NCBI RefSeq assembly: GCF_008935055.1
Contig: NZ_CP043028.1
Location: 447,501-511,500 of the forward strand
Direction: 5' to 3'
Origin: Pseudobutyrivibrio xylanivorans
GTDB lineage: Bacteria > Bacillota > Clostridia > Lachnospirales > Lachnospiraceae
DNA length: 64,000 nt
Under the pieces are notes generated by a model. The model was not told where the DNA came from. It was given only the letters and a program-made list of their open reading frames with translations, and did no database searches. Position numbers and translations under genes: made by a program. How positions within the stretch are numbered: the stretch's first letter is position 1; each line of letters opens with the position of its first letter. Below are positions 1 to 64,000 of the stretch, in pieces.

Positions 1-736
1 GGTCAAGCTGTGTACACTTTAAAATAATCTGCTCCAAACCCTTTGATAATGCACCGTTCCAATATCTGATTGGGTACATCTCGTAAGGTGGCTCGCTTGG
101 ATTCTTGCCTGTGACAAGGTGATACATAGTAGAGCCAAGGCAATAGATATCTGTTCTGGCATCTGTCTGCCCGTGACCACCGAACTGCTCTGGTGCTGCG
201 TAGCCTCTGGTACCAAGACAAGTAGTATCCTCAACATTCTCTTCCTTGTACTGACGGGCTGTACCAAAGTCGATAAGCACGATTGTACCATCTGGCTTAA
301 GCATGATATTGCCTGGCTTTAAATCCCTGTAAATAATTGGTGGATTCTGCGAATGAAGATATCCAAGCACGTTACAAAGCTGCTTTGCCCATTCAATAAC
401 AAACTCCTGGGACTGTGGACCGTATTCATTAACAGCCTTGCTGAGGGTATTTCCCTCCACATAGTCCATAACGATAAGCAGGGCATCATCATAGTCGATA
501 ATATCAACAATACTTGGAAGGTTTGGATGAGAAAGATTCTTAAGCATCTCAATCTCATTTCTCAAGCTCTGCATTGTGATTTCAGAATTGGCCATGGAAT
601 CCTTTCGAATTTCCTTTATAGCCCACTGCTTATTGGCACGCTCATTCATTGCCAAATAAACAACGCTCATTCCACCTTGACCGATTTTATTCAGTATTTT
701 ATATTTACCGTCAATTACTGATCCAATTTCTAACAT
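1..736 (-). CDS. Serine/threonine protein kinase (N-terminal kinase domain, cut by window edge)
   Basis: The reading frame starts at ATG 736 and runs off the left edge without a stop, so about 245 residues are visible. They form a Hanks-type kinase: a glycine loop (IGQGGMSVVYLA), the ATP-binding lysine in WAIKEI, a catalytic loop YRDLKPGNIML (Tyr instead of the usual His of HRD, which is common in bacterial kinases), the metal-binding LIDFGTAR, and an APE motif (GYAAPEQ). The start lies 2 nt after the PP2C stop, so the two genes are co-transcribed and probably translationally coupled. Kinase and phosphatase would set the phosphorylation of FHA-bound partners in the same operon. Any membrane or sensor domain would lie beyond the window. 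Confidence 0.93.
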   Translation of the reverse strand, partial: MLEIGSVIDGKYKILNKIGQGGMSVVYLAMNERANKQWAIKEIRKDSMANSEITMQSLRNEIEMLKNLSHPNLPSIVDIIDYDDALLIVMDYVEGNTLSKAVNEYGPQSQEFVIEWAKQLCNVLGYLHSQNPPIIYRDLKPGNIMLKPDGTIVLIDFGTARQYKEENVEDTTCLGTRGYAAPEQFGGHGQTDARTDIYCLGSTMYHLVTGKNPSEPPYEMYPIRYWNGALSKGLEQIILKCTQLD

Positions 737-738
737 CT

Positions 739-1533
739 TTAAACTCCAATCACTACCCCTGAAATATTATCCGTCTCTCCCCTACGCATAACTATTTCCG
801 ACATTTTCTTAATACCATCTCGCTGGGCGGTGTATTTAATAATCTCATCTGATTTAAGTAATCTCCACAAACCATCCGAACAAAGAAGAATCCTGTTTTT
901 GCGCTCCAACTTTCCTCTAAAGAAATCTGGATAAACATTTGCTGACGCTCCGATACACTGAAGCAGCACGCTCTTCTGTGAGCTTACTGCAGCCTCCTCC
1001 GGTGTCATCCTGCCTAAATCCATCTGTTGCTGCACATAGCTTTGATCATGGGTAATCTGCTCTAGACTTCGCTTGTCGATTTTATAAGCACGGGAATCGC
1101 CAACACTCATCACCAAATACTCATCTCCAATAACAAGAAGGGCTACTGCTGTAGTACCAAGCTTGATTCCATTTTCACTTCCGTACTGGCCCAAGCCCTG
1201 ATTAATCTGCTTGCAAATCTGCTCCCACTGGTTTTCAACACTTCTCCAGTAGCTATTGTAGGATGTGGAATTTCCAGACAAATCCTCTGTCTCATCACTT
1301 GGTGAATTTAAAAGCTGTGGAAAATCTGTCTGGAACCACTGGCCCATTCTGTTGATAAATGACGCACTAGCGATTTCTCCCTGTGATAAACCACCCATAC
1401 CGTCACATAAACAAGCGAAGCAAACACGACCTATCTTACTGCTTCGAGCCTGCTTCACTATAAGGGCGTCCTGATTAACTTTTTTCTTGTTTCCTATATC
1501 TGAATATGCATCAATAAAGTATTCGTTTGCCAT
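739..1533 (-). CDS. PP2C-family protein serine/threonine phosphatase
   Basis: A 264-residue protein with the PP2C metal-dependent phosphatase signature: an early Asp in the NQDALIV segment, CDGMGGLSQGE, GDSRAYKI, LCSDGLW near residue 220 and the final DNISGVVI. These Asp residues bind the two catalytic metals. The length is that of a stand-alone catalytic domain with no membrane segment, so it should act in the cytoplasm. It sits directly upstream of the kinase gene and downstream of the WXG100 gene. This is the classic kinase/phosphatase pairing, here with an FHA protein two genes upstream. It most likely reverses phosphorylation made by the neighbouring kinase. Confidence 0.95.
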   Translation of the reverse strand: MANEYFIDAYSDIGNKKKVNQDALIVKQARSSKIGRVCFACLCDGMGGLSQGEIASASFINRMGQWFQTDFPQLLNSPSDETEDLSGNSTSYNSYWRSVENQWEQICKQINQGLGQYGSENGIKLGTTAVALLVIGDEYLVMSVGDSRAYKIDKRSLEQITHDQSYVQQQMDLGRMTPEEAAVSSQKSVLLQCIGASANVYPDFFRGKLERKNRILLCSDGLWRLLKSDEIIKYTAQRDGIKKMSEIVMRRGETDNISGVVIGV

Positions 1534-1631
1534 TTAATATCTCTCTTTGCTTTTATTTTGATGACCTCATTTAAGGATTGAGGAAAGAGGTTTCTACCTC
1601 AATCTCTAAATCAAATCACCAGTATAATAAT

Positions 1632-1667
1632 ATTTTGCGACAGACAACTTCTTGCCTGCCGCAAAAT
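1632..1667 (-). terminator. Strong hairpin after the WXG100 gene (leaky terminator or mRNA stabiliser)
   Basis: Two 16-nt arms pair completely, counting two G-U wobbles in the minus-strand RNA, around a GAAG loop. The hairpin begins 12 nt after the WXG100 stop. The following minus-strand sequence is only moderately T-rich (ATTATTATAC), so it may stop part of the transcripts or protect the upstream mRNA. A weaker inverted repeat (GATTGAGG/CCTCAATC) lies at 1576-1604. Confidence 0.6.
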
Positions 1668-1678
1668 CTGGACTTCTA

Positions 1679-1969
1679 TTACTGTGCGAACTGTCCAGCA
1701 ATTTCGCTGTCTGTGTTCTCTACGATCTGAGCTGTAGAATCAAGAGCTGTAGCGATTTCTCTGATGAGCTCTTCAGCCTTAAGGAAACCTGGCTTAAGCT
1801 CCTCATAGCGACCTGCATAAGCCTCGCTAGAAGCACCTGTCCACTCCTCCTGAAGCTGTGCAAGAAGTGAATCCATCTTGTCGATTACTCCATGAGTTGT
1901 GTCAGCCTCTGTACGATACTGATTTGCTCTCTCTCTCATCTGATCTGGTGTAATTCTGATTTCTGCCAT
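1679..1969 (-). CDS. WXG100 (ESAT-6-like) protein
   Basis: A 96-residue protein with the size and motif of type VII secretion substrates: two predicted helices joined by a W-x-G turn (EEWTGASSEAYAGRYEEL, about residues 42-59). The start at 1969 is chosen because AGGAGG lies 7-8 nt upstream; an in-frame ATG 57 nt further out has no such site and would add a tail unlike the family. The C terminus lacks an obvious YxxxD/E export signal. No EssC/EccC motor is in the window. The neighbours are an FHA protein, a kinase and a phosphatase, which are often found with type VII systems in Firmicutes. Its role as substrate or structural partner is inferred. Confidence 0.9.
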   Translation of the reverse strand: MAEIRITPDQMRERANQYRTEADTTHGVIDKMDSLLAQLQEEWTGASSEAYAGRYEELKPGFLKAEELIREIATALDSTAQIVENTDSEIAGQFAQ

Positions 1970-2033
1970 TACATTATCCTCCTTTGAATTGTTATTTATA
2001 TTTACTGGTCTCCCAGTAATACACATTAGTTAA

Positions 2034-3578
2034 TTAGATTGCTTTGTACTCAAATTCCTCATTAGATAATCTAACGATATCGCCATTGTTCAAAAGAACT
2101 GGGCGCTCACTTTCAATCTTTGTACCATTGATATAGGTACCGTTTGTTGAATTGCAATCCTGAATATAAGCACCATTTCTACCACTCGTAATCATGGCAT
2201 GCTTTCTGCTGATTGAGCTGTTGTTGCTTACACAAAAGTCTGCATGTACAGCATCCTTGCCGATTACGAAATTGGTCTTGCTGATAGAAATGTTTTCATC
2301 TGTCTTCTTTCTCACAAGAGTTCCAAGATTCTGTGGAGCCTCTGGCTCATCACTGAGAATTGATGTCTCTCCATCGTTACTTGAAGGCACTGCACTGAGG
2401 ATTGTTGTCTCAGCGCCTGGTCCCATCTGCTGAGATGGAACTGTGAAATTATTGTTTGGTCTGTTGTTTGCAATTGCCTGATTAACAGTTGGAACGCTGT
2501 CAACTGGCTGAGGAGCAGCTTCAGTCTCAAATGCTACATTAGCCTTTTTTGACTTACCTGACTTGCCTCTGTTTAAAAGGAGAATAACAAGAGCTGTTGC
2601 GCCGCAAGCTAATACAAAAACTCCAATGAGACAAATAATGATAATCACTGTCTCAGATACGCCCTTATTTTCCTTAACAGGTGGAGTCAAAACAAGCTCA
2701 TCACCCTGATCCTGCTCTGTGACCTCTTCGGTGTCCTCTTCCTCTACCTGTGCCTTTGGCGAGCTGTTAACCTGTGAATATGAAACTCCAAGTCCATCAA
2801 GAATCTTTGCAATCTTTGTGGAATCAAGAGCGCAGCTTGCTGCTCCGTCCTTGATAGGAAGATTCATTCCGATTACATAACCATTGGCATCAACAAGTGG
2901 ACCACCATAGTTGTTAGTGTCTGAAGTTACGTCAGATGAAATAACCTGTACACCTTCAACATTTCCGAGACTCTTAATCTCACCAGCTGACATCTGAATC
3001 TGCTGGTCTGATAAGTACTGTCTCTCTGATTCGTAAGTAATTGCCTCTGGATATCCAAGAGCAAATACTGTATCTCCTACAGAGTATGGAAGATTATTTG
3101 TGTCGTATTTATTGTTAGTTAAAATCTTGAGAGGTGTTCTTGTATAAATTGGCTGAGGCAACTGAAGCACAACCATATCAAGCTCACTACTAACTGTAAG
3201 AACTGATGCATTTAAAACAACATCACTCTCAATAACAACTTCTGTAGAAAGAGTAAGATTGATTGTTCCCTTATCCTCTTTATTAATCAATCCATAATAG
3301 TCGCAAGCCTCTTTGAGGAGCTCGTCATCAGGATTGACAACATCACTGCTTGTAATGACGTACTCTGTTCCCTCGGAATCTCCGATGATGAAGCCTGAGC
3401 CGCCGGTGACAACGTACTTCTTTGCATTATCACCTACAATAACAGTGTTTACCTGTACAACGCCCTGTGTAGCAGTCTCTGCTGCCGGGTTAACCTCGAC
3501 AGCATGGACTGGAAGAAATGATGCAATTGTCATTCCAAAGGTCAGGACCAATGTACAAACCTTTTTAAATGCTTTCAT
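2034..3578 (-). CDS. Membrane protein: inactive HtrA-like protease domain, transmembrane helix, cytoplasmic FHA domain
   Basis: A 514-residue protein. Residues 1-26 are a signal peptide. Residues 35-270 resemble an HtrA/trypsin-like fold: GSGFIIG, a segment aligning with TNAHVV, LDMVVLQL, and GGPLVDANGYVIGMN. The catalytic His position is Asp79 (TSSDVV) and the catalytic Ser position is Tyr224 (NNYGGPL); only Asp134 remains, so the domain is almost certainly not a protease. An acidic linker (about 278-297) leads to one transmembrane helix (about 309-336) and a C-terminal FHA domain (about 420-514, with ISRKHAMI and STNGTYING), which binds phosphothreonine. The topology puts the dead protease outside and the FHA inside. 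It is the second gene of the operon, 19 nt after the surface protein gene. An envelope sensor that recruits phosphorylated partners is an inference. Confidence 0.88.
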   Translation of the reverse strand: MKAFKKVCTLVLTFGMTIASFLPVHAVEVNPAAETATQGVVQVNTVIVGDNAKKYVVTGGSGFIIGDSEGTEYVITSSDVVNPDDELLKEACDYYGLINKEDKGTINLTLSTEVVIESDVVLNASVLTVSSELDMVVLQLPQPIYTRTPLKILTNNKYDTNNLPYSVGDTVFALGYPEAITYESERQYLSDQQIQMSAGEIKSLGNVEGVQVISSDVTSDTNNYGGPLVDANGYVIGMNLPIKDGAASCALDSTKIAKILDGLGVSYSQVNSSPKAQVEEEDTEEVTEQDQGDELVLTPPVKENKGVSETVIIIICLIGVFVLACGATALVILLLNRGKSGKSKKANVAFETEAAPQPVDSVPTVNQAIANNRPNNNFTVPSQQMGPGAETTILSAVPSSNDGETSILSDEPEAPQNLGTLVRKKTDENISISKTNFVIGKDAVHADFCVSNNSSISRKHAMITSGRNGAYIQDCNSTNGTYINGTKIESERPVLLNNGDIVRLSNEEFEYKAI

Positions 3579-3597
3579 GTTATTCTCCTATCTGAAA

Positions 3598-6500
3598 TTA
3601 GAACTTCTTTCTTCTGAAAGCGAATACGCCTAATCCAGCAACAACTGCAGCTCCTGCGATTGCTCCAGCAACGCCAAGAGCCTTTGGAAGATTCTTAGAT
3701 GCTCCAATAGCTGCAATACCCTCTGTCTCAAGCTGAGATGTTGGATGAAGAACCTCTTCCTCCAATAACTCCTCTGCCTTTACAGAAATAAGAAGATTGT
3801 TGTATGCAAGCTTTGTAACATTTCCTGCTACGTCAGAGCACTCGATTGTTACCTTCTGGTAATCATCCATGCTTGGAACTGTAAGCACTGCTGTACCACC
3901 GTTCTCTGCAAGCTCTGAAGCTGTGTAGCTAGCAAGATTCTGATCATTTAAGAATACCTTCATTTCAGTAACACCGATTGTATCAACAGCGTTTACTGAG
4001 AAGTCATGGCTTTCCTCTTCGTATATACCACCATCCTCAAGACCAGATACGACAACGCTAGGTGCTGTCTGGTCGAGAAGGAACTCAACCTCTGCGTCCT
4101 TTGACTGGTTGCTCTGCTTATTAGAAGCCTTGTCCTCTGAATAAACAGCTACTGAGTAGATACCATCCTTGTTGAAGTTTGACTTGCTAACTGTATAGCT
4201 GATTGAATGCCAGCCCTTTGAGTTTGTGCTGTCGTTTGCTGTGAAAGCACGTCCCTCGCTAAGCTCCTTAACGCTACCGTCAAATGCAACTGAAACTTCC
4301 TTCTTTGTAACTGCATCAACGTTGATCTCTGTGATTACAACATCCTGTGGAGATGTTACGTAGTAACCATTAACCATTGCCTTTGTAGCATCGCTAAGTA
4401 CGAATACTGAACCAAATCTGTTAACTGAGTACTGAACCTTCTGCTCTACTGAGTTACCAGCAAGGTCAGTAAGCTTAACTGCTAATGTGTAAAGATCATC
4501 GTTGTCCTTCTCATGAGCAAGGTCTGCAAATGAGTAAGTAAATGTTTCTGTACCGCTTGTCTTTGACATGCTTGGAGATACCTTACCTCTGTTTGAACCT
4601 GTAAGTGAAATCTCTGTACATGCATCTGTAAGGTTTGTATCCTTTGAAACAATAACTGGAGCAACCTTACCATTGTTTGCTGACATGTTCTCGATACCTG
4701 AAATCTCAAGTACTGGGAGAGTCATATCAATAACGAAATCGTCTGTAACAAAGCTATTTGAAAGGTTACCAGCCAAGTCCTCACATGAAATTGTGAAGCC
4801 GTAACGGCCGTCCTTGTCAAATACGATATGTGTAATATTATCAAAGTCATTGTTTGAGAAGCCCTGAAGATTTGGAACTACGTTCTGGTCACCAGAGTTC
4901 TTGTTAACAGTAACCTGCTCGCTTGTAAAGTTCTTCTCTGTGAATGTAATTGTTGCCTTACGAGCATCCTTGAAGTAGTTGCCGTTAAGAGCGCTGTTGT
5001 TGTCAAACTTAACATCTACTACTGGAGCTGTCTTATCAATTACGAATTCTGCATTGTAGTCGCTTTCATGACCATCGCCAAATACGAACTTGTTACCAGC
5101 CTTATCAACGAATGTAAGGTCTTTGATTGAGTAAATACCGTCCTTATCAAATGTGATTGAACCAGTATACTTACCATCTGAACCTGTCATCTCGCTAACA
5201 CTAGGTGTACCTTCCTTTGAAGAAACCTTTACATTGCTCATGTTAGCTTCCTTGCTGTCGATGTTAAGGTCCTCATATACGAAAGTAGCTGTTCTGTTAG
5301 CCTTGTAATACTTGTTGTGCTTTACATCATGATTATCAAAGCTAATCTTTAATACAGGAGCTGTCTTGTCGACTACAAACTCCTTCTCTGTGTTGATTTC
5401 AGTTGAGTTACCAGCCAAGTCAACAAGCTTACCCTTTACTAAGTAAGTGCTATCCTTGCTTAATGTAAGTCTTGCAATATTTGACTTAGAATCAACTGCA
5501 ACCTTCTGGCCTGATACATCAACGAATGATGTTCCAAGCTCATAATCAAATGCGATATCATTTACAGTAACAACAACCTCAACATCCTGGTTGTAATACT
5601 TGTCATTAAGCTTTGTAGCTGATGATAAATACTCAACTGAATAAGTAGGATCTGTGTTGTCAATGTATGTAGTGATTGACTCTTCAATGTTCGATGCATC
5701 CAAGTAATAATGATGAACGCCATCAAAATCAACATCATTCTGGCCTGCTGCATCGCCAGCACCTGGAACTGTATATGTAAGAGTGTTTACATAGTCTACA
5801 CAAATATCATTTGCAAACTTGTCTGTCCAATTACCTGCTGGTGTTTCAACCTCATAGTCAACCTTTGCCTTTGAAATACCAGTAGTGATTTCCTCTTTGC
5901 CAACACGCTCAACTAAACGAGCATTGTCAACCTTGAGGATGTTTCCTGTATGAGCTGTAAGAACAACTGTAAGGTCCTTATTGTCATGGTGCTTCTTTGA
6001 ATACCACTTAACACCATTCTCAACATCCTGCTTCCAGTCATTTCCGCCAGTTACAGTCTGTGTAAACTGCTCAAGGTGATTCTGAGCATCCTTTGCACGA
6101 AGAACTGCTGCGATTTCCTCTGAATCACATCCGCACTTCTTAACTGTGTGAGCCTTAACCTCTTCAGCGTTGTGCTTAGCGCCAAGCTTTGTAAGATTCT
6201 TTACATAATCCTCATCGAAGTCATAGTTAACCTCGACACCTGAAATTGTGATTGCCTTAGCCTTGTTTCTGTTTAATGGATACTCGAAAACTGCTGTGCC
6301 CTCTTCCTTGCCAAAGCGAGCGAACTTCATCTGAGCTTTCTGAGCTTCTTCGCCAGCCTCTGGATCGTTGTAGTATAAAACGATGTCCATAAGGTCTTCC
6401 CATTCCTGCTCACTCTTGTCGTTGTTGAAGGTTGGGCTCTCAAGTGTTACTACAACCTTGAGATCTGAATCGTAAACATCATGGCTGTGATTCTTTGAAT

Positions 6501-8046
6501 CTACAATCAAATCTGAAGGAGCTAAGTCCTTGCCATCTGCTGTAGCAATCTTAACTGACTTGATTTCTACGAAATCCTTTCTACCATCACTGATATTGAA
6601 ACAGTCGTGGCAGAATGATAAGCCTGTAAATGATTCCTCGAATTCACACTTTACAGTCTTGTACTCTACAAAGTGGCAAACCTCACACTCACGATAAACA
6701 ACATGCTCATCGTCGAAGAAGTTCAGCGCATTCTTACGACCATAGTATTTCCACTGGCTGAATTTGCACTCTACCTTCTTGTGCATTGTCTGACCGCAGC
6801 CAGCACATTCATTTATCTCTGTATGGAAGTGAACCTTTCTGCCATCCTCGTCGATTTTGTACTGACCATTTGCATCCTTTAAGTAGGTTGTCTCATCACT
6901 TCTAGTCTGAGAAGCATCAAATTTGTATGAAGAATTCTTCTCCTTACACTCAGCATTATCTCTCATGCGGTGATTACACTTATCACAATTACCCTTGATC
7001 CAGTGATAATACTTGTAGTGATCTCCAAGGTCTTCCTCGAAACGTCCCTTTCTATCATCACCATCTTCAGGGTCATACTTCTGAGTGCACTGACATTTCT
7101 CTTCTACTGTGTAGTCTTTCTTATTACAGTACTTACATCTAAGCTCTTCCTTGTGCTGTCTGTTAAATGTGTACTCATAGTTGCCAGTATGCTCAAAGGT
7201 ACAGTCTACAGCTGGCTCGTTGAATTCCTTCTCGCAAACTGTACATTTTGTAACCTCATAATGCTGCTTGCCGTTGGACTCAACATATTTTACATGCTCG
7301 GTCTTACATGTCTGTGGAGCAGAAACAACTGTGTTTTTACATAACTTACAAACAGATACCTTTTTATGCTGTCTCTTGTCAGTTGTCTCATTATCGAACT
7401 CATAATGATGCTCAAGATCACATGCAACAGGCTGTCCCTTTACAACACCACCACAAGCACGGCACTTCTTTACTTCAACATGCTTACCATTGTCAGCGTA
7501 TTCGTATCCGATGCTCTGAAGATCGCAATTATCTTTATCACCGGTAAATACATACTCTTTACAATCTGCGCAATAGTAGTAAATTTTGTGTTGACCTGGG
7601 TTTTCCTCATCAATTACAAACTGTCTCCATCCCTCATAAACATGCTCATGTCTGCATGGCTCTGGTGTAGGTGTTGGAGTTGGTGTTGGTGTAGGAGTCT
7701 CAACCTTGCTCTCTGCAAGCATAGCTGCCATGTCTAACTCCTCTGATTCCTCATCCTGAGCTAATTCATCGTCCTTTGTTAATTCAAATGAAATAACTCT
7801 CTTTGTGGAATCTTCCAGCTTTGCATCTTCTGTTGTGGATTCTTTGTCCGAATTGCTTTCTGAATCGTTAGCAGAATCGCCTGAATTTGTATCGTTTTCA
7901 TCTACTGATTCAACTACTTTTTCATCAGAAGATGTAACTTCTGCTACCGTATCGGCATATACGGCAGTATTGCTGAATAACAATGCGCACAGCATTGCTA
8001 ACGCCACTAGTCGTCTGAAAGTGGCGATTTTACGTAGTTTTTTCAC
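3598..8046 (-). CDS. Very large surface protein with Cys/His repeats and Ig-like repeats, C-terminal membrane anchor
   Basis: A 1482-residue protein. A signal peptide (about 1-31) is followed by a Ser/Asp/Glu-rich linker and a TPTPTP spacer near residue 115. About eight units follow (roughly 130-510) of the form H...CxxC...C, for example YYYCADC, VKKCRACGG, CKLCKN and CKYCNK, typical of small zinc-knuckle folds. The rest has at least four Ig-like modules marked by VDKTAPVL, VIDKTAPVV, VIDMTLPVL and LLDQTAPSV. It ends in a helix and FRRKKF, without a clear LPXTG sorting motif. It is the first gene of the FHA/WXG100/PP2C/kinase operon, behind a possible promoter at 8153-8182. It probably sits on the cell surface as an adhesin or ligand for the operon's sensor, but the family and ligand are not recognised. 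Confidence 0.8.
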   Translation of the reverse strand: MKKLRKIATFRRLVALAMLCALLFSNTAVYADTVAEVTSSDEKVVESVDENDTNSGDSANDSESNSDKESTTEDAKLEDSTKRVISFELTKDDELAQDEESEELDMAAMLAESKVETPTPTPTPTPTPEPCRHEHVYEGWRQFVIDEENPGQHKIYYYCADCKEYVFTGDKDNCDLQSIGYEYADNGKHVEVKKCRACGGVVKGQPVACDLEHHYEFDNETTDKRQHKKVSVCKLCKNTVVSAPQTCKTEHVKYVESNGKQHYEVTKCTVCEKEFNEPAVDCTFEHTGNYEYTFNRQHKEELRCKYCNKKDYTVEEKCQCTQKYDPEDGDDRKGRFEEDLGDHYKYYHWIKGNCDKCNHRMRDNAECKEKNSSYKFDASQTRSDETTYLKDANGQYKIDEDGRKVHFHTEINECAGCGQTMHKKVECKFSQWKYYGRKNALNFFDDEHVVYRECEVCHFVEYKTVKCEFEESFTGLSFCHDCFNISDGRKDFVEIKSVKIATADGKDLAPSDLIVDSKNHSHDVYDSDLKVVVTLESPTFNNDKSEQEWEDLMDIVLYYNDPEAGEEAQKAQMKFARFGKEEGTAVFEYPLNRNKAKAITISGVEVNYDFDEDYVKNLTKLGAKHNAEEVKAHTVKKCGCDSEEIAAVLRAKDAQNHLEQFTQTVTGGNDWKQDVENGVKWYSKKHHDNKDLTVVLTAHTGNILKVDNARLVERVGKEEITTGISKAKVDYEVETPAGNWTDKFANDICVDYVNTLTYTVPGAGDAAGQNDVDFDGVHHYYLDASNIEESITTYIDNTDPTYSVEYLSSATKLNDKYYNQDVEVVVTVNDIAFDYELGTSFVDVSGQKVAVDSKSNIARLTLSKDSTYLVKGKLVDLAGNSTEINTEKEFVVDKTAPVLKISFDNHDVKHNKYYKANRTATFVYEDLNIDSKEANMSNVKVSSKEGTPSVSEMTGSDGKYTGSITFDKDGIYSIKDLTFVDKAGNKFVFGDGHESDYNAEFVIDKTAPVVDVKFDNNSALNGNYFKDARKATITFTEKNFTSEQVTVNKNSGDQNVVPNLQGFSNNDFDNITHIVFDKDGRYGFTISCEDLAGNLSNSFVTDDFVIDMTLPVLEISGIENMSANNGKVAPVIVSKDTNLTDACTEISLTGSNRGKVSPSMSKTSGTETFTYSFADLAHEKDNDDLYTLAVKLTDLAGNSVEQKVQYSVNRFGSVFVLSDATKAMVNGYYVTSPQDVVITEINVDAVTKKEVSVAFDGSVKELSEGRAFTANDSTNSKGWHSISYTVSKSNFNKDGIYSVAVYSEDKASNKQSNQSKDAEVEFLLDQTAPSVVVSGLEDGGIYEEESHDFSVNAVDTIGVTEMKVFLNDQNLASYTASELAENGGTAVLTVPSMDDYQKVTIECSDVAGNVTKLAYNNLLISVKAEELLEEEVLHPTSQLETEGIAAIGASKNLPKALGVAGAIAGAAVVAGLGVFAFRRKKF

Positions 8047-8152
8047 AATATCATTTCCCTTTCTATAACATTAATGACAACTCCCCTTATTTGCCTATGC
8101 CCGCCGCTATCAGGCATAAAAATGGACTTTTCACAGAATTATCACAATTAAT

Positions 8153-8218
8153 AATGTAACATTATATAATATAAATGGTCAATCTCATTTTTTTGCCAAT
8201 TATCTACATTTTTTGCCA
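8153..8218 (-). promoter_or_regulatory. Possible promoter with upstream direct repeats for the surface-protein/FHA/kinase operon
   Basis: On the minus strand TTGACC (8177-8182) and TACATT (8153-8158) are 18 nt apart, a plausible sigma-A promoter about 110 nt upstream of the surface protein start. Immediately upstream of the -35 are two near-identical repeats, CATTTTTTTGCCA at 8186-8198 and CATTTTTTGCCA at 8207-8218 on the plus strand. They are 20 bp apart, about two helical turns, as expected for an activator or repressor dimer. The protein is unknown. Confidence 0.4.
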
Positions 8219-8247
8219 TATCCAACTCCCCCAAAATTGCACTAAAA

Positions 8248-8271
8248 AGGAGCCCTGAAATCAGAGCTCCT
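8248..8271 (-). terminator. Terminator after nrdD
   Basis: AGGAGC/GCTCCT plus an inner CTGA/TCAG form a stem 27 nt downstream of the nrdD stop. An A-run at 8244-8248 on the plus strand gives the U-tract of the minus transcript. Confidence 0.8.
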
Positions 8272-8298
8272 AGGAATCAAAAATGCTATTAATATGGA

Positions 8299-10701
8299 CT
8301 AATTTTCGTCCACGTATTTCTGAATATTGCTAGCGTTTGCGTAGCGCTTAACCTCATCTCCATTGATAACTACAAGAGTCGGTGCCTGCATAACGCCATA
8401 TTTCTTCGTCATATCAACCTGCTCCTCAGCATCGATAAGGATGTACTCCTCATCCTCTAGTATTTCCTTTGCACGAGCGCAGTTTGGACATGTCTTTGTT
8501 GTGAAAAGATACTTTACACCAGTTGCTGGCTCCTCTGACACAATTTCAAGATTTACCTTTGGCATTTCCTGCTGTGGAGCCTGAGCTGTCTGCTCTGCAA
8601 CATGTCTCTCACCTGCCTTGCGGCATATAGAACCTGCAATATCGTAAAGCTTACGATTCTTAAACTCCTGAGTCTTGCCCTCGTTCCAGTTCTGAACTGG
8701 ACGATAGTATCCTGTGATACGGCTGTAAACCTCTGCTGTCTTACCGCAGTGTGGGCAGGTATAATGCTCGCCAGCAATATAGCCATGATCCTTACATACA
8801 GAGTATGTAGGTGAAAGTGTATAGTATGGCAATCTGTAATTCTCAGCTATCTTGCGTACAAGATTTGCAGCTGACTCCCATGTAGGAAGTTTCTCGCCTA
8901 TAAAGGCATGGAATACAGTACCTGATGTGTAAAGTGTCTGAAGCTCATCCTGAACATCAAGAGCATCAAAGATGTCTGAAGTAAACTCAACAGGCATGTG
9001 TGAGCTATTGGTATAGAATGGTGTGTCACCTTCCTTACCAGCTGTGATGATGTCTGGGAACTGCTCGCGGTCATGCTTTGCAAAACGGTATGTTGTAGAC
9101 TCTGCTGGTGTAGCCTCAAGGTTATAGAGGTCACCGTACATCTCCTGATAATCAGAGAGACGCTCACGCATGTGATTGAGCACGTCCTTTGCAAACTGCT
9201 GTGTCTTCTCATTTGTCATATCTGCACGAAGCCAGTTAGCATTGAGACCAACCTCGTTCATACCGATAAGACCGATTGTAGAGAAGTGATTATTAAATGT
9301 ACCAAGGTATCTCTTTGTATAAGGATATAATCCCTCATCAAGAAGCTTTGTGATGACACCACGCTTAATCTTAAGTGAACGTGCTGAGATATCCATAAGC
9401 TTATCAAGGCGGGCATAGAAATCAGCCTCATCCTTTGCCTGATATGCAATACGAGGAAGGTTGATTGTAACAACGCCTACCGAACCAGTGCTCTCTCCTG
9501 AACCGAAGAATCCGCCTGACTTCTTACGAAGCTCACGGAGATCAAGACGAAGACGGCAACACATAGAACGAACATCGCTTGGCTCCATATCTGAATTGAT
9601 ATAGTTGCTGAAGTATGGTGTTCCGTACTTAGCTGTCATTTCGAATAAGAGACGATTGTTCTCTGTGTCTGACCAGTCGAAATCACGTGTAATAGAATAT
9701 GTAGGTATTGGATACTGGAAGCCACGTCCGTTAGCATCGCCCTCGATCATAATCTCAAGGAATGCCTTGTTAACCATGTCCATTTCCTTCTTGCAGTCCT
9801 TGTACTTGAAGTCCTGCTCCTTACCACCAACGATAGCTGGAAGCTCTGCCAAATCATTAGGCACTGTCCAGTCCAAAGTGATGTTAGAGAATGGTGCCTG
9901 AGTACCCCAACGAGAAGGAGTATTTACACCGTATATGAACGCCTCGAGGCACTTTTTAACCTCTTCGTACGATAAATTGTCTGTTTTAACGAATGGTGCA
10001 AGGTAAGTATCAAATGAAGAGAATGCCTGCGCGCCTGCCCACTCATTCTGCATGATGCCAAGGAAATTTACCATCTGATTGCAAAGAACAGAAAGGTGCT
10101 TTGCAGGTGCTGATGTAATCTTTCCTGTGATTCCACCAAGTCCCTCCTGAATAAGCTGCTTTAATGACCAACCTGCACAGTAGCCTGTAAGCATAGAAAG
10201 ATCATGAATGTGGATTTCTGCATTGCGGTGTGCATTTGCAATCTCCTCATCATAAATCTCTGAAAGCCAGTAGTTAGCTGTGATTGCACCAGAGTTTGAA
10301 AGGATAAGTCCACCTACAGAATATGTAACAGTAGAATTCTCCTTTACACGCCAGTCCTCTACCTTGACATAGCTATCCACAACATTCTTGTAGTCAAGAA
10401 CAGTAGACTTCATGTTGCGCATCTTTTCGCGCTGTTTTCTATATAAAATGTAAGCCTTGGCAACATCTGTGTAACCAGTCTGCTCCAAAACGTTTTCAAC
10501 GGAATCCTGGATGTCCTCTACAGAAATCTTGCTTTCCTTGATTTTATTCTGAAAATCTGCAGACACTCTAAGTGAAAGCAAACCAATAATATCATCATTA
10601 TAAGACTTGCCAGTAGCCTCAAATGCTTTTGCAATAGCATCATTAATCTTGCCAAGATTAAACTCTGCGATTTCCCCATCTCTTTTTACAACATCAAACA
10701 A
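8299..10701 (-). CDS. nrdD: Anaerobic (class III) ribonucleoside-triphosphate reductase with C-terminal glutaredoxin-like domain
   Basis: An 800-residue protein that makes dNTPs without oxygen by a glycyl radical. An ATP-cone regulatory domain (about 1-90, VVKRDGEIAEFN) precedes the catalytic barrel. The zinc site CPHCGK and the radical loop SRITGYYRPVQNW, with the radical Gly in RITGY, are present. After the usual C terminus there is a linker and a thioredoxin/glutaredoxin fold with a CPNC redox motif (about 727-800), possibly an on-board electron donor. The start is TTG at 10701, the only in-frame start that keeps the ATP-cone, with GGTGAG upstream. The activating enzyme gene nrdG is not next to it and must lie elsewhere. 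The promoter carries NrdR-like boxes (10861-10907). Confidence 0.95.
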   Translation of the reverse strand: MFDVVKRDGEIAEFNLGKINDAIAKAFEATGKSYNDDIIGLLSLRVSADFQNKIKESKISVEDIQDSVENVLEQTGYTDVAKAYILYRKQREKMRNMKSTVLDYKNVVDSYVKVEDWRVKENSTVTYSVGGLILSNSGAITANYWLSEIYDEEIANAHRNAEIHIHDLSMLTGYCAGWSLKQLIQEGLGGITGKITSAPAKHLSVLCNQMVNFLGIMQNEWAGAQAFSSFDTYLAPFVKTDNLSYEEVKKCLEAFIYGVNTPSRWGTQAPFSNITLDWTVPNDLAELPAIVGGKEQDFKYKDCKKEMDMVNKAFLEIMIEGDANGRGFQYPIPTYSITRDFDWSDTENNRLLFEMTAKYGTPYFSNYINSDMEPSDVRSMCCRLRLDLRELRKKSGGFFGSGESTGSVGVVTINLPRIAYQAKDEADFYARLDKLMDISARSLKIKRGVITKLLDEGLYPYTKRYLGTFNNHFSTIGLIGMNEVGLNANWLRADMTNEKTQQFAKDVLNHMRERLSDYQEMYGDLYNLEATPAESTTYRFAKHDREQFPDIITAGKEGDTPFYTNSSHMPVEFTSDIFDALDVQDELQTLYTSGTVFHAFIGEKLPTWESAANLVRKIAENYRLPYYTLSPTYSVCKDHGYIAGEHYTCPHCGKTAEVYSRITGYYRPVQNWNEGKTQEFKNRKLYDIAGSICRKAGERHVAEQTAQAPQQEMPKVNLEIVSEEPATGVKYLFTTKTCPNCARAKEILEDEEYILIDAEEQVDMTKKYGVMQAPTLVVINGDEVKRYANASNIQKYVDEN

Positions 10702-10807
10702 TTCTTCTCACCAATTTCCTTTCTCAATTATCTCCCCAAAAGGACTCCCTATAACAAACCTTTTGTTGTCCAAATTTAAAGCGTTCTTCCAAGGTTTAAG
10801 CAAAATA

Positions 10808-10833
10808 AAATGCATCCGACGTCTGATGCATTT
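10808..10833 (-). promoter_or_regulatory. 5' leader hairpin of nrdD
   Basis: AAATGCATC/GATGCATTT is a perfect inverted repeat followed on the minus strand by a T-rich stretch (TATTTTG). With the predicted start of transcription near 10848, this hairpin would be close to the 5' end of the nrdD mRNA. It could stabilise the message or act as a small attenuator. Confidence 0.45.
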
Positions 10834-10854
10834 CCTCTCTTTTGACTTGAATAT

Positions 10855-10907
10855 ATGTTAACAAAATATATAGTAAAGGGTCAATGTCTAATCACTATAT
10901 ATAGTGC
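10855..10907 (-). promoter_or_regulatory. nrdD promoter with two NrdR-type boxes
   Basis: A minus-strand promoter is visible: TTGACC (10879-10884) and TAACAT (10855-10860) with an 18-nt spacer. Two sites resembling the NrdR consensus ACACWATATATWGTGT are at 10861-10876 (ACAAAATATATAGTAA) and 10892-10907 (palindromic core CACTATATATAGTG). They are 31 bp apart start to start, about three helical turns, the spacing known for NrdR pairs. The first box lies in the spacer between -35 and -10, so NrdR bound with ATP/dATP should repress nrdD. Confidence 0.7.
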
Positions 10908-11002
10908 TTTTCGTCATAATTACCTAAAATCACATTTGAGATTTGATTATTTTCTAAGTAGAATTATGTTTCAACGCACACAATATTTTGTATTTAGACA
11001 TA

Positions 11003-11033
11003 AAAAAGACACACTATATATAGCGTGTCTTTT
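11003..11033 (-). terminator. Terminator after the TPR lipoprotein gene
   Basis: AAAAGACAC/GTGTCTTTT and an inner CTATA/TATAG form a long stem just after the stop at 11042, followed by TTTTTTA on the minus strand. The stem contains a NrdR-box-like stretch (11011-11028), but the overall shape is that of a terminator. Confidence 0.7.
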
Positions 11034-11041
11034 CAGCGTAT

Positions 11042-11995
11042 TTATCTCGATTGCAAGAATATTTGCTCTTTTTGAGCTTCCTCGTCATTTGGGTACTTCT
11101 CTATATATTGTGCCAGCACCTCTTTGGCTTCTGAGTATCTGTTAAGCTTTTCCAGGGCAGCAACCTTCCCCTTCATAAGCTGTGACATATTGTCTATTGA
11201 ATCAAGGCTCAACCCAGCCTCATAATAGTTCAGAGCATTCTCATAATTGCCATAGGTAAGCTCAATATCTCCCAATGTTCCAAGGGCTTCACTTGTAACC
11301 TCTTCTGATGCAGCATATTCTTCAAGCAGCGCCTGGGCTGAAACATAATCAGAATTATCCTGATAGATTTTTGCCAGATAAAGCTTTGCGTCTATTACAC
11401 CCTTTTCATTAGCTTCCTTCAAAAGTTTCTCTGCTTCGTCACTCTGTCCAAGGATATAATAAATCCTGCCCTTAAAATACTTTGACTCAGCAGATTTATC
11501 TGAAACCTCAAGCGCATTATTTAAATATACCAAGCCCTGATCGGTGTACCCCAGAGCATTCAGGTTATCATATATTTCTATATATAATAGATAGTTCTTT
11601 TCATCAATGGCAACAGCAGCATCATAATCCTTAATTGCCTGACCAATCTCTCCCTCGCCGGCATAAATGCTTCCCCTAAGAAAATATGGCTTGTAGTTTT
11701 TGTCGTCATACTTGATAAGGTAAGTGTAAGTTGAAGCCGCATCCTCAAACTGATTATTTTTGAACTGAGCAGCTGCCTTGTAATAGTCAATATCAAGCTC
11801 CAGGTCAGTAACCTTTCCTATAGAACATCCAAGGGCCTTATCAAAGAGACTAACCGCCTCCTCATAATTCCCCTCTTCCATTGCAGCTACACCCTGATCT
11901 CTCAGCTGAATTTCCTTTTGATTATACCTGCTGCAGCCTGTCAAACAGCCAGCAGCACCTATGATTAATGCTAACGTTAGCAGTCTTTTCTTCAT
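11042..11995 (-). CDS. TPR-repeat lipoprotein
   Basis: A 317-residue protein with a lipoprotein signal peptide (MKKRLLTLALII...) and the lipobox LTGC near residue 21, so it should be anchored on the outer face of the membrane. The rest is made of about seven tetratricopeptide repeats, seen as evenly spaced A..Y...G.Y..A...Y..A patterns (EEGNYEEAVSLFDKAL, GEIGQAIKDYDAAV, GNYENALNYYEAGL). Such repeats bind other proteins. It has its own terminator and no operon partner. The partner is unknown. Confidence 0.85.
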   Translation of the reverse strand: MKKRLLTLALIIGAAGCLTGCSRYNQKEIQLRDQGVAAMEEGNYEEAVSLFDKALGCSIGKVTDLELDIDYYKAAAQFKNNQFEDAASTYTYLIKYDDKNYKPYFLRGSIYAGEGEIGQAIKDYDAAVAIDEKNYLLYIEIYDNLNALGYTDQGLVYLNNALEVSDKSAESKYFKGRIYYILGQSDEAEKLLKEANEKGVIDAKLYLAKIYQDNSDYVSAQALLEEYAASEEVTSEALGTLGDIELTYGNYENALNYYEAGLSLDSIDNMSQLMKGKVAALEKLNRYSEAKEVLAQYIEKYPNDEEAQKEQIFLQSR

Positions 11996-12061
11996 ACAGA
12001 TTCTCTCTTTTATGTTTTTGTATATTATTAACTTTAAAGTATATACAAAGAAAATACTATA

Positions 12062-12397
12062 CTAAATATGCATTAAATTCAGTTCATCCTCTAAGGATTT
12101 TATCAAAAAAGAGTTCAGAGACATCCCCAGCATCTTGGCACCAACTGCTGCTCTCTGATGAAGCTGAGGATTAATTCTCACATTAAACTTTCCAGAATAT
12201 GGCTTTTCATACTCCACACCATCTTCCTTACACCATTCCAAATAATCCTCAACAGAATTTTTGAACTCCTCCTCAAGCTCTTTTACAGAAGAACCCTGAA
12301 AAGTAATAACAGTCCTTGTATTTATAACTTCGCCCACAAAAATATGCTGTTCATCATCAAACTCTACTTTTCCAATATAACCCTTATAGTTCATCAT
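12062..12397 (-). CDS. hicB: HicB-family antitoxin
   Basis: A 111-residue protein: an N-terminal HicB partial RNase-H-like fold (YKGYIGKVEFDDEQHIFVGEV, about 1-55) and a C-terminal ribbon-helix-helix DNA-binding segment (FNVRINPQLHQRAAVGAKMLGM then SLNSFLIKSLEDEL). It would bind the HicA toxin and repress its own operon. It follows hicA, the usual order for this family, and its start overlaps the stop of the restored hicA frame. Confidence 0.88.
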   Translation of the reverse strand: MMNYKGYIGKVEFDDEQHIFVGEVINTRTVITFQGSSVKELEEEFKNSVEDYLEWCKEDGVEYEKPYSGKFNVRINPQLHQRAAVGAKMLGMSLNSFLIKSLEDELNLMHI

Positions 12398-12647
12398 TCT
12401 GTCACCCCCGCATTCTCTAAAAATCTTCTAACTGATTTCACAGCCCCTTGTCTGTAGTGTTCTCTGGGTGTGGTCTATGAAACACAGCTCTTTCTTTATT
12501 AAGTTCAACTCTGACTCTTGAGCCATTCCCTTCAGTGACTTTTCCACCTAATAAAATAAATAAATGCTCTATGTCTGACCATTTTATATCTGATCTGATG
12601 GGATTATAAAAAATATCCCTAAGAATTTTCTTATCTTTATTATTCAT
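12394..12647 (-). pseudogene. hicA: HicA-family mRNA interferase with a frameshift near the C terminus
   Basis: Starting at ATG 12647 the frame encodes the HicA dsRNA-binding-like fold: WSDIEHLFILLGGKVTEGNGSR and VFHRPHPENTTDKG. The catalytic His that normally sits in a GSH context is missing here (NGSRVRV), although HRPHP is present. The frame hits a stop at 12438-12440 right after a run of four G. Reading one G twice (a -1 shift) continues as AVKSVRRFLENAGVTE, the normal HicA tail, and stops at 12394-12396, overlapping the hicB start. Either the gene is recently broken at the G-run, the run varies in length, or it is a base-calling error. A 57-60-residue truncated product is still possible. 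Confidence 0.75.
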
Positions 12648-12705
12648 GGTACCACCATTTAGTACTATTTTCAAATTATATAAAATTCCCACCAATGTAC
12701 ATATG

Positions 12706-12714
12706 TGTTATAAT
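12706..12714 (+). promoter_or_regulatory. Extended -10 promoter of the CorC/HlyC-type gene
   Basis: TGTTATAAT is a perfect extended -10 (TGnTATAAT), with transcription expected near 12721. It is followed by AGGAGG at 12751-12756. Confidence 0.65.
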
Positions 12715-12767
12715 ATGTCGCAAATGAAGATATTATCATTTCTATTACTAAGGAGGGCCTTTTACAT

Positions 12768-14042
12768 TTGGATGTTCACTTGTTAGTTAAATTTTTTATT
12801 TTGTTAGTTCTGCTTATCTTATCAGGATTCTTTTCATCTGCTGAAACAGCATTAACAACCGTAAATAAAATAAAGCTAAAAACAATGGCGGATGATGGGG
12901 ATAAAAAAGCCAAAAGAGTATTAAAAGTTGTAAATCGACCAAAGAAGATGCTATCTGCTATTCTTATTGGAAATAATATAGTTAATTTATCCGCTTCATC
13001 TTTAGCAACCACTCTAGCTATTGATATATTTGGTAGTGTAGGTGCTGGAATAGCCACAGGTATTCTCACATTGTTAATACTTATATTTGGTGAGATTACC
13101 CCTAAATCAATTGCCACATTAAATTCAACCAGCTTGAGCCTTACTTTTGCGCCTTTTATAGGAGCTCTGATGTGGTTGCTCACTCCTGTCATCGAAATAA
13201 TCAACTTTCTCTCAGGTATCTTTATCAGAATGTTCGGCATCGACCCTGACTTCAAGGACGAGACCATCACCGAAGAAGAAATCCGCACTATGGTTGATGT
13301 CAGCCATGAATCAGGTGCTATAGAGCAGGATGAGCGCACAATGATTCACAAGGTGTTTGATTTCTCTGATGCCTGCGCCAAAGAAGTCATGATTCCTCGA
13401 ATCGATATGACAATGGTGGATGCAGATGCCACCTATGAAGAGCTAATTGCTGTTTTCAAAGAGGATATGTACACAAGAATTCCCGTGTGCGAGCCAGACA
13501 CTGAAAAAGTACTTGGCATCGTCAATATGAAGGATTTTTTAGGGTTAAATCCGCCTGAAGATTTCAAGGTCACCGACTATCTTAGAGATGCCTATTTTAC
13601 CTATGAAATGAAGAATGTCTCTGACTTGTTTGATGAAATGCGTGAAGAATCTGCATCTTTATCAATTGTACTTGACGAATATGGCGAGCTTTCCGGCATG
13701 ATTACTCTTGAAGATCTCCTAGAGGAAATAGTTGGAGAAATTCGCGATGAATATGATGAGGATGAGGAAGACCCAGTTGTCCGCCTGAGCGAAAGAGAAT
13801 ATCAAGTCCTTGGTTCTATGAATCTTGAAGATTTATGCGATATTATTCCTCTTGGCTTTGAAAGCGACGACTACGATACAATCGGAGGCTACATAGTCGG
13901 CGCATTCGACCACTTTCCAAACGTAGGAGAGACTTACGTCTCAGAGGATGGAACTATCATCCGTGTCCTTGCCGTAGAAAAAAAGAGAATCACAAAGCTT
14001 CGCATCAAGCTATCGGCCCAAGCCACCCAGCCACAGCAGTAG
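12768..14042 (+). CDS. CorC/HlyC-family membrane protein (DUF21-CBS-CorC_HlyC)
   Basis: A 424-residue protein. An N-terminal DUF21 membrane domain (about 1-185; four hydrophobic segments, with FSSAETALTTVN and GEITPKSIA) precedes a CBS pair (about 200-330, MIPRIDMTMVD and LSIVLDEYGELSGMITLEDLLEEIVGE) and a C-terminal CorC_HlyC domain (about 345-420). Family members act in magnesium/cobalt efflux or tolerance; the name haemolysin is historical. The start is TTG 12768: AGGAGG lies 11 nt upstream and the nearby ATG at 12772 is out of frame and stops at once. Its 3' end overlaps the convergent gene at 14005-14754 by 38 nt. Confidence 0.9.
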   Translation: MDVHLLVKFFILLVLLILSGFFSSAETALTTVNKIKLKTMADDGDKKAKRVLKVVNRPKKMLSAILIGNNIVNLSASSLATTLAIDIFGSVGAGIATGILTLLILIFGEITPKSIATLNSTSLSLTFAPFIGALMWLLTPVIEIINFLSGIFIRMFGIDPDFKDETITEEEIRTMVDVSHESGAIEQDERTMIHKVFDFSDACAKEVMIPRIDMTMVDADATYEELIAVFKEDMYTRIPVCEPDTEKVLGIVNMKDFLGLNPPEDFKVTDYLRDAYFTYEMKNVSDLFDEMREESASLSIVLDEYGELSGMITLEDLLEEIVGEIRDEYDEDEEDPVVRLSEREYQVLGSMNLEDLCDIIPLGFESDDYDTIGGYIVGAFDHFPNVGETYVSEDGTIIRVLAVEKKRITKLRIKLSAQATQPQQ

Positions 14043-14754
14043 AAATATTGATTATCAGACCTAATCCACCAATCATCTGGAACGCAATATGCAATCCAGC
14101 TGCAGGTGGATGGGTCTTATTTTTTATCATTCCCAACCTTCTATCTTTTATACAGCATTCATAATCCAGAACTATATTCAGGATAACTCCTGCCGTATTT
14201 ACAAAAACAAATATCCAAAGACTTATTTCAGTTTTGAGGTTGATGTACAAATATAGATTTGCGAAAAGAAGGAGATTCTTCACTATTGCTGCCTCAATCT
14301 TTTTCTTCCAACTCATCCTATAATCCTCCGCGCTCTCAGTTGACCATGTGTCAACCTCCGCTCTTAGCTCTTTGACAATATCCTCCGGCATCTTTCCAGC
14401 CTTTCCTCCTAGAGTCACCGCATTTCTATCAAGAATATAGGTATGAAGCTTTTTCATCGGCTTACAGCCAATATGATAATAAACGTAAGAAAATCCTTTT
14501 GATGGTGGCCGCTTCATCGCCTTTATCAAAATTCTGGCCATAAACCTATCGTCAATAAAGGTATAATAAAGACTTTTCAGTATTTCCGAAGGCATTGCAC
14601 CTGTTGCCGCTATATCAATAAGTCGAAACATGTATAGTCTCTTTTTCTGATGCAACTGTTTCATTGAATGACGATGCACAATTGCTGACACAATTGAAAT
14701 AATGCCTGTAATGCCCCATAACAGAAAACATATTGTTAAAGTATTAAATTGCAT
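14005..14754 (-). CDS. Uncharacterised membrane protein
   Basis: A 249-residue protein with an N-terminal hydrophobic helix (about 3-25), a basic/polar middle region (about 30-155) and hydrophobic stretches near 157-175, 178-200 and 222-246. I do not recognise the family. It is convergent with the CorC-type gene and overlaps it tail to tail by 38 nt. A terminator of the cyclophilin gene lies upstream at 14800-14822, so it is probably transcribed alone. Confidence 0.65.
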   Translation of the reverse strand: MQFNTLTICFLLWGITGIISIVSAIVHRHSMKQLHQKKRLYMFRLIDIAATGAMPSEILKSLYYTFIDDRFMARILIKAMKRPPSKGFSYVYYHIGCKPMKKLHTYILDRNAVTLGGKAGKMPEDIVKELRAEVDTWSTESAEDYRMSWKKKIEAAIVKNLLLFANLYLYINLKTEISLWIFVFVNTAGVILNIVLDYECCIKDRRLGMIKNKTHPPAAGLHIAFQMIGGLGLIINISTAVAGWLGPIA

Positions 14755-14799
14755 ACTACTCCCGTGGGAATAAATCGATGTGATTAATAGAAAACAAAA

Positions 14800-14822
14800 A
14801 CGACACGCTAAACGCGTGCCGT
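14800..14822 (-). terminator. Terminator after the cyclophilin gene
   Basis: ACGGCACG/CGTGTCGT (minus strand, one G-U pair) followed by TTTTTGTTTT. Confidence 0.8.
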
Positions 14823-14859
14823 TAGATTAACATAATTTGAAAGCTAAGTAAAGCAAAAA

Positions 14860-15381
14860 TTAAACTGTCTCTGGCTCTGGATACTCAACACCAAATGTCT
14901 CAACAGTAACCTTCTTCATCTTCTGCTCCTGTACAGGTCTGTCTGACCAGTCTGTATCTGTCTCAGCAATCTTGTTTACAACGTCCATACCCTCGATTAC
15001 CTTACCGAATGCAGCATAGTCTCCATCAAGATGTGGGCTTGTCTTGTGCATGATAAAGAACTGGCTTCCTGCTGAATCAGGAATCATTGTACGAGCCATT
15101 GAAAGAACGCCTGGCTCATGCTTAAGATCGTTCTTGAAGCCGTTGCTTGAGAACTCACCCTTGATCGAATAACCTGGGCCGCCCATACCTGTTCCGTCTG
15201 GATCTCCGCCCTGAAGCATAAAGCCATTGATTACGCGGTGGAAAATAACACCGTCATAGAAATTGTGGTTAATTAAGCTGATGAAGTTGTTAACTGTGTT
15301 TGGGGCAATCTCAGGATAAAGCTCAGCCTTCATGATATCCCCATTCTCCATTTCAATCGTAACTACAGGATTCTGTGCCAT
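14860..15381 (-). CDS. Cyclophilin-type peptidyl-prolyl cis-trans isomerase
   Basis: A 173-residue single-domain cyclophilin that speeds cis-trans isomerisation of proline bonds. The active-site pattern is clear: VIFHRVINGFMLQGGD (catalytic Arg in FHR), GSQFFIMH and FGKVIEGMDVV. There is no signal peptide, so it acts in the cytoplasm. The start at 15381 follows AAGGAGAA. It lies downstream of the mrp gene, with structured element copy 1 between them, and is followed by its own terminator. Confidence 0.95.
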   Translation of the reverse strand: MAQNPVVTIEMENGDIMKAELYPEIAPNTVNNFISLINHNFYDGVIFHRVINGFMLQGGDPDGTGMGGPGYSIKGEFSSNGFKNDLKHEPGVLSMARTMIPDSAGSQFFIMHKTSPHLDGDYAAFGKVIEGMDVVNKIAETDTDWSDRPVQEQKMKKVTVETFGVEYPEPETV

Positions 15382-15427
15382 AAAATAATTCTCCTTCCTT
15401 AAATCCGCTAGTTACGGCTACAGGATC

Positions 15428-15517
15428 TTTGACTGTTACGCTTACAAGCCTGATGATTTCTCCGCTCGACTAAATGTCTCGCTTAAGAAATATCAGAGCT
15501 TGACAGCTACAGTCAAA
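15428..15517 (-). ncRNA. Structured element, copy 1 (between mrp and the cyclophilin gene)
   Basis: On the minus strand a long hairpin: outer stem TTTGACTGT/ACAGTCAAA, a GC/GC pair between two internal loops, CAAGC/GCUUG, a single bulged U, CUGAU/AUCAG, a variable stem and an apical unit GCGAGAC-AUUUA-GUCGAGC. In the apical unit GAC/GUC and GC/GC enclose two adjacent G-A mismatches, a tandem sheared pair typical of RNA. It lies 60 nt after the mrp stop. A fragment of the element's head (GTTACGGCTACAGG) is repeated just outside it at about 15411-15424. See copies 2-4 for the covariation. Confidence 0.65.
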
Positions 15518-15576
15518 ATTTATAGCCTACCAGCTCATTTAAAAACTGTTTGTTAATTTAATATTTAATTATCTAA

Positions 15577-16455
15577 TTATTTAATTGTAGTTTCTACGTT
15601 CTCGAGGATTGTCTTGGCACCCTCGAGGTATTCGTTATTTACATCAAAGATGCGACCTGCATCTGCTGCTGTAGCAAGTGCACGATCCATAGGCATCTTG
15701 CCAATAACTGGAAGCTTGAGCTCTGCTGCCACTTCGTCGATATGGCTCTCTCCGAAGATTTCAATCTTCTTGCCACAGTCAGGGCACTTAATATAAGAGT
15801 AGTTTTCAACAAGACCAAGCACTGGAATGTGCATCATATCAGCCATGTTGTAAGCCTTCTTCACAATCATCTGAACAAGCTCCTGAGGGCTTGTAACGAT
15901 TACGATGCCGTCTACTGGAAGTGACTGGAAGCATGTAAGAGGAACATCACCTGTTCCTGGTGGCATATCTACAAAGAGATAATCAAGCTCACCCCACTCA
16001 ACATCTGTCCAAAACTGCTTTACAACTCCTGCGATAACTGGACCTCTCCAAACTACTGGAGACTCCTCATCATCAAGGATAAGATTGATTGACATAATCT
16101 TGGTGCCATCCTCTGCAACCTCTGGAAGCATAATGCCCTCAGCGTTTGCTGCAGCTGGACCGTGTACACCAAACATCTTTGGAATAGATGGACCTGTAAT
16201 ATCTGCGTCAAGAACACCTACCTTGTATCCTGCTCGAGCCATAACGCCAGCAAGTGAAGATGTGACCATTGATTTACCAACGCCACCCTTTCCAGATACA
16301 ACGCCGATGACATGCTTTATATTTGAATTAGCATTTGGTGCTTCAAGAAAAGCTGTATTTCTAATGCCTGCCTTTGAAGCCTCTGCTGAAGGGCATCCCT
16401 CGCAAGAGCCTCTTGAGCAAGAGCTGGCTGAAGCACATGAACTATTATCTGCCAT
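15577..16455 (-). CDS. mrp: Mrp/NBP35-family P-loop ATPase, Fe-S cluster carrier
   Basis: A 292-residue protein of the Mrp/ApbC family, which carries and delivers [4Fe-4S] clusters to apoproteins in the cytoplasm. The deviant Walker A GKGGVGKS (about residue 55) and the MinD-like nucleotide-binding region DYLFVDMPPGTGD are present. The cluster-binding CPDCGKK is near residue 225. The N terminus is Cys-rich (CASASSC, CSRGSCEGC), as in NBP35-type proteins, instead of the DUF59 domain of other Mrp proteins. It is the first gene before the cyclophilin gene, preceded by a 370-nt region with DnaA boxes. Confidence 0.92.
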   Translation of the reverse strand: MADNSSCASASSCSRGSCEGCPSAEASKAGIRNTAFLEAPNANSNIKHVIGVVSGKGGVGKSMVTSSLAGVMARAGYKVGVLDADITGPSIPKMFGVHGPAAANAEGIMLPEVAEDGTKIMSINLILDDEESPVVWRGPVIAGVVKQFWTDVEWGELDYLFVDMPPGTGDVPLTCFQSLPVDGIVIVTSPQELVQMIVKKAYNMADMMHIPVLGLVENYSYIKCPDCGKKIEIFGESHIDEVAAELKLPVIGKMPMDRALATAADAGRIFDVNNEYLEGAKTILENVETTIK

Positions 16456-16627
16456 TATTAAACCTCCTATTTGTTGATAACTTAATTATTTACACTGCCA
16501 ATTAGTATAACATATTCTCACACATTGTACTCGTACATTTGTAAATACAATGGCTCAATTATCAAAATTCGTTGAAAAATCAGTGTTTATCGGAATTGTT
16601 GTTACATGCACCAACTTATCAACCAAG

Positions 16628-16697
16628 TTATCCACAATTTCCACAATTCAAAATTTTTAGTTGAGGATAAGTTAATCTAATAAACAACTTATCCACA
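16628..16697. promoter_or_regulatory. Cluster of DnaA boxes in the mrp/exporter intergenic region
   Basis: Two perfect DnaA boxes (TTATCCACA) are at 16628-16636 and 16689-16697 on the plus strand. A one-mismatch box lies between them on the minus strand (TTATCCTCA, about 16664-16672), and a weaker TTATCAACC just upstream. The 370-nt divergent region 16456-16825 is AT-rich and otherwise holds only the two promoters. No dnaA or dnaN gene is nearby, so this is more likely a DnaA-titrating or DnaA-regulated site than the origin. Confidence 0.5.
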
Positions 16698-16825
16698 TTT
16701 TCCCCTTTTATTAACAAATATTCACTAAATAACCTCTATTAATTGATAATATACCCTTAAAAGAGAGTTTTTATTTTTCCCTATCTTAGTTATAATGAAG
16801 TGAATAATTAAACCGAGGTATACAA

Positions 16826-17602
16826 ATGACAGACACAAAAAATGTTCTATCCTTCGCTGTGGAGCTGGGTGATATTTTGCTCAGAAACGGAGCTGAAGTA
16901 TATAGAGTTGAGGATTCGGTCCTCGCCATTTTAAATTCATATGATATTACAGACTGCGATGTATATGTTCTCAGCAATGGTATCTTCGCCAGTGCGGATG
17001 AGACCACAGTTCACGCAAGTTCTATGATAAGACACGTTCCTATGTATCCAATGCACCTTGGCAGAATTGCTGCTCTTAACAGTCTTTGTCGTGAGGTTTG
17101 TGCGAAGACAATTTCAATCGAGGATGCATGGGGCAAGCTTGAGGATTGTAAGAAGCTCCCTGGCTACAATCTTCCTGTAATGATTATTGCCACAGGAATC
17201 GGTTGCGGTGGCTTTGCCTACCTTTTTGGCGGCACCGCTTTAGATGGTATCATCGCTACAATCGTCGGCTGCCTGCTTAGAATATTCCTTCATTTTGAGA
17301 GCAAAATGAACAATTCCAAGACCGTCACAAACGTTCTGGGAAGCATCTTTATAACTATCCTTGCTATACTTTTTTCAGCATCAGGGCTTCATATCCACTC
17401 CGATAAAGTCATCATCGGTGGAATAATGCCTTTAGTTCCTGGAATTCCGTTGACAAACAGTATCCGCGATTTCATCAATAGCGATTATCTTTCAGGCTCC
17501 ATCCGCCTTATTGATGCACTGCTAACCGCATTTTGTATTGCAGTTGGCGTTGGTATCGTAATCACAATTGTTCAACTTATTGGTGGAGGTGCTTATTTAT
17601 AA
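16826..17602 (+). CDS. ThrE-type threonine/serine exporter, large subunit
   Basis: A 258-residue DUF1212/ThrE-family membrane protein. A conserved soluble N-terminal part (DILLRNGAEVYRVEDSV, about 14-30; SNGIFASADETTVHASSMIR, about 50-70) is followed by five predicted helices (about 120-255), including a glycine-rich MPLVPGIPLTNSIRDF loop. It pairs with the next gene, whose start codon overlaps its stop by one base (TAATG), so the two are translated in tandem. The split into two subunits is normal in Firmicutes. Serine or threonine efflux is inferred from the family. Confidence 0.88.
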   Translation: MTDTKNVLSFAVELGDILLRNGAEVYRVEDSVLAILNSYDITDCDVYVLSNGIFASADETTVHASSMIRHVPMYPMHLGRIAALNSLCREVCAKTISIEDAWGKLEDCKKLPGYNLPVMIIATGIGCGGFAYLFGGTALDGIIATIVGCLLRIFLHFESKMNNSKTVTNVLGSIFITILAILFSASGLHIHSDKVIIGGIMPLVPGIPLTNSIRDFINSDYLSGSIRLIDALLTAFCIAVGVGIVITIVQLIGGGAYL

Positions 17603-18057
17603 TGTATTACATGTATTGCATAGAATTTATTGTTAGTATGATTGCCACAATCGCATTTGCAATTGTGTTTTCAGCTCCAAGGTCTGAGCTTTTCTACTGT
17701 GGCTTATCCGGTGCCATCGGATGGATTTTTTACTATCTGATTTGGACTTCTATGGATGCTGCTACTTTAGGAAATGTTGTTGGTGCATTAGCACTTACCA
17801 TTTTCTCAAGAATCTTTGCAGCCAAAAGAAAAAAGCCCGTCACCGTTTACCTTATTTCAGGAATCTTCCCTTTGGTACCCGGTGCAGGCATTTACTACAC
17901 ATCTTATTATTTAATTATGAATGATATGGTTTCCTTCAGCCAATACGGCTTGCAAACCATAAAAACTGCCGGTGCAATCGTAATGGGAATCATCCTTAGC
18001 ATGGCTTTCCCACAGAGCTGGTTTAATAAAGCTTTTGCACCTTCCGATCGTAAGTAA
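17602..18057 (+). CDS. ThrE-type threonine/serine exporter, small subunit
   Basis: A 151-residue protein of the ThrE_2 (DUF3815) type with four predicted helices and the family loop GIFPLVPGAGIYYT near residue 95. The start at 17602 overlaps the upstream stop. The last 35 nt overlap the convergent GH2 gene, so the two transcripts can pair at their 3' ends. Confidence 0.87.
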   Translation: MYYMYCIEFIVSMIATIAFAIVFSAPRSELFYCGLSGAIGWIFYYLIWTSMDAATLGNVVGALALTIFSRIFAAKRKKPVTVYLISGIFPLVPGAGIYYTSYYLIMNDMVSFSQYGLQTIKTAGAIVMGIILSMAFPQSWFNKAFAPSDRK

Positions 18058-19777
18058 TCAGGCCATTGAGCTCGTCTTCGATATCAGTTGCCTGAGTAAA
18101 TACAGCTCCAGCAAGTCCCTCTTCCTCGAGGGACTTTATTTTTGCCATCAGTTCATCATATGCATCCTGCAAATCCTTCTGGTGCTCATATTTCTTATAG
18201 CCATAAATAGCATCACGCTTCACATGATTTCCTACCTTCATCGAAAATCCACCATACTCGGAGATTACATAAGGTCTCTGCCCCTGCTTAACCTTTAATT
18301 CTTCAAAATAAATATGCTCTGAGAACACATCTCCACAGTCCTCGTGGAACCAACCTGAGGCCGCATCGAATGGTCTTGTATTATCAATCTTCATAGCATA
18401 TTCCAGGCAATCCGCTGCATCGAACTGTCCCCAACCCTCGTTAAACAGGCACCACTGCCCTAGACAAGGAACACTGATAAGCTGTTCAATCATCTCCTTG
18501 CACTCCTGATGCCATACCTGCTTTGACTTTTCGGTGTTGCGTCCAGTAAATCTAAGAAATAGTCTGTTTTTATCCTTGGCATTTCCAAATGGACGAACCA
18601 CTGTAGGAATATTACAAATCATATTCATATCATACTTGGTACCGCCGTTTACAATATCCTGCCAAACAATCATTCCAATCCTGTCGCAGTGAAAATACCA
18701 GCGCATAGGCTCTAATTTGCAATGCTTTCTAATCATATTGAAGCCAAGACTCTTTAGGGTCTCAATATCATTAATCATTGCATCGTCAGATGGCGGCGTC
18801 ATAAGACTCTCCGGGTAATATCCCTGATCCAAAACGCCATTCATAAAGTAAGGCTTGTGATTAAGAGTCAATCTTGGAATTCCATTTTCATCAGACGCCA
18901 CGCCAAAATGTCGCATTGCAAAATACGACGAGAATGCATCCTTGCCGTATTCAATGTTGATAAAGTACAGATTTGGCTCCTCTGGTGTCCATAACTTGTA
19001 GTTTGCAAGTTTGACGGTGATATATAGCTTATCATCCTGTATCTGGTCTACCTGTACTTCTTTTATTAAATCCTGATTAGACGAGTCAATTTTCACCTGA
19101 CCCTTCTTCTCAGAGACTTTCATAATGAGTTTCAGACAATGCTTGTCGATGTCTGGTATCATTATAAGCTTCGTCACATATACTTCTGGAACCCATTCCA
19201 TCCAAACGGTCTGCCAAATACCACTCTGTGCACTGTACCACATGCCACTTGGTTCCAAGGATTGCTTGCCTCTAGCATAGCCAATCCTGTCAGTATAATC
19301 ACGAACCTTAACCTTCAGTTCATTATCACCTTCAACCACGTAGTCTGTAATATCAAAAGTAAATGAAGTATAACCGCCCTCATGCGCCCCAATATTAATA
19401 CCATTCAGGGACACATGAGCAATCTGATCCACCGCGCCAAAATGAAGAAGAAGTCGCTTTGTCTTCTTTAACCTGTCCATATTGAAATGCCTTGCATATT
19501 CCAAGGTCTCCTCAGGAAGAAGCACATGTCCATCCGTTCCAGAAAGCTTTGTTTCTGGAGAAAATGGCACCTCTATATCACCTGACGAAACCACTCTTCC
19601 TTGGCCACTGAGTATACGATAGTTCCAGGTACCATTCAGGTTGATATAGGACTTTCTTTGAAGCTGCGGGCGTGGGTATTCCTGCAGGCCAGTGTATTTA
19701 AAGTCTGTAGAGAGCTCATATCTAGCCGCATTTTTATCAGGCTTAGAAATAGCTGAAAGCATGTCCTTCCAATTCAT
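18023..19777 (-). CDS. Glycoside hydrolase family 2 enzyme (beta-galactosidase/beta-glucuronidase type)
   Basis: A 584-residue GH2 enzyme: an N-terminal jelly-roll sugar-binding domain (about 40-195), an Ig-like domain (about 200-285) and a TIM barrel (about 290-584). FNMIRKHCKLEP and the acid/base Glu in CLFNEGWGQFD (about 445) are present, as is the nucleophile Glu in VISEYGGFS. With no signal peptide it acts on short oligosaccharides in the cytoplasm. It is shorter than classic LacZ (about 1000 residues). The substrate cannot be told from sequence alone. It follows the MATE gene, with a hairpin in the 45-nt gap. Confidence 0.88.
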   Translation of the reverse strand: MNWKDMLSAISKPDKNAARYELSTDFKYTGLQEYPRPQLQRKSYINLNGTWNYRILSGQGRVVSSGDIEVPFSPETKLSGTDGHVLLPEETLEYARHFNMDRLKKTKRLLLHFGAVDQIAHVSLNGINIGAHEGGYTSFTFDITDYVVEGDNELKVKVRDYTDRIGYARGKQSLEPSGMWYSAQSGIWQTVWMEWVPEVYVTKLIMIPDIDKHCLKLIMKVSEKKGQVKIDSSNQDLIKEVQVDQIQDDKLYITVKLANYKLWTPEEPNLYFINIEYGKDAFSSYFAMRHFGVASDENGIPRLTLNHKPYFMNGVLDQGYYPESLMTPPSDDAMINDIETLKSLGFNMIRKHCKLEPMRWYFHCDRIGMIVWQDIVNGGTKYDMNMICNIPTVVRPFGNAKDKNRLFLRFTGRNTEKSKQVWHQECKEMIEQLISVPCLGQWCLFNEGWGQFDAADCLEYAMKIDNTRPFDAASGWFHEDCGDVFSEHIYFEELKVKQGQRPYVISEYGGFSMKVGNHVKRDAIYGYKKYEHQKDLQDAYDELMAKIKSLEEEGLAGAVFTQATDIEDELNGLITYDRKVQKLY

Positions 19778-19795
19778 AATCTCCTCCTTCTCCAG

Positions 19796-19819
19796 AGGCT
19801 TCCCCTCGAGGGGAAGCCT
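19796..19819 (-). terminator. Hairpin between the MATE and GH2 genes
   Basis: AGGCTTCCCC/GGGGAAGCCT with a TCGA loop is a very stable 10-bp stem. No T-tract follows it on the minus strand; the GH2 ribosome binding site follows instead. It may be a partial terminator or processing site setting the MATE:GH2 ratio. Confidence 0.5.
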
Positions 19820-19821
19820 TG

Positions 19822-21183
19822 TTATATTCTGACTTCAGATTGTTTTCTCGCTACCCACGTTCTATATACGATTACTAGGCATATACTATGGACACTGAGT
19901 GTCAACAGCCAGCTGCCTGGGTATGAGAAGAAAAGCACATCCTGTGTATGATGAATCTGAAAAAATGTTGCAATCCAAAGCAAGCGTGTGGCACAAGCGC
20001 CAAGCAGAGATACAATCATAGGAACTGTAGAGTGCCCCAATCCTCTAAGTCCTCCAGTGAGCGTATCCATAATTCCACACAGAGCATAGAAACAGCAAAC
20101 CCAGAAAAGACGAAGGGTTCCAGCTGCAATTGCATCCGCACTGTCTGTGTATATTCCAAGTAGCTGTGGGGCAAAACCGTAAGCCAGGTTGCCCATAACA
20201 AGCCCCACAACTATAACAATACCAAGTGTCTCAAATATTACCTTCTTAACTCGTTTCTCATTTCCAGCACCATAGTTTTGTCCGACAAATGTCACTGTTG
20301 TCTGAGATACAGAGTTCATAGAAATATATACGAAGCCTTCAATGCTGCCTGCCGCTGAAGAGCCGGCAATTACAGCAGTACCGAAAGAATTAATTGCTGA
20401 TTGAATAACTACGTTTGAAAGTGAAAATACAGTGCCCTGTATTCCAGCAGGAAGGCCAATCTTAATTATTCTTTTAAGAATTCGTTTATCTATTGATATT
20501 TGGGGCAATTCCAGCTTCAAGCAACCTTCCTGTCTCATTAGGAAGCCCACCAATAATCCACAGGAAATATAGTTGGAAGTAACGGTGGCTATTGCAACAC
20601 CAGCCACGCCCATCTTAAATACTATTACCAGCAAAAGGTTAAATAATACATTTATTACACCTGCTATTGTCAAAAACATCAATGGATGTGAGGTGTCTCC
20701 AGAAGCTCTGAGTATAGCAGCAAGGAAATTGTATAGCATTACCGCAGGCATAGCCATGAAGTAAATTCGCACATAGAGAGCTGCCAAATCAATAACCTCC
20801 ACTGGTGAGCCCATCAACTCAAGCATAGGTCGTGCACCAAACAAACCAATAAATATTAAAATAACACCGCAAATTATTGAAAATGCAGTGCTGGTATGTA
20901 CAGTTTTCTTAACATCTTCATTCTGGCCTGCCCCATAGAACTGAGCAGCGCAAACATTGGCACCAACGGACATACCAATGAAAAGATTGGTCATGAGATT
21001 TATCAATGAATTGGTGGAACCGACAGCCGCAAGGCTGGCTTCACCTGCGAATCTTCCCACCACAATAACGTCAGCTGCATTAAAAAGAAGCTGTAACACA
21101 CCTGACAGGATAATAGGAATTGTAAAAATAATTAGCTTCCCCAAGAGAGGGCCGTGAGTCATATCGAGCTTTTGAGTTTTCAT
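19822..21183 (-). CDS. MATE-family multidrug/metabolite efflux pump
   Basis: A 453-residue protein with twelve hydrophobic segments and MATE-type features: GPLLGKLIIFTIPIILSG at the N terminus, the VGRFAGEASLAAVG segment and GQNYGAGNEKRVKK in the second half. Family members export cationic compounds in exchange for sodium or protons. ATG 21183 is preferred: an in-frame TTG at 21231 lies inside a 30-bp inverted repeat and would add 16 residues before the conserved N terminus. It is transcribed with, or just ahead of, the GH2 gene. Confidence 0.9.
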   Translation of the reverse strand: MKTQKLDMTHGPLLGKLIIFTIPIILSGVLQLLFNAADVIVVGRFAGEASLAAVGSTNSLINLMTNLFIGMSVGANVCAAQFYGAGQNEDVKKTVHTSTAFSIICGVILIFIGLFGARPMLELMGSPVEVIDLAALYVRIYFMAMPAVMLYNFLAAILRASGDTSHPLMFLTIAGVINVLFNLLLVIVFKMGVAGVAIATVTSNYISCGLLVGFLMRQEGCLKLELPQISIDKRILKRIIKIGLPAGIQGTVFSLSNVVIQSAINSFGTAVIAGSSAAGSIEGFVYISMNSVSQTTVTFVGQNYGAGNEKRVKKVIFETLGIVIVVGLVMGNLAYGFAPQLLGIYTDSADAIAAGTLRLFWVCCFYALCGIMDTLTGGLRGLGHSTVPMIVSLLGACATRLLWIATFFQIHHTQDVLFFSYPGSWLLTLSVHSICLVIVYRTWVARKQSEVRI

Positions 21184-21200
21184 AGTTTGATTATAACCAA

Positions 21201-21230
21201 TGAGGGCAGGTCTTAAAAGACCTGCCCTCA
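21201..21230. repeat. Perfect 14-bp inverted repeat upstream of the MATE gene
   Basis: TGAGGGCAGGTCTT and AAGACCTGCCCTCA are separated by two bases. The T-run lies 5' of the arm on the minus strand, so it does not look like a terminator. Its place 18 nt before the MATE start suggests an operator or a leader hairpin. Confidence 0.6.
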
Positions 21231-21259
21231 AAAAATTAAAGAAAGAAATTATAGGAAAA

Positions 21260-21283
21260 ATCTAAACTTATGTAAGTATAGAT
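21260..21283 (-). terminator. Terminator of the butyrate operon
   Basis: ATCTATACTTA/TAAGTTTAGAT (one mismatch, 2-nt loop) followed on the minus strand by TTTTT, 30 nt after the etfA stop. Confidence 0.7.
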
Positions 21284-21313
21284 ATTGCCCCTAGGTTATT
21301 TTGAAGCCCTAGA

Positions 21314-22360
21314 CTACTGCTTGTCAGCAAGCTCAGCCTTAAGTGCCTCTGTAAGAGCTGGAACAATCTTGTTAAGATCGCCAACGATACCGTAATCAGC
21401 TACCTCAAAGATAGGAGCATTCTCATCCTTGTTGATAGCGATGATGATATCAGACTCTTCCATACCTGCTGTATGCTGGATAGCACCAGAGATACCGATT
21501 GCGAAGTAAACGTTTGGACGAACAGTCTTACCTGTCTGACCTACCTGAAGATCCTTTGGCTTCCAGCCTGAATCTACAACTGCACGTGAGCAAGAAACTG
21601 TACCACCGATAACCTCTGCAAGATCCTCAAGGAGCTTGAAGTTCTCAGGTGAACCAACACCACGACCACCAGATACAAGGATCTTAGCATCCATGATATC
21701 TACTGTAGATGTAGCATTCTTAACGATGTTAAGGATTTCAACGTAACGGTTGTTCTCCTTAAGCTCTGGCTTGTAGTTGATAACCTCAGCCTTTCTACCA
21801 GCCTCCTTAGGAAGCTTCTGCATAACACCTGGACGAACTGTAGCCATCTGTGGACGGTTGTCTGGGCATGCGATTGTAGCGATTGTGTTTCCACCGAATG
21901 CAGGACGTGTCATAAGAAGCTGATTGTGCTTCTGCTCCTGACCTTCCTTAGCTACGAGTGGGAAATCACCAATCTCAAGTGATGTACAGTCAGCTGTAAG
22001 ACCAGTCTTAACACGTGCTGAAACTGTAGGGCCAAGATCACGACCGATAGCTGTTGCGCCAACGAGCATAATCTCTGGCTTGTACTCATTAATATAAGCT
22101 GTAAGAGCCTGTGCATATGGCTCTGTACGATATGTCTCAAGTGCTGGATCATCGATAACAACGACCTTGTCTGCACCGTACTCACCAAGCTTGTCTGCAA
22201 GGTCAGCGATACCTGAACCAAGTACTACTGCTGTTACGTCTGTTCCTAAATCTGCTGCAAGCTCATGTGCCTTACCGATAAGTTCGAAGGCAATTGAGCT
22301 AAGTTTATTATCAACCTGCTGAGCGAATATAGCTACGCCCTTGTATTCTTCTAATGACAT
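21314..22360 (-). CDS. etfA: Electron transfer flavoprotein, alpha subunit
   Basis: A 348-residue protein. The FAD-binding C-terminal half is clear: GRGVGSPENFKLLEDLAEVI (about 232-250), SRAVVDSGW, GQTGKTVRPNVYFAIGISGA and IIIAINKDENAPIFEVADYGIVGD. It pairs with EtfB 18 nt upstream and with butyryl-CoA dehydrogenase. In clostridia this complex bifurcates electrons from NADH to crotonyl-CoA and ferredoxin. It is the last gene of the operon, followed by a terminator. Confidence 0.96.
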   Translation of the reverse strand: MSLEEYKGVAIFAQQVDNKLSSIAFELIGKAHELAADLGTDVTAVVLGSGIADLADKLGEYGADKVVVIDDPALETYRTEPYAQALTAYINEYKPEIMLVGATAIGRDLGPTVSARVKTGLTADCTSLEIGDFPLVAKEGQEQKHNQLLMTRPAFGGNTIATIACPDNRPQMATVRPGVMQKLPKEAGRKAEVINYKPELKENNRYVEILNIVKNATSTVDIMDAKILVSGGRGVGSPENFKLLEDLAEVIGGTVSCSRAVVDSGWKPKDLQVGQTGKTVRPNVYFAIGISGAIQHTAGMEESDIIIAINKDENAPIFEVADYGIVGDLNKIVPALTEALKAELADKQ

Positions 22361-22378
22361 TCTATTTGCCTCCTCTTA

Positions 22379-23161
22379 TTAAATTACATGCTTCTCTTTA
22401 AGCTTGTTAACGATGTACTCTACTGACTCCTTAGGGTCAAGAGCAACCTTCTCGCCTGCACCCTTACGAACCTTGTCAGATGCCTTTGCGATCTTTGTTG
22501 GAGAACCAGCAAGACCGATGTTTGCATCATCAAGATCTGTAAGATCATCACGGCCCCATACAGTAACTTCCTTCTCATATGCATCAAAAATTCCGCCTGG
22601 AGTCATGTAACGTGGCTGATTAAGCTCTGAAAGAGCTGTAATTAAGCAAGGCATCTGTGCCTTAACCTCATGATATCTATCCTCATACTGACGCTTAACG
22701 ACAACGCTGTTGCCCTCAACCTTGATATCCTCAGCATAAGAGATAACTGGAAGTGAAAGGTGCTCAGCGATCTGTGGACCTACCTGAGCTGTATCACCAT
22801 CGATAGCCTGACGACCTGTGATGATGAGATCATAGTCAAGCTTCTTAACAGCAGCTGCTACTGTTGAAGATGTTGCCCATGTATCTGCGCCACCAAGACG
22901 TCTATCTGTAACAAGAACTGCCTCATCTGCACCCATAGCGAGAGCTTCACGAAGCATATCATCTGCCTTTGGAAGACCCATAGTTACAACTGTAACCTTT
23001 GCGCCTGTCTCATCCTTGATTCTAAGAGCAGCCTCAAGACCTGCCTTATCATCTGGGTTCATAATTGCGAGCATTGAAGCTCTATCAAGAGTTCCATCTG
23101 GGTTGAACTTTACGCCGCCCTTTGTGTCAGGAACCTGTTTAATACATACTACGATATTCAT
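22379..23161 (-). CDS. etfB: Electron transfer flavoprotein, beta subunit
   Basis: A 260-residue protein with the EtfB pattern: MNIVVCIKQVPDT at the N terminus, DKAGLEAALRIKDETGAKV, and the signature region ITGRQAIDGDTAQVGPQIAE near residue 115. It binds the bifurcating cofactor and AMP/FAD in complex with EtfA and Bcd. It lies 39 nt after bcd and 18 nt before etfA, in one operon. Confidence 0.96.
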   Translation of the reverse strand: MNIVVCIKQVPDTKGGVKFNPDGTLDRASMLAIMNPDDKAGLEAALRIKDETGAKVTVVTMGLPKADDMLREALAMGADEAVLVTDRRLGGADTWATSSTVAAAVKKLDYDLIITGRQAIDGDTAQVGPQIAEHLSLPVISYAEDIKVEGNSVVVKRQYEDRYHEVKAQMPCLITALSELNQPRYMTPGGIFDAYEKEVTVWGRDDLTDLDDANIGLAGSPTKIAKASDKVRKGAGEKVALDPKESVEYIVNKLKEKHVI

Positions 23162-23200
23162 GTATTTAATCTCCTTTTATTTACACGATAATAAACAATC

Positions 23201-24370
23201 TTACTTGAGCATTGCGCCAGAGATAACAAGTCTCTGAACCTCAGATGTACCTTCGTAGATTTCTGTGATCTTAGCATCACGCATCATACGCTCAACATCG
23301 TACTCTCTTGTGTAACCATAACCACCGTGAAGCTGTACAGCCTTTGTAGTAACAGCCATAGCTGCCTCAGCTGCGAAAAGCTTAGCCTCAGCTGCCTCGA
23401 TAGAGTAGCTTGTCTTGTGATCCTGTGTGTAAACGTCCTTTGTGCAAGCAGCGTTGTATACAAGATACTTAGCAGCATCCATACGAGCCTTCATATCAGC
23501 AAGCTGGAATGCTGTGTTCTGGAATGCAGCGATTGGACGACCAAACTGCTTTCTTTCCTTTACGAACTCGATTGTTGCATCGATTGAGCCCTCGCCAATA
23601 CCAAGAGCCTGAGCAGCGATACCAATACGTCCACCATCAAGTGTGTGCATTGCGATACCAAAGCCCTTGCCTCTAGGTCCAAGGAGGTTCTCCTTTGGAA
23701 TGCGGCAATCCTGGAAGATAAGCTCGTATGTAGAAGAAGCACGGATACCCATCTTCTTCTCCTTTGTACCGAATGTAAATCCAGGAGTATCCTTCTCTAC
23801 GATGAATGCAGAGAACTTCTTAGACTTACGTCCCTTAGCATCTTCAACAATATCTGTAACAGCAAATACGATATAAATATCTGCCTCTTTACCGTTTGTG
23901 ATGAAGCACTTTGAACCATTAAGTACCCAAGAATCGCCATCTTCGATAGCTCTTGTCTGAGCACCCTGTGCATCTGTACCAGCACCTGGCTCTGTAAGAG
24001 CGAATGCACCAAGCTTCTTACCACTTGCAAGTGGAACTAAGAACTTCTGCTTCTGCTCTTCTGTACCATATGTAAGAATAGGATCGCAGCAAAGTGATGT
24101 ATGTGCAGAAACGATAACACCTGTAGTACCGCAAACCTTTGAAAGCTCCTCTACGCACATAACGTATGTAAGAACGTCACAGCCCTGTCCGCCGTACTCC
24201 TTTGGTACAGGAATACCCATGAAGCCGTACTTCATCATCTTCTCTACGTTCTCGCGTGGGAACTGCTCTGTCTCATCAATTTCCTGAGCCATTGGCTTAA
24301 CTTCGTTCTGAGCGAATTCTCTGAACAGCTGTCTAGCCATCTCATGCTTCTTATCTAATGTAAAATCCAT
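23201..24370 (-). CDS. bcd: Butyryl-CoA dehydrogenase (short-chain acyl-CoA dehydrogenase)
   Basis: A 389-residue acyl-CoA dehydrogenase that reduces crotonyl-CoA to butyryl-CoA with an FAD cofactor. Family landmarks: [19 protein letters not shown] (substrate/FAD binding, about 123-142), [30 protein letters not shown] and the catalytic-base region [13 protein letters not shown] at the C terminus. Its place with etfB and etfA identifies it as the butyrate-pathway enzyme rather than a beta-oxidation enzyme. Structured element copy 2 lies in the 267-nt gap upstream, toward hbd. Confidence 0.95.
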
Positions 24371-24422
24371 GATCTGAATCTCCTTAATTTATTGTAGAAA
24401 TCATTTCTTTAGTTATTCTCTC

Positions 24423-24507
24423 GCCTGTTACACTTACAAGCCTGATGAATTCTCCGCTCATCTAACACGATTCGCTTGAGAATTATCAGAGCTTGTCAGC
24501 TACAGGC
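24423..24507 (-). ncRNA. Structured element, copy 2 (between hbd and bcd)
   Basis: The fold is that of copy 1 with changed sequences: outer stem GCCTGT/ACAGGC (copy 1 has GACTGT/ACAGTC), middle stem GAGAATT/AATTCTC on the two arms, and apical unit GCGAAUC-GUGUUA-GAUGAGC in which AUC/GAU replaces GAC/GUC while the two G-A pairs stay. It lies 131 nt after the hbd stop and 53 nt before the bcd start. A second hairpin-like stretch with GATGTGCG motifs lies at about 24560-24605. Confidence 0.65.
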
Positions 24508-24637
24508 TATCTAATCATATAGTAATGATTTCAATTTAATTTACATATCCACTAACGGGAAGACGCACATATTTAAGATTTGCTTCGCAAATGGATGTGC
24601 GTCGTGGCAATACCTTTGCTTCGCAAAAATATTGCTC

Positions 24638-25510
24638 TTACTGAGCATCTACTGCTGTCTTAGTACGGTCTGCGTTGTATACGTAGAATCCCTTACCAGA
24701 CTTAACACCAAGGTTACCACCACGAACCATCTTACGAAGAAGTGGGCAAGCACGATACTTACTGTCGCCTGTCTCGTTGTAAAGAACGTCCATGATTGCA
24801 AGGCAGATATCAAGACCGATGAAATCGCCGAGCTCAAGTGGTCCCATTGGGTGGTTAGCACCAAGCTTCATAGCTGCATCGATACCAGCGATATCAGAAA
24901 CACCTTCCATCTTGATGAAAGCAGCCTCGTTGATCATTGGGATAAGGATACGGTTTACTACGAAACCAGCAGCCTCGTTAACCTGTACAGGAGTCTTTCC
25001 GATTTCCTCAGAAATCTTCTTGATAGCATCTACTGTCTCAGCAGGTGTGTTAACACCAGCGATAACCTCAACAAGCTTCATTCTGTCAGCTGGGTTGAAG
25101 AAGTGCATACCAATCATTGGACGGTTAAGACCGTTACCAATCTCTGTGATTGAAAGTGAAGATGTATTTGAAGCGAAGATGCATTCAGGCTTAGCGATTT
25201 CATCAAGCTCCTTGAATGTTGTCTTCTTAACTTCCATGTTCTCGAAAGCAGCCTCAACGATAAGGTCACAATCCTTGCAAAGGTCTTCCTTAAGACCTGG
25301 AGTAATCTTAGCGAGGATAGCATCTACTGCTGCCTGCTCCATCTTTCCTTTTTCAACAAGTCTTGCATAACCCTTAGCAATCTTGTCCTTACCGCCTTCA
25401 GCCCACTCCTGCTTAATATCGCAAAGAGCTACTTCATAGCCATCAACCATAGCAAATGCCTTAGCAATGCCCTGGCCCATTGTACCTGCGCCAATTACGC
25501 CTACCTTCAT
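24638..25510 (-). CDS. hbd: 3-hydroxybutyryl-CoA dehydrogenase
   Basis: A 290-residue enzyme that reduces acetoacetyl-CoA to 3-hydroxybutyryl-CoA. The Rossmann motif GAGTMGQGIA is at residues 7-16, the catalytic His in GMHFFNPADRMKLVEVI near 140, and the C-terminal helical domain holds GFVVNRILIPMINEA and NHPMGPLELGDFIGLD. It sits between thl and bcd. The 225-nt gap before it and the 267-nt gap after it both hold copies of the structured element. Confidence 0.95.
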   Translation of the reverse strand: MKVGVIGAGTMGQGIAKAFAMVDGYEVALCDIKQEWAEGGKDKIAKGYARLVEKGKMEQAAVDAILAKITPGLKEDLCKDCDLIVEAAFENMEVKKTTFKELDEIAKPECIFASNTSSLSITEIGNGLNRPMIGMHFFNPADRMKLVEVIAGVNTPAETVDAIKKISEEIGKTPVQVNEAAGFVVNRILIPMINEAAFIKMEGVSDIAGIDAAMKLGANHPMGPLELGDFIGLDICLAIMDVLYNETGDSKYRACPLLRKMVRGGNLGVKSGKGFYVYNADRTKTAVDAQ

Positions 25511-25559
25511 TTTATATTCCTCCTGAATAATTTAGTCCGCTCCCTTTACTCTTTCTCTC

Positions 25560-25643
25560 GGTTGTTACGGCTACAAGCCTGATAATTTCTCTGCTCGACT
25601 ACATGTCTCGCATGAGAAATATCAGTGCTTGATACCTACAACC
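25560..25643 (-). ncRNA. Structured element, copy 3 (between thl and hbd)
   Basis: Outer stem GGTTGT/ACAACC, inner pair GG/CC where copy 1 has GC/GC, then CAAGC/GCUUG with a bulged A (U in the other copies), CUGAUA/UAUCAG, GAGAAA-type stem, and the apical unit GCGAGAC-AUGUA-GUCGAGC. Each altered stem keeps pairing, which supports selection on the fold. It begins 92 nt after the thl stop and ends 49 nt before the hbd start. Confidence 0.65.
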
Positions 25644-25735
25644 TACTTAAAATTATTTGGAGCTCACTTAATATTTTTAGTTGATTGAATAATATAAACT
25701 ACTGTATGTAGTCTTATTGTCTTAACGATTAAGCT

Positions 25736-26938
25736 TTATGCTTCATATTTCTCTACAATAGTAGCGCAACCCATACCGCCACCGATGCAAAGAGTAGCAA
25801 GACCCTTCTTGTACTCTGGGTTGTGAAGCATATCGTAAATAAGTGTTACAAGGATACGAGCACCAGAAGCTCCTACTGGGTGACCAAGTGCGATAGCACC
25901 ACCGTTTGGATTAAGCTTCTTAAGGTCGAAGCCGAGGTCCTTACCAACTGCTACTGACTGAGCAGCGAATGCCTCGTTTGCCTCGTAAACATCGAGATCC
26001 TCAATTGTAAGACCAGCCTTAGCAAGAGCCTTCTTTGTTGCTGGAACAGGACCAACACCCATGATTTCTGGAGCACATCCGCCAAGAGCACCAGCTACGA
26101 AAGTAACGAGTGGCTTAACACCAAGCTCCTTAGCCTTCTCCTCAGACATAACAACGAGTGCTGCAGCACCATCGTTGATACCTGAAGCATTACCAGCTGT
26201 AACAACTCCGTCTGGATAAAGAGCCTTAAGCTTAGCAAGACCTTCGATTGTTGTACCAGGTCTTGGGCCTTCATCTGTATCGAAAATAACTGTTTCCTTC
26301 TTCTTCTTGATTTCTACAGGAACGATTTCATCCTTGAATGCGCCAGCTTCAATAGCTGCACAAGCCTTGTTCTGAGAAGCTACTGCGAACTCATCAAGCT
26401 CTTCTCTTGTAAGACCCCACTGCTCAGCTACGTTGTCAGCTGTCTTAATCATGTGGTAATCATTGTATGCATCCCAAAGAGCATCCTTTACCATTGTATC
26501 TACTAAAGCACCCTGGCTTGCGCTTGGCCATGTCATTCTGTAACCATAACGTCCGTTAGGAAGTGCAAATGGAGCTAAAGACATGTTCTCCATACCACCT
26601 GCTACTACTACATCTGCATCACCTGCGATGATCATCTGTGCAGCCTGGTTAACACAGTTAAGACCAGAACCACAAACAACGTTTGTTGTAACAGCTGTTG
26701 TCTCGTTTGGAAGACCAGCCTTGATAGCTGCCTGACGAGCAACGTTCTGTCCAAGACCTGCCTGGATAACGCAACCCATGTATACGTGCTCAACATCCTC
26801 TGGCTTGATTCCAGCTCTCTTAACTGCCTCCTTGATTACGATGGCACCTAAGTCTGCTGCTGGTGTAGTACTAAGTGATCCACCCATAGTACCAATCGCT
26901 GTTCTACATGCGCTAGCAATAACTACTTTTTTTCCCAT
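25736..26938 (-). CDS. thl: Acetyl-CoA acetyltransferase (thiolase)
   Basis: A 400-residue biosynthetic thiolase that joins two acetyl-CoA into acetoacetyl-CoA, the first step to butyrate. The nucleophile Cys is in [12 protein letters not shown] (about 90), the His in [13 protein letters not shown] (about 355), and the second Cys in [10 protein letters not shown] (about 385). It is the first gene of the operon. A Rex-like operator lies about 120 nt upstream. Crotonase (crt), needed between hbd and bcd, is not in this window. Confidence 0.96.
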
Positions 26939-27057
26939 GTTTTCTTTCTCCTTTTTAGAAATACTTTTTATTTTGACCTCATAGAGTAATATTTCTTAAG
27001 ACAACTCATTAAATCATCAACACTTTATACATGTTGCACAATTGTACATCTTCTAAA

Positions 27058-27075
27058 CTGTTAATTTTTTAACGA
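27058..27075. promoter_or_regulatory. Rex-type operator upstream of the butyrate operon
   Basis: CTGTTAATTTTTTAACGA matches the Rex consensus TTGTTAANNNNTTAACAA at 12 of 14 defined bases, missing only the outermost ones. Rex senses NADH/NAD and is known to control thl/butyrate genes in clostridia. A TATAAA (minus strand, 27024-27029) could be the -10 between the operator and thl, but no good -35 is seen. Confidence 0.6.
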
Positions 27076-27083
27076 ACCATCTC

Positions 27084-27176
27084 AAAAAAAAAGACCCCAT
27101 TCCGTCACCGATGTGAAAATATTAACATAGTTTCGTCACATTTTCAACAAAGATTTTCGTCAGAATGTCAGGTCTT
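27084..27176 (-). ncRNA. Possible small structured RNA ending in a U-run, upstream of thl
   Basis: On the minus strand this segment is bounded by AAGACC/GGTCTT, with ATTC/GAAT inside, ATGTGA/TCACAT further in, three TGACG motifs, and nine T at its 3' end. That is the shape of an independent terminator-ended RNA or an attenuator. It lies between the terminator of the gene at 27350 and the Rex-like site. I do not recognise the family, and the inner pairing is ambiguous. Confidence 0.35.
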
Positions 27177-27270
27177 ATATTCATTTTCAGAATATTCTAG
27201 TGTATATTCTCCAATTCTCTCACTCCGCTTGTTAAAAAATTATCAAAAAACCTTGATTTTACGTTAAAAA

Positions 27271-27299
27271 GGAAACCGCAGCACGCTGCCGTGGTTTCC
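27271..27299 (-). terminator. Terminator after the GH43-like gene
   Basis: GGAAACC/GGTTTCC with inner GCAGC/GCTGC, preceded by AAAAA on the plus strand, which gives the U-tract of the minus transcript. Confidence 0.8.
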
Positions 27300-27349
27300 A
27301 AATTGTGTCTATCGCTATGAAAATTTAATATAAATTCGCACACAGATTT

Positions 27350-28348
27350 TTAAAAGCCTACTGTCGTAAATCTGTAAGTATAAAGATTTTCACTCCAGCT
27401 TCCCACCTCATCTGCGGTGGTAACATACAATGTTCTTGATGATAATCTTCCATATCCGTCTCTTGCGAAACAACCATTGTGATTTCTATCATGACCAGTT
27501 GTGGCCTCTCCAATTAATGCGATTCTCATCCAGTCCATGCTACTCAGCGAATCAAGACTGCCATCCCAGGAAGCACTGTAAACTGATTGCTCGGCTGAAA
27601 TAAAATTCAAATCTCCTGATGGGAATGGATGTGTATCGCAGGTCATATAGAGTGTTCCATCTGAGTATGCAAAATCTGCATTACTGATGAAATCATAGTT
27701 GCAGGACACTTGTACTTTTCCAAGTCTCTGAACATTATCCAAATCAGAGCAATCAAGCTCTTCCACATAGGTAGTAGTCTGACTCGCAGTTCCACTAGTG
27801 TAAAACAGGAAAATACGGCCATCGTAATTAATCAATGATGGCTGGCCCACTCCCCAGTATCCATCTCTAGATGCGGACACAATTCGTCCTGTTTTTTCCC
27901 AACTTGTTAAATCATTTGAAACAGCAAATCCAACTTCATTGGCTGTACAATCATAGGTCGCGCAACCTAAATATGCCATTAAATATGTGTAAGAGTTTCC
28001 TTCGTATGTAAAATCCCCTTCTACAACAGTAGGATCGCAAACCTGCACTGAATCCCAAGCACCAGATGTGGTGGCGAGAACTCGTTTGCCATTGTAGCAG
28101 ATACCATCCTTCACCTCCCCAGGAGTAGCCTCATTAGAACAATACAATACATTACCATTTATGGATGTTGGACAGTATTTATAAACGCCCCCGCCTGCTA
28201 AAGGAACGTTATCCTCCTGAATGCTTCTTTCATAATCTTCATATTGTTTTTTTGCCGTTGGTAGTGTCAAAAATGCCACCGCTCCGACTATCACAACGAC
28301 TTGCAAAAACAATAATAACTTTCTCTTTGTAAATGGCCGCTTTTTCAT
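27350..28348 (-). CDS. Membrane-anchored beta-propeller protein, GH43/DUF-type glycosidase-like
   Basis: A 332-residue protein with a basic N terminus and one transmembrane helix (about 10-29), so it should face outside, followed by a five-bladed propeller-like domain. SVQVCDPTVVEGDFTYEGNS, DLTSWEKTGRIV, GQPSLINYDGRIFLFYTSG and ISNADFAYSDGTLYMTCD resemble the blade starts of GH43/GH32/GH68-like enzymes, with acidic residues at D-P and A-D positions. The full catalytic triad cannot be confirmed by eye. It is last in the polysaccharide cluster after a 213-nt gap. Trimming or binding the exported polymer is inferred. Confidence 0.6.
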   Translation of the reverse strand: MKKRPFTKRKLLLFLQVVVIVGAVAFLTLPTAKKQYEDYERSIQEDNVPLAGGGVYKYCPTSINGNVLYCSNEATPGEVKDGICYNGKRVLATTSGAWDSVQVCDPTVVEGDFTYEGNSYTYLMAYLGCATYDCTANEVGFAVSNDLTSWEKTGRIVSASRDGYWGVGQPSLINYDGRIFLFYTSGTASQTTTYVEELDCSDLDNVQRLGKVQVSCNYDFISNADFAYSDGTLYMTCDTHPFPSGDLNFISAEQSVYSASWDGSLDSLSSMDWMRIALIGEATTGHDRNHNGCFARDGYGRLSSRTLYVTTADEVGSWSENLYTYRFTTVGF

Positions 28349-28519
28349 AACCCCGTCCTCCTTATCTTAAGGGGGAATAATAGCTCTTTTACAAAGGTTA
28401 TCATGAGCTATGCCATTAAAACGAAAGTTCACAGTACTTATACTAAAGTTTAACTATCTGTTAAAAAATTTTTAACAAAACTTTCAAATACTCAGAATAT
28501 TTTCTTTTGTATAGAAAAA

Positions 28520-28549
28520 CGCCACATGTCTTATTAAAGACACATGGCG
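28520..28549 (-). terminator. Terminator after the HAD-like protein gene
   Basis: CGCCA..TGTC/GACA..TGGCG with a 2x2 mismatch, preceded by AAAAA on the plus strand. Confidence 0.65.
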
Positions 28550-28561
28550 CAAATACCACAC

Positions 28562-30706
28562 TTATACTACGTTTGGTTCTAATTTAAACTTGTCACGTAT
28601 TGTTTTAAGATACTTTTCTTTATTGCCTGATGCTGCAAGAATCGGAGCGTATGCATCTCTACCACTGATGTTGTATAGGTGCTTGTAATCGCCATCAGCT
28701 GGTGAACCAAAGGCATCCATATATTCCTTACAGAAATCAAATATACCCTGCTGTGTTTCTTTGATTCCATCAAGATTGTCATCGTAGTTACCGAAGTCGT
28801 ACCCTACAGCTCCATTATCTAAAAGTTTAAATCCCTTGAACTGTCTGGTTGGAGAGGCAAGAATCAGCTCCCAGAAAACATTGTAGTCCTTGGATGGATC
28901 ATGCTTTTTAAGCAGATCACGGTTGAAGCTCTGAGAGTACAGATATGCAGACATAACTCCGGTCTGAAGGAATGTCTCTGTCTGATATGGCTCCGCATTA
29001 TGAACAGTGTTTGTACCTGCAATCATTCCAAGGATTTCGCATGGAATGTTCCACTTTTCATTACATAATCTGCGTATAGCTATGGCGCCACTTCCTGCCC
29101 AGCCAATATCCACAAGGAGAGCCTTGTCACAGCCTGCAAGCATCTTCTCATAGTAACGCTTTGCCGCTTTGTCTCGCTGCTGATAGAGGGATACTATTCT
29201 GTTAGCATTCTCCTCTAAGCATACTCTGAGAATCTCCACATTCTTCGTAGTAAGCTCATCCTCTAAATGAAGCTTTATCTTTCGTCCTTCTGCGCCAATC
29301 AAATCCACCTTTGTGTTGGCAATGGTGTAGCCCTCCACCTTGTCTGCAAGGTCTGTTAGCTCCATTGATGACAGAATCTCTGAAAGCTTATACTTCTGGT
29401 TAACCTTATGATAAAGGAATCGTCTAAAATAATCGCTTTTGTCTAGCTCGAAGGTAAGGACAGTCGCAGCTTTTCTAGACCAGTATGCATATTCTGTTCT
29501 GCCACTATCACTCTCGTCAGGATACATCATCTCGTATACCTGCTTGATAGTATCTCCGTCACGCGATAGGAAAAGCAGCTTATCAATATTATGAAGCTTT
29601 GCATATTCGTGAATATACGAACAATAACCCATCACGAAAAGACCACCGTAAATATAACCGTACTCATACTCCATAGAAGTAGACTTCTCGTCTGCGCCTG
29701 AATAAATACGGTTGTTTACAATACCACGATATGCTCCACCAATAATAGGAGACATATCATAGGATCTGAACAGTAATGTTTTCCTATTTACATTTGGATA
29801 GTATAGTGTATCGAAACCATGGGCCTTTGCCATTGCAATATCACTATGCGTATTGTCACCCACATGTATATAGCGGAGGTCTTCGCCCATCTTTTTCTTA
29901 ACTACATCATAGAGACGACCATCGCTCTTACTCTTATGATATTCATTAGAAACGAAAATATTCTCGTAGCCTGCGTAGCCATTCTTTTCCAGCATCTTTA
30001 CGAGAAAATCCTTAGTAAGATACATATCAGAAGTTATGACAATAGTCTTTCCCATTTCCTGAAGGCGGGTAAATACCTGCTTCATAAATGGATTAGCATA
30101 GCATATGTCAAACTCTAATTCCTCTTCGATAGCCTTTCCTCTGGCTGCATCCAAACCGGTGATGTCATGCATACGGTTCCAGATGTCGTCAATATCTACT
30201 TCGTAGTCAACGAATTTCTTCTTTTGTTTTCTAAGTCTTTCGGCTCTAATTAATCGAGCCTCATACTCAGCACGTGCTCTAAGATCCTTAAAGTTCAAGA
30301 AATCCAAACGACAGCCAATCAAATAAAACAAATCAGCTGGCTCAGATAACGGTCTGAAAATCAAAGTGTCAAATATATCAAAGGAGACAACATCATACTT
30401 TGAAAGCTTTTCAACGAATTTATCCACAGAAATATCTGGGAATTCTTTTTTAAAAAGCTCCATCTCCGATTTCTTATATTCCACATTCTTGTATTCATAA
30501 GTCTTGGCCTTGTCATCCTCACCAAGAAAATGCATATGCAAAATATAGTAGGCAAAATTAAGCCATAATAAGTAAAGGTATGATAAAAACTTCTTAATTC
30601 CAGTCGAATTGTCATGCATAGCATGATACTTCGACTTAATTCCTGGATATTTATTTACCAGGAATATGTATAACTTTAATCTCATTCTATAATTCTTTCT
30701 CTGCAA
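28562..30706 (-). CDS. HAD-superfamily hydrolase-like protein of polysaccharide clusters (COG5610 type)
   Basis: A 714-residue protein. A HAD phosphatase-like domain (about 100-345) has SFDIFDTLIFRP (first Asp motif), VITSDMYL (Ser/Thr motif) and YIHVGDNTHSDIAMAKAHG (last Asp motif). The C-terminal half (about 365-714) has FLSRDGDTIKQVYEMM, AYWSRKAA and LLVDIGWAGSGAIAI, a module also found in the gene at 42648-43988. Members occur in surface glycan clusters, but the reaction is not known to me. Its start overlaps the glf stop by 20 nt. No transmembrane helix is obvious. Confidence 0.72.
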   Translation of the reverse strand: MQRKNYRMRLKLYIFLVNKYPGIKSKYHAMHDNSTGIKKFLSYLYLLWLNFAYYILHMHFLGEDDKAKTYEYKNVEYKKSEMELFKKEFPDISVDKFVEKLSKYDVVSFDIFDTLIFRPLSEPADLFYLIGCRLDFLNFKDLRARAEYEARLIRAERLRKQKKKFVDYEVDIDDIWNRMHDITGLDAARGKAIEEELEFDICYANPFMKQVFTRLQEMGKTIVITSDMYLTKDFLVKMLEKNGYAGYENIFVSNEYHKSKSDGRLYDVVKKKMGEDLRYIHVGDNTHSDIAMAKAHGFDTLYYPNVNRKTLLFRSYDMSPIIGGAYRGIVNNRIYSGADEKSTSMEYEYGYIYGGLFVMGYCSYIHEYAKLHNIDKLLFLSRDGDTIKQVYEMMYPDESDSGRTEYAYWSRKAATVLTFELDKSDYFRRFLYHKVNQKYKLSEILSSMELTDLADKVEGYTIANTKVDLIGAEGRKIKLHLEDELTTKNVEILRVCLEENANRIVSLYQQRDKAAKRYYEKMLAGCDKALLVDIGWAGSGAIAIRRLCNEKWNIPCEILGMIAGTNTVHNAEPYQTETFLQTGVMSAYLYSQSFNRDLLKKHDPSKDYNVFWELILASPTRQFKGFKLLDNGAVGYDFGNYDDNLDGIKETQQGIFDFCKEYMDAFGSPADGDYKHLYNISGRDAYAPILAASGNKEKYLKTIRDKFKLEPNVV

Positions 30707-31799
30707 ATCTTAATGCTGAATCAATCACAGCATCCATATCGTAATACTTGTACTCGCCAAGACGTCCACCAAAGAGAACCTTGTCTTCTTTCTCAGCAAG
30801 CTCTTTGTACTGCTCGTATAGCTTTCCATTCTTTTCATCATTTACTGGATAGTATGGCTCATCGCCAGGCTTCCATTCTGAGCTGTACTCACGGCTGATG
30901 ATAGTCTTAGGAATATCATTTCCTTCATCATCCTTACCAAACTCAAACCACTTGTGCTCAATGATTCTAGTCCATGGAGTCTCTGCATCTGTATAGTTAA
31001 CAGCAGCATTTCCCTGAAAGTTTGGCTTATCAAGTGTCTCGTTCTCAAATCTAACTGAACGATACTCAAGAGTACCAAGCTTGAAATCAAAGTATGCATC
31101 AATAGGACCAGTGTAAACTACCTTCTCTGCGAGGGCATCAAGCTCAGCCTTGTTCTCAAGATAATCTGTATTAAGACGTACCTCAATACCATCAAGCATG
31201 TTCTCAACCATCTTTGTGTAACCACCTATTGGAATACCCTGATAAAGAGCATTGAAGTAGTTGTTATCAAAAGTAAGTCTCACTGGAAGTCTCTTAATGA
31301 TGAATGCTGGAAGCTCTGTACAAGGACGGCCCCACTGCTTCTGTGTATAGCCTTTGATAAGCTTCTCATAGATATCTGTTCCAACAAGTGAGATTGCCTG
31401 CTCCTCAAGGTTCTTAGGTTCTGTGATACCAGCCTCTTTTCTCTGCTCCTCAATCTTTGCTGCAGCCTCTTCTGGAGTTACAACTCCCCACATCTTGTTG
31501 AAGGTATACATATTAAATGGGAGTGAATAAAGCTCGCCCTTATAATTTGCAACTGGTGAATTTGTGAAGCGATTAAAAGTTGCAAACTTAGTTACATAAT
31601 CCCATACATGCTTCATATTTGTATGGAAGATATGTGCACCATATTTGTGCACATGAATACCTTCCTGCTTTTCTGTATATATATTTCCTGCGATATTAGG
31701 TCTCTTGTCGATAACGAGAACCTTTTTGCCAGCATCTGTAGCCTGACGTGCAAACACTGCACCAAAAAGTCCAGATCCTACTACTAAATAATCGTACAT
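30687..31799 (-). CDS. glf: UDP-galactopyranose mutase
   Basis: A 370-residue FAD enzyme that interconverts UDP-galactopyranose and UDP-galactofuranose. The N-terminal dinucleotide fold YDYLVVGSGLFGAVFARQA is followed by HKYGAHIFHT (active-site His), FNRFTNSPVANYKG, and the C-terminal GGRLGEYKYYDMDAVIDSAL, all typical of bacterial Glf. It implies galactofuranose in the surface polymer made by this cluster. It overlaps the next gene by 20 nt. Confidence 0.97.
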   Translation of the reverse strand: MYDYLVVGSGLFGAVFARQATDAGKKVLVIDKRPNIAGNIYTEKQEGIHVHKYGAHIFHTNMKHVWDYVTKFATFNRFTNSPVANYKGELYSLPFNMYTFNKMWGVVTPEEAAAKIEEQRKEAGITEPKNLEEQAISLVGTDIYEKLIKGYTQKQWGRPCTELPAFIIKRLPVRLTFDNNYFNALYQGIPIGGYTKMVENMLDGIEVRLNTDYLENKAELDALAEKVVYTGPIDAYFDFKLGTLEYRSVRFENETLDKPNFQGNAAVNYTDAETPWTRIIEHKWFEFGKDDEGNDIPKTIISREYSSEWKPGDEPYYPVNDEKNGKLYEQYKELAEKEDKVLFGGRLGEYKYYDMDAVIDSALRFAEKEL

Positions 31800-31838
31800 A
31801 GTCTTACTCTCCTTTTAGCCTAGAGGTTTACTGTAAAA

Positions 31839-31864
31839 ATTCTCCCACCGGAGGATGGGAGAAT
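31839..31864 (-). terminator. Terminator after the Rpn-type pseudogene
   Basis: ATTCTCCCA/TGGGAGAAT with an 8-nt loop, preceded by GTAAAAAT on the plus strand. Confidence 0.75.
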
Positions 31865-31872
31865 GGTTTGTT

Positions 31873-32798
31873 TTAATTACTCTCGGATGTATTTACCAGC
31901 TTCTCAAAGTCTGTAACCGTCATATGTGCTCTCTTAGCAGCCTCTTCAATGTTCAGCAGTCCATCTTTGACTAGTGAAACAAGCATTTCCACTCTGCCTT
32001 CTTCTCTGCCTTCTTCTTTCAGTTCTTCAACTGCTTTACACATATCGTACTCACCCTCCTTGTTCTTCTTTGGCAACTCCAAAGAAGCGAACTCACTCAT
32101 CAGTTCAGCTGTTTCTCTGTCCATCTGACTAAATGAAATGTCATTTCTAACTGCTTCCCTCAACTTTTCACCATCATTTCTTCTATTAAGAAACGTAAAA
32201 AGTTCCCGCAATTTGGTTTTAAAGCCAGGAATAACATCTAAATCTATAATTGAAAATTAATATTACAATCATCCACAAATGAAGCTATTTTCTCATCCAT
32301 TGAAGCCATCATCTCTTTAAGAGTAGTTGGACCATCCCATGAATTAATACCCCAATAAATTGTAACAGTAACAACTGGTATAAGTCTATCCTCTTTAGTA
32401 AATCCAGATAAAAATGTACTAGCGTCTTGAATTGCTTCTGTTCTTCTTTCTTTTGCTATTGACTCTACCTGTTCAGCATAAGTAAGCGCATTGTAAAGCA
32501 TTGTCCTAACAGGCATCGCATAATGAACATCGCTTTGATTCTCAATTCCAAGCAACACAAAATAATTCGAATTGCCCCTCATTACGATTGCAGATTTAAT
32601 GACATCACGAATCTTTTGAACTGTGATTGATTTTTTACTTCCGGTTAGCGGTATGTTAATCAGACTGGTTGCATCGACTTCTTGCAACTCCTTCCAGTCA
32701 ATGACCTCTTCTCAATCATAGATTAATCCATTAAAGAAGTCTGCAAACTTCTCAGGATTTCTCATGTACTTCTTAGTAAGCTTGTCTCTACATCCCAT
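31873..32798 (-). pseudogene. Rpn/YhgA-type PD-(D/E)XK nuclease (transposase_31-like), inactivated
   Basis: The frame opens at ATG 32798 (MGCRDKLTKKYMRNPEKFAD), then meets an in-frame TGA at 32712-32714 where relatives have a Gly codon. It continues with nuclease-like sequence (VRGNSNYFVLLGIENQSDVHYAMP, VVTVTIYWGINSWDGPTTL). It shifts frame near 32255 in a run of T, shown by the clean continuation IIDLDVIPGFKTKLRELFTFLNRR in the neighbouring frame. The C-terminal part (about 31873-32211) ends in EEGREEGR and a helical tail, as in Rpn proteins. Two separate lesions make it a pseudogene. Such genes multiply in Lachnospiraceae genomes; this one sits between glf and the rest of the glycan cluster. 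Confidence 0.8.
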
Positions 32799-32988
32799 GG
32801 TATAACTCTTTCTATAGTATAGCGAATATTACTTTTGGACTATACGATAATGATGGTCCTACGCTATATCTAAACTATCTAAACTAGTAATAGTAATAGT
32901 TTACCATAGTTTTATCGAACATTTAATCGATATCCGTTCGAGTCTCCGTTCACTAAAGATAAAAATATCTCATCACTAAATTATAATT

Positions 32989-34614
32989 TTAGGAAATCCT
33001 ATCCATTAAAATCAACTTACATAATTCTGCAAATTCAGATTTATAATAATTATGCTCATAATGATTTGGACCAAGCAATTTATTCTCTTTATCTCCTAAA
33101 TAATTGTAAGTTCCCATATTAAGCACTTTACAATTAGGATTCAAGGCTTTGTAATAATCATTCATTTTCATCCATAATCCTTCTCGAGCCTTTAGATTAC
33201 TTAAATCAATCTTATCTTTTAACGAATCTATCTCTTTATAATCTGCTATATTATTATTACTATCTTTGAATTTTGTTATAAATGCCCCCTCTACAAGTAT
33301 AATATTTTTAGAAAAACCAAGTTTTTCCAATCTTTCGTTTAGAACATCACAATGTTGAGTCCATATTTGCCAATAATCAGCATTTCTATAATCCAATTTT
33401 TCATAATTACGTTGAATTATTTCTTCATACAAGTCCGATAGTTGCATATCTGGTGACAATGCTACGCCTTGTCCTATATAACAATCATCATTTATTCTTC
33501 TTACTCCAGCTACAGCGTCTGCGTAAAAATCAATCAATAGATATTCAGCCTTACTCTCCTTTAAATACTCAAATGTTTGCTTATCCATTTCTCGATTTAC
33601 ATTCGTAAGATTTCTTTCACTAGCCTGCTTTTTAAAAGCATTTGATATATTTTGATCGCATTTATCTGATGTTGCTGAAATTGCTGAGAACCAAAAATAC
33701 GAATCACAAACATCAATTATACTTCGCCAATTATCATTGTAGAAGTTCTGAAACATATTTCTTGTATAGCAACTTCCCCATGTTGCAACCTTTATTTTTT
33801 TTAAAGCATCATTTTGCCTGTGCTCTATTGATGTACTACTATTTGTTCTTACATAACAAGCCAATGTTCCTTGAATTGTTTTATACCACTTTCTTTCGCA
33901 ATCCGATGTATGAATTTTATACTCAACAAAGTCTTCTACCATTAAAGGCAATACTATAGAATAGTTATAGTTTTTATGATGATATTCTACATAACAATCT
34001 AATGTATAGTTGTCTTGTGAATAATCCCAATATTTATTTTTGTTCAATAAAACTATCCATTCATCACCATGTCTAATAATATCTTTTCGATTTTTAGGCC
34101 CCACATTACTATCTGTACAATACCTCTTACCCATCAAAAAATAAGTTGGTACATAGTTCTCGTCCTTTGGAAGTCCCGCAATTACCAATTTGTCAGTTTC
34201 GGGACCTTCGGAAAATGATATTCTTGAATAAACATTATTATCCATAGGAGCTTGTAAGGAAATATATATTGTATTTCTCGACAAACTAAATTTCAAATAA
34301 TCAATAACCTCATCTCTACTGTTATCTGTCACATTGTATGTTTCATTTCCGATTACTACAGTTAATTCAATACCAGAAACATTTTCAGTGAAGCAAAGCA
34401 TGTCTAGTCCAATACCCAAATATTTATCGTTAACAATAGCCTCGATTTGGTCAAACGCCACAATTTGAGTCCAGGTTCTTGGAGACTTATTATTATCTAC
34501 ATCCAGATACTTCAATTGAAACTGTACAATTCCTTCGGGTATCCCTTCAATTTCAAACCAAAGAATATCATCTTTTATGCTTTTATTTTTTATTACACAT
34601 TCTTTATTAGTCAT
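32989..34614 (-). CDS. DUF6270/SGNH-like protein of surface glycan clusters
   Basis: A 541-residue protein with no signal peptide. The second half (from about 285) starts with KIKVATWGSCYTRNMFQNF, like the GSC-TR motif of the DUF6270 family, and continues with EYLLIDFYADAVAGV and a late GPNHYEHNYY with a His near the C terminus, suggesting an SGNH/GDSL-type esterase or acyltransferase fold. The first 280 residues look like beta-rich modules, perhaps carbohydrate binding. The gene is distinctly AT-rich. It follows GT8 by 21 nt. The function is inferred from fold and context only. Confidence 0.6.
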   Translation of the reverse strand: MTNKECVIKNKSIKDDILWFEIEGIPEGIVQFQLKYLDVDNNKSPRTWTQIVAFDQIEAIVNDKYLGIGLDMLCFTENVSGIELTVVIGNETYNVTDNSRDEVIDYLKFSLSRNTIYISLQAPMDNNVYSRISFSEGPETDKLVIAGLPKDENYVPTYFLMGKRYCTDSNVGPKNRKDIIRHGDEWIVLLNKNKYWDYSQDNYTLDCYVEYHHKNYNYSIVLPLMVEDFVEYKIHTSDCERKWYKTIQGTLACYVRTNSSTSIEHRQNDALKKIKVATWGSCYTRNMFQNFYNDNWRSIIDVCDSYFWFSAISATSDKCDQNISNAFKKQASERNLTNVNREMDKQTFEYLKESKAEYLLIDFYADAVAGVRRINDDCYIGQGVALSPDMQLSDLYEEIIQRNYEKLDYRNADYWQIWTQHCDVLNERLEKLGFSKNIILVEGAFITKFKDSNNNIADYKEIDSLKDKIDLSNLKAREGLWMKMNDYYKALNPNCKVLNMGTYNYLGDKENKLLGPNHYEHNYYKSEFAELCKLILMDRIS

Positions 34615-34635
34615 TAGATACTAACTCCAAATCAA

Positions 34636-35895
34636 TTATGCTCTCCCTAAAAGAATATTTTTATACAAATTCATTTTTCCAGGAAATCTTTTTATTGTCG
34701 CTCCAAAGCCACTTCTTTTTACCGATACTATAAAATCTACTGGCTTTCTTATTGGAAATGTAATCATTCTCCCCAATTTATACGACTTTGAACCAATCAC
34801 ATCATTATACTTACATAAATACTTATCCTGCTCATAGTTCTCGATTATTTCATTTGAAAAACTTGTGTTGTTTGCAGATAAAGTATTAATTCTTTTTTCC
34901 ATAGCATCAATTCTTGCTTGAGCATCAACAAGACATTTATTTAGGGCATTTATCGAATCATCATATCTCTTATTGCTGCTAGATTCTTTATTAACATTTA
35001 TTAATCTATTCAAGAAAAGATTATAGAAATTGCTCTCCGCTGCATATTTCCAAAAATAATCTGAAAGATACTTATTTACATTACTCCAAGGCTTAACTTC
35101 ACCTGTGTAATGTATTAAGTATGGATTCTTTTCATATTCATAGAAATTTGCCATATCTTCATCATTCAGATGAAGTTCTAAATTCTTACTTTCCTGCAAA
35201 TGTCTATAGTGCCATGTAAAGTTCCATCTTGGGTCCAAATAATAAATTCTATCAACACTCATCATGTTTATTAAATCCTGATCTGGATATCTAAAATCCT
35301 GTCTCTTTGCTAATAACTTAAATGATTCATCTGTATAATGTTCTTTTCTACACTGGTCACAGTTAAATAAGATAACTCCTGAATTAATATACTTATCTGT
35401 ATCTAATCCTAAAGAAAGAATTATATATTTTTTCATCTTATCGTGCATTAGATTTCTAACTGCACCAATTAAATTATCTCCTAAATCAACATCATATAAT
35501 TCAGATACATCATGAACTGCAACAATATCACAATCAAGATAGAGAACTTTATCGTACTGCTTGAAAATTTCAGGAATCATGATTCTGTAGTACATCTCAA
35601 TAGAGAAATATGCTGAAGAATACATTCCATCTTTACAGAATTCCTGAACATTTACACACTCTGTTTTATAGTTTTCTCCACAAATATCTTCTAGTCTTAA
35701 AATTGTTGTAGCTGGCAATTCTGTATACAATACATAAAATCTATACTCTCGATCCTTTGATGCATTCTTCATAATTGAAGTAATTGTAACTGCGATATAA
35801 GGAGCATATTTAGCATTTGCAGAAAATACTATTGGAATAATATCGTTTCCTTTCTTCACTGCTCTTTTATTTACATTGACTCTTTTGGCGCTCAT
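34636..35895 (-). CDS. Family 8 glycosyltransferase
   Basis: A 419-residue GT8 retaining transferase: IIPIVFSANAKYAPYIAVTI at the start, the metal-binding DxD in VLYLDCDIVAVHDV (about 118), NSGVILFNCDQCRKE, DQDLINMM and the later HYTGEVKPW. A helical tail (about 330-419) with a coiled-coil-like stretch follows. It probably adds glucose or galactose to the polymer in the cytoplasm. It lies 4 nt after the large fusion gene. Confidence 0.9.
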   Translation of the reverse strand: MSAKRVNVNKRAVKKGNDIIPIVFSANAKYAPYIAVTITSIMKNASKDREYRFYVLYTELPATTILRLEDICGENYKTECVNVQEFCKDGMYSSAYFSIEMYYRIMIPEIFKQYDKVLYLDCDIVAVHDVSELYDVDLGDNLIGAVRNLMHDKMKKYIILSLGLDTDKYINSGVILFNCDQCRKEHYTDESFKLLAKRQDFRYPDQDLINMMSVDRIYYLDPRWNFTWHYRHLQESKNLELHLNDEDMANFYEYEKNPYLIHYTGEVKPWSNVNKYLSDYFWKYAAESNFYNLFLNRLINVNKESSSNKRYDDSINALNKCLVDAQARIDAMEKRINTLSANNTSFSNEIIENYEQDKYLCKYNDVIGSKSYKLGRMITFPIRKPVDFIVSVKRSGFGATIKRFPGKMNLYKNILLGRA

Positions 35896-35899
35896 TTTC

Positions 35900-38800
35900 T
35901 TATATTACCTCCCTAATGGCTTCTCTAATAGCATTACTTACACGTAAGCAGTTATTAGTATCTCTATATCCAAAGAAATCATCCACTCGTCTTTGGTATT
36001 CTTTTTCAACGTCGCAATCGTTCTTTATATAATTAACAATTGACTTCATAGCTGTCTTTTCATCATAAACTACTGGACCAAAACCATCTCGTTTATAATC
36101 AAAATAACCTTCTTGATAAGTATGAGTTTTATAAAACTTTTCCTCATCAAACTGACAGTAAATTACAGGTTTATTTAAATATGCAACATCATACGAAACA
36201 GAAGAATAATCTGTTACTAATATAGCAGCTTCTGATATTACTCTGTTGTAAGTCCAGTTCTCATCAGCAATTTCTATGCAATCGTTTGCATCAAAGAATG
36301 AATCTGTAGATTTCATAACATTATGTTGCATCAATAATAATTTATAACCATATTTTCTACATGTTTTTAATAATTCTTCATCTGACAATAACTTCGAATA
36401 GAACTGGAAATAGTCACATTCAGTGAAGTTGTCCTTTATAGACTGCTTTCCGCTACTATCCTTCTCAACACAATACTTTCTCCATGTAGGTAATATAGCT
36501 ATGTATTTTGATTCTCTTTTTTCAAGATAATCAAATCTTGGGAAACCTAAAAGCTTAACCATTCCTTCGTCAAAGCCGTAATTTGCAATATTACGTGTTT
36601 CTTCATACTCAGGAACACCAGCTGCTACAAATAATCTTATATTCTGATAATATTTTGAATAATTTGCAGACATATCATTTTTAGTAATTCCATGCTGTAA
36701 GAATATAAAAGGTTTTTTAGATACAATATCTCTAAAGAGCTTTTCCTCAACAGGCCACATTACTCCGTCTGTCTGTGAGCCAATCAACACATCACTTATT
36801 ACAAATAAACATTTGTGTTTCATACTTCCTGTAGCCACTACATTGCTACCATACAAAGCTCTAAGTCTTTCGTAATCATCACAATTTTCATTGATAATAA
36901 AGTAATACTCTTCTGAAGCTTTTTTATTTCCAATTAAAAATCTAAATAACGCTTCTCCGTTATCACCCGCTGCATCAGGTCTATCCCAAATTAGCCAAAC
37001 TTGCTTTTGTTTTTTATGAGAATGATAATAATCTCTTAAATACTGATTATTAAAACTCATATTCTTTTTATAAGCCGATTCGCACTCATAAATCTTTTCA
37101 CCAGTTGCTTTTGCTATCATCAACTTAGCAACATTACATTTAAGAAGCCAATTATTCTTTGTATAATACTGTTCTGCGAACTGCATTGATACTGGGAAAA
37201 ATCTTGAATACATGTATCTTGTACATTCAATCTGCTCATCTCCAATAAACATGTAACATGTAATTTCTCCATCATCACTTAATGGAATTTCAGCATCAAA
37301 GAATATTCTCTCTGAAATGACTGCAGTATCAAACAATACCTCTGGCTTTTTATTATGTCTTAAGCGAACATCATAAAACTCATCACGATATTTAAGCTTA
37401 ATAGAAAAGTCTTCTGGAACAAATGGAACGAACAGTGTAGCTTCAATCAGCAATTTAGATTTATCTATTGCGCCAAACATATATTCAACTATAGGTGAAT
37501 ACTTTATCTTTATATTCTCCATTGTATTTGAATAATATAAAACATTATCTTGTGTTATATATTTACTCTCACAACCCTGTCCCTGTCTCAATACAAATAA
37601 TTTTTGTTCTAAAGATAACTTCTTATCATTTTTCAATACATCTCTACTGATGTAAGAAACGCAGTATAGAGCCATCTCTCTATACTCCTCTAGGTCATCA
37701 CCAAATTCAGTTACAAGATTATTAATGTTATATCTATTAGCAATAAAATCCTTGAAAAGATTGAGTAACATGTGCTGTACATTTTTTGATACACTACCAT
37801 TCTTTGCAAGGCCAAAGTTAATCATACGTAAGTATACATTTTGCAATACAGCTTTTGATGGAATAGGATTTCTTTTTGCAAAATCTGTCGCGAAAACAGC
37901 TTCTGATAGATTCGTTCCAATAGTCTGCAATTTATTTTCCTGCAGAATTGTATAATATACATTCTGCATAAATGCAATTGTAGGAGATGCGTCCTCAAAC
38001 AAAGATATATTGTAAAATTTTCTAGGAATCCAAACTGAATCATAATAATCAATCATAGTATTTGGCTGTTTGGAAATATCGATAATTCTACCATTATCAT
38101 AATATTCTTTTGTTAAAAAATGAGTGTCATTGGTATTGTAATATGGTAATACAAACACACGCATTGAGTTTCTAATATACTGATATGTATTAGCAAAATA
38201 CATAGGCGTAAATCTATCACCAGCACGACAATAGCTAAGCCACTCTCCCTTATTTGCATAGGCAAGGAAGTCTTTCCATAAATATACTCTAACTCGTTCA
38301 TTATTTATGTTTATGCTCGATAAATCGTCAACTCCCTTTATAAACAACTGAACATAAGTATTGTCTTCCAATACTTGATCATTGATGCTTTCAATAGTCT
38401 CCTCTAATTCATTCGACTTTTCATCTAAGTCCATCACTACCGAACAAATACACCTAATTACTTCACTCATATCATTTTCTCCGCTAATTATTGTTTTTTT
38501 TATTTCTGAAGCCACAACTTTTCTTGTAGCTTTTTTTCTATACACTTTATTGACTTTTTTTCCATCTCTTTTGATACTTCTTTGATTAAGAATGTATTCA
38601 GCCATCAATCTAGACAATCCATCAATATCTTCATTTGCAATAATATTTTTTGAATTGTTTTCAACTAGGTATTTAGCTCCTGTGTTTTCCGTGACTATTA
38701 TAGGTTTTCCTAACATTGCACCTTCTAAAGCAACTAGAGAACAAGACTCATCTCGTGAAGGTACCAGAAACACATCTATAGTTTGGTAAAAATCATATAA

Positions 38801-39529
38801 AGCTTTTAGTTCTTTTAGTCCATCTAAGAAATAGATGTTCTCACAAACATATTGTAATAATTCTGAATAATAACACTCTGACCAACTTGGAATGTCACCC
38901 AGAATATACAACTCTGCTCTGAATCGTAATTCCTGTGGCAATAATGAAAATGCTTTAATTGCAATATCTTGTCCTTTTCTACGTTCCACTGTACCAGAAA
39001 CTAGAAATTTTATTTTTGTAGCACGAGTTTTTTTTCGAATCTTTTTTATAGGCTCAATATAATTATGAATTATATCAACATTATCTATATCATATCTGTG
39101 CTTTAGATAATCTCTTACATATTCACTTACACATACAAGATTATTTACTTTTTGTATTTTTTCCTCATCAATATTACAGTCTTTACAAAGTTGTGGAATA
39201 TTGCTGCCTTCCATTAAATACAAAAAGGTTTTTATATAATCCTGTACTCTCAAAGCAAAATCGATGCAAAAAAGCGTATACACAATTACACAATCATACT
39301 GTTTAATTATTGATTTAAAATCTTTGGCATACAGAAACTGTTCATCTATCTCGCGAACCCCAATTCCAAGGTTTTTAAATTCATCCGAGAATGGTCCAGT
39401 ATTATAAGTCCATACATCGATATCATATACATCTGAAACAGCGATTGCCAAATTCATGGACGCGTGTGGCGTTCCAGAATACGTCATATCATATGTTACA
39501 AGTAATAGTTTCTTTTTATTCGCTTTCAT
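35900..39529 (-). CDS. Fusion of GT4 glycosyltransferase and CDP-glycerol glycerophosphotransferase (TagB/TagF-like)
   Basis: A 1209-residue multi-domain enzyme. Residues 1-340 are a GT4 transferase: GTPHASMNLAIAVSDVYD, VCVSEYVRDYLKHRYD, SGTVERRKGQDIAIKAF and FLVPSRDESCSLVALEGAMLGKP. A middle part (about 350-620) weakly resembles a GT2 domain. Residues about 830-1209 are a CDP-glycerol transferase: KPFIFLQHGITK, LPTWRKY, LVTDYSSVSYDVAYLNKPVIY and a final GPVVYDE. Such enzymes polymerise glycerol- or ribitol-phosphate in teichoic acids. The protein would extend and modify one polymer on a single chain. It overlaps the permease stop by one base. Confidence 0.85.
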   Translation of the reverse strand: MKANKKKLLLVTYDMTYSGTPHASMNLAIAVSDVYDIDVWTYNTGPFSDEFKNLGIGVREIDEQFLYAKDFKSIIKQYDCVIVYTLFCIDFALRVQDYIKTFLYLMEGSNIPQLCKDCNIDEEKIQKVNNLVCVSEYVRDYLKHRYDIDNVDIIHNYIEPIKKIRKKTRATKIKFLVSGTVERRKGQDIAIKAFSLLPQELRFRAELYILGDIPSWSECYYSELLQYVCENIYFLDGLKELKALYDFYQTIDVFLVPSRDESCSLVALEGAMLGKPIIVTENTGAKYLVENNSKNIIANEDIDGLSRLMAEYILNQRSIKRDGKKVNKVYRKKATRKVVASEIKKTIISGENDMSEVIRCICSVVMDLDEKSNELEETIESINDQVLEDNTYVQLFIKGVDDLSSININNERVRVYLWKDFLAYANKGEWLSYCRAGDRFTPMYFANTYQYIRNSMRVFVLPYYNTNDTHFLTKEYYDNGRIIDISKQPNTMIDYYDSVWIPRKFYNISLFEDASPTIAFMQNVYYTILQENKLQTIGTNLSEAVFATDFAKRNPIPSKAVLQNVYLRMINFGLAKNGSVSKNVQHMLLNLFKDFIANRYNINNLVTEFGDDLEEYREMALYCVSYISRDVLKNDKKLSLEQKLFVLRQGQGCESKYITQDNVLYYSNTMENIKIKYSPIVEYMFGAIDKSKLLIEATLFVPFVPEDFSIKLKYRDEFYDVRLRHNKKPEVLFDTAVISERIFFDAEIPLSDDGEITCYMFIGDEQIECTRYMYSRFFPVSMQFAEQYYTKNNWLLKCNVAKLMIAKATGEKIYECESAYKKNMSFNNQYLRDYYHSHKKQKQVWLIWDRPDAAGDNGEALFRFLIGNKKASEEYYFIINENCDDYERLRALYGSNVVATGSMKHKCLFVISDVLIGSQTDGVMWPVEEKLFRDIVSKKPFIFLQHGITKNDMSANYSKYYQNIRLFVAAGVPEYEETRNIANYGFDEGMVKLLGFPRFDYLEKRESKYIAILPTWRKYCVEKDSSGKQSIKDNFTECDYFQFYSKLLSDEELLKTCRKYGYKLLLMQHNVMKSTDSFFDANDCIEIADENWTYNRVISEAAILVTDYSSVSYDVAYLNKPVIYCQFDEEKFYKTHTYQEGYFDYKRDGFGPVVYDEKTAMKSIVNYIKNDCDVEKEYQRRVDDFFGYRDTNNCLRVSNAIREAIREVI

Positions 39530-40305
39530 TACAGTTTTCCTATAATGCGATTTCTATTCTTTTCAAACAACCAGCTACCAAATAGCATTAGTCCAAATGC
39601 CCAAATTAGCAATTTTAACCAAGCAGTCCAATGAGAAGCCTGACTATATAACAACGCATCTCTCGTTAAATAAATTGATAAAAAAATAGGATTATACGAT
39701 AAGACTTGTTGGAACTGTATTGGCATATGATCTAGAGGCAAAAATACTCCAGATACATAAAATAACAGCATTATAAATATAGAATATAAATAATCAACAT
39801 CTGCAAAAAAAACGTATGCAACTGCTAATATTTTCCCCATTCCACAAATAGTCATAATCATTAATAAGAAAATAGGGATTAGAATAACAACTCGCCATGA
39901 CAGTTTCACATGGAAATATATTATTATTGGAATGTATGCAATAAACGAATATAAAACTTCTTTCCATGCCGAAAAAATCTTCTCACAAATAAAAATATCT
40001 GGTGAAACTTTAGCTCTAACTATTAAGTTTTTATTACTAACCAAACATCGCATGGCGCCTTTAGATGCGGAATTATAAAAATTGTAGATAATAATACCTA
40101 CAAAAACAAAAGCAGGGAACTTATCGATATCATGCGTAATTATATTTTGATAGTACAAAGACAAAACTATCATGTAGATAAAAGGATTAAAAATATTCCA
40201 GAAAAAACCGAGATTAGTTTCTGCTGTCTTTTTAACGCTATCTTTATAACTTATCTGTCTTATAATAAAAAAATTCTGCCTTACTTTATTAATATTCTCT
40301 CTCAT
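39529..40305 (-). CDS. ABC-2 polysaccharide/teichoic acid export permease (second copy)
   Basis: A 258-residue TagG/Wzm-type permease with six predicted helices: an amphipathic N terminus (QNFFIIRQISYKDSVKKTAE), LGFFWNIFNPFIYMIVLSLYY and a late FLPLDHMPIQFQQVLSYNPIF loop. It lies 3 nt after the other permease gene and shares its ATPase. Two different permeases with one ATPase suggest a heterodimeric channel. Confidence 0.85.
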   Translation of the reverse strand: MRENINKVRQNFFIIRQISYKDSVKKTAETNLGFFWNIFNPFIYMIVLSLYYQNIITHDIDKFPAFVFVGIIIYNFYNSASKGAMRCLVSNKNLIVRAKVSPDIFICEKIFSAWKEVLYSFIAYIPIIIYFHVKLSWRVVILIPIFLLMIMTICGMGKILAVAYVFFADVDYLYSIFIMLLFYVSGVFLPLDHMPIQFQQVLSYNPIFLSIYLTRDALLYSQASHWTAWLKLLIWAFGLMLFGSWLFEKNRNRIIGKL

Positions 40306-40308
40306 AGC

Positions 40309-41085
40309 TTATATTTTCTGTATTATCTCGTTTTCTTTTAACTTCAATGTCAATATACCGGCAACCAATGCCGCTGCAGACCAGCAAACCATCTTAATCA
40401 TCTCTTGAAAATCATATGTCCCATATATAACGCATTGTCTTGATAAGTCTGCAAAAATAAAAATAGGATTATTTCTTGTAAAACCTATTAGATACTCTGG
40501 ATATCTTTCAATAGGCATGTAGATAGCCATCATGTGAACTAGCGCAACTATGAGATTATGCCAAAGAAATTTTATATCTTTATAGAATACATACACTGTT
40601 GCAAGGATTAATGAAATCCCAATTGTAAAGACAAGTTCTGAAATAACCGTTATTGGTAATAATAGTATTGTCCAACTAATACGAACCTGAAATACTATCA
40701 ATACTACAAACAAAGCAATAAGTGAAAAACCAAGATTAACAAAAGCTGTGTAGTCTCGCGATAATACAAATAATTCACGAGGCAGCTTTGTCTTTTGCAA
40801 TAAAGACTTATTGTCTTCTAGAGCTGTCATTGCTGTTGTTGTCGCCGTATTAAATAAAGTCCATATTGTATATCCCGTTATAAAATATAGTGGATACATA
40901 GACTTATTAGTAGAATATCCACTAAATACAAAACTCATGACAAACATAAAAAGCAATGGATTCAATACCGACCACAGTATCCCCAGCACACTTCGCGAGT
41001 ACTTTCTCTTTATCTCCCTGGCAGTGAGTTCTCGAATAACGAAAACATATTGCTTTAAACCATATTCCATGTTAAGACACCTCAC
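40309..41085 (-). CDS. ABC-2 polysaccharide/teichoic acid export permease (first copy)
   Basis: A 258-residue TagG/Wzm-type permease with six predicted helices: ELTAREIKRKYSRSVLGILW, VLNPLLFMFVMSFVFSGYS and MPIERYPEYLIGFTRNNPIF. The shared layout with the next gene shows they are diverged paralogues. Its start overlaps the ATPase stop by 14 nt, so it should be coupled to it. Confidence 0.87.
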   Translation of the reverse strand: MRCLNMEYGLKQYVFVIRELTAREIKRKYSRSVLGILWSVLNPLLFMFVMSFVFSGYSTNKSMYPLYFITGYTIWTLFNTATTTAMTALEDNKSLLQKTKLPRELFVLSRDYTAFVNLGFSLIALFVVLIVFQVRISWTILLLPITVISELVFTIGISLILATVYVFYKDIKFLWHNLIVALVHMMAIYMPIERYPEYLIGFTRNNPIFIFADLSRQCVIYGTYDFQEMIKMVCWSAAALVAGILTLKLKENEIIQKI

Positions 41086-42661
41086 TGATCTTCTTTGGAG
41101 CGTTATCGCTTGAATCGACCTCGTTCATATGCTGATATGCCTTGCATACTACCTCAGGCTTGCCAACCATTCTAAGCTTACCCTTTTCAATCCAAACAAC
41201 CTTTGAGCAATTGTCTCTGATAGTACCCATACCATGGCTAACCATAAGTACTGTACTACCTCCGTGAATCATTTCCTTAACTCGCTTTAAGCTCTTCTTT
41301 CTAAAGAACTCATCACCAACTGAAAGTACCTCATCAAGAATAAGGATTTCTGCGGCATCACCAGCCGTAGCTATAGCAAATCCAAGACGGCTAACCATAC
41401 CACTTGAATAGTTTTTAACCTTTTCATCCATGAAATCCTCAAGCTCTGCAAACTTAACAATTTCATCGTAGTGCTCGTCTAAAAATGCTTTCGAATAACC
41501 AATGATGGCTCCGTTCAAATAAACATTCTCGCGGCCTGTAAGCTCCATATCAAAACCAGTTCCTAATGTAAGAAGCTGGACCTTTTTTCTATCAACCTCA
41601 ACCTTTCCAGATGTAGGACGAAGAGCTCCAGATACAATCTTGAGGATAGTTGACTTACCAGAACCATTAGTACCGATGATTCCAACGACCTCTCCCTTAG
41701 AAACATCAAAGCTGACATCATCCAATGCACAGAATTCTCTGTAAGAAATATTTCGCTTTAACAACTGGATGAAATAATCCTTGATACCAGATGTACTCTG
41801 TGTCGCAACCTTAAATTTCATAGTCACATTCTTTACAGAAATTACTGTATCTGACTCATCCAAGTCTTCAATCTCAAAACTGTTTGTATTGTTAACTCTA
41901 TCGCGAGCAGCACTACGGTTGCCCGCTGCCTTCTCAGCCTTGTCTTCCTGTAAGGTATTCCAGATTTCAAAACCGATAAGTGTCAAAATAATTCCTGCTG
42001 CGGCGCATAAAACACCGAGAATAATTGGCACATATCCAACTGTTGCTTCCACTACCTTCAAAATACTACCTGTTAATTTCATTTCGTCTTGACTTTCACT
42101 TTCTTTTTCTTCAACACTACTCTGAGCTTCGACAACCTCTGTCTCAGGTAAAACTTCCTCTTCGGTCTCGTCTATTGGTGTTTCTTCTACCTCTAGCTCT
42201 TCTTCTAACTCCCCAACGGTATCTTCACCTTCGATGAATACATCAACGCTAGTCAGGTTCTCAATAGGTTTTCTATTGGAACCATCTGCGTCGCAGGTGT
42301 AACCGTCAACTACTGTAATATATGCATTTCCACCTGAAAGTGTTTCAAATGAAAGCATGTATTTTCTTCTGGAAGATAATCCACTTCCCTCAAGTACGAT
42401 AACTCCATCTTCCTCAGAATTTCCACCCTTGATGTACTGCATTCTGTTCTTGTCGTACTTGAGCTCAATATGATAATCCTGATTACTATCTTCAGTAGTT
42501 ATGTAAACTCCAATTGGAAATTTGGAATCTTCCTCTTCATTGTATTCACTTGATCCAAAGCTCACCTCGCTACCAGCAGCATAGGCATAATTTGAACAAA
42601 GTGATACGCAGCAAACCATTGTCAGTGCAGCGGCAAGGCCTCTAATATTATGTCTTCTCAT
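41072..42661 (-). CDS. ABC transporter ATPase with an N-terminal extracytoplasmic domain
   Basis: A 529-residue protein with unusual architecture. A signal sequence (about 1-29) is followed by a beta-rich, cohesin-like outside domain (about 32-145), an acidic linker (about 146-195), one transmembrane helix (about 208-232) and a cytoplasmic TagH/Wzt-type ATPase (about 270-510). The ATPase is intact: GIIGTNGSGKST (Walker A), YSSGMVSRLGFAIA (signature), ILILDEVLSVGDE (Walker B) and the switch His in MVSHGMG. Known TagH proteins carry their outside domain at the C terminus; here it is N-terminal. It overlaps both neighbours by 14 nt. Coupling export to wall or polymer recognition outside is inferred. 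Confidence 0.85.
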   Translation of the reverse strand: MRRHNIRGLAAALTMVCCVSLCSNYAYAAGSEVSFGSSEYNEEEDSKFPIGVYITTEDSNQDYHIELKYDKNRMQYIKGGNSEEDGVIVLEGSGLSSRRKYMLSFETLSGGNAYITVVDGYTCDADGSNRKPIENLTSVDVFIEGEDTVGELEEELEVEETPIDETEEEVLPETEVVEAQSSVEEKESESQDEMKLTGSILKVVEATVGYVPIILGVLCAAAGIILTLIGFEIWNTLQEDKAEKAAGNRSAARDRVNNTNSFEIEDLDESDTVISVKNVTMKFKVATQSTSGIKDYFIQLLKRNISYREFCALDDVSFDVSKGEVVGIIGTNGSGKSTILKIVSGALRPTSGKVEVDRKKVQLLTLGTGFDMELTGRENVYLNGAIIGYSKAFLDEHYDEIVKFAELEDFMDEKVKNYSSGMVSRLGFAIATAGDAAEILILDEVLSVGDEFFRKKSLKRVKEMIHGGSTVLMVSHGMGTIRDNCSKVVWIEKGKLRMVGKPEVVCKAYQHMNEVDSSDNAPKKISEVS

Positions 42662-43988
42662 TTCTTTCTCGCTCTCTTAACCAACGTTTTCTTTTACTAT
42701 ATTGCAAATAATATTTGTAGTGATTGTAGGACCATAAATGGCTTTTAATTCTGGACTGTGTCGCATAAAGCATTACCGAACCCTCAAACCATCCCGAAAT
42801 ATTCACTACATGTCTTTTTCCAAAAATCCTTTCCCTGAGTTCCAAGACAACTCTTCGCCAGAAATGATTGTCATCAAAATCCTTTTCTGTAAGCTTTGCA
42901 GCAAGCAGTGCATTATCGTAATCAATCACATCATCGGAGAAGTGCAGCTGACCAAATACCTCTGCCTCCTGACGAGTAGGCTTGGACATAAATCTAAATA
43001 ATGCAGCCTCAATTTCCTTCTGAGAAGCTGGATTATTGATCAATCCACTTATTTCTTCAAAGCTATTATGCAAAGCAAATAGCTCATCCATATAATCGCT
43101 GATAATGCTCTCCAGCTGATTCATAAAATCAATCTGGCTCTGGGAAACCTCAGATAAAACTGGAACCATCTTATCTGACTCTCTTCTATATCTAACTGTC
43201 ATGCCATGTGGTGCAGAAAAAATGCACTCAAACAGGCAATTGTTGAAAAGCACCTTATTCTTAAGGCCCGTCCGTGGACCAAATAAAAATGAATGATACT
43301 GTTGCTCATCAGCAGAAGCTGGAATCTCGTAAAGGCCATAATAATAACCCTCAACCGGCTCCTGCACGCCTAGGTGCTCACGGAACACATTCAGACTCTG
43401 CTGGATTGAACCAACCCAGCCGCTGTCCACAACAGCTATTTTTTCTTTTGCTCCAAATCCCATTTCATCAAGATATTTGAGAGCGTTTGTAAATTCATTT
43501 TCTGAGTGCTGGGCAAGTACCCTTATGAAATCTTCATCACTCTTTAAAAGATTACTTACTTCGCCAAGTCTGTGTCTTGGTATCTGCTCATCCTTCTGAA
43601 CCTTTAGGTAAGCCGCAAGCCTATCCACAAACTGTGGCTTATCCTCTTCAGGAATGCCTGCACGATTTATCACAGTGGTAGGCGTAACATCCACACCGCC
43701 CAAGGTGATATATGATAAAGCCTGCTTTATATCTAAATGATAAAGTGGAACTCGTAGTGATAACCTAGAAACACACAGATACTTACACTGAATATTCAGA
43801 TCAAACTTCTTAACATATTTTTCAGCGATTACGTAATATAGATACGCATCTCTAGCCAAGAAGAACAGAGTACTTATGCCCCTGTCCATTGCATCATTAA
43901 GCACATGTAACACAAAACTGTTCAGTGCTGGCGCAAAAATCTTCTTACCAGTATGAAAAATAATATCTTGCTCTTTTTTCACTAACAT
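42648..43988 (-). CDS. Polysaccharide-cluster protein related to the C-terminal module of COG5610 proteins
   Basis: A 446-residue cytoplasmic protein. FFLARDAYLYYVIAEKYVKKF (about 40-60), YLCVSRLSLRVPLYH and IAVVDSGWVGSIQQSL (about 205) match the second half of the gene at 28562-30706 (FLSRDGDTIK, WSRKAA, LLVDIGWAGSGAI), but the HAD domain is absent. Two members in one cluster suggest a shared, possibly enzymatic, role in making or modifying the polymer. The start and the stop of the GT2 gene are 5 nt apart. Confidence 0.65.
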   Translation of the reverse strand: MLVKKEQDIIFHTGKKIFAPALNSFVLHVLNDAMDRGISTLFFLARDAYLYYVIAEKYVKKFDLNIQCKYLCVSRLSLRVPLYHLDIKQALSYITLGGVDVTPTTVINRAGIPEEDKPQFVDRLAAYLKVQKDEQIPRHRLGEVSNLLKSDEDFIRVLAQHSENEFTNALKYLDEMGFGAKEKIAVVDSGWVGSIQQSLNVFREHLGVQEPVEGYYYGLYEIPASADEQQYHSFLFGPRTGLKNKVLFNNCLFECIFSAPHGMTVRYRRESDKMVPVLSEVSQSQIDFMNQLESIISDYMDELFALHNSFEEISGLINNPASQKEIEAALFRFMSKPTRQEAEVFGQLHFSDDVIDYDNALLAAKLTEKDFDDNHFWRRVVLELRERIFGKRHVVNISGWFEGSVMLYATQSRIKSHLWSYNHYKYYLQYSKRKRWLRERERNEKT

Positions 43989-43993
43989 AACTC

Positions 43994-44803
43994 CTAAGCA
44001 GAGAATCCATTTCTGATTCCAAAAGCTATTCTATTTGGAACCATCCAAACCATAATAGGCTTCACTACATAATGGAGCTCTCGCCATGGGTTTAATCCCA
44101 ATTTCTTAAAACCATTCCATCTGATGACAACTTCATCAAGCTGATCAGGTAATGTTCTGCGATTGTAGCTATCCTTTGTCTCGCGATATCCAAGGACATT
44201 TTCCTGAAGGTTGTATCCCTTCACTCCTGAAGCTACCAGATTCATAAACAATTGGTAGTCCTCTCCTCTGCGAGGCTTTTCCTCTAAACCATAAGGCTTA
44301 TCCATGGACAATACGCTCTTTCGAAACATAATTGTTGGATGAGCATATGGCTGGTATTTCAGGAAGTCTCTTCTTGAAGGCTTCTTTGGATACTTGCGCA
44401 GACCATAAATCTGATCTGAATCATCCATCAGTAGTAAATTACCACCAACAAAACCATACTCTGGGTGATTCTCCAAAAACTTATACTCACACTCTAGTCT
44501 GAATGGAGCACTAATATCATCCGCATCCATTCTTGCCAGATATTTGCCCTTGGCAATCTCTACCATCTTGTTGAGGCCGTAGGCCAAACCATGATTCTTT
44601 TCCTCTCGGATGAAAACAATTCTTGAATCATTTTCTTTATATTCAGCAATGATGCTCTTAACATCATTGCTTGAACCATCATCAAATATAATTAGCTCAA
44701 AATCCCTAAAGGACTGATCTAGGATGGATTCAATGGCCTTTCGTAAATGCGATTCATCGCAATTATAGACCGGAAACAGTACACTTATTGAAGGCATCTT
44801 CAT
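43994..44803 (-). CDS. Family 2 glycosyltransferase
   Basis: A 269-residue inverting GT2 (GT-A fold): ISVLFPVYNCDESHLRKAIES, LIIFDDGSSND, the metal-binding DxD in LARMDADDISAPFRLE (about 94), and EDYQLFMNLVASG as the catalytic region. There is no membrane helix. It adds a sugar to a lipid-linked acceptor in the cytoplasm. Its start overlaps the end of the GT4 gene by 41 nt. Confidence 0.92.
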   Translation of the reverse strand: MKMPSISVLFPVYNCDESHLRKAIESILDQSFRDFELIIFDDGSSNDVKSIIAEYKENDSRIVFIREEKNHGLAYGLNKMVEIAKGKYLARMDADDISAPFRLECEYKFLENHPEYGFVGGNLLLMDDSDQIYGLRKYPKKPSRRDFLKYQPYAHPTIMFRKSVLSMDKPYGLEEKPRRGEDYQLFMNLVASGVKGYNLQENVLGYRETKDSYNRRTLPDQLDEVVIRWNGFKKLGLNPWRELHYVVKPIMVWMVPNRIAFGIRNGFSA

Positions 44804-45944
44804 AGACCTTTCTCATCACTTTTTCTGATTCTGATTTTTCAAAAGAAGTGACTGACTTTCTTATTTTTTCTCTGTTGTATCTCTTGTGCTCACGCTTGTA
44901 GGAATACATCTGGGCAATGGCGTTGGCATAAGCATCCACAGTATCCTCTCGAACAAGAAGACCATTTTTCTCATGCTTGATATATTCTTTGGAGCCTCTG
45001 TTGCTTGATGCAATTACTGGGAGTCCAGTGAACATCGCTTCAAGAGGAGCCATTCCAAGCCCTTCCCTAATAGAAGGAAATACCATAACATCAGCAGCTC
45101 TTAAGAACTTCCTGATGTCTACTTCATATCCATAAAATCTGACGTTATTCTCTAAACCGTTTTGCTTAACGTACTTCTTTAACGCACATTCCTTACAGCC
45201 ACTACCGATAATTCCATAAATAATGTTTTGACCATCAGGATTATTGTTTTGGAAATACTGAATAGTTTCGATAATCTTTTTCTGATTCTTGTTCTTTCTG
45301 ATTTCTCCAACACTGATTACGAAGAAGTCCTCTTTCTTGATTCCAAGCTTTATACGTTCCTTGATCTTGTCCTCTTCGTCAGTCAGACAATAATATTCTG
45401 AATCAACTCCCTCACCAGGAATGCGATACACATAATCCGCACACATGGTCTTTGCAGCGCTCTCATCCTCGTGATTGATAGTGACAATTGCATTTGTATT
45501 CCTGCTTAGGAAATACTCAGCCATATAATAGATGCAATTGCGAATCTTCGAAGCGCCGCTGTAGAAATGAAATCCGTGGGCCGTATAAATAACGTAAACG
45601 TCCTTCAATCCCATGCAGGCAATTCTCGCAACCAAACCGCCAATCGGTGTGTGGCAATGAATGATATTTATTTTTTCTTTCTTTATATACTTTCGCAGAG
45701 CAATAATTGCTCGCGTATTAGCACTTATATCTGCTAATGATTGAGTGATTGGAATATCCTGATACTTAACACCCAATTCTTCCAGAGTGCTTTCACCTTC
45801 TTCATATACAACATTTTTGGAATTTGATGCATAGTGGACTTCCACATTCATCTTTTCCAACAACTCAACATTTTGTTTCTCGAACTTCGATAAAAAACCA
45901 TATACCGACGAAACAATCAATGCTTTCACTTGCTTTTCTCCCAT
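44763..45944 (-). CDS. Family 4 glycosyltransferase
   Basis: A 393-residue retaining GT4 (GT-B fold): KALIVSSVYGFLSKFEKQN, IIHCHTPIGGLVARIACMG, VISVGEIRKNKNQKKIIET (about 210) and the donor-binding VFPSIREGLGMAPLEAMFTG (about 300). It resembles the EpsD/CapM group that builds the first sugars of capsule repeats. It lies directly after the LCP gene. Confidence 0.93.
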   Translation of the reverse strand: MGEKQVKALIVSSVYGFLSKFEKQNVELLEKMNVEVHYASNSKNVVYEEGESTLEELGVKYQDIPITQSLADISANTRAIIALRKYIKKEKINIIHCHTPIGGLVARIACMGLKDVYVIYTAHGFHFYSGASKIRNCIYYMAEYFLSRNTNAIVTINHEDESAAKTMCADYVYRIPGEGVDSEYYCLTDEEDKIKERIKLGIKKEDFFVISVGEIRKNKNQKKIIETIQYFQNNNPDGQNIIYGIIGSGCKECALKKYVKQNGLENNVRFYGYEVDIRKFLRAADVMVFPSIREGLGMAPLEAMFTGLPVIASSNRGSKEYIKHEKNGLLVREDTVDAYANAIAQMYSYKREHKRYNREKIRKSVTSFEKSESEKVMRKVYEDAFNKCTVSGL

Positions 45945-47345
45945 TTATATCTCGTCTAACACTTCCTGTATTCTCGCCTTTGCGTTATCAATGTCATCCT
46001 GATTTGGATCCATTACATATACGCTCTTTTTCAGTGAGTAGACGTTATTATACTCACCAGTCCCGCCAACGCTTATTTTTTCAATGTTCCACTCTCCTGG
46101 ATTTGATAACTGAAATGAAACCAAATCAGCAATCTCTTCAGAAGATAAATCTGTGGCAAAGGTGCCATCACATTTTCTAAGAATCTCTCCGTAATTCTTT
46201 AAAATAGCCTTTGAAGTCAACTTCTGTACAACAGACTGAATAACGTTCATCTGGTTTACACCTCGCTGAACATCGCCTCTTGCAAAGGAATGTCTCTCGC
46301 GGACAAATGCCAATGCCTCCAAGCCGCTAAGCTCGTTATCACCCTTTTTGAAATGACCAATGTTTTCTACATCAAAAGCATAATCAGACCAAACTGTAAT
46401 TCCGCCCATAGCATCAATCAAGCCCTCGAAGCCGCTGTAATTAAGCTTGAAGTAATGGTCCATCTTTATGCCATAAAGCATCTCCATTGTCGCCTCAGAA
46501 ACCTCAATTCCGTATATTCCTGAGTGAGTAAGCTTGTCCTTAACTCCGTTGGAAATAGATAATGGAACATAATAGTCTCTAGGTGTTGACACAAGGAGGA
46601 TGTGCTTTGTACCTGGATTAACAACCGCAATAATATTTACATCTGAACGGCTTGTCACTGAAATGTGCCCCCAGGTATCCTTGCCACTGATATAAACAAC
46701 AAATGGCTTCTCTGATGAAATAACATTTGAAGCTTCAACCTTCTTGGAAACCTTAATCTCGTTAACTAAACGAAGGTTATCCTTCTCCTCAAGCATCTCC
46801 ACATAAGATGTATTCAAGACAGCTCCGGCACATTCCTCATTAATTAGGCCTTCAACAGATGACATTGGACTATCGTAGGTACTTGTAATGATTGAATATT
46901 TGTCCAGCTTCTTAGCAAGCTTCTTGTCAGAAATATCTTCAGAAACTCCAACTATTTCATTTTCCAGATCCGCAATAGACTCAGCCTCAGAATCCTTTAA
47001 AACATAAACGCCGTAGCTTGTTATCTCCGTAGTCTGGTTTGCAATAGTTTTCAGTGCTTCCTCACTGTCTAAATAGAAATAAATTCCTTCTATATTTCCT
47101 ACGATTGAAAGCACGATGAGCAATATTCCAAGTACTCTATATGCAGTCTTTTTATGGAGCAGGAAATAACCGCCCGCACCAAAAAGAAGCAGGATAAGTA
47201 AGACTATAACCACGCAATGTAAAACGGGAAGTATAGAGATACTCATCATGTGTCTAAGCAATACAACAAGTAAGGTTCCAATAGTAATTGCACACGCACA
47301 CAAAAGAACCTTGAGTATAACCTGTTCTCTCTTATTATTTTTCAT
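45945..47345 (-). CDS. LytR-CpsA-Psr (LCP) family polymer-to-wall ligase
   Basis: A 466-residue membrane protein. Three N-terminal helices (about 15-85) precede an extracytoplasmic part with a substrate-binding-like segment (about 105-200), then the LCP domain (about 225-385): KHILLVSTPRDYYVP, MEMLYGIKMDHYFKLNY, LIDAMGGITV and LEALAFVRERHSFARGDVQR, with the conserved Arg and Asp residues that bind the lipid-pyrophosphate. It attaches teichoic acid or capsule to peptidoglycan. It is the first gene of the glycan cluster, so the cluster's polymer is probably wall-bound. Confidence 0.93.
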   Translation of the reverse strand: MKNNKREQVILKVLLCACAITIGTLLVVLLRHMMSISILPVLHCVVIVLLILLLFGAGGYFLLHKKTAYRVLGILLIVLSIVGNIEGIYFYLDSEEALKTIANQTTEITSYGVYVLKDSEAESIADLENEIVGVSEDISDKKLAKKLDKYSIITSTYDSPMSSVEGLINEECAGAVLNTSYVEMLEEKDNLRLVNEIKVSKKVEASNVISSEKPFVVYISGKDTWGHISVTSRSDVNIIAVVNPGTKHILLVSTPRDYYVPLSISNGVKDKLTHSGIYGIEVSEATMEMLYGIKMDHYFKLNYSGFEGLIDAMGGITVWSDYAFDVENIGHFKKGDNELSGLEALAFVRERHSFARGDVQRGVNQMNVIQSVVQKLTSKAILKNYGEILRKCDGTFATDLSSEEIADLVSFQLSNPGEWNIEKISVGGTGEYNNVYSLKKSVYVMDPNQDDIDNAKARIQEVLDEI

Positions 47346-47720
47346 TGTTCTACCCTACTATTAAATTTTTATTTTTGTGTTGGAATGAAAAAACCGCATC
47401 ACAAAAGATTGAGATATATCTTGATAGAAATATCCGCAGAAATGGATTAATTCTCCCTTTAAATCCAAACGTTAGGGATTATAACATACTGCCCAATATT
47501 TTAAAACCGGTATTGTTTAAAATGTACACCGGTGGCAAAAACGGATAGGTTATGGCAAGATTGAAACTGTGGCATAAAATGCCGCAATCACATACCATTT
47601 CTGACATTCTCAGCATATAACACTTTATGATTTCGCTAAATGTTCACGTAATCTTCGCATACAATAATTGACAAAGTGATATAATACCCCTAACAGTAGT
47701 ATTTGTGGAGTGTAATAATT
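47346..47720. promoter_or_regulatory. Divergent intergenic region between the LCP and PAS/GAF genes
   Basis: A 375-nt region with no convincing gene. It holds an extended -10 on the plus strand, TGATATAAT at 47677-47685, about 36 nt before the start at 47721. The minus-strand promoter of the glycan cluster must also lie here but is not clear by eye. Confidence 0.5.
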
Positions 47721-48695
47721 ATGGGGAAAGAGCTTTACAGAGATTTAAAAAAATTGGCTTCGGCCTCTCCACTTCCGTGCGCTATTCTTTCAGTGGAGAA
47801 AACAAAAGACGGTAACTGTGGTGAAGTAAACTACTTTGCAATCAATGAACCATTCAAAAGAAGCTTCTATTGTTTACTTCAGCAAACAAACAATATAAAC
47901 AGTATCAGTTACGAGCAATTCGACAGCTTCGTTGAAGGCAAGTCATACGCTTCCTTCCTTGCGAAGGAGCCAAAGTTCGAAGATATAGTGTTCAAGGCAG
48001 CTTGGCATGGGGAGCCAATCAGAACCTACGTTGACACTACTAGAGCTTACGGCAACTGGACTGAAATCATTCTCATGCCAATAAACTGCGAGCATGAGGA
48101 CAATGTTTCCTATTGTCAGTTCATGTACACACTAAACAAAAGCATGGATCCTGACAAATTTGCCATGGTTTCACCTGAGATTTCAAGCTTCGTAATTAAG
48201 ACCTGCCTTGAATTGAACGAGGATAGGGATTTTATAAAGAATCTTAATGATGTAGCCAGGGAAATCCGTGAATACACCAACTCCTTCGCTTGTAGCCTTA
48301 TTTCTATAGACAGGGAGATGCAGACCTTCAAAATCGTCAGCGAAAGTGTGCTAAATGATATGTTTAGCATAAAAGAGATTTTTAAGGATTTGCCTTATGA
48401 AATTATCGAGTCTTGGGATGAATTGATGGAAGGCACAAACTCTATCATCATTAAGGATGAGAGTGATATGCACCATTACGAAGAGAAATCTCCGTTTTGG
48501 GCTTCAACTCTTCGACGCGACAACGTGAAGAGCCTATGCCTAGTGCCTCTCGTAAGACACAAAGAAACTATCGGATATTTGTACATTGCAAACTTCGACA
48601 TTGCACGGACTTCACAGTACAAAGAAACCCTGGAGCTGATATCTGGATTCATATCCACCGAATTAGCCAGCTACCAGTCGACAAAAGCACCTTAA
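47721..48695 (+). CDS. PAS/GAF-like sensor protein without an output domain
   Basis: A 324-residue cytoplasmic protein. Residues about 1-150 have a PAS-like layout (SPLPCAILSVEKTKDG near the start, FEDIVFKAAWHGEPIRT), and 165-324 look like a GAF domain (DFIKNLNDVAREIREYTNSF, LCLVPLVRHKETIGYLYIAN). Similar segments precede GGDEF domains in related bacteria, but here the protein ends after the GAF part. ATG 47721 is chosen because GGAG lies 10 nt upstream; an in-frame TTG at 47703 lies ahead of that site. It may bind a partner or a small ligand. Confidence 0.6.
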   Translation: MGKELYRDLKKLASASPLPCAILSVEKTKDGNCGEVNYFAINEPFKRSFYCLLQQTNNINSISYEQFDSFVEGKSYASFLAKEPKFEDIVFKAAWHGEPIRTYVDTTRAYGNWTEIILMPINCEHEDNVSYCQFMYTLNKSMDPDKFAMVSPEISSFVIKTCLELNEDRDFIKNLNDVAREIREYTNSFACSLISIDREMQTFKIVSESVLNDMFSIKEIFKDLPYEIIESWDELMEGTNSIIIKDESDMHHYEEKSPFWASTLRRDNVKSLCLVPLVRHKETIGYLYIANFDIARTSQYKETLELISGFISTELASYQSTKAP

Positions 48696-48721
48696 AATGC
48701 AATTGCCCACAGCATAACAAA

Positions 48722-48811
48722 AGCCTCTAGTTACGCCTACAAGCCTTAGGTCTCTCTGTTCGACTACATGTCTCACTGAGAGACCTAAGAGCTTGATGGC
48801 TACTAGAGGCT
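48722..48811 (-). ncRNA. Structured element, copy 4 (between the PAS/GAF gene and deoD)
   Basis: Outer stem AGCCTCTAGT/ACTAGAGGCT (10 bp), CAAGC/GCUUG with a bulged U, a CUUAGGUCUCUC/GAGAGACCUAAG stem, and apical unit GUGAGAC-AUGUA-GUCGAAC, where U-A replaces C-G at the second pair. It lies 39 nt after the deoD stop in the same orientation as copies 1-3, and 27 nt after the stop of the convergent plus-strand gene. On the plus strand it is followed by ATTTTTAT, so it may also terminate that gene. Confidence 0.65.
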
Positions 48812-48849
48812 ATTTTTATATACGCTCCTACGACAGGGGCTTCTTATTA

Positions 48850-49572
48850 TTAAAGTGCAATTGCAGTTTCAAGTGCAAGCTTCATCATCTCTGTGAACGA
48901 CTTCTGGCGCTCCTCAGCTGGAATTTCCTCTGATGTTACAAATGAATCAGAAATTGTAAGCATACAAGTTGCGTTCTTTCCAAGCATGTTTGCGTTGTTG
49001 AAAAGTGCAAAGCTTTCCATCTCTACGCAGTCGCAACCGCAACGCTCCTTAACAGCCTTCCAGCCACCCATCTCAGGTGCTGTGTAGAACTGATCTGAAG
49101 AATGAACCTTTGCAAGCTTAGCATCGATTCCAAGCTCCTTAGCCTTTGCAATAGCGATATCATTAATCTTCTTGCTAGGATAAAGTGTCTTTTCCTCTAC
49201 ACCATTTGTGAACTTAGCAAATGTGCTCTCAGAAAATGCGCTCTCAGAAATAACTACATCAAGTACGTTAAGATTCTCTGTGTAGCTTCCTGCAGAACCA
49301 ATTCTAATAATATTCTCTACATCATAAAAAGCAAAAAGTTCATATGAATAAATACCGATTGAAGGCATACCCATTCCACTTGCCATAACTGACACTGGAA
49401 CACCCTTATATGTTCCTGTAAAACCAAGACAATTGCGGACTGTGTTTACACACTTAACATCCTCCAAGAAATTGTCTGCCACGAACTTTGCGCGGAGAGG
49501 ATCTCCTGGCATAAGAACGGTTTTAGCGAAATCTCCTTTATTCGCCTCATTATGTGGTGTTGCCATATTCAC
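48850..49572 (-). CDS. deoD: Purine nucleoside phosphorylase, DeoD type
   Basis: A 240-residue hexameric-type phosphorylase that splits purine (deoxy)nucleosides with phosphate for salvage. MATPHNEANKGDFAKTVLMPGDPLRAK is typical, with the phosphate-binding Gly/Arg in GDPLR, then GMGMPSIGIYSYELF, RIGSAGSY and the base-contacting VEMESFALF and SDSF segments. The start is supported by AGGAGG-like sequence upstream. It is followed by structured element copy 4. Confidence 0.96.
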   Translation of the reverse strand: MNMATPHNEANKGDFAKTVLMPGDPLRAKFVADNFLEDVKCVNTVRNCLGFTGTYKGVPVSVMASGMGMPSIGIYSYELFAFYDVENIIRIGSAGSYTENLNVLDVVISESAFSESTFAKFTNGVEEKTLYPSKKINDIAIAKAKELGIDAKLAKVHSSDQFYTAPEMGGWKAVKERCGCDCVEMESFALFNNANMLGKNATCMLTISDSFVTSEEIPAEERQKSFTEMMKLALETAIAL

Positions 49573-49672
49573 GACCTCCTTATTAAATATTAATTTATAC
49601 TTTAATTTTAAGCTAGAAATTAATTCTAACTTATTAACATATTTATTTCAACGATTAATCGTTATCCACAAT

Positions 49673-50893
49673 CTACTTATAATTATAGAAATAATGTGCA
49701 TTAATGGTGGTTCCGGCTGTCCTATCCAAGAATCCTTCCTGTCCAGCAGCAACCTGCGAATCATGAAGCGCCTGAGCATAGGTATATGTACAGAAAAACA
49801 GTGCATCCGTATTGATATTTCCGGCGATAGCCTGAGCAGCCGCATACTGGCAGGCACTGTTAGGCCCCTCTGCAAGAATTAATGCTACGCGGCCTGATGT
49901 AACCGGTGCAAACTGACCTGATGCGTAAACAACCCCTGGAATTGTATTAGGGAACTTAGAGCTGGCCACTCTGTTCATAACTACAGAGCCAACAGCCAAG
50001 CGACCCGCATCGCCCTGATTTGCAGCCTCAGCCTGAATCAGCGCTGCTAAAATCAGAGTCTCTTCATCATTAGTGCTGTAGCCACCCTTGTATGCACCAT
50101 GCTCACCTGCAAGCTTCTGCGCCAACGCAATCTGGGCATCCTGATACTGCTTAAGAATTCTCTTCTCGTATTCCTTCGCCTCAGAAAGCTGCTGTTCTAA
50201 TACTGCAAGTGCCGCCTGGGTGTCCGCAATCTGTGAATTGGTTGTATTGAGGGCCGATGTAGCACTTCCCACCAATCCTCCAAGCTGACTTCTCTTTGAA
50301 TTTAATGAATCCTGATAAGCATTAAGTTGTCGATTCTTTTCCTCAACCTCTTCTTTCTTTGCATTTAATTCTGCCTGAGTCTTTTCAAACCTAGCAATCT
50401 GACGCTGATCGTAGGATGTAATCTGAGACATGTACTCCAATCTCTGCAAAAACTCTGACATGGAGCCGCTCTCCAAAAAATTAACCAGGGTATTGGTAGA
50501 CTTAGACTCGTACATGTATTTAATTCTAAGCTTCATAGCCTTTCGCTGAGTATCCAAAGAGGCCTGAATCTTATCAATTTCCTTATTCAAGGTCTCAATA
50601 TCTGCCTCCACTGCAGCAATATTCTCCTCGGTCTCAGAAATCTCACCCGAAACTACAGAAATCTGATTATTCAAATTAGAAATCTGTCCCGATAAATCAT
50701 TAGCCTGAGACTCCAGCTGATTTTTGGCATCCTCAGTTTCTTTCTGCTTATTTTTAATGTCGTCTACAGCCTTGGAAGCATTCTGAGATTCCTCTTTGAG
50801 CCTATCAACTTCAGATTGTGAAGCCTGGGCTGAACCGCACACTGAAAGTGATAAAAGAATCACCGCCAAAAATGTGCAAAGCTTCCTTTTCAT
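49673..50893 (-). CDS. Secreted cell wall hydrolase: coiled coil plus SleB-type domain
   Basis: A 406-residue exported protein. A signal peptide (about 1-24, ending GSAQA) leads into a long coiled coil (about 26-250) with PcsB-like heptads (QLESQANDLSGQISNLN), then a hydrolase_2/SleB-type domain (about 280-400) with ETLILAALIQAEAANQGDAG (catalytic Glu), AVGSVVMNRVAS and ALFFCTYTYAQA. The coiled coil probably regulates the enzyme, which would cut peptidoglycan during division or growth. ATG 50893 has GGGGGAAAGG next to it; ATG 50905 (four residues longer) is also possible. A DnaA box (49662-49670) lies just after its stop. Confidence 0.85.
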   Translation of the reverse strand: MKRKLCTFLAVILLSLSVCGSAQASQSEVDRLKEESQNASKAVDDIKNKQKETEDAKNQLESQANDLSGQISNLNNQISVVSGEISETEENIAAVEADIETLNKEIDKIQASLDTQRKAMKLRIKYMYESKSTNTLVNFLESGSMSEFLQRLEYMSQITSYDQRQIARFEKTQAELNAKKEEVEEKNRQLNAYQDSLNSKRSQLGGLVGSATSALNTTNSQIADTQAALAVLEQQLSEAKEYEKRILKQYQDAQIALAQKLAGEHGAYKGGYSTNDEETLILAALIQAEAANQGDAGRLAVGSVVMNRVASSKFPNTIPGVVYASGQFAPVTSGRVALILAEGPNSACQYAAAQAIAGNINTDALFFCTYTYAQALHDSQVAAGQEGFLDRTAGTTINAHYFYNYK

Positions 50894-50921
50894 CCTTTCC
50901 CCCATTTAAATCCTACCTGTC

Positions 50922-51449
50922 CTACCTATTAGATCTGCTGATAGCTTCAACAGCAACTGCGCCGCCGCGCACAATTTGAACCTTCTTGAATCTTGATTTA
51001 AGAAGGGCTATCAACTCATTATTTTTATTTTCTGTGAGGGTACATTCAAAGAGAACTGTATCCCCACCAATATCGCAAATCTTTACGCTACCACCTCTGT
51101 CAAAAACCTCAGCAATTTGAAAAGCCTCAGTCTTTCCAACAGAATCAAGGCCATGAACTGTGGCGTAAAGTATCTCCTTCATGTGAATTGGAATTGTGGT
51201 TAAATCAATAACCTTAATTACCTCTACCATGGCATTAAGCTGCTTTTTAATCTGCTCAAAGGTCACATCGTCAGCCTTTACAGAAATGGTCATTCTCGAA
51301 ACATCTTCCTGTTCGGTGGTACCAACTGTGAGAGTCTGAAGATTGTAGGACTTTGCTGAAAAAAGTCCAGACACCTTCGCCAATACACCAACCTGATTTT
51401 CTACATATAAAGCAATCCATCTGTTTTTCATCTTGTCCATGTCATCCAC
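50922..51449 (-). CDS. ilvN: Acetolactate synthase, small regulatory subunit
   Basis: A 175-residue protein with an N-terminal ACT domain (about 9-85; WIALYVENQVGVLAKVSGLF), which binds valine for feedback inhibition, and the ALS_ss C-terminal domain (about 90-165; MKEILYATVHGLDS). It pairs with the large subunit encoded 6 nt upstream. Confidence 0.95.
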   Translation of the reverse strand: MDDMDKMKNRWIALYVENQVGVLAKVSGLFSAKSYNLQTLTVGTTEQEDVSRMTISVKADDVTFEQIKKQLNAMVEVIKVIDLTTIPIHMKEILYATVHGLDSVGKTEAFQIAEVFDRGGSVKICDIGGDTVLFECTLTENKNNELIALLKSRFKKVQIVRGGAVAVEAISRSNR

Positions 51450-51455
51450 CTCATG

Positions 51456-53144
51456 CTATTTCAAAATCATGTCGCCAAGCGGTGTACCGCTCTTTACCAT
51501 TGGAAGTACCAAATCATCTGGTGAAACTATAAAGTCAATTAAAGTAATGCCTTTATTTTTCTTGGCCTCCTTCAGGGCAGGAACAACGCCATCCGCATCG
51601 GTAACCCTAATTGCCTTACACTGATATCCCTCTGCCCATTTTAGGAAGTCTGGATAATAGCTTCCATCCTCGGCAGATAAATCGGTGATTTCGTATCTTT
51701 TTCCATAGAATAGCTGCTGCATCTGACGAACCATACCAAGGGTCGAATTATTAAACAAGCATATAACAACACTTACACCAATCGTCATTGCGGTGGCCAT
51801 TTCCTGCATATTCATTTGGAAACCGCCATCTCCTGTAACCAGTACCACATCCTTCTTTGGATTGCCAATCGATGCGCCAATGGCAGCAGGGAAACCGAAT
51901 CCCATGGTACCAAGACCACCTGAAGTAATGAACTCCTGACCTTCATTCAATTTTATAAATTGGGTTGCCCACATCTGATGCTGACCAACATCGGTAACGA
52001 TATTTGCCTTTGGGAACACTTCGTTGATTCCCTCACAAATTGTCTGAGGGCAAACGCCGACCTTTGATTTTGGCATTGTCAAAGGATGTTCTTTCTCCCA
52101 GGCTTTCAACTCACAAAGCCACTTTTTTGTATCCATCGCCTCCGCGTATTCGCAAAGACGCTCAAGAGCGATTTTTGCATCAGCCGTAACCGGAACATCA
52201 ACAACTACATTTCTTGAGATAGATGCAGAAGCAATATCCACATGAACAATCTGAGCCTTTGGTGCGAATTCATCAAGCTCGCCTGTAATTCTATCATTGA
52301 ATCTGGTGCCGATTGAGAAAAGTACATCGCACTCAGTAACTGCCTTATTGGCAGCAAATCTTCCATGCATACCACAGTTACCAATGTAAAGCGGACTATC
52401 CTCTGGCATAACACCCTTACCCATAATAGTTGTGGTAACTGGGATGTTCATCTTTGTGGCAAATTCAAGAAGATTCTTCTGAGCGCCAGCAATTCGAACA
52501 CCGCCACCAGCCAATATCAATGGGCGCTTAGCGTTTTTCAGTAAACGATAGGCCTTCTTAAGCTGACCAATATGTACATTTTCATTTGGATGATAACCAC
52601 GAATATCAACGTGGTCTGGGTACTCCGGCGAACCAGAGGTAACCTGAATATCTTTTGGAATATCAATAAGAACTGGGCCAGGCTTTCCTGTAGAAGCCAC
52701 CTGAAAGCCCATCTTGATGAGCTTGCCCATATCTTCACGATTGCGAACAGTAACTCCAAACTTTGTGATAGAGCGCGTCATGCCCACAATATCAACCTCC
52801 TGGAAAGCATCATTTCCAATGAGATGAAGCGGAACCTGACCAGTAAAAATCACCATTGGAATGCTGTCATAATAAGCGTCAGCAATACCGGTGATTGTAT
52901 TAGTAGCACCAGGGCCCGAGGTCACTAGGACGACGGCGGTCTTTCCGGTAGCTCGAGCGTAGCCCTCTGCCTCATGTACCAGTGCCTGCTCATGACGGCC
53001 CAGTACCACTCGAATACCTTCAGTCTTGTAGAGCTCGTCTACAATATCCGTAATCATACCTCCAGGGTACGCAAAGATAGTGTCTACTCCCTCTTCCTTC
53101 AACGCCTTAACAAATAACTTTCGTCCAGTGATGTTCAATGCCAT
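51456..53144 (-). CDS. ilvB: Acetolactate synthase, large catalytic subunit
   Basis: A 562-residue TPP enzyme that makes 2-acetolactate for valine/leucine or 2-aceto-2-hydroxybutyrate for isoleucine. The TPP-activating Glu is in VVLGRHEQALVHEAEGYAR (about 52), FAD/central domain motifs in LILAGGGVRIAG, and the TPP/Mg motif in VTGDGGFQMNMQEMATA with the N at LFNNSTLG. It follows folA by 36 nt without its own leader or T-box, so it appears to be transcribed with thyA-folA. Confidence 0.96.
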   Translation of the reverse strand: MALNITGRKLFVKALKEEGVDTIFAYPGGMITDIVDELYKTEGIRVVLGRHEQALVHEAEGYARATGKTAVVLVTSGPGATNTITGIADAYYDSIPMVIFTGQVPLHLIGNDAFQEVDIVGMTRSITKFGVTVRNREDMGKLIKMGFQVASTGKPGPVLIDIPKDIQVTSGSPEYPDHVDIRGYHPNENVHIGQLKKAYRLLKNAKRPLILAGGGVRIAGAQKNLLEFATKMNIPVTTTIMGKGVMPEDSPLYIGNCGMHGRFAANKAVTECDVLFSIGTRFNDRITGELDEFAPKAQIVHVDIASASISRNVVVDVPVTADAKIALERLCEYAEAMDTKKWLCELKAWEKEHPLTMPKSKVGVCPQTICEGINEVFPKANIVTDVGQHQMWATQFIKLNEGQEFITSGGLGTMGFGFPAAIGASIGNPKKDVVLVTGDGGFQMNMQEMATAMTIGVSVVICLFNNSTLGMVRQMQQLFYGKRYEITDLSAEDGSYYPDFLKWAEGYQCKAIRVTDADGVVPALKEAKKNKGITLIDFIVSPDDLVLPMVKSGTPLGDMILK

Positions 53145-53180
53145 TTTGATGTCCTCGTCTAAATGCTAGTTAACCAGTTA

Positions 53181-53666
53181 CTATTTAATGTACGTTCTGA
53201 AATAAAATTCTATATCATAATATGTCTGCTCTTCAGATTCGTCCGCAAGCTTCCACTCAGGCTTTTCATCCAGATTAGGGAAGTAGGTATCTGCATCATA
53301 AGCGTAATCCACATAGGTTACAAATGCTACACGGCACTCATCGAGCATCATTCTGTAAATACTTTCTCCTCCGATGATGAAGATGTCGTCAGAGTTATAT
53401 TTCTTTAATTCCTCGTCCAACTCCTCCTTTGAGTGAACAACGATTGCATCCTTTACCTGGTAGTTTTTATTTCGTGTGATAACAATATTAGTTCTATTTT
53501 TTAATGGTCTACAATTTGGAAAGCTCTCAAGAGTTTTTCGTCCCATAACAATCACTTTTCCAGTAGTTGTTTCTCGGAAAAACTTCATGTCATCAGGCAA
53601 AGTTGAAAGCAACTTATTGTCTTTTCCAATAGCCCAATTTTTATCTACTCTTACAATTATATTCAT
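53181..53666 (-). CDS. folA: Dihydrofolate reductase
   Basis: A 161-residue enzyme of normal DHFR length: MNIIVRVDKNWAIGKDNKLL, DMKFFRETTTGKVIVMGRKTLESFP (folate/NADPH binding), and DIFIIGGESIYRMML. It regenerates tetrahydrofolate oxidised by ThyA. It lies 11 nt after thyA. Confidence 0.96.
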   Translation of the reverse strand: MNIIVRVDKNWAIGKDNKLLSTLPDDMKFFRETTTGKVIVMGRKTLESFPNCRPLKNRTNIVITRNKNYQVKDAIVVHSKEELDEELKKYNSDDIFIIGGESIYRMMLDECRVAFVTYVDYAYDADTYFPNLDEKPEWKLADESEEQTYYDIEFYFRTYIK

Positions 53667-53677
53667 CTCATTCTCCT

Positions 53678-54529
53678 CTAGACTGCTATAGGTATGTTAC
53701 GTATCTGTTCGCCGGCTTCATAGCCTTCCACGATGAGATCATCAGTTGTGAAGTCGTAGAAGTTCTTAACCTCAGGGTTGAGGCGTACCTTAGGTGCTGG
53801 AAGCTCTGGTCTGCTGAGCAGTTCCTTGATAGCATCAACATGACGATCATAGATATGAGCATCTGCGATAACATGAACAAGCTGCCCTGGGATCATGTCG
53901 TTAACCTGTGCAACCATCATAAGTAGGATTGCATACTGGCAAACGTTCCAGTTATTTGCAGCAAGAATATCCTGTGAGCGCTGGTTAAGCACCATATTTA
54001 GAACAAGCTTGTCTGAATTCTTGTCCTTTGTAACATTATAAGTTGCTGAATAGCAGCATGGATCCAAATGTCCTGTTGCTAAATCGTGGAACTGGTAAAG
54101 GTTAGTCATGATTCGACGTGAATATGGTGTCTCCTTTAACTGCTTTAACACATAGTCCATCTGGTCAATCATCTCGCCTTTGAATTCAAACTTCTCGCCA
54201 ACAACGTACCCGTATGCAGTTCCAATAGAACCATTTTCATCAGCCCACTCATCCCATACATGTGGCTTAAGGTCATGAATATTGTTTGATTTACGCTGAT
54301 ATATCCAAAGCACCTCGTCCATGCAGGATTTAAGAGCTGTCTTTCTGAGGGTAAGAGCTGGAAACTCCTCTCTCAAATCGTATTTATTAACCACGCCAAA
54401 CTGCTTGATAGTGTAAGCCTTTTCACCTGTATCCTGCCAGGTTGGACGGACAATTTCATCCTTTGTATCAGTGCCATTTTCTAAAATATCGCGGCACATT
54501 TCTTTAAAAATAACGTCAGCTTTGCTCAT
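53678..54529 (-). CDS. thyA: Thymidylate synthase
   Basis: A 283-residue ThyA that methylates dUMP with methylene-tetrahydrofolate. The nucleophile Cys is in GHLDPCCYSATYNV (about 165), with LVLNMVLNQRSQDILAANNWNVCQYA and HIYDRHVDAIKELL following. The first gene of thyA-folA-ilvB-ilvN. It diverges from the small membrane protein at 54729, with the promoters in the 200-nt gap. Confidence 0.96.
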   Translation of the reverse strand: MSKADVIFKEMCRDILENGTDTKDEIVRPTWQDTGEKAYTIKQFGVVNKYDLREEFPALTLRKTALKSCMDEVLWIYQRKSNNIHDLKPHVWDEWADENGSIGTAYGYVVGEKFEFKGEMIDQMDYVLKQLKETPYSRRIMTNLYQFHDLATGHLDPCCYSATYNVTKDKNSDKLVLNMVLNQRSQDILAANNWNVCQYAILLMMVAQVNDMIPGQLVHVIADAHIYDRHVDAIKELLSRPELPAPKVRLNPEVKNFYDFTTDDLIVEGYEAGEQIRNIPIAV

Positions 54530-54630
54530 CGTAATCTCCCTTCGATACTACATTGGAGCTAGAGTTCACCTAGCTTATATACTTACTGTAAATTCTACCA
54601 AACATGCCCCGATTTGAACACCCTTTTGTC

Positions 54631-54659
54631 TTGAAAAAGCCGCCTGTTTGCGTTACTAT
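54631..54659 (+). promoter_or_regulatory. Possible promoter of the 81-residue membrane protein
   Basis: TTGAAA (54631-54636) and TACTAT (54654-54659) with a 17-nt spacer. The -10 is weak. Confidence 0.4.
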
Positions 54660-54728
54660 ATTTTTTAGTTATGTAATTAAAATTAAGTCATCTTCGGAAA
54701 ATCTAAGGCTTAATGTTTAGGAGAAGAA

Positions 54729-54974
54729 ATGAGTCAACAAAAGGTAGATCAGAAAAAATTAGACAAGAAAAATCGCAGATCCACATTAAGAAAGAAAAAG
54801 ATTGAAGAAATCGTTAGTCTTGCTATCGTTTCAATCATCGGACTTGCTATTGTGGCATGGGTTGGTTTCTCAGTTTACTCAAAGGTTCAGGATGCTGCCG
54901 CTGAGAATACTTCATACGAGTATTTCGACGTCGATACAGCAGCTATTCAGGATTATCTTTCATCATTAAATTAA
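54729..54974 (+). CDS. Small single-pass membrane protein
   Basis: An 81-residue protein: a highly basic N terminus (KKLDKKNRRSTLRKKKIEE), one transmembrane helix (about 27-48) and a short acidic outside tail. The strong AGGAG site and a clear terminator make it a real gene. No family is recognised. Confidence 0.75.
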   Translation: MSQQKVDQKKLDKKNRRSTLRKKKIEEIVSLAIVSIIGLAIVAWVGFSVYSKVQDAAAENTSYEYFDVDTAAIQDYLSSLN

Positions 54975-54990
54975 TATTTTAGTACTATTA

Positions 54991-55028
54991 GGCATCTGTT
55001 CGCATATCACGGACAGATGTCCTTTTTT
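54991..55028 (+). terminator. Terminator of the 81-residue protein gene
   Basis: GGCATCTGT/ACAGATGTCC stem followed by TTTTTT. Confidence 0.8.
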
Positions 55029-55159
55029 GTCTTAAAATTCACAGTTAAAACACAGTTTCTACACACTTTCCCACACCAGGGTGTTATAATTGATTTCAGA
55101 AAAGCAAAAAGCTTTCTATTATATGATTTTTTATTGGACTTTTTGAGGAGGGATCTGTG

Positions 55160-55318
55160 ATGTTTGATTGTAGTTTTTTCCAGGACCTTAAGGCCGACGG
55201 TATTAAAAAAGAATTGGTAGAAAGTATTCTCCAGCTTATATCAGAGCGTGAGGACAGAGTCCATGAGCAGGCTGCTTCCTGGGGTGTTTTTCTCACACCA
55301 AACACCTTTAATAGATAA
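55160..55318 (+). CDS. Small protein of 52 residues
   Basis: ATG 55160 follows GAGGAGGG (55145-55152) at ideal spacing. The product begins MFDCSFFQDLKADGIKKELV and ends GVFLTPNTFNR, with a predicted amphipathic helix (about 10-38) and no membrane segment. A strong terminator (55329-55371) starts 10 nt after the stop. The ribosome site and terminator together support a real gene. The family is not recognised. Confidence 0.65.
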   Translation: MFDCSFFQDLKADGIKKELVESILQLISEREDRVHEQAASWGVFLTPNTFNR

Positions 55319-55328
55319 TTAAATAACA

Positions 55329-55371
55329 AAGGCCTTGGAAGTACATCGTTTCGACGAATTTCCAAGGCCTT
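55329..55371. terminator. Bidirectional terminator
   Basis: AAGGCCTTGGAA/TTCCAAGGCCTT is a perfect 12-bp stem between convergent genes, with T-rich sequence on both sides. Confidence 0.85.
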
Positions 55372-55378
55372 ATTTAGA

Positions 55379-56230
55379 CTATCCTATATTAAATCTAGCC
55401 AGCGCCTTCTCCCAGCATTCATCTGGGACAATATACCATGGCTCCTGATAATCATTGATTCGCATAGCTTCATTAAGAACTGTGCCCTGAGAAAACTCAC
55501 CTGTCTTCAACAAATGAATCACCGAACGACACCAATATGGAGCATACTCCATCAACTTTGAAGCTCTGATTTCATCCTCAATAGCGGCCACGTCGATTGG
55601 TATGGTTATGAATGTAGTTTTCCATTCCTTACCTTCCGACTCAATAAGCATGTACTGCGCACTCCCCTTAATATTCAGCGGCACACCTACGGCACCTGGA
55701 TTGACGACAAGCTTCGTGTCATCCTTTATCACCTGCTGTACGTGAGTATGACCGCAAAAGACATACTTTTCTGAATAGCAGGCAATTGTCACTTCCGTTT
55801 CAAAAACACCTGGCAAAAGCTTTTGCTTATTGCTTTCTGCCGCACCGTGGCAAATAAGGACCGGCTCCATGCCTTCAATCTCAATTCGCTTTGAAATAGG
55901 CATAGACTCAAAGAACTCCAAATCCTCGTCGGTGACATTCTCATAACTATACTTTATGGCACCAACCGTTTTGTTGCCTCGTTTCCATTCGCACTCTGAG
56001 TTATACTTCCCATCAAGAAGATAATCCTCCTTATTTCCACGAATGAAAACACAATCATACTCTTCCCTTAACTGGTACAAAAGTTCAAGTGTACGTTGCG
56101 GGTTAGGGAATTCCCCAACGTAATCTCCCAAAAACCAGAAGCCCTCAACCCCACTTGCTTTTGCATGTTTCACGCACGCTGATAGTGCATGATAGTTTCC
56201 GTGAATATCCGACATTACAGCTATTCGCAT
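55379..56230 (-). CDS. Calcineurin-type metallophosphoesterase
   Basis: A 283-residue phosphoesterase with the five metal-binding motifs: AVMSDIHGNYHA, FLGDYVGE, IRGNKEDY, ICHGAA and CGHTHVQQ, then NPGAVGVPLN. It resembles the YfcE/YvnB-like group acting on phosphodiesters or phosphomonoesters. There is no signal peptide, so it is cytoplasmic. The substrate is unknown. Confidence 0.9.
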   Translation of the reverse strand: MRIAVMSDIHGNYHALSACVKHAKASGVEGFWFLGDYVGEFPNPQRTLELLYQLREEYDCVFIRGNKEDYLLDGKYNSECEWKRGNKTVGAIKYSYENVTDEDLEFFESMPISKRIEIEGMEPVLICHGAAESNKQKLLPGVFETEVTIACYSEKYVFCGHTHVQQVIKDDTKLVVNPGAVGVPLNIKGSAQYMLIESEGKEWKTTFITIPIDVAAIEDEIRASKLMEYAPYWCRSVIHLLKTGEFSQGTVLNEAMRINDYQEPWYIVPDECWEKALARFNIG

Positions 56231-56364
56231 AACCGACCTCCCGACTCAGTTTCTACTCCCCCACAGTTGAAACTGTTTTGATTATACTCGAAGTTTTTAA
56301 TTTATGCAACACTAATACTAATTTGAGTATTTTAGTTTCCATGATTTTTCAAATAAAAAATAAA

Positions 56365-56388
56365 GGCATTTCACAAAAGCGAAATGCC
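56365..56388 (-). terminator. Terminator of the Nudix hydrolase gene
   Basis: GGCATTTC/GAAATGCC preceded by an A-rich run on the plus strand. Confidence 0.8.
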
Positions 56389-56397
56389 CCATAATTC

Positions 56398-57000
56398 CTA
56401 TTCTTTTTCAGCTAATAAAAGCGCAAGTACATGCATTGCCTGTGGAAAATCTCCAGACTGAATCATCTCATCCATCTCCTGCCTCGAATATAGATGAACG
56501 TTTAGAAATTCTGTATCATCAAGATTCTGACCTGCCACCTTTTTACAATTCTTCGCCACAAAAATATTAGCATAATTATCTGCCATAGTAGCGTTTGATG
56601 GGATTTTTAGAAGAAATTTCCATTCATCAGATTCATATCCCGTCTCCTCAAGAAGCTCTCGCTTCGCTGCATCCAAAGTTGCCTCAACCTGTGCTTTTGT
56701 ATTACAGCTACCGTACTCCTTACCATCAAGTCTTTCTATTCCACCTGCGCAAAATTCTGCCGTCACTCTTTCTATTCCTTGACGGTATTGCTTGACACAG
56801 ATAAACTTTCCAGCTTCATCTGTTGCAACAATCACCACGTAATCTCTTCGGCTATAACTATAATACGGGCCAAAAATAGTCCCATCCGGGAGTTTATATT
56901 CACATTTTCTAAAGTCAATATATTCATCCTCTACGATATGTTCGCAGGACTTTAACTCCCACACTAATTCATCATCTGAATGCATCTTATGTCCCTCCAT
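56398..57000 (-). CDS. Nudix hydrolase (ADP-ribose pyrophosphatase type)
   Basis: A 200-residue protein with the Nudix box core AAKRELLEETGYESDEW (REL-EE-G), about 115-130, and the RQYRQGIERVTAEFCAGGIE segment typical of ADP-sugar pyrophosphatases (residues 72-92). It probably hydrolyses ADP-ribose or a similar nucleotide sugar in the cytoplasm. Confidence 0.88.
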   Translation of the reverse strand: MEGHKMHSDDELVWELKSCEHIVEDEYIDFRKCEYKLPDGTIFGPYYSYSRRDYVVIVATDEAGKFICVKQYRQGIERVTAEFCAGGIERLDGKEYGSCNTKAQVEATLDAAKRELLEETGYESDEWKFLLKIPSNATMADNYANIFVAKNCKKVAGQNLDDTEFLNVHLYSRQEMDEMIQSGDFPQAMHVLALLLAEKE

Positions 57001-57047
57001 CTCGCCAGATTATATCTTTATATATAAAATTCCTATTAGCATTCCTT

Positions 57048-57653
57048 CTATTCTGCTGTTCCAACAGATACAGATGAAGATGAAGAAGAATTTTCTCTAT
57101 CCTTGACCATATGCTGCAAAGTAATGAGTATAGCCACGACTTCCTTTTCCACATCTGGATTATAAATATCTACGCACCATTTATCGTGCAAGGATATCAT
57201 CTTTTGAGCAATTACAGCGATAATGTCATCATTTTTATCATATAACTCAAAATTTAGCCCTAAAATATTACCCCTAAGCTGCCATCCAAGTCCCTCAATA
57301 TTTGTAACATCCTTAACCAGATGAAAAATTTCATTTGAAAACTCAAAGTTTTTCCCATCCGCCATTTCAATAATATGTCTCTCATGAAGGGTGAATATTT
57401 TCTTCTCGATATGTGCCACCTGACTTCCATTAGCATCAGTTATATCAGTCTTATCATGCAATGAAGGAAATTTCGTCCTGGCACTGTAAACTACATTGTC
57501 ATTGCTATCAACTATATCTATTTCATGGTGAACTGTCACAACCTTAGAAACTGTAAATAACGAACGCACAGGTGTACCATAGCGTTCCACATTATTTACA
57601 TTGGCCTCTTCGCCAGCTTCTCTAAATCGATTTAACTTTGAAAAAACTCCCAT
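57048..57653 (-). CDS. LURP-one-related (tubby-like C-terminal fold) protein
   Basis: A 201-residue protein with the LOR/YxjI-type beta-barrel pattern: repeated short segments on oxidation- or phosphorylation-neutral motifs such as VSKVVTVHHEIDIVDSND, HIEKKIFTLHERHIIEMADG and AQKMISLHDKWCVDIYNPD. The start at 57653 is set by AGGAGG 7 nt upstream; a longer frame to 57695 lacks a site. The biological role of this family is not established. It lies just outside the element that ends at 57761. Confidence 0.75.
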   Translation of the reverse strand: MGVFSKLNRFREAGEEANVNNVERYGTPVRSLFTVSKVVTVHHEIDIVDSNDNVVYSARTKFPSLHDKTDITDANGSQVAHIEKKIFTLHERHIIEMADGKNFEFSNEIFHLVKDVTNIEGLGWQLRGNILGLNFELYDKNDDIIAVIAQKMISLHDKWCVDIYNPDVEKEVVAILITLQHMVKDRENSSSSSSVSVGTAE

Positions 57654-57720
57654 AGTGTATCCTCCTCGCAATATATGATGTACCACCAATTTCATCTTTT
57701 TAAATTATACAACGAAAAAA

Positions 57721-57746
57721 GGCAGTATCGCAAATACGATACTGCC
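57721..57746. terminator. Bidirectional terminator at the element border
   Basis: GGCAGTATCG/CGATACTGCC flanked by six A and six T. Confidence 0.85.
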
Positions 57747-57760
57747 TTTTTTGCATTAAA

Positions 57761-57772
57761 AGAGCGCGAGAC
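57761..57772. repeat. Distal attachment-site repeat (attR-like)
   Basis: AGAGCGCGAGAC is identical to the tRNA-Gly 3' end at 63530-63541. The match resumes as CTCGAA after a 4-nt gap, as in a decayed copy of the tRNA end. Confidence 0.65.
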
Positions 57773-57903
57773 CTCGAATATTGGGCGTGTTCGAAAACAC
57801 TAGTAAAAAGGAGGTTTGCAGGACTGTCAAAATCTGTTGTACCCCCTTTTAATTATTATGGAAAATGTACCAATAAAAATACTATAAATATGCGTTTGTT
57901 CGA

Positions 57904-57932
57904 TTGAGGATAAAGAACATTTGTGCTATATT
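57904..57932 (+). promoter_or_regulatory. Promoter of the type I toxin mRNA
   Basis: TTGAGG (57904-57909), a 17-nt spacer and TATATT (57927-57932). Transcription from about 57939 would give a structured leader of about 100 nt before the toxin start, as is usual for type I toxins. Confidence 0.6.
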
Positions 57933-58038
57933 TATCAGTGCAGTTTATCTGCAGAAAGTACCCATGACAGGGTGGTAGTCTCCCGAGCCTATATGGTGGT
58001 CTGAGCAATCAGTCACTAACGGAAGGGAGGTGGCGTCA

Positions 58039-58158
58039 GTGAGCGATTATGAAATCCTTATGATAGTGTTGCTAATTGTAGCATTGCCTCATACGGCTTG
58101 TAGTTCTCTCCTTGCGTTGCTTAACTTTCTCGACAAGAGAAATAAAAAGCGCAAATAA
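58039..58158 (+). CDS. Putative holin-like type I toxin, 39 residues
   Basis: A GTG start at 58039 follows GGGAGGTGG. The product MSDYEILMIVLLIVALPHTA is followed by a second hydrophobic stretch and a basic tail (KRNKKRK), the layout of the Hol_Tox/TxpA-like membrane toxins found beside antisense RNAs in Firmicutes. It would insert in the membrane when produced. The element's matching antisense promoter and terminators support it. Too short to be found by simple ORF length limits. Confidence 0.75.
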   Translation: MSDYEILMIVLLIVALPHTACSSLLALLNFLDKRNKKRK

Positions 58159-58162
58159 AAAT

Positions 58163-58259
58163 GCCTCTCCTGTCTGACCCACAGAAGAGGCTGTGCTCAT
58201 AATGAGCATGTAAGTTCTAAAACTCGTGGAGCATCCACTTTGGAGTGGGTGCTTTCTTT
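58163..58259 (-). ncRNA. Antisense RNA antitoxin of the type I locus
   Basis: A minus-strand promoter, TTGAAT (58289-58294), 17 nt and TATATT (58266-58271), would start RNA near 58259. It runs antisense to the toxin mRNA 3' end and ends at the hairpin GCCTCT/AGAGGC with CTGT/ACAG (58163-58191), followed by TTTTTATTT. The layout is like TxpA/RatA. Confidence 0.6.
58230..58253 (+). terminator. Terminator of the toxin mRNA
   Basis: AGCATCCACT/AGTGGGTGCT (10 bp with one G-U and one mismatch) followed by TTCTTTATTT. Confidence 0.7.
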
Positions 58260-58473
58260 ATTTATAATATAACATCATTTAGTGTCGAATTCAATTGGAA
58301 TAAAATATTGGCAGCGTAAATTTGTACTCGGAAATCACAGAAAAGACTATCCCTGTGTTTTTGTGACAAGAATTAGATTTGTGATTATCTTACTATTTTT
58401 CTATTCTAAAAGGAAGCCCTGCTCCGCAGCCCTCTGATTTTGGTTTAAAAGCCGTACTTTTTTGTACGACAAT

Positions 58474-58604
58474 TAATCCTTCGTTTGCTTGTTGATATTT
58501 TATCTGCCTTGAAATGGGTGTCAAGGACTTCAGCCTTCGGTGCGTAGCATCCTTGACTCCCATTTCTGGGCAGATACACTGTAAATCAAGCAAATGAAAG
58601 ATTA
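58474..58604 (-). ncRNA. Very long hairpin downstream of the ISLre2-type transposase
   Basis: About 42 bp pair over 131 nt. Stems from the outside in: TAATCYTTC.TTTGCTTG/CAAGCAAA.GAARGATTA (16-17 of 18), TATCTGCC/GGCAGATA, GAAATGGG/CCCATTTC, GTCAAGGA/TCCTTGAC (each perfect, 8 bp), with small internal loops and a 22-nt end loop. On the minus strand a hairpin GTCGTAC/GTACGGC plus TTTT follows at about 58449-58470 and may terminate it. It could be part of the insertion sequence end or a separate structured RNA. Confidence 0.5.
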
Positions 58605-58658
58605 GGTTTGTGCGAAGCACGTTTATTAAAGGCAACACCGTCAGGTGTTGTTTCCTTT

Positions 58659-60152
58659 TTACAGCTTTCCATTCAACATAAACAATAGCTGCTTACTATT
58701 TTGAACACTCATGCTTGAATGAATTGCCTCTGAATATTTACCGTATTCTCGCAATAGCTGACTTCTCTTGTTTTTTTCTGATGCCAGGACATCATTAGCA
58801 GTCAATATAACTTCTTTTGCCCCCGCTGCCATCGGCAGTTCTTCTTTTTGGAATTTTGCAAGTTCAAGCATGTCTTCATCGTTATAATAATACTCACGCA
58901 GACGAGCCATCTGATTTGCTCCATGTTTACTCCAACCCATCGCTTGCGTACTCATTCTACTAGATAACACATGATATACATGCCCTTCTGCCGAACAAGC
59001 CAACACTCCTTCATGTTTTCTTAAGCGATATTTAGCTGCCATCCAATTTGAACTTATGTAATCAGCTGATGCCGATATTTTTGCAAGTATATTTTCTGAG
59101 GAAGTGTATTCTTTTAATCTATCAACCAGTTTTAGAAAATCAGCATTTGTTTTGCTTCTTATCGTTTTATATATTTCAATCCTTACATCATCTTTAGAAT
59201 CCTTCATGTGTGAAATCATTCTAGAAACATGCTCTGATATATGAAATTCATCTAATACAAATGTTACATTGGCTAAACCTCTATATCCAGTTTTTATCCA
59301 TGCTCCTCCGTCAGCATTTATATATATTTTCTTTATTTTTTCTACATCATATGTTGCCTCTACATAATCAAAAACTTCCTTCCATAACTCTTTATTGTCC
59401 TGTTCATCTCCACGACAAAAATAGTGTGTTCCAACAAGTCTATTTCGTTTACTTCTCGGTGCTTCAGGCTCTATTCCTTCAAATACGTAGATAATCTTAT
59501 TAATAGAACCATTTAGCTTTCTGCCATAATCGTTGTACTCCAAATCACCACGCACATCCTTAAACTGGAGATGATAGTGATCCTCATCTGCATCTATATA
59601 TAAATAATCCACTTCCTTTTTAATTTCGGGAATCTGGAAATTCTTTGGGAATTTTGTTTTATGAAGCAGATTTTTTACAGTTGTTTTAGTAACCCCTTCA
59701 GGAATAGATGCTACCTCACCAGCCTTCCGATATGAAGTCTGAACAGCTTCACTATAAATGTTCGCCATAACGTCTTCTGTCATCTGCTGATTATCGCCTA
59801 GACCAATCAACTTATCTAACAGATAGCATAATTCTTCCTTCTCATCTGAATTAGTGTTCTTTGAAACGTATAGTGCTCTTGTAAAAGTAACTCTTCCAAG
59901 AGTTGTAAGAACCTGTCTCGCATCAGCTTTATGTTCAACATTCCATAGGCGTTTTCTCTTTGGTAATTCCTTTAGAAGTATATCCATTTCCTGCAACACA
60001 GATTGAATAAATAATCGTCCTAACTCATCTGTTTCCTTCTTAGTTGCAATGACCAATTCAGCTAAAGACTGTGGATTCTTATAAAAATCAATCTTAGCAT
60101 CATATAAATTTGTGATGAAAACATCTGCGAAATACTTTATAATTTCTTCCAT
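58659..60152 (-). CDS. ISLre2-family (UPF0236) transposase
   Basis: A 497-residue protein typical of the ISLre2/UPF0236 group: YLYIDADEDHYHLQFKD (likely first Asp), KKIYINADGGAWIKTG (next Asp, about 285), VLDEFHISEHV, and a Trp-Ser-Lys-His-Gly-Ala motif late in the protein (GWSKHGANQMARLR). The start at 60152 is chosen for GGGAGGATG 8 nt upstream; the frame upstream adds 14 residues without a site. The 3' side carries a hairpin GGCAACACC/GGTGTTGTT (58631-58652). I could not fix the element's terminal inverted repeats. Confidence 0.88.
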   Translation of the reverse strand: MEEIIKYFADVFITNLYDAKIDFYKNPQSLAELVIATKKETDELGRLFIQSVLQEMDILLKELPKRKRLWNVEHKADARQVLTTLGRVTFTRALYVSKNTNSDEKEELCYLLDKLIGLGDNQQMTEDVMANIYSEAVQTSYRKAGEVASIPEGVTKTTVKNLLHKTKFPKNFQIPEIKKEVDYLYIDADEDHYHLQFKDVRGDLEYNDYGRKLNGSINKIIYVFEGIEPEAPRSKRNRLVGTHYFCRGDEQDNKELWKEVFDYVEATYDVEKIKKIYINADGGAWIKTGYRGLANVTFVLDEFHISEHVSRMISHMKDSKDDVRIEIYKTIRSKTNADFLKLVDRLKEYTSSENILAKISASADYISSNWMAAKYRLRKHEGVLACSAEGHVYHVLSSRMSTQAMGWSKHGANQMARLREYYYNDEDMLELAKFQKEELPMAAGAKEVILTANDVLASEKNKRSQLLREYGKYSEAIHSSMSVQNSKQLLFMLNGKL

Positions 60153-60224
60153 AAAAAGAACATCCTCCCTTGTTTTATTGTTTTCGCAAATCAATAATTT
60201 ATCACAAAAGAGGATGTTCTTTTT
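60153..60224 (-). promoter_or_regulatory. Hairpin that can sequester the transposase ribosome binding site
   Basis: AAAAAGAACATCCTC (minus-strand leader) is a perfect 15-nt complement of GAGGATGTTCTTTTT, which holds the transposase Shine-Dalgarno and reaches the start codon. RNA entering from outside the element would fold and hide the site; RNA started inside the loop region would not. Confidence 0.6.
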
Positions 60225-60283
60225 TTATTTGTTTAATTTTCCGATAAAAATTTTACTCTAGCTAAAATATTACTGTCGCACTG

Positions 60284-60330
60284 TATATTTTCTTGGGCGA
60301 TTACCTTCCTAGTTCACCCAAGAAAATATA
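60284..60330. repeat. Perfect 14-bp inverted repeat with 19-nt loop
   Basis: TATATTTTCTTGGG and CCCAAGAAAATATA surround CGATTACCTTCCTAGTTCA. No T-tract follows, so it is not a usual terminator. It lies between the transposase gene and the 65-residue protein, perhaps an insertion-sequence end or operator. Confidence 0.55.
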
Positions 60331-60358
60331 TCTCCCTTAGATTGCTCAATTAAAAATA

Positions 60359-60375
60359 GCGGGGAACTTCCCCGC
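60359..60375 (-). terminator. Terminator after the 65-residue protein
   Basis: GCGGGGAA/TTCCCCGC with a one-base loop, followed on the minus strand by TATTTTTAATT. A weaker GC-rich hairpin (about 60383-60405) lies just upstream. Confidence 0.75.
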
Positions 60376-60505
60376 CAAAGATGGCCCTGGGTCTCTCGAC
60401 CAGCCCAAATGATATATCTACATGATAACATAAACTATTAGCAGTATATACACTAGATTTAATCAAACGTCGGAATAAATTTCTGGTAGTCTAGAACAGT
60501 AGTGA

Positions 60506-60703
60506 TTATACCCAACCACCTAAAGGAGCTCTCAGTAAAACAAACAAAAACAGACCACCAATACCAATAAATATTATTTTTATTATAATCTTCAAAAAAC
60601 GTATTATCGCATTATCAGTTTCTTTTATTTTTATAGTCAATCCTATTGCAAGTATTATGATAAAGAAAAGAAACACTAATATCATAATTGCAAATTCAGA
60701 CAT
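60506..60703 (-). CDS. Small membrane protein of 65 residues
   Basis: Two hydrophobic helices (about 4-25 and 35-58) separated by a polar KIKETDNA loop. A clear AAGGAGG site precedes the start. It lies inside the integrative element, between the transposase and the zinc-ribbon nuclease. No family is recognised. Confidence 0.65.
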   Translation of the reverse strand: MSEFAIMILVFLFFIIILAIGLTIKIKETDNAIIRFLKIIIKIIFIGIGGLFLFVLLRAPLGGWV

Positions 60704-60792
60704 AGCAATCCTCCTTAAATATTGATGGGCAATTATATATCCTCTTAATCAGCTTAATAGCATTCTATCAATGATTTGTGTATTTTTTAGGA

Positions 60793-62607
60793 TTAGATTT
60801 TTTGATTTACACCATTTACAGCTGGATGTACTTTTCTGCAAACAGGACATCTTTTTCCACTCAATAGATTTGTAGGCGTTATATCCCATGTATTATTACA
60901 TTTTAAACATCGAACCTTTAATTTTGTTTTTGCATTTACATATTTTCCTAGTACTTCGACGTTAATATTCTTATTTTTTATCTCAGATAAAAACTCCTCG
61001 TGAGTTTTTCTTTTATTGCCTGCACATTTGGGGCATCCAAATCCTAACAATAGACTTGAAGCCTCAGGATTCCACACAAAGCCACATTTTTTGCATCTAA
61101 CACTTATGTTATCACTAGATTTCGTATATTCTCCAATAACTTCTATATTTTCGTTGACATTATAAAGCTCCTGAATAAAAGATTCAGTACTTTTCCTCCT
61201 AGTGTTAGCTTGGGCTTCTCTACCACATTTTGAACAGCCTATTCCATTAAGAATTGTATATGGAAGAGTATGTGAAATTGTATTACATCGTTTACATTTT
61301 ACTTTTATTTTGGTCCTATTGTTTTGATATTTACCAAGAATAATAAGATTTGGATTTTTATCTTCAACAATACGTTTGAATTCCTCGGTAGATATTCTTT
61401 GAGATTTGGCTATCCTTTCTTGTCTACATATTTTACATCCACTTCCTCGCAGTAAAGAACCAGGTGTTGTTTCCCATATAACACCATGTTTCTTACACAT
61501 AGCTTTAATAGGGGTATGGTTGCCAACATAATCTCCCAACAATTTAATATTTGGATTTTTTTCCTCTAATTCTCTAAGCAATTGTTCATGAGATTTTCGC
61601 TGCTTTTCACTTCTTCGTTTTATAGCACATTTAGGACAGCCTAATCCACGTAGAATACTTGCTGGAATAACATCCCAATTATGACCGCAAATGAGACATT
61701 TTGCTCTTACCTTTGTTAACATATCCTTGTAGTCAGTAAGGATTTTTACAGGGATATCTCTGCGCTCTATCATTTCATTTAGCCTATCTTTTGTTAAAGT
61801 GCTTGCATTTGTGCGAGCTTCTTCGCATATATTATAAAAATCTTTATCTGATAAGGAATATGTTACACCCAAAGCATCACATAGTTTTATTAGCACATCC
61901 TTAACTAATCCTATATTTTCCTTTCTTCCAAAATTTGCAGTATATTTCCATACATTATTCGTTTGTTCATCTTTTTCGCATGCATCAAATATCTCAATAA
62001 GTTTTATATTTTTTGCGTTGCATCGTTTTATTTTTTCTATATCCTTTTCAGTTTTATTCTTATGCCAAGGCCATGCACCATATTCTACAGCCCATTTTTG
62101 AGAAGGTGAATAAATGTCAAGTTCTAAGTCAATAGCTGTTCTGTCTCTAGATAATAAATTTTCGTCACATATTTGCATAAGGGATAGGAAAAATATTTGT
62201 TCAACAAACGATGTGCCCGTATGTGCACATCTAGGACAGCCCGATCCTCTTTTTAAGCTTGAAGGAAGAACCATCCATTGATTTTGACAAATAGAACATC
62301 TGGCTAAAACTTTAGTATTGGAATTAACATATTTGCCAATAACCTCTACATTAGGATTATTTTCTTTTAGCTTATTAATGTAATCTGTTGCATTAACTCG
62401 ATGTTTTAATCCTCTGGCAGCATAACTGCATTTAGGGCAACCTCTACCTTTTAATAAATTTGTTGGAGTTGCCTCCCATATATGACCACAATTTACACAT
62501 TTAACAGAGATTTTATTTCGTGCACCTGTATATTTTCCAATTACCAGTATATTTTGTGTAACATTTGCTAATTTTTCTATGAATTCTTCCTGCGTAATTA
62601 TTTTCAT
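60793..62607 (-). CDS. Seven zinc-ribbon repeats with an inserted Vsr-like PD-(D/E)XK nuclease
   Basis: A 604-residue protein built of about seven 65-residue repeats: EEF(I)..L...N.N..VIGKY....TKI.V.C..CGH.W...P..LL.G.GCPKC. The Cys pairs C37/C40 and C57/C60 (repeat 1) and C104/C107 and C124/C127 (repeat 2) would bind zinc; one repeat has CKKH instead of CxxC. Between repeats 2 and 3 (about 131-215) is a nuclease-like domain: SFVEQIFFLSLM, DLELDIYSPSQKWAVEYGAWPWHKNK and KNIKLIEIFD, with E136, D164 and E175 placed like the catalytic residues of Vsr/MutH-type endonucleases. The repeats may recognise DNA and target the nuclease. It is in the tRNA-bound element and may be a defence or mobility factor; this is inferred. 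Confidence 0.75.
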   Translation of the reverse strand: MKIITQEEFIEKLANVTQNILVIGKYTGARNKISVKCVNCGHIWEATPTNLLKGRGCPKCSYAARGLKHRVNATDYINKLKENNPNVEVIGKYVNSNTKVLARCSICQNQWMVLPSSLKRGSGCPRCAHTGTSFVEQIFFLSLMQICDENLLSRDRTAIDLELDIYSPSQKWAVEYGAWPWHKNKTEKDIEKIKRCNAKNIKLIEIFDACEKDEQTNNVWKYTANFGRKENIGLVKDVLIKLCDALGVTYSLSDKDFYNICEEARTNASTLTKDRLNEMIERRDIPVKILTDYKDMLTKVRAKCLICGHNWDVIPASILRGLGCPKCAIKRRSEKQRKSHEQLLRELEEKNPNIKLLGDYVGNHTPIKAMCKKHGVIWETTPGSLLRGSGCKICRQERIAKSQRISTEEFKRIVEDKNPNLIILGKYQNNRTKIKVKCKRCNTISHTLPYTILNGIGCSKCGREAQANTRRKSTESFIQELYNVNENIEVIGEYTKSSDNISVRCKKCGFVWNPEASSLLLGFGCPKCAGNKRKTHEEFLSEIKNKNINVEVLGKYVNAKTKLKVRCLKCNNTWDITPTNLLSGKRCPVCRKVHPAVNGVNQKI

Positions 62608-62800
62608 CAGCTAACCCCTCAGCTATTAACTTTCTCTAATAAATATTATAATAAAAATAGTTCTAAAATATGAACACATAATATGTGTAGCTCTGGCACT
62701 CTGTGACAGATCGAGGGGATTGGGGCGTTTCCCCAACAAGCTATTTGCAAATCCTGTACAGGTTTGCCTTGCTTGCCACTACCCCAAATTCATCGAAAGC

Positions 62801-62871
62801 GTGTAGAGGTGTTGTAGGGGTGTTGTAGGGGTGTTGTAGGGTTTTTGTAAGATTCTTGTATGGTTTTTGTA
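62801..62871. repeat. Seven-unit array with exact 11-bp period (likely integrase arm sites)
   Basis: TTGTA recurs at 62812, 62823, 62834, 62845, 62856 and 62867, with GTGTA at 62801; the unit is near TTGTAGGGGTG and drifts to TTGTATGGTTT. The 11-bp period is not a multiple of three, so it is not protein-driven. The rest of 62608-62994 holds no gene I can support, only a small GGGG/CCCC hairpin near 62724. Confidence 0.6.
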
Positions 62872-62994
62872 CCTTTTTTCCATTTTCCGAATAAGCTATT
62901 GTAGAATCAGTTAAAAAGTTTGAAAGGCAGCGAGAAATTCGCTGTCTTTTTTCTGTGCGCACATTCAAATCACAAGAAAAGGAGAAAATGATAA

Positions 62995-63402
62995 TTGAAC
63001 ATTTTTCAAGAAGTCAAATATGTATGTGTTAATCATACTAAATCAGGCTTAAAAGAAGGCAATCGTACGCAGCCTTTATCTGATAAGGCTGTTGCTGTTT
63101 TAAAGGCTCAGCGTCGTACAAATCCCTTTGAAGAGTATGTATTCCTTTACAAGGCAGCACCACTTGTATCAAACACTATCAATCATCATTTGATGAGGAT
63201 ATGTGAACGAGCAGATGTGCCTTACATGTCTAGCCACAAGATAAGATTCTGGTCGGTAACTAACATGTATGCTAATGGAATGCAGCAAGCTGACATTCAG
63301 CGTATGGCGGGACATGCTGATCCAGCAACTACAGACCACTATAAGAGAGTATCACGCCTTGGTGATATCGACACTAATAGTTGGAATGAGATGTTTGGGT
63401 AA
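62995..63402 (+). pseudogene. Truncated tyrosine recombinase (integrase C-terminal part)
   Basis: About 135 residues of a phage-type integrase catalytic domain: NRTQPLSDKAVAVL, SSHKIRFWSVTNMYANGM (HxxR box), MAGHADPATTDHYKRV (the His and the Tyr nucleophile). The N-terminal arm-binding domain, the core-binding domain and the first catalytic Arg are missing, so it cannot act alone. It opens with TTG without a site in frame; the AGGAG at 62979-62984 serves a 14-codon frame instead. It is next to the tRNA whose 3' end is the integration target. Confidence 0.8.
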
Positions 63403-63447
63403 GCAAAAAAGAGTAAAAAAATAAGGGCTATAAGCCCAGAACAACGA

Positions 63448-63463
63448 ATGTACCCTTATTGTA
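63448..63463. repeat. Two-unit 11-bp repeat on the tRNA side of the integrase
   Basis: ATGTACCCTTA and TTGTACCCCTG are 11 bp apart and share the TTGTA core of the array at 62801-62871. Confidence 0.5.
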
Positions 63464-63487
63464 CCCCTGTTTTTGCAAAATAAAAAA

Positions 63488-63519
63488 CTCACAAATGCGA
63501 TAAAATCAACATTTGTGAG
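63488..63519. terminator. Bidirectional terminator below the tRNA gene
   Basis: CTCACAAATG/CATTTGTGAG with T-runs on both sides; it ends the tRNA-Gly transcript on the minus strand. Confidence 0.75.
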
Positions 63520-63529
63520 CCTTTTCACC

Positions 63530-63541
63530 AGAGCGCGAGAC
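63530..63541. repeat. Proximal attachment-site repeat (attL-like) in the tRNA 3' end
   Basis: AGAGCGCGAGAC, identical to 57761-57772. It covers the acceptor 3' arm and the last T-arm bases of the tRNA gene. Confidence 0.65.
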
Positions 63542-63604
63542 GGGACTCGAACCCGCGACCTCCACCTTGGCAAGGTGGCGCTCCACCAACTGAGCCACTC
63601 GCGC
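63532..63604 (-). tRNA. tRNA-Gly (anticodon GCC)
   Basis: A full cloverleaf of 73 nt: acceptor GCGCGAG/CTCGCGC, D arm GCTC/GAGC, anticodon stem CCACC/GGTGG with loop TTGCCAA (anticodon GCC), T arm GCGGG/CCCGT with TTCGAGT. CCA is not encoded. It is the integration target of the element to its left and has its own promoter. Confidence 0.96.
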
Positions 63605-63649
63605 ATAACTGTTATTTATTTTGTTTTTGTGTTCCTCAGAACAATAGCT

Positions 63650-63678
63650 ATTCTATAGGAACTATAAGCATAAGTCAA
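63650..63678 (-). promoter_or_regulatory. Promoter of tRNA-Gly
   Basis: TTGACT (63673-63678), a 17-nt spacer and TAGAAT (63650-63655) on the minus strand, about 46 nt upstream of the tRNA. Confidence 0.65.
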
Positions 63679-63735
63679 GGGATTTTCTAAAGTTGCAAAG
63701 CTCTAAAAAATCCCTTTGATTTTCAGAATATTCTA

Positions 63736-64000
63736 TTAGTTTTTAGGGCTATCATATTCGATAGAAATCAGGCTATCACCATCAAAAATAAAGACAAGCT
63801 TTGTTCCATTTTTCTCGTATGTCATAGCCCCTGTAGCCTCAGAAGTTGGTTCGCCGTAGGCAGCAATAATATCATCCCTTGAACTAGAGAGATCAATACC
63901 TTCAGCTGTAGCAACATTATCAGTTCTAAGTAGCACATAAAGAATTAAATCTTTATCTCCATCAGGGTATGTCTGAATCTCAAAATCATTGTAGGTATAT
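63736..64000 (-). CDS. Uncharacterised protein, C-terminal part (cut by window edge)
   Basis: The frame is open from the right edge and ends at 63736, giving about 87 residues. It contains GIDLSSSRDDIIAAYGEPTS, a helix-turn pattern like the SmpA/BamE-type or small lipoprotein domains of Firmicutes, followed by two beta-strand-like segments (GTKLVFIFDGDSLISIEYD). It is probably an exported or lipoprotein C terminus, but the family is uncertain. Confidence 0.55.
   Translation of the reverse strand, partial: YTYNDFEIQTYPDGDKDLILYVLLRTDNVATAEGIDLSSSRDDIIAAYGEPTSEATGAMTYEKNGTKLVFIFDGDSLISIEYDSPKN

Follow-up and report, generated by a model that had tools for sequence, protein, structure and literature searches.

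Our results demonstrate that the four structured elements found in the window (the whole stretch of 64,000 nucleotides of Pseudobutyrivibrio xylanivorans DNA that was analysed) represent just a few copies of a repeat spread over the whole genome. The inner domain that they share, module A, is a genus-restricted, interspersed and nested repeat family that lies beside unrelated genes, and its structure and its status as a family are firm. With a probability of about one half, we take module A to be a transcribed, modular family of untranslated region (UTR) hairpins that would act at mRNA ends and boundaries; its transcription and its function we infer from the DNA sequence. The earlier reading of the four sites was incomplete, and module A is not a regulatory RNA with few defined targets.

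The first-pass annotation had placed all four copies on the minus strand, 3' of a minus-strand gene, and its sequences, stems and coordinates proved correct throughout. Copies 1 to 3 are moreover followed closely downstream by the next minus-strand gene, and each sits within additional outer hairpins. Copy 4, unlike copies 1 to 3, lies between convergent genes. The features are as follows, in window positions and with bit scores from the covariance model R1.

15428..15517, minus strand: module A copy 1 (97.9 bits), outer stem GACTGT/ACAGTC, flanked by an mrp-like gene (15577-16455) and a cyclophilin gene (14860-15381)
15402..15537, minus strand: partial outer A element enclosing copy 1, read from the sequence; 5' part TGAGCTGGTAGGC (15537-15525), 3' part TGTAGCCGTAACTAGCGGA (15422-15404)
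24423..24507, minus strand: module A copy 2 (89.8 bits), between hbd (24638-25510) and bcd (23201-24370)
24397..24532, minus strand: outer hairpin of copy 2, read from the sequence; GAAATCATT (24532-24524) paired with AATGATTTC (24405-24397)
24549..24637, minus strand: structured stretch D, upstream of copy 2, GAGCAATATTTTTGCG...TCTTCCCGTTAGTGG; also in the same gap of loci L089 and L092
25560..25643, minus strand: module A copy 3 (98.7 bits), between thl (25736-26938) and hbd
25536..25666, minus strand: frame of copy 3, read from the sequence; UGA-GCUCC (25666-25659) ... GGAGC-GGA (25543-25536)
48722..48811, minus strand: module A copy 4 (106.5 bits), in the loop of a terminator-like stem (AGCCTCTAGT/ACTAGAGGCT, then T's at 48722-48719), after a PNP-family gene (48850-49572) and convergent with a GAF-domain gene (47703-48695)

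Copies thus sit among the butyrate-pathway genes thl, hbd and bcd. The partial outer element around copy 1 has the layout of other nested copies and is followed by an AAGGAG ribosome site (15396-15391); the frame of copy 3 is followed by AGGAGG (25524-25519) and then by the hbd start (25510). At the hbd-bcd site of copy 2, the outer stems in relatives are different ones. Model R1, which was trained on 23 copies of this genome including the four in the window, gave those four 90 to 107 bits; the next matches in rank within the window were antisense shadows at the same sites (39 bits or less) and one weak match of 18 bits.

The same rod was obtained from each copy, in agreement with the proposal of one fold with differing stems and fixed loop bases. 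From the variable outer stem P1 (paired in all four copies) it runs through a fixed G-U/A-C step, a small loop in which one A faces GUA, a helix of 3 bp and a two-by-two loop; then come CAAGC/GCUUG, a single bulged U, a long variable helix and, at the apex, a unit with tandem G-A. The unpaired bases are kept across 140 rows: the A in 100%, the bulged U in 97%, GUA in 98, 99 and 94%, and the tandem G-A in 86 to 91%. On the minus strand, folding energies had z scores of -6.3 to -9.6 for the four copies, and none of 200 shuffles was as good. The plus strands fold nearly as well (z of -6.9 to -10.4), the minus-strand energy being the lower in all four, so that folding energy alone cannot pick the strand.

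Covariation of the stems, proposed from the four copies, was strong in wider alignments. In a MAFFT alignment of the 23 copies, made without reference to structure, paired cells make up 97.1% (76.8% on average after shuffling; 0 of 500 as high), and the covariation score is 0.557, compared with 0.163 when shuffled and at most 0.102 when slid. At a single orthologous gap, between mrp and ppiA, both sides have changed at 24 of 31 pairs (16 distinct rows; model-fitted alignment). The minus strand had been favored as the RNA on the basis of the tandem G-A pairs, and this choice is now backed by sense orientation (see below) and by the count of mismatched cells: among 4,289 cells in the 140 rows there are 155 G-U and 19 A-C, although these cells are not mutually independent and alignments A3 and A4 were fitted to the model. 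The 140 rows derive from 150 model matches by omission of 5 duplicates and 5 antisense rows, and one of them is a shortened second reading of a copy; the counts are the same (155 and 19) when the antisense rows are kept. A constraint on DNA, whether on either strand, double stranded or single stranded, would be expected to give about as many G-T as A-C cells. The constraint therefore looks as though it acts on RNA of the predicted strand.

The 15-base core occurs 74 times in the genome, compared with none for a reversed-pattern control. With R1, at least 137 copies were found at E of 0.01 or less when 150 of 1,210 candidates were scored, a lower bound that includes the copies used to train the model. 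Module A was present in 28 of 29 Pseudobutyrivibrio genomes, with at least 1 to 66 matches each, and in none of 32 genomes outside the genus (at most 66 candidates scored per genome in both searches). A second model found it in 2 of 348 Lachnospiraceae genomes, both Pseudobutyrivibrio; the remaining 346, which cover 332 further genera, had none. Here 11 candidates per genome were scored, a depth at which weak relatives could escape. Spread beyond the genus is accordingly disfavored. Eight of 80 hbd loci have a match, and all eight are named Pseudobutyrivibrio. The hbd protein of the window is 100% identical to that of P. ruminis DSM 9787.

The first-pass annotation knew no name for the pattern, and Rfam likewise gave no match at the four sites: in the whole window Rfam 15 returned only tRNA and DUF3800-XI, neither of them there, and an E-value search around copy 4 gave 17.6 bits at best against a threshold of 45. 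There were also no Rfam matches in 16 related loci. Interspersed structured repeats as such are already known (PMC3446304, PMC3733652, PMC2229807, PMC2267715). The bcr1-bcr18 repeats of the Bacillus cereus group are described as high-copy intergenic repeats, many of them in UTRs or within operons and some with conserved RNA structure (PMC3446304). By description, module A resembles them in these traits; its near-unlinked outer stem, its self-nesting and its exchange with a second module are not mentioned for bcr in the part of PMC3446304 used here. ERIC, Correia/NEMIS and RUP are small intergenic mobile repeats whose transcripts carry structural motifs tied to mRNA regulation (PMC2229807); they belong to other taxa than module A, and the likeness is again one of description, sequences having been compared via Rfam only.

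The surroundings of the 137 copies are consistent with a role in mRNA. Between tandem genes, 88 copies are sense and 17 antisense (88 of 105, p about 1e-12); 28 lie in convergent gaps, 3 in divergent gaps and 1 in a gap of undetermined type. Convergent and divergent gaps are about equally frequent in the fetched stretches (50 versus 46), which were picked around matches and whose gene neighbors come from a greedy ORF caller. Among copies between minus-strand tandem genes from 2 to 3 Mb, six of nine, a small sample, follow the direction of the genes and not that of replication. Tandem sense copies start a median of about 32 nt past the upstream gene, and a ribosome site with a start lies within 75 nt downstream in 41 of 81 tandem copies. 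A T-rich end is found in 16 of 28 convergent copies compared with 10 of 60 short-gap tandem copies (Fisher p of 0.0003). The ribosome-site and T-end comparisons, and that of stems and interiors below, cover the 127 of 137 copies that have anchor words, the other 10 being absent from them.

A subset of copies are predicted intrinsic terminators, with a stem and a T tract at the transcript end. At the PNP gene that precedes copy 4, an ordinary terminator lies within 200 nt in 24 of 26 relatives (coding-sequence control, 2 of 26). The sole terminator candidate at copy 4 is the stem loaded with module A, of 9 bp followed by TTTT, with a 70-nt loop. Within operons, frames of the form UGA-stem ... 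stem-GGA that end at a ribosome site number 36 in about 580 kb, compared with 0 in a reversed control; 29 overlap a model match, 4 hold unusual A forms, 1 holds module B and 2 are hairpins with neither. Loci of other Pseudobutyrivibrio, many of them chosen for carrying A or B, gave 43 frames versus 1 in the control (122 loci). The frame as an older, wider feature is disfavored, as 67 loci of other Lachnospiraceae gave 3 versus 2 in the control.

Taken as a UTR hairpin family, module A would be an RNA domain with a defined structure, about 75 nt long and so far confined to Pseudobutyrivibrio, that belongs to mRNA UTRs and is carried in the loop of a short outer hairpin specific to each site. 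Where transcripts end, this outer hairpin would be the intrinsic terminator; within operons it would often be the frame UGA-stem ... stem-GGA, immediately ahead of the next ribosome-binding site. With its fixed internal loops, the rod may be bound by a cellular factor or resist nucleases, and may thereby protect upstream mRNA 3' ends and divide operon mRNAs into segments of unequal stability while leaving the next ribosome site free. Module A might spread either because the inner domain inserts itself in the loops of hairpins or because copies exchange inner domains through gene conversion. Support for the UTR reading comes from the covariation, the G-U excess, the fixed unpaired bases, the sense orientation, the placement relative to ribosome sites and T-rich ends, the terminator of copy 4 and the frames. 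An analogy that favors the suggested protection and segment stability is bcr3: genes co-transcribed with it had longer mRNA half-lives, a link that its authors treat with caution because association with housekeeping genes may account for it (PMC3446304).

Presence and absence of module A is polymorphic at orthologous sites. It occupies 18 of 28 mrp-ppiA gaps, 17 of them in sense, with L287 having an antisense copy only; in L274 a second, antisense copy lies beside the sense one. Nine of the 28 gaps lack it, and L286 has only a mini-hairpin, from which it follows that module A is dispensable at this gap. At the PNP site of copy 4 it is present in 1 of 27 genomes, this one alone. This dispensability argues against the UTR reading, as do the 17 of 105 tandem copies that are antisense, the antisense copies in L287 and L274, the folding of the plus strand and two head-to-head pairs that look like mobile DNA.

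The inner domain is nearly unlinked from the outer stem. Twenty pairs of copies have interiors that are identical to 95% or more; between the members of these pairs, 41% of outer-stem positions differ, against 2.8% in the P3 arm, a figure that the identity threshold itself depresses. The 19 copies that make up these pairs all have a fully paired outer stem, and two pairs of copies combine identical interiors with unlike outer stems. Whole elements occur within elements at five or more sites, and an older half-element encloses copy 1. Six A copies contain a nearly identical insert, C, roughly 70 nt long, which in all six follows CGAA at one and the same position and points the same way (near 392096, 1469172, 2206432 and 2635423 on the plus strand and 1341846 and 1263804 on the minus strand of this genome); the outer stems of the six differ. 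Stretch D ends in TCTTCCCGTTAG or a similar word and lies once beside A and once within an A copy (in the window, near 2267605 in this genome, and in the hbd-bcd gap of L089 and L092).

Module B (GGCAAGCGCGAGCAGG...CCTGCGGGAGC) is another structured module that occurs across the genus, at sites of the kinds that A occupies. A word from it is present in 24 of 29 genus genomes and absent from the control; no Rfam match to B was found in the loci scanned, and its alignment folds less clearly (70 G-U and 33 A-C cells in 28 sequences). In the thl-hbd gap, the window, L089, L091, L093, L095 and L096 carry A, whereas B, a distinct G-rich structured module, occupies the same frame in L094, L097, L100 and L105. 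For the hbd-bcd gap, the carriers of A are L091, L094, L096 and the window, and those of B are L095, L097, L099 and L105. Places of B include L094:5850, L095:6934, L097:5867 and 6932, L100:5867, and L105:5850 and 6932 and, in this genome, L188, L196, L219, L221 and L223.

We put forward tentatively that A, B and the inserts C and D may be plug-in RNA domains that lodge in the loops of pre-existing mRNA hairpins (of terminators, of frames ahead of ribosome sites and of each other) and build nested, interchangeable UTRs. The unit that spreads would then be the loop domain and not the hairpin, so that the outer stem would stay site specific. If this is true, module A would represent an RNA-shaped mobile or converting element that is directed to hairpin loops and belongs to a previously undescribed kind; we recognized no earlier description of a near-unlinked, self-nesting, module-exchangeable inner domain in the literature searched. 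With over 100 natural replicates in one genome, near-identical inner domains on unlike stems, occupied and empty gaps and module swaps, this structured RNA family, itself strongly supported, offers a rare natural experiment on the gain of UTR structure by bacterial mRNAs, on segment-wise mRNA stability and on whether hairpin loops can be targets of small elements.

The main rival, which we regard as rather unlikely, is a MITE-like selfish DNA repeat, a DNA hairpin moved now or formerly by a transposase, whose RNA fold has no function for the host and whose persistence near gene ends reflects the lack of harm from inserting at such places. Its high copy number, its presence and absence at orthologous gaps, its nesting and head-to-head pairs, and the same insert C in six A copies would all suit such an element, whereas the sense bias, the G-U excess and loops fixed for RNA-like pairing would not. 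By eye, no target duplication is obvious where the occupied L279 and L281 and the empty L285 nearly share the upstream flank. The Y1 transposase (PF01797), the only type searched for, occurs in 8 of 19 searched genomes, out of the 29 of the genus, and is absent at E of 0.001 or less from the element-rich genomes G007, G011, G012, G014, G016 and G018, which hold at least 51 to 66 elements each. This distribution and the form of the element also disfavor the GTAG REP/RAYT system. REPs are palindromes of 20 to 40 bp with an unpaired GTAG tag at one end (PMC3733652). Like them, module A is extragenic, palindromic, present in high copy and sometimes found in head-to-head pairs, and a GTA or GTAG step adjoins its outer stem too; its rod, however, is about 85 to 90 nt long, and almost every one of the 140 rows has the G and T of this GTA step base-paired. 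A phage, plasmid or viral origin is likewise disfavored: copy 4 had no match in plasmid or phage collections, and of 18 viral stretches that share a 16-base word, none had a model match.

It is improbable that module A is a cis-regulatory RNA, in which a metabolite or a regulator protein would bind the domain and control termination or translation of the neighboring genes. The fixed internal loops and the placement in terminators and before ribosome sites would fit such a role, and the HMP-PP aptamer, embedded in a terminator and associated with thiamin genes (PMC6478431), offers a precedent for a structured domain inside a terminator hairpin. Unlike that riboswitch as described in PMC6478431, module A adjoins unrelated genes, often outside terminators. 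The downstream genes scanned (20 of 63, with a Pfam match in 19) encode HSP90, IlvD, UxuA, TatD, NrdR, PurN-like, PurE-like, glycogen phosphorylase, BipA, GcpE and others, purine genes being three of the twenty; these families are unrelated and so point to no single pathway, as a riboswitch would require, and many copies lie solely at the 3' ends of converging genes. Already disfavored, and very improbable, is an origin of the covariation in DNA repair, by which template switching between hairpin arms would copy mutations without selection on RNA: one-sided changes are few compared with 138 cells changed on both sides (23-copy alignment) and outer stems diverge quickly with pairing kept, but under this process G-U and A-C counts should be equal, and the internal loops, the bulge and the tandem G-A, which are mismatched and fixed, should have been erased.

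Some smaller features accompany the family in this genome. The 3' end GCTTGTARNCGTAAC occurs in tandem copies spaced 24 to 36 bp apart at 1287315-1287400 (L020), 2205529-2205567, 2206502-2206541 and 2890863-2890901; L020 has three copies, each followed by a T-rich stretch. The head-to-head A pairs stand side by side (331333/331423 and 390215/390309) and resemble the BIME arrangements of REPs. Three Y1 transposase genes (587618-587974, 2118809-2119165 and 2219133-2219489), equal in score, match length and frame length, are probably copies of one IS200-like element. The DUF3800-XI RNA of the window (RF02975; 60361-60407, minus strand; 52.7 bits) is separate from module A.
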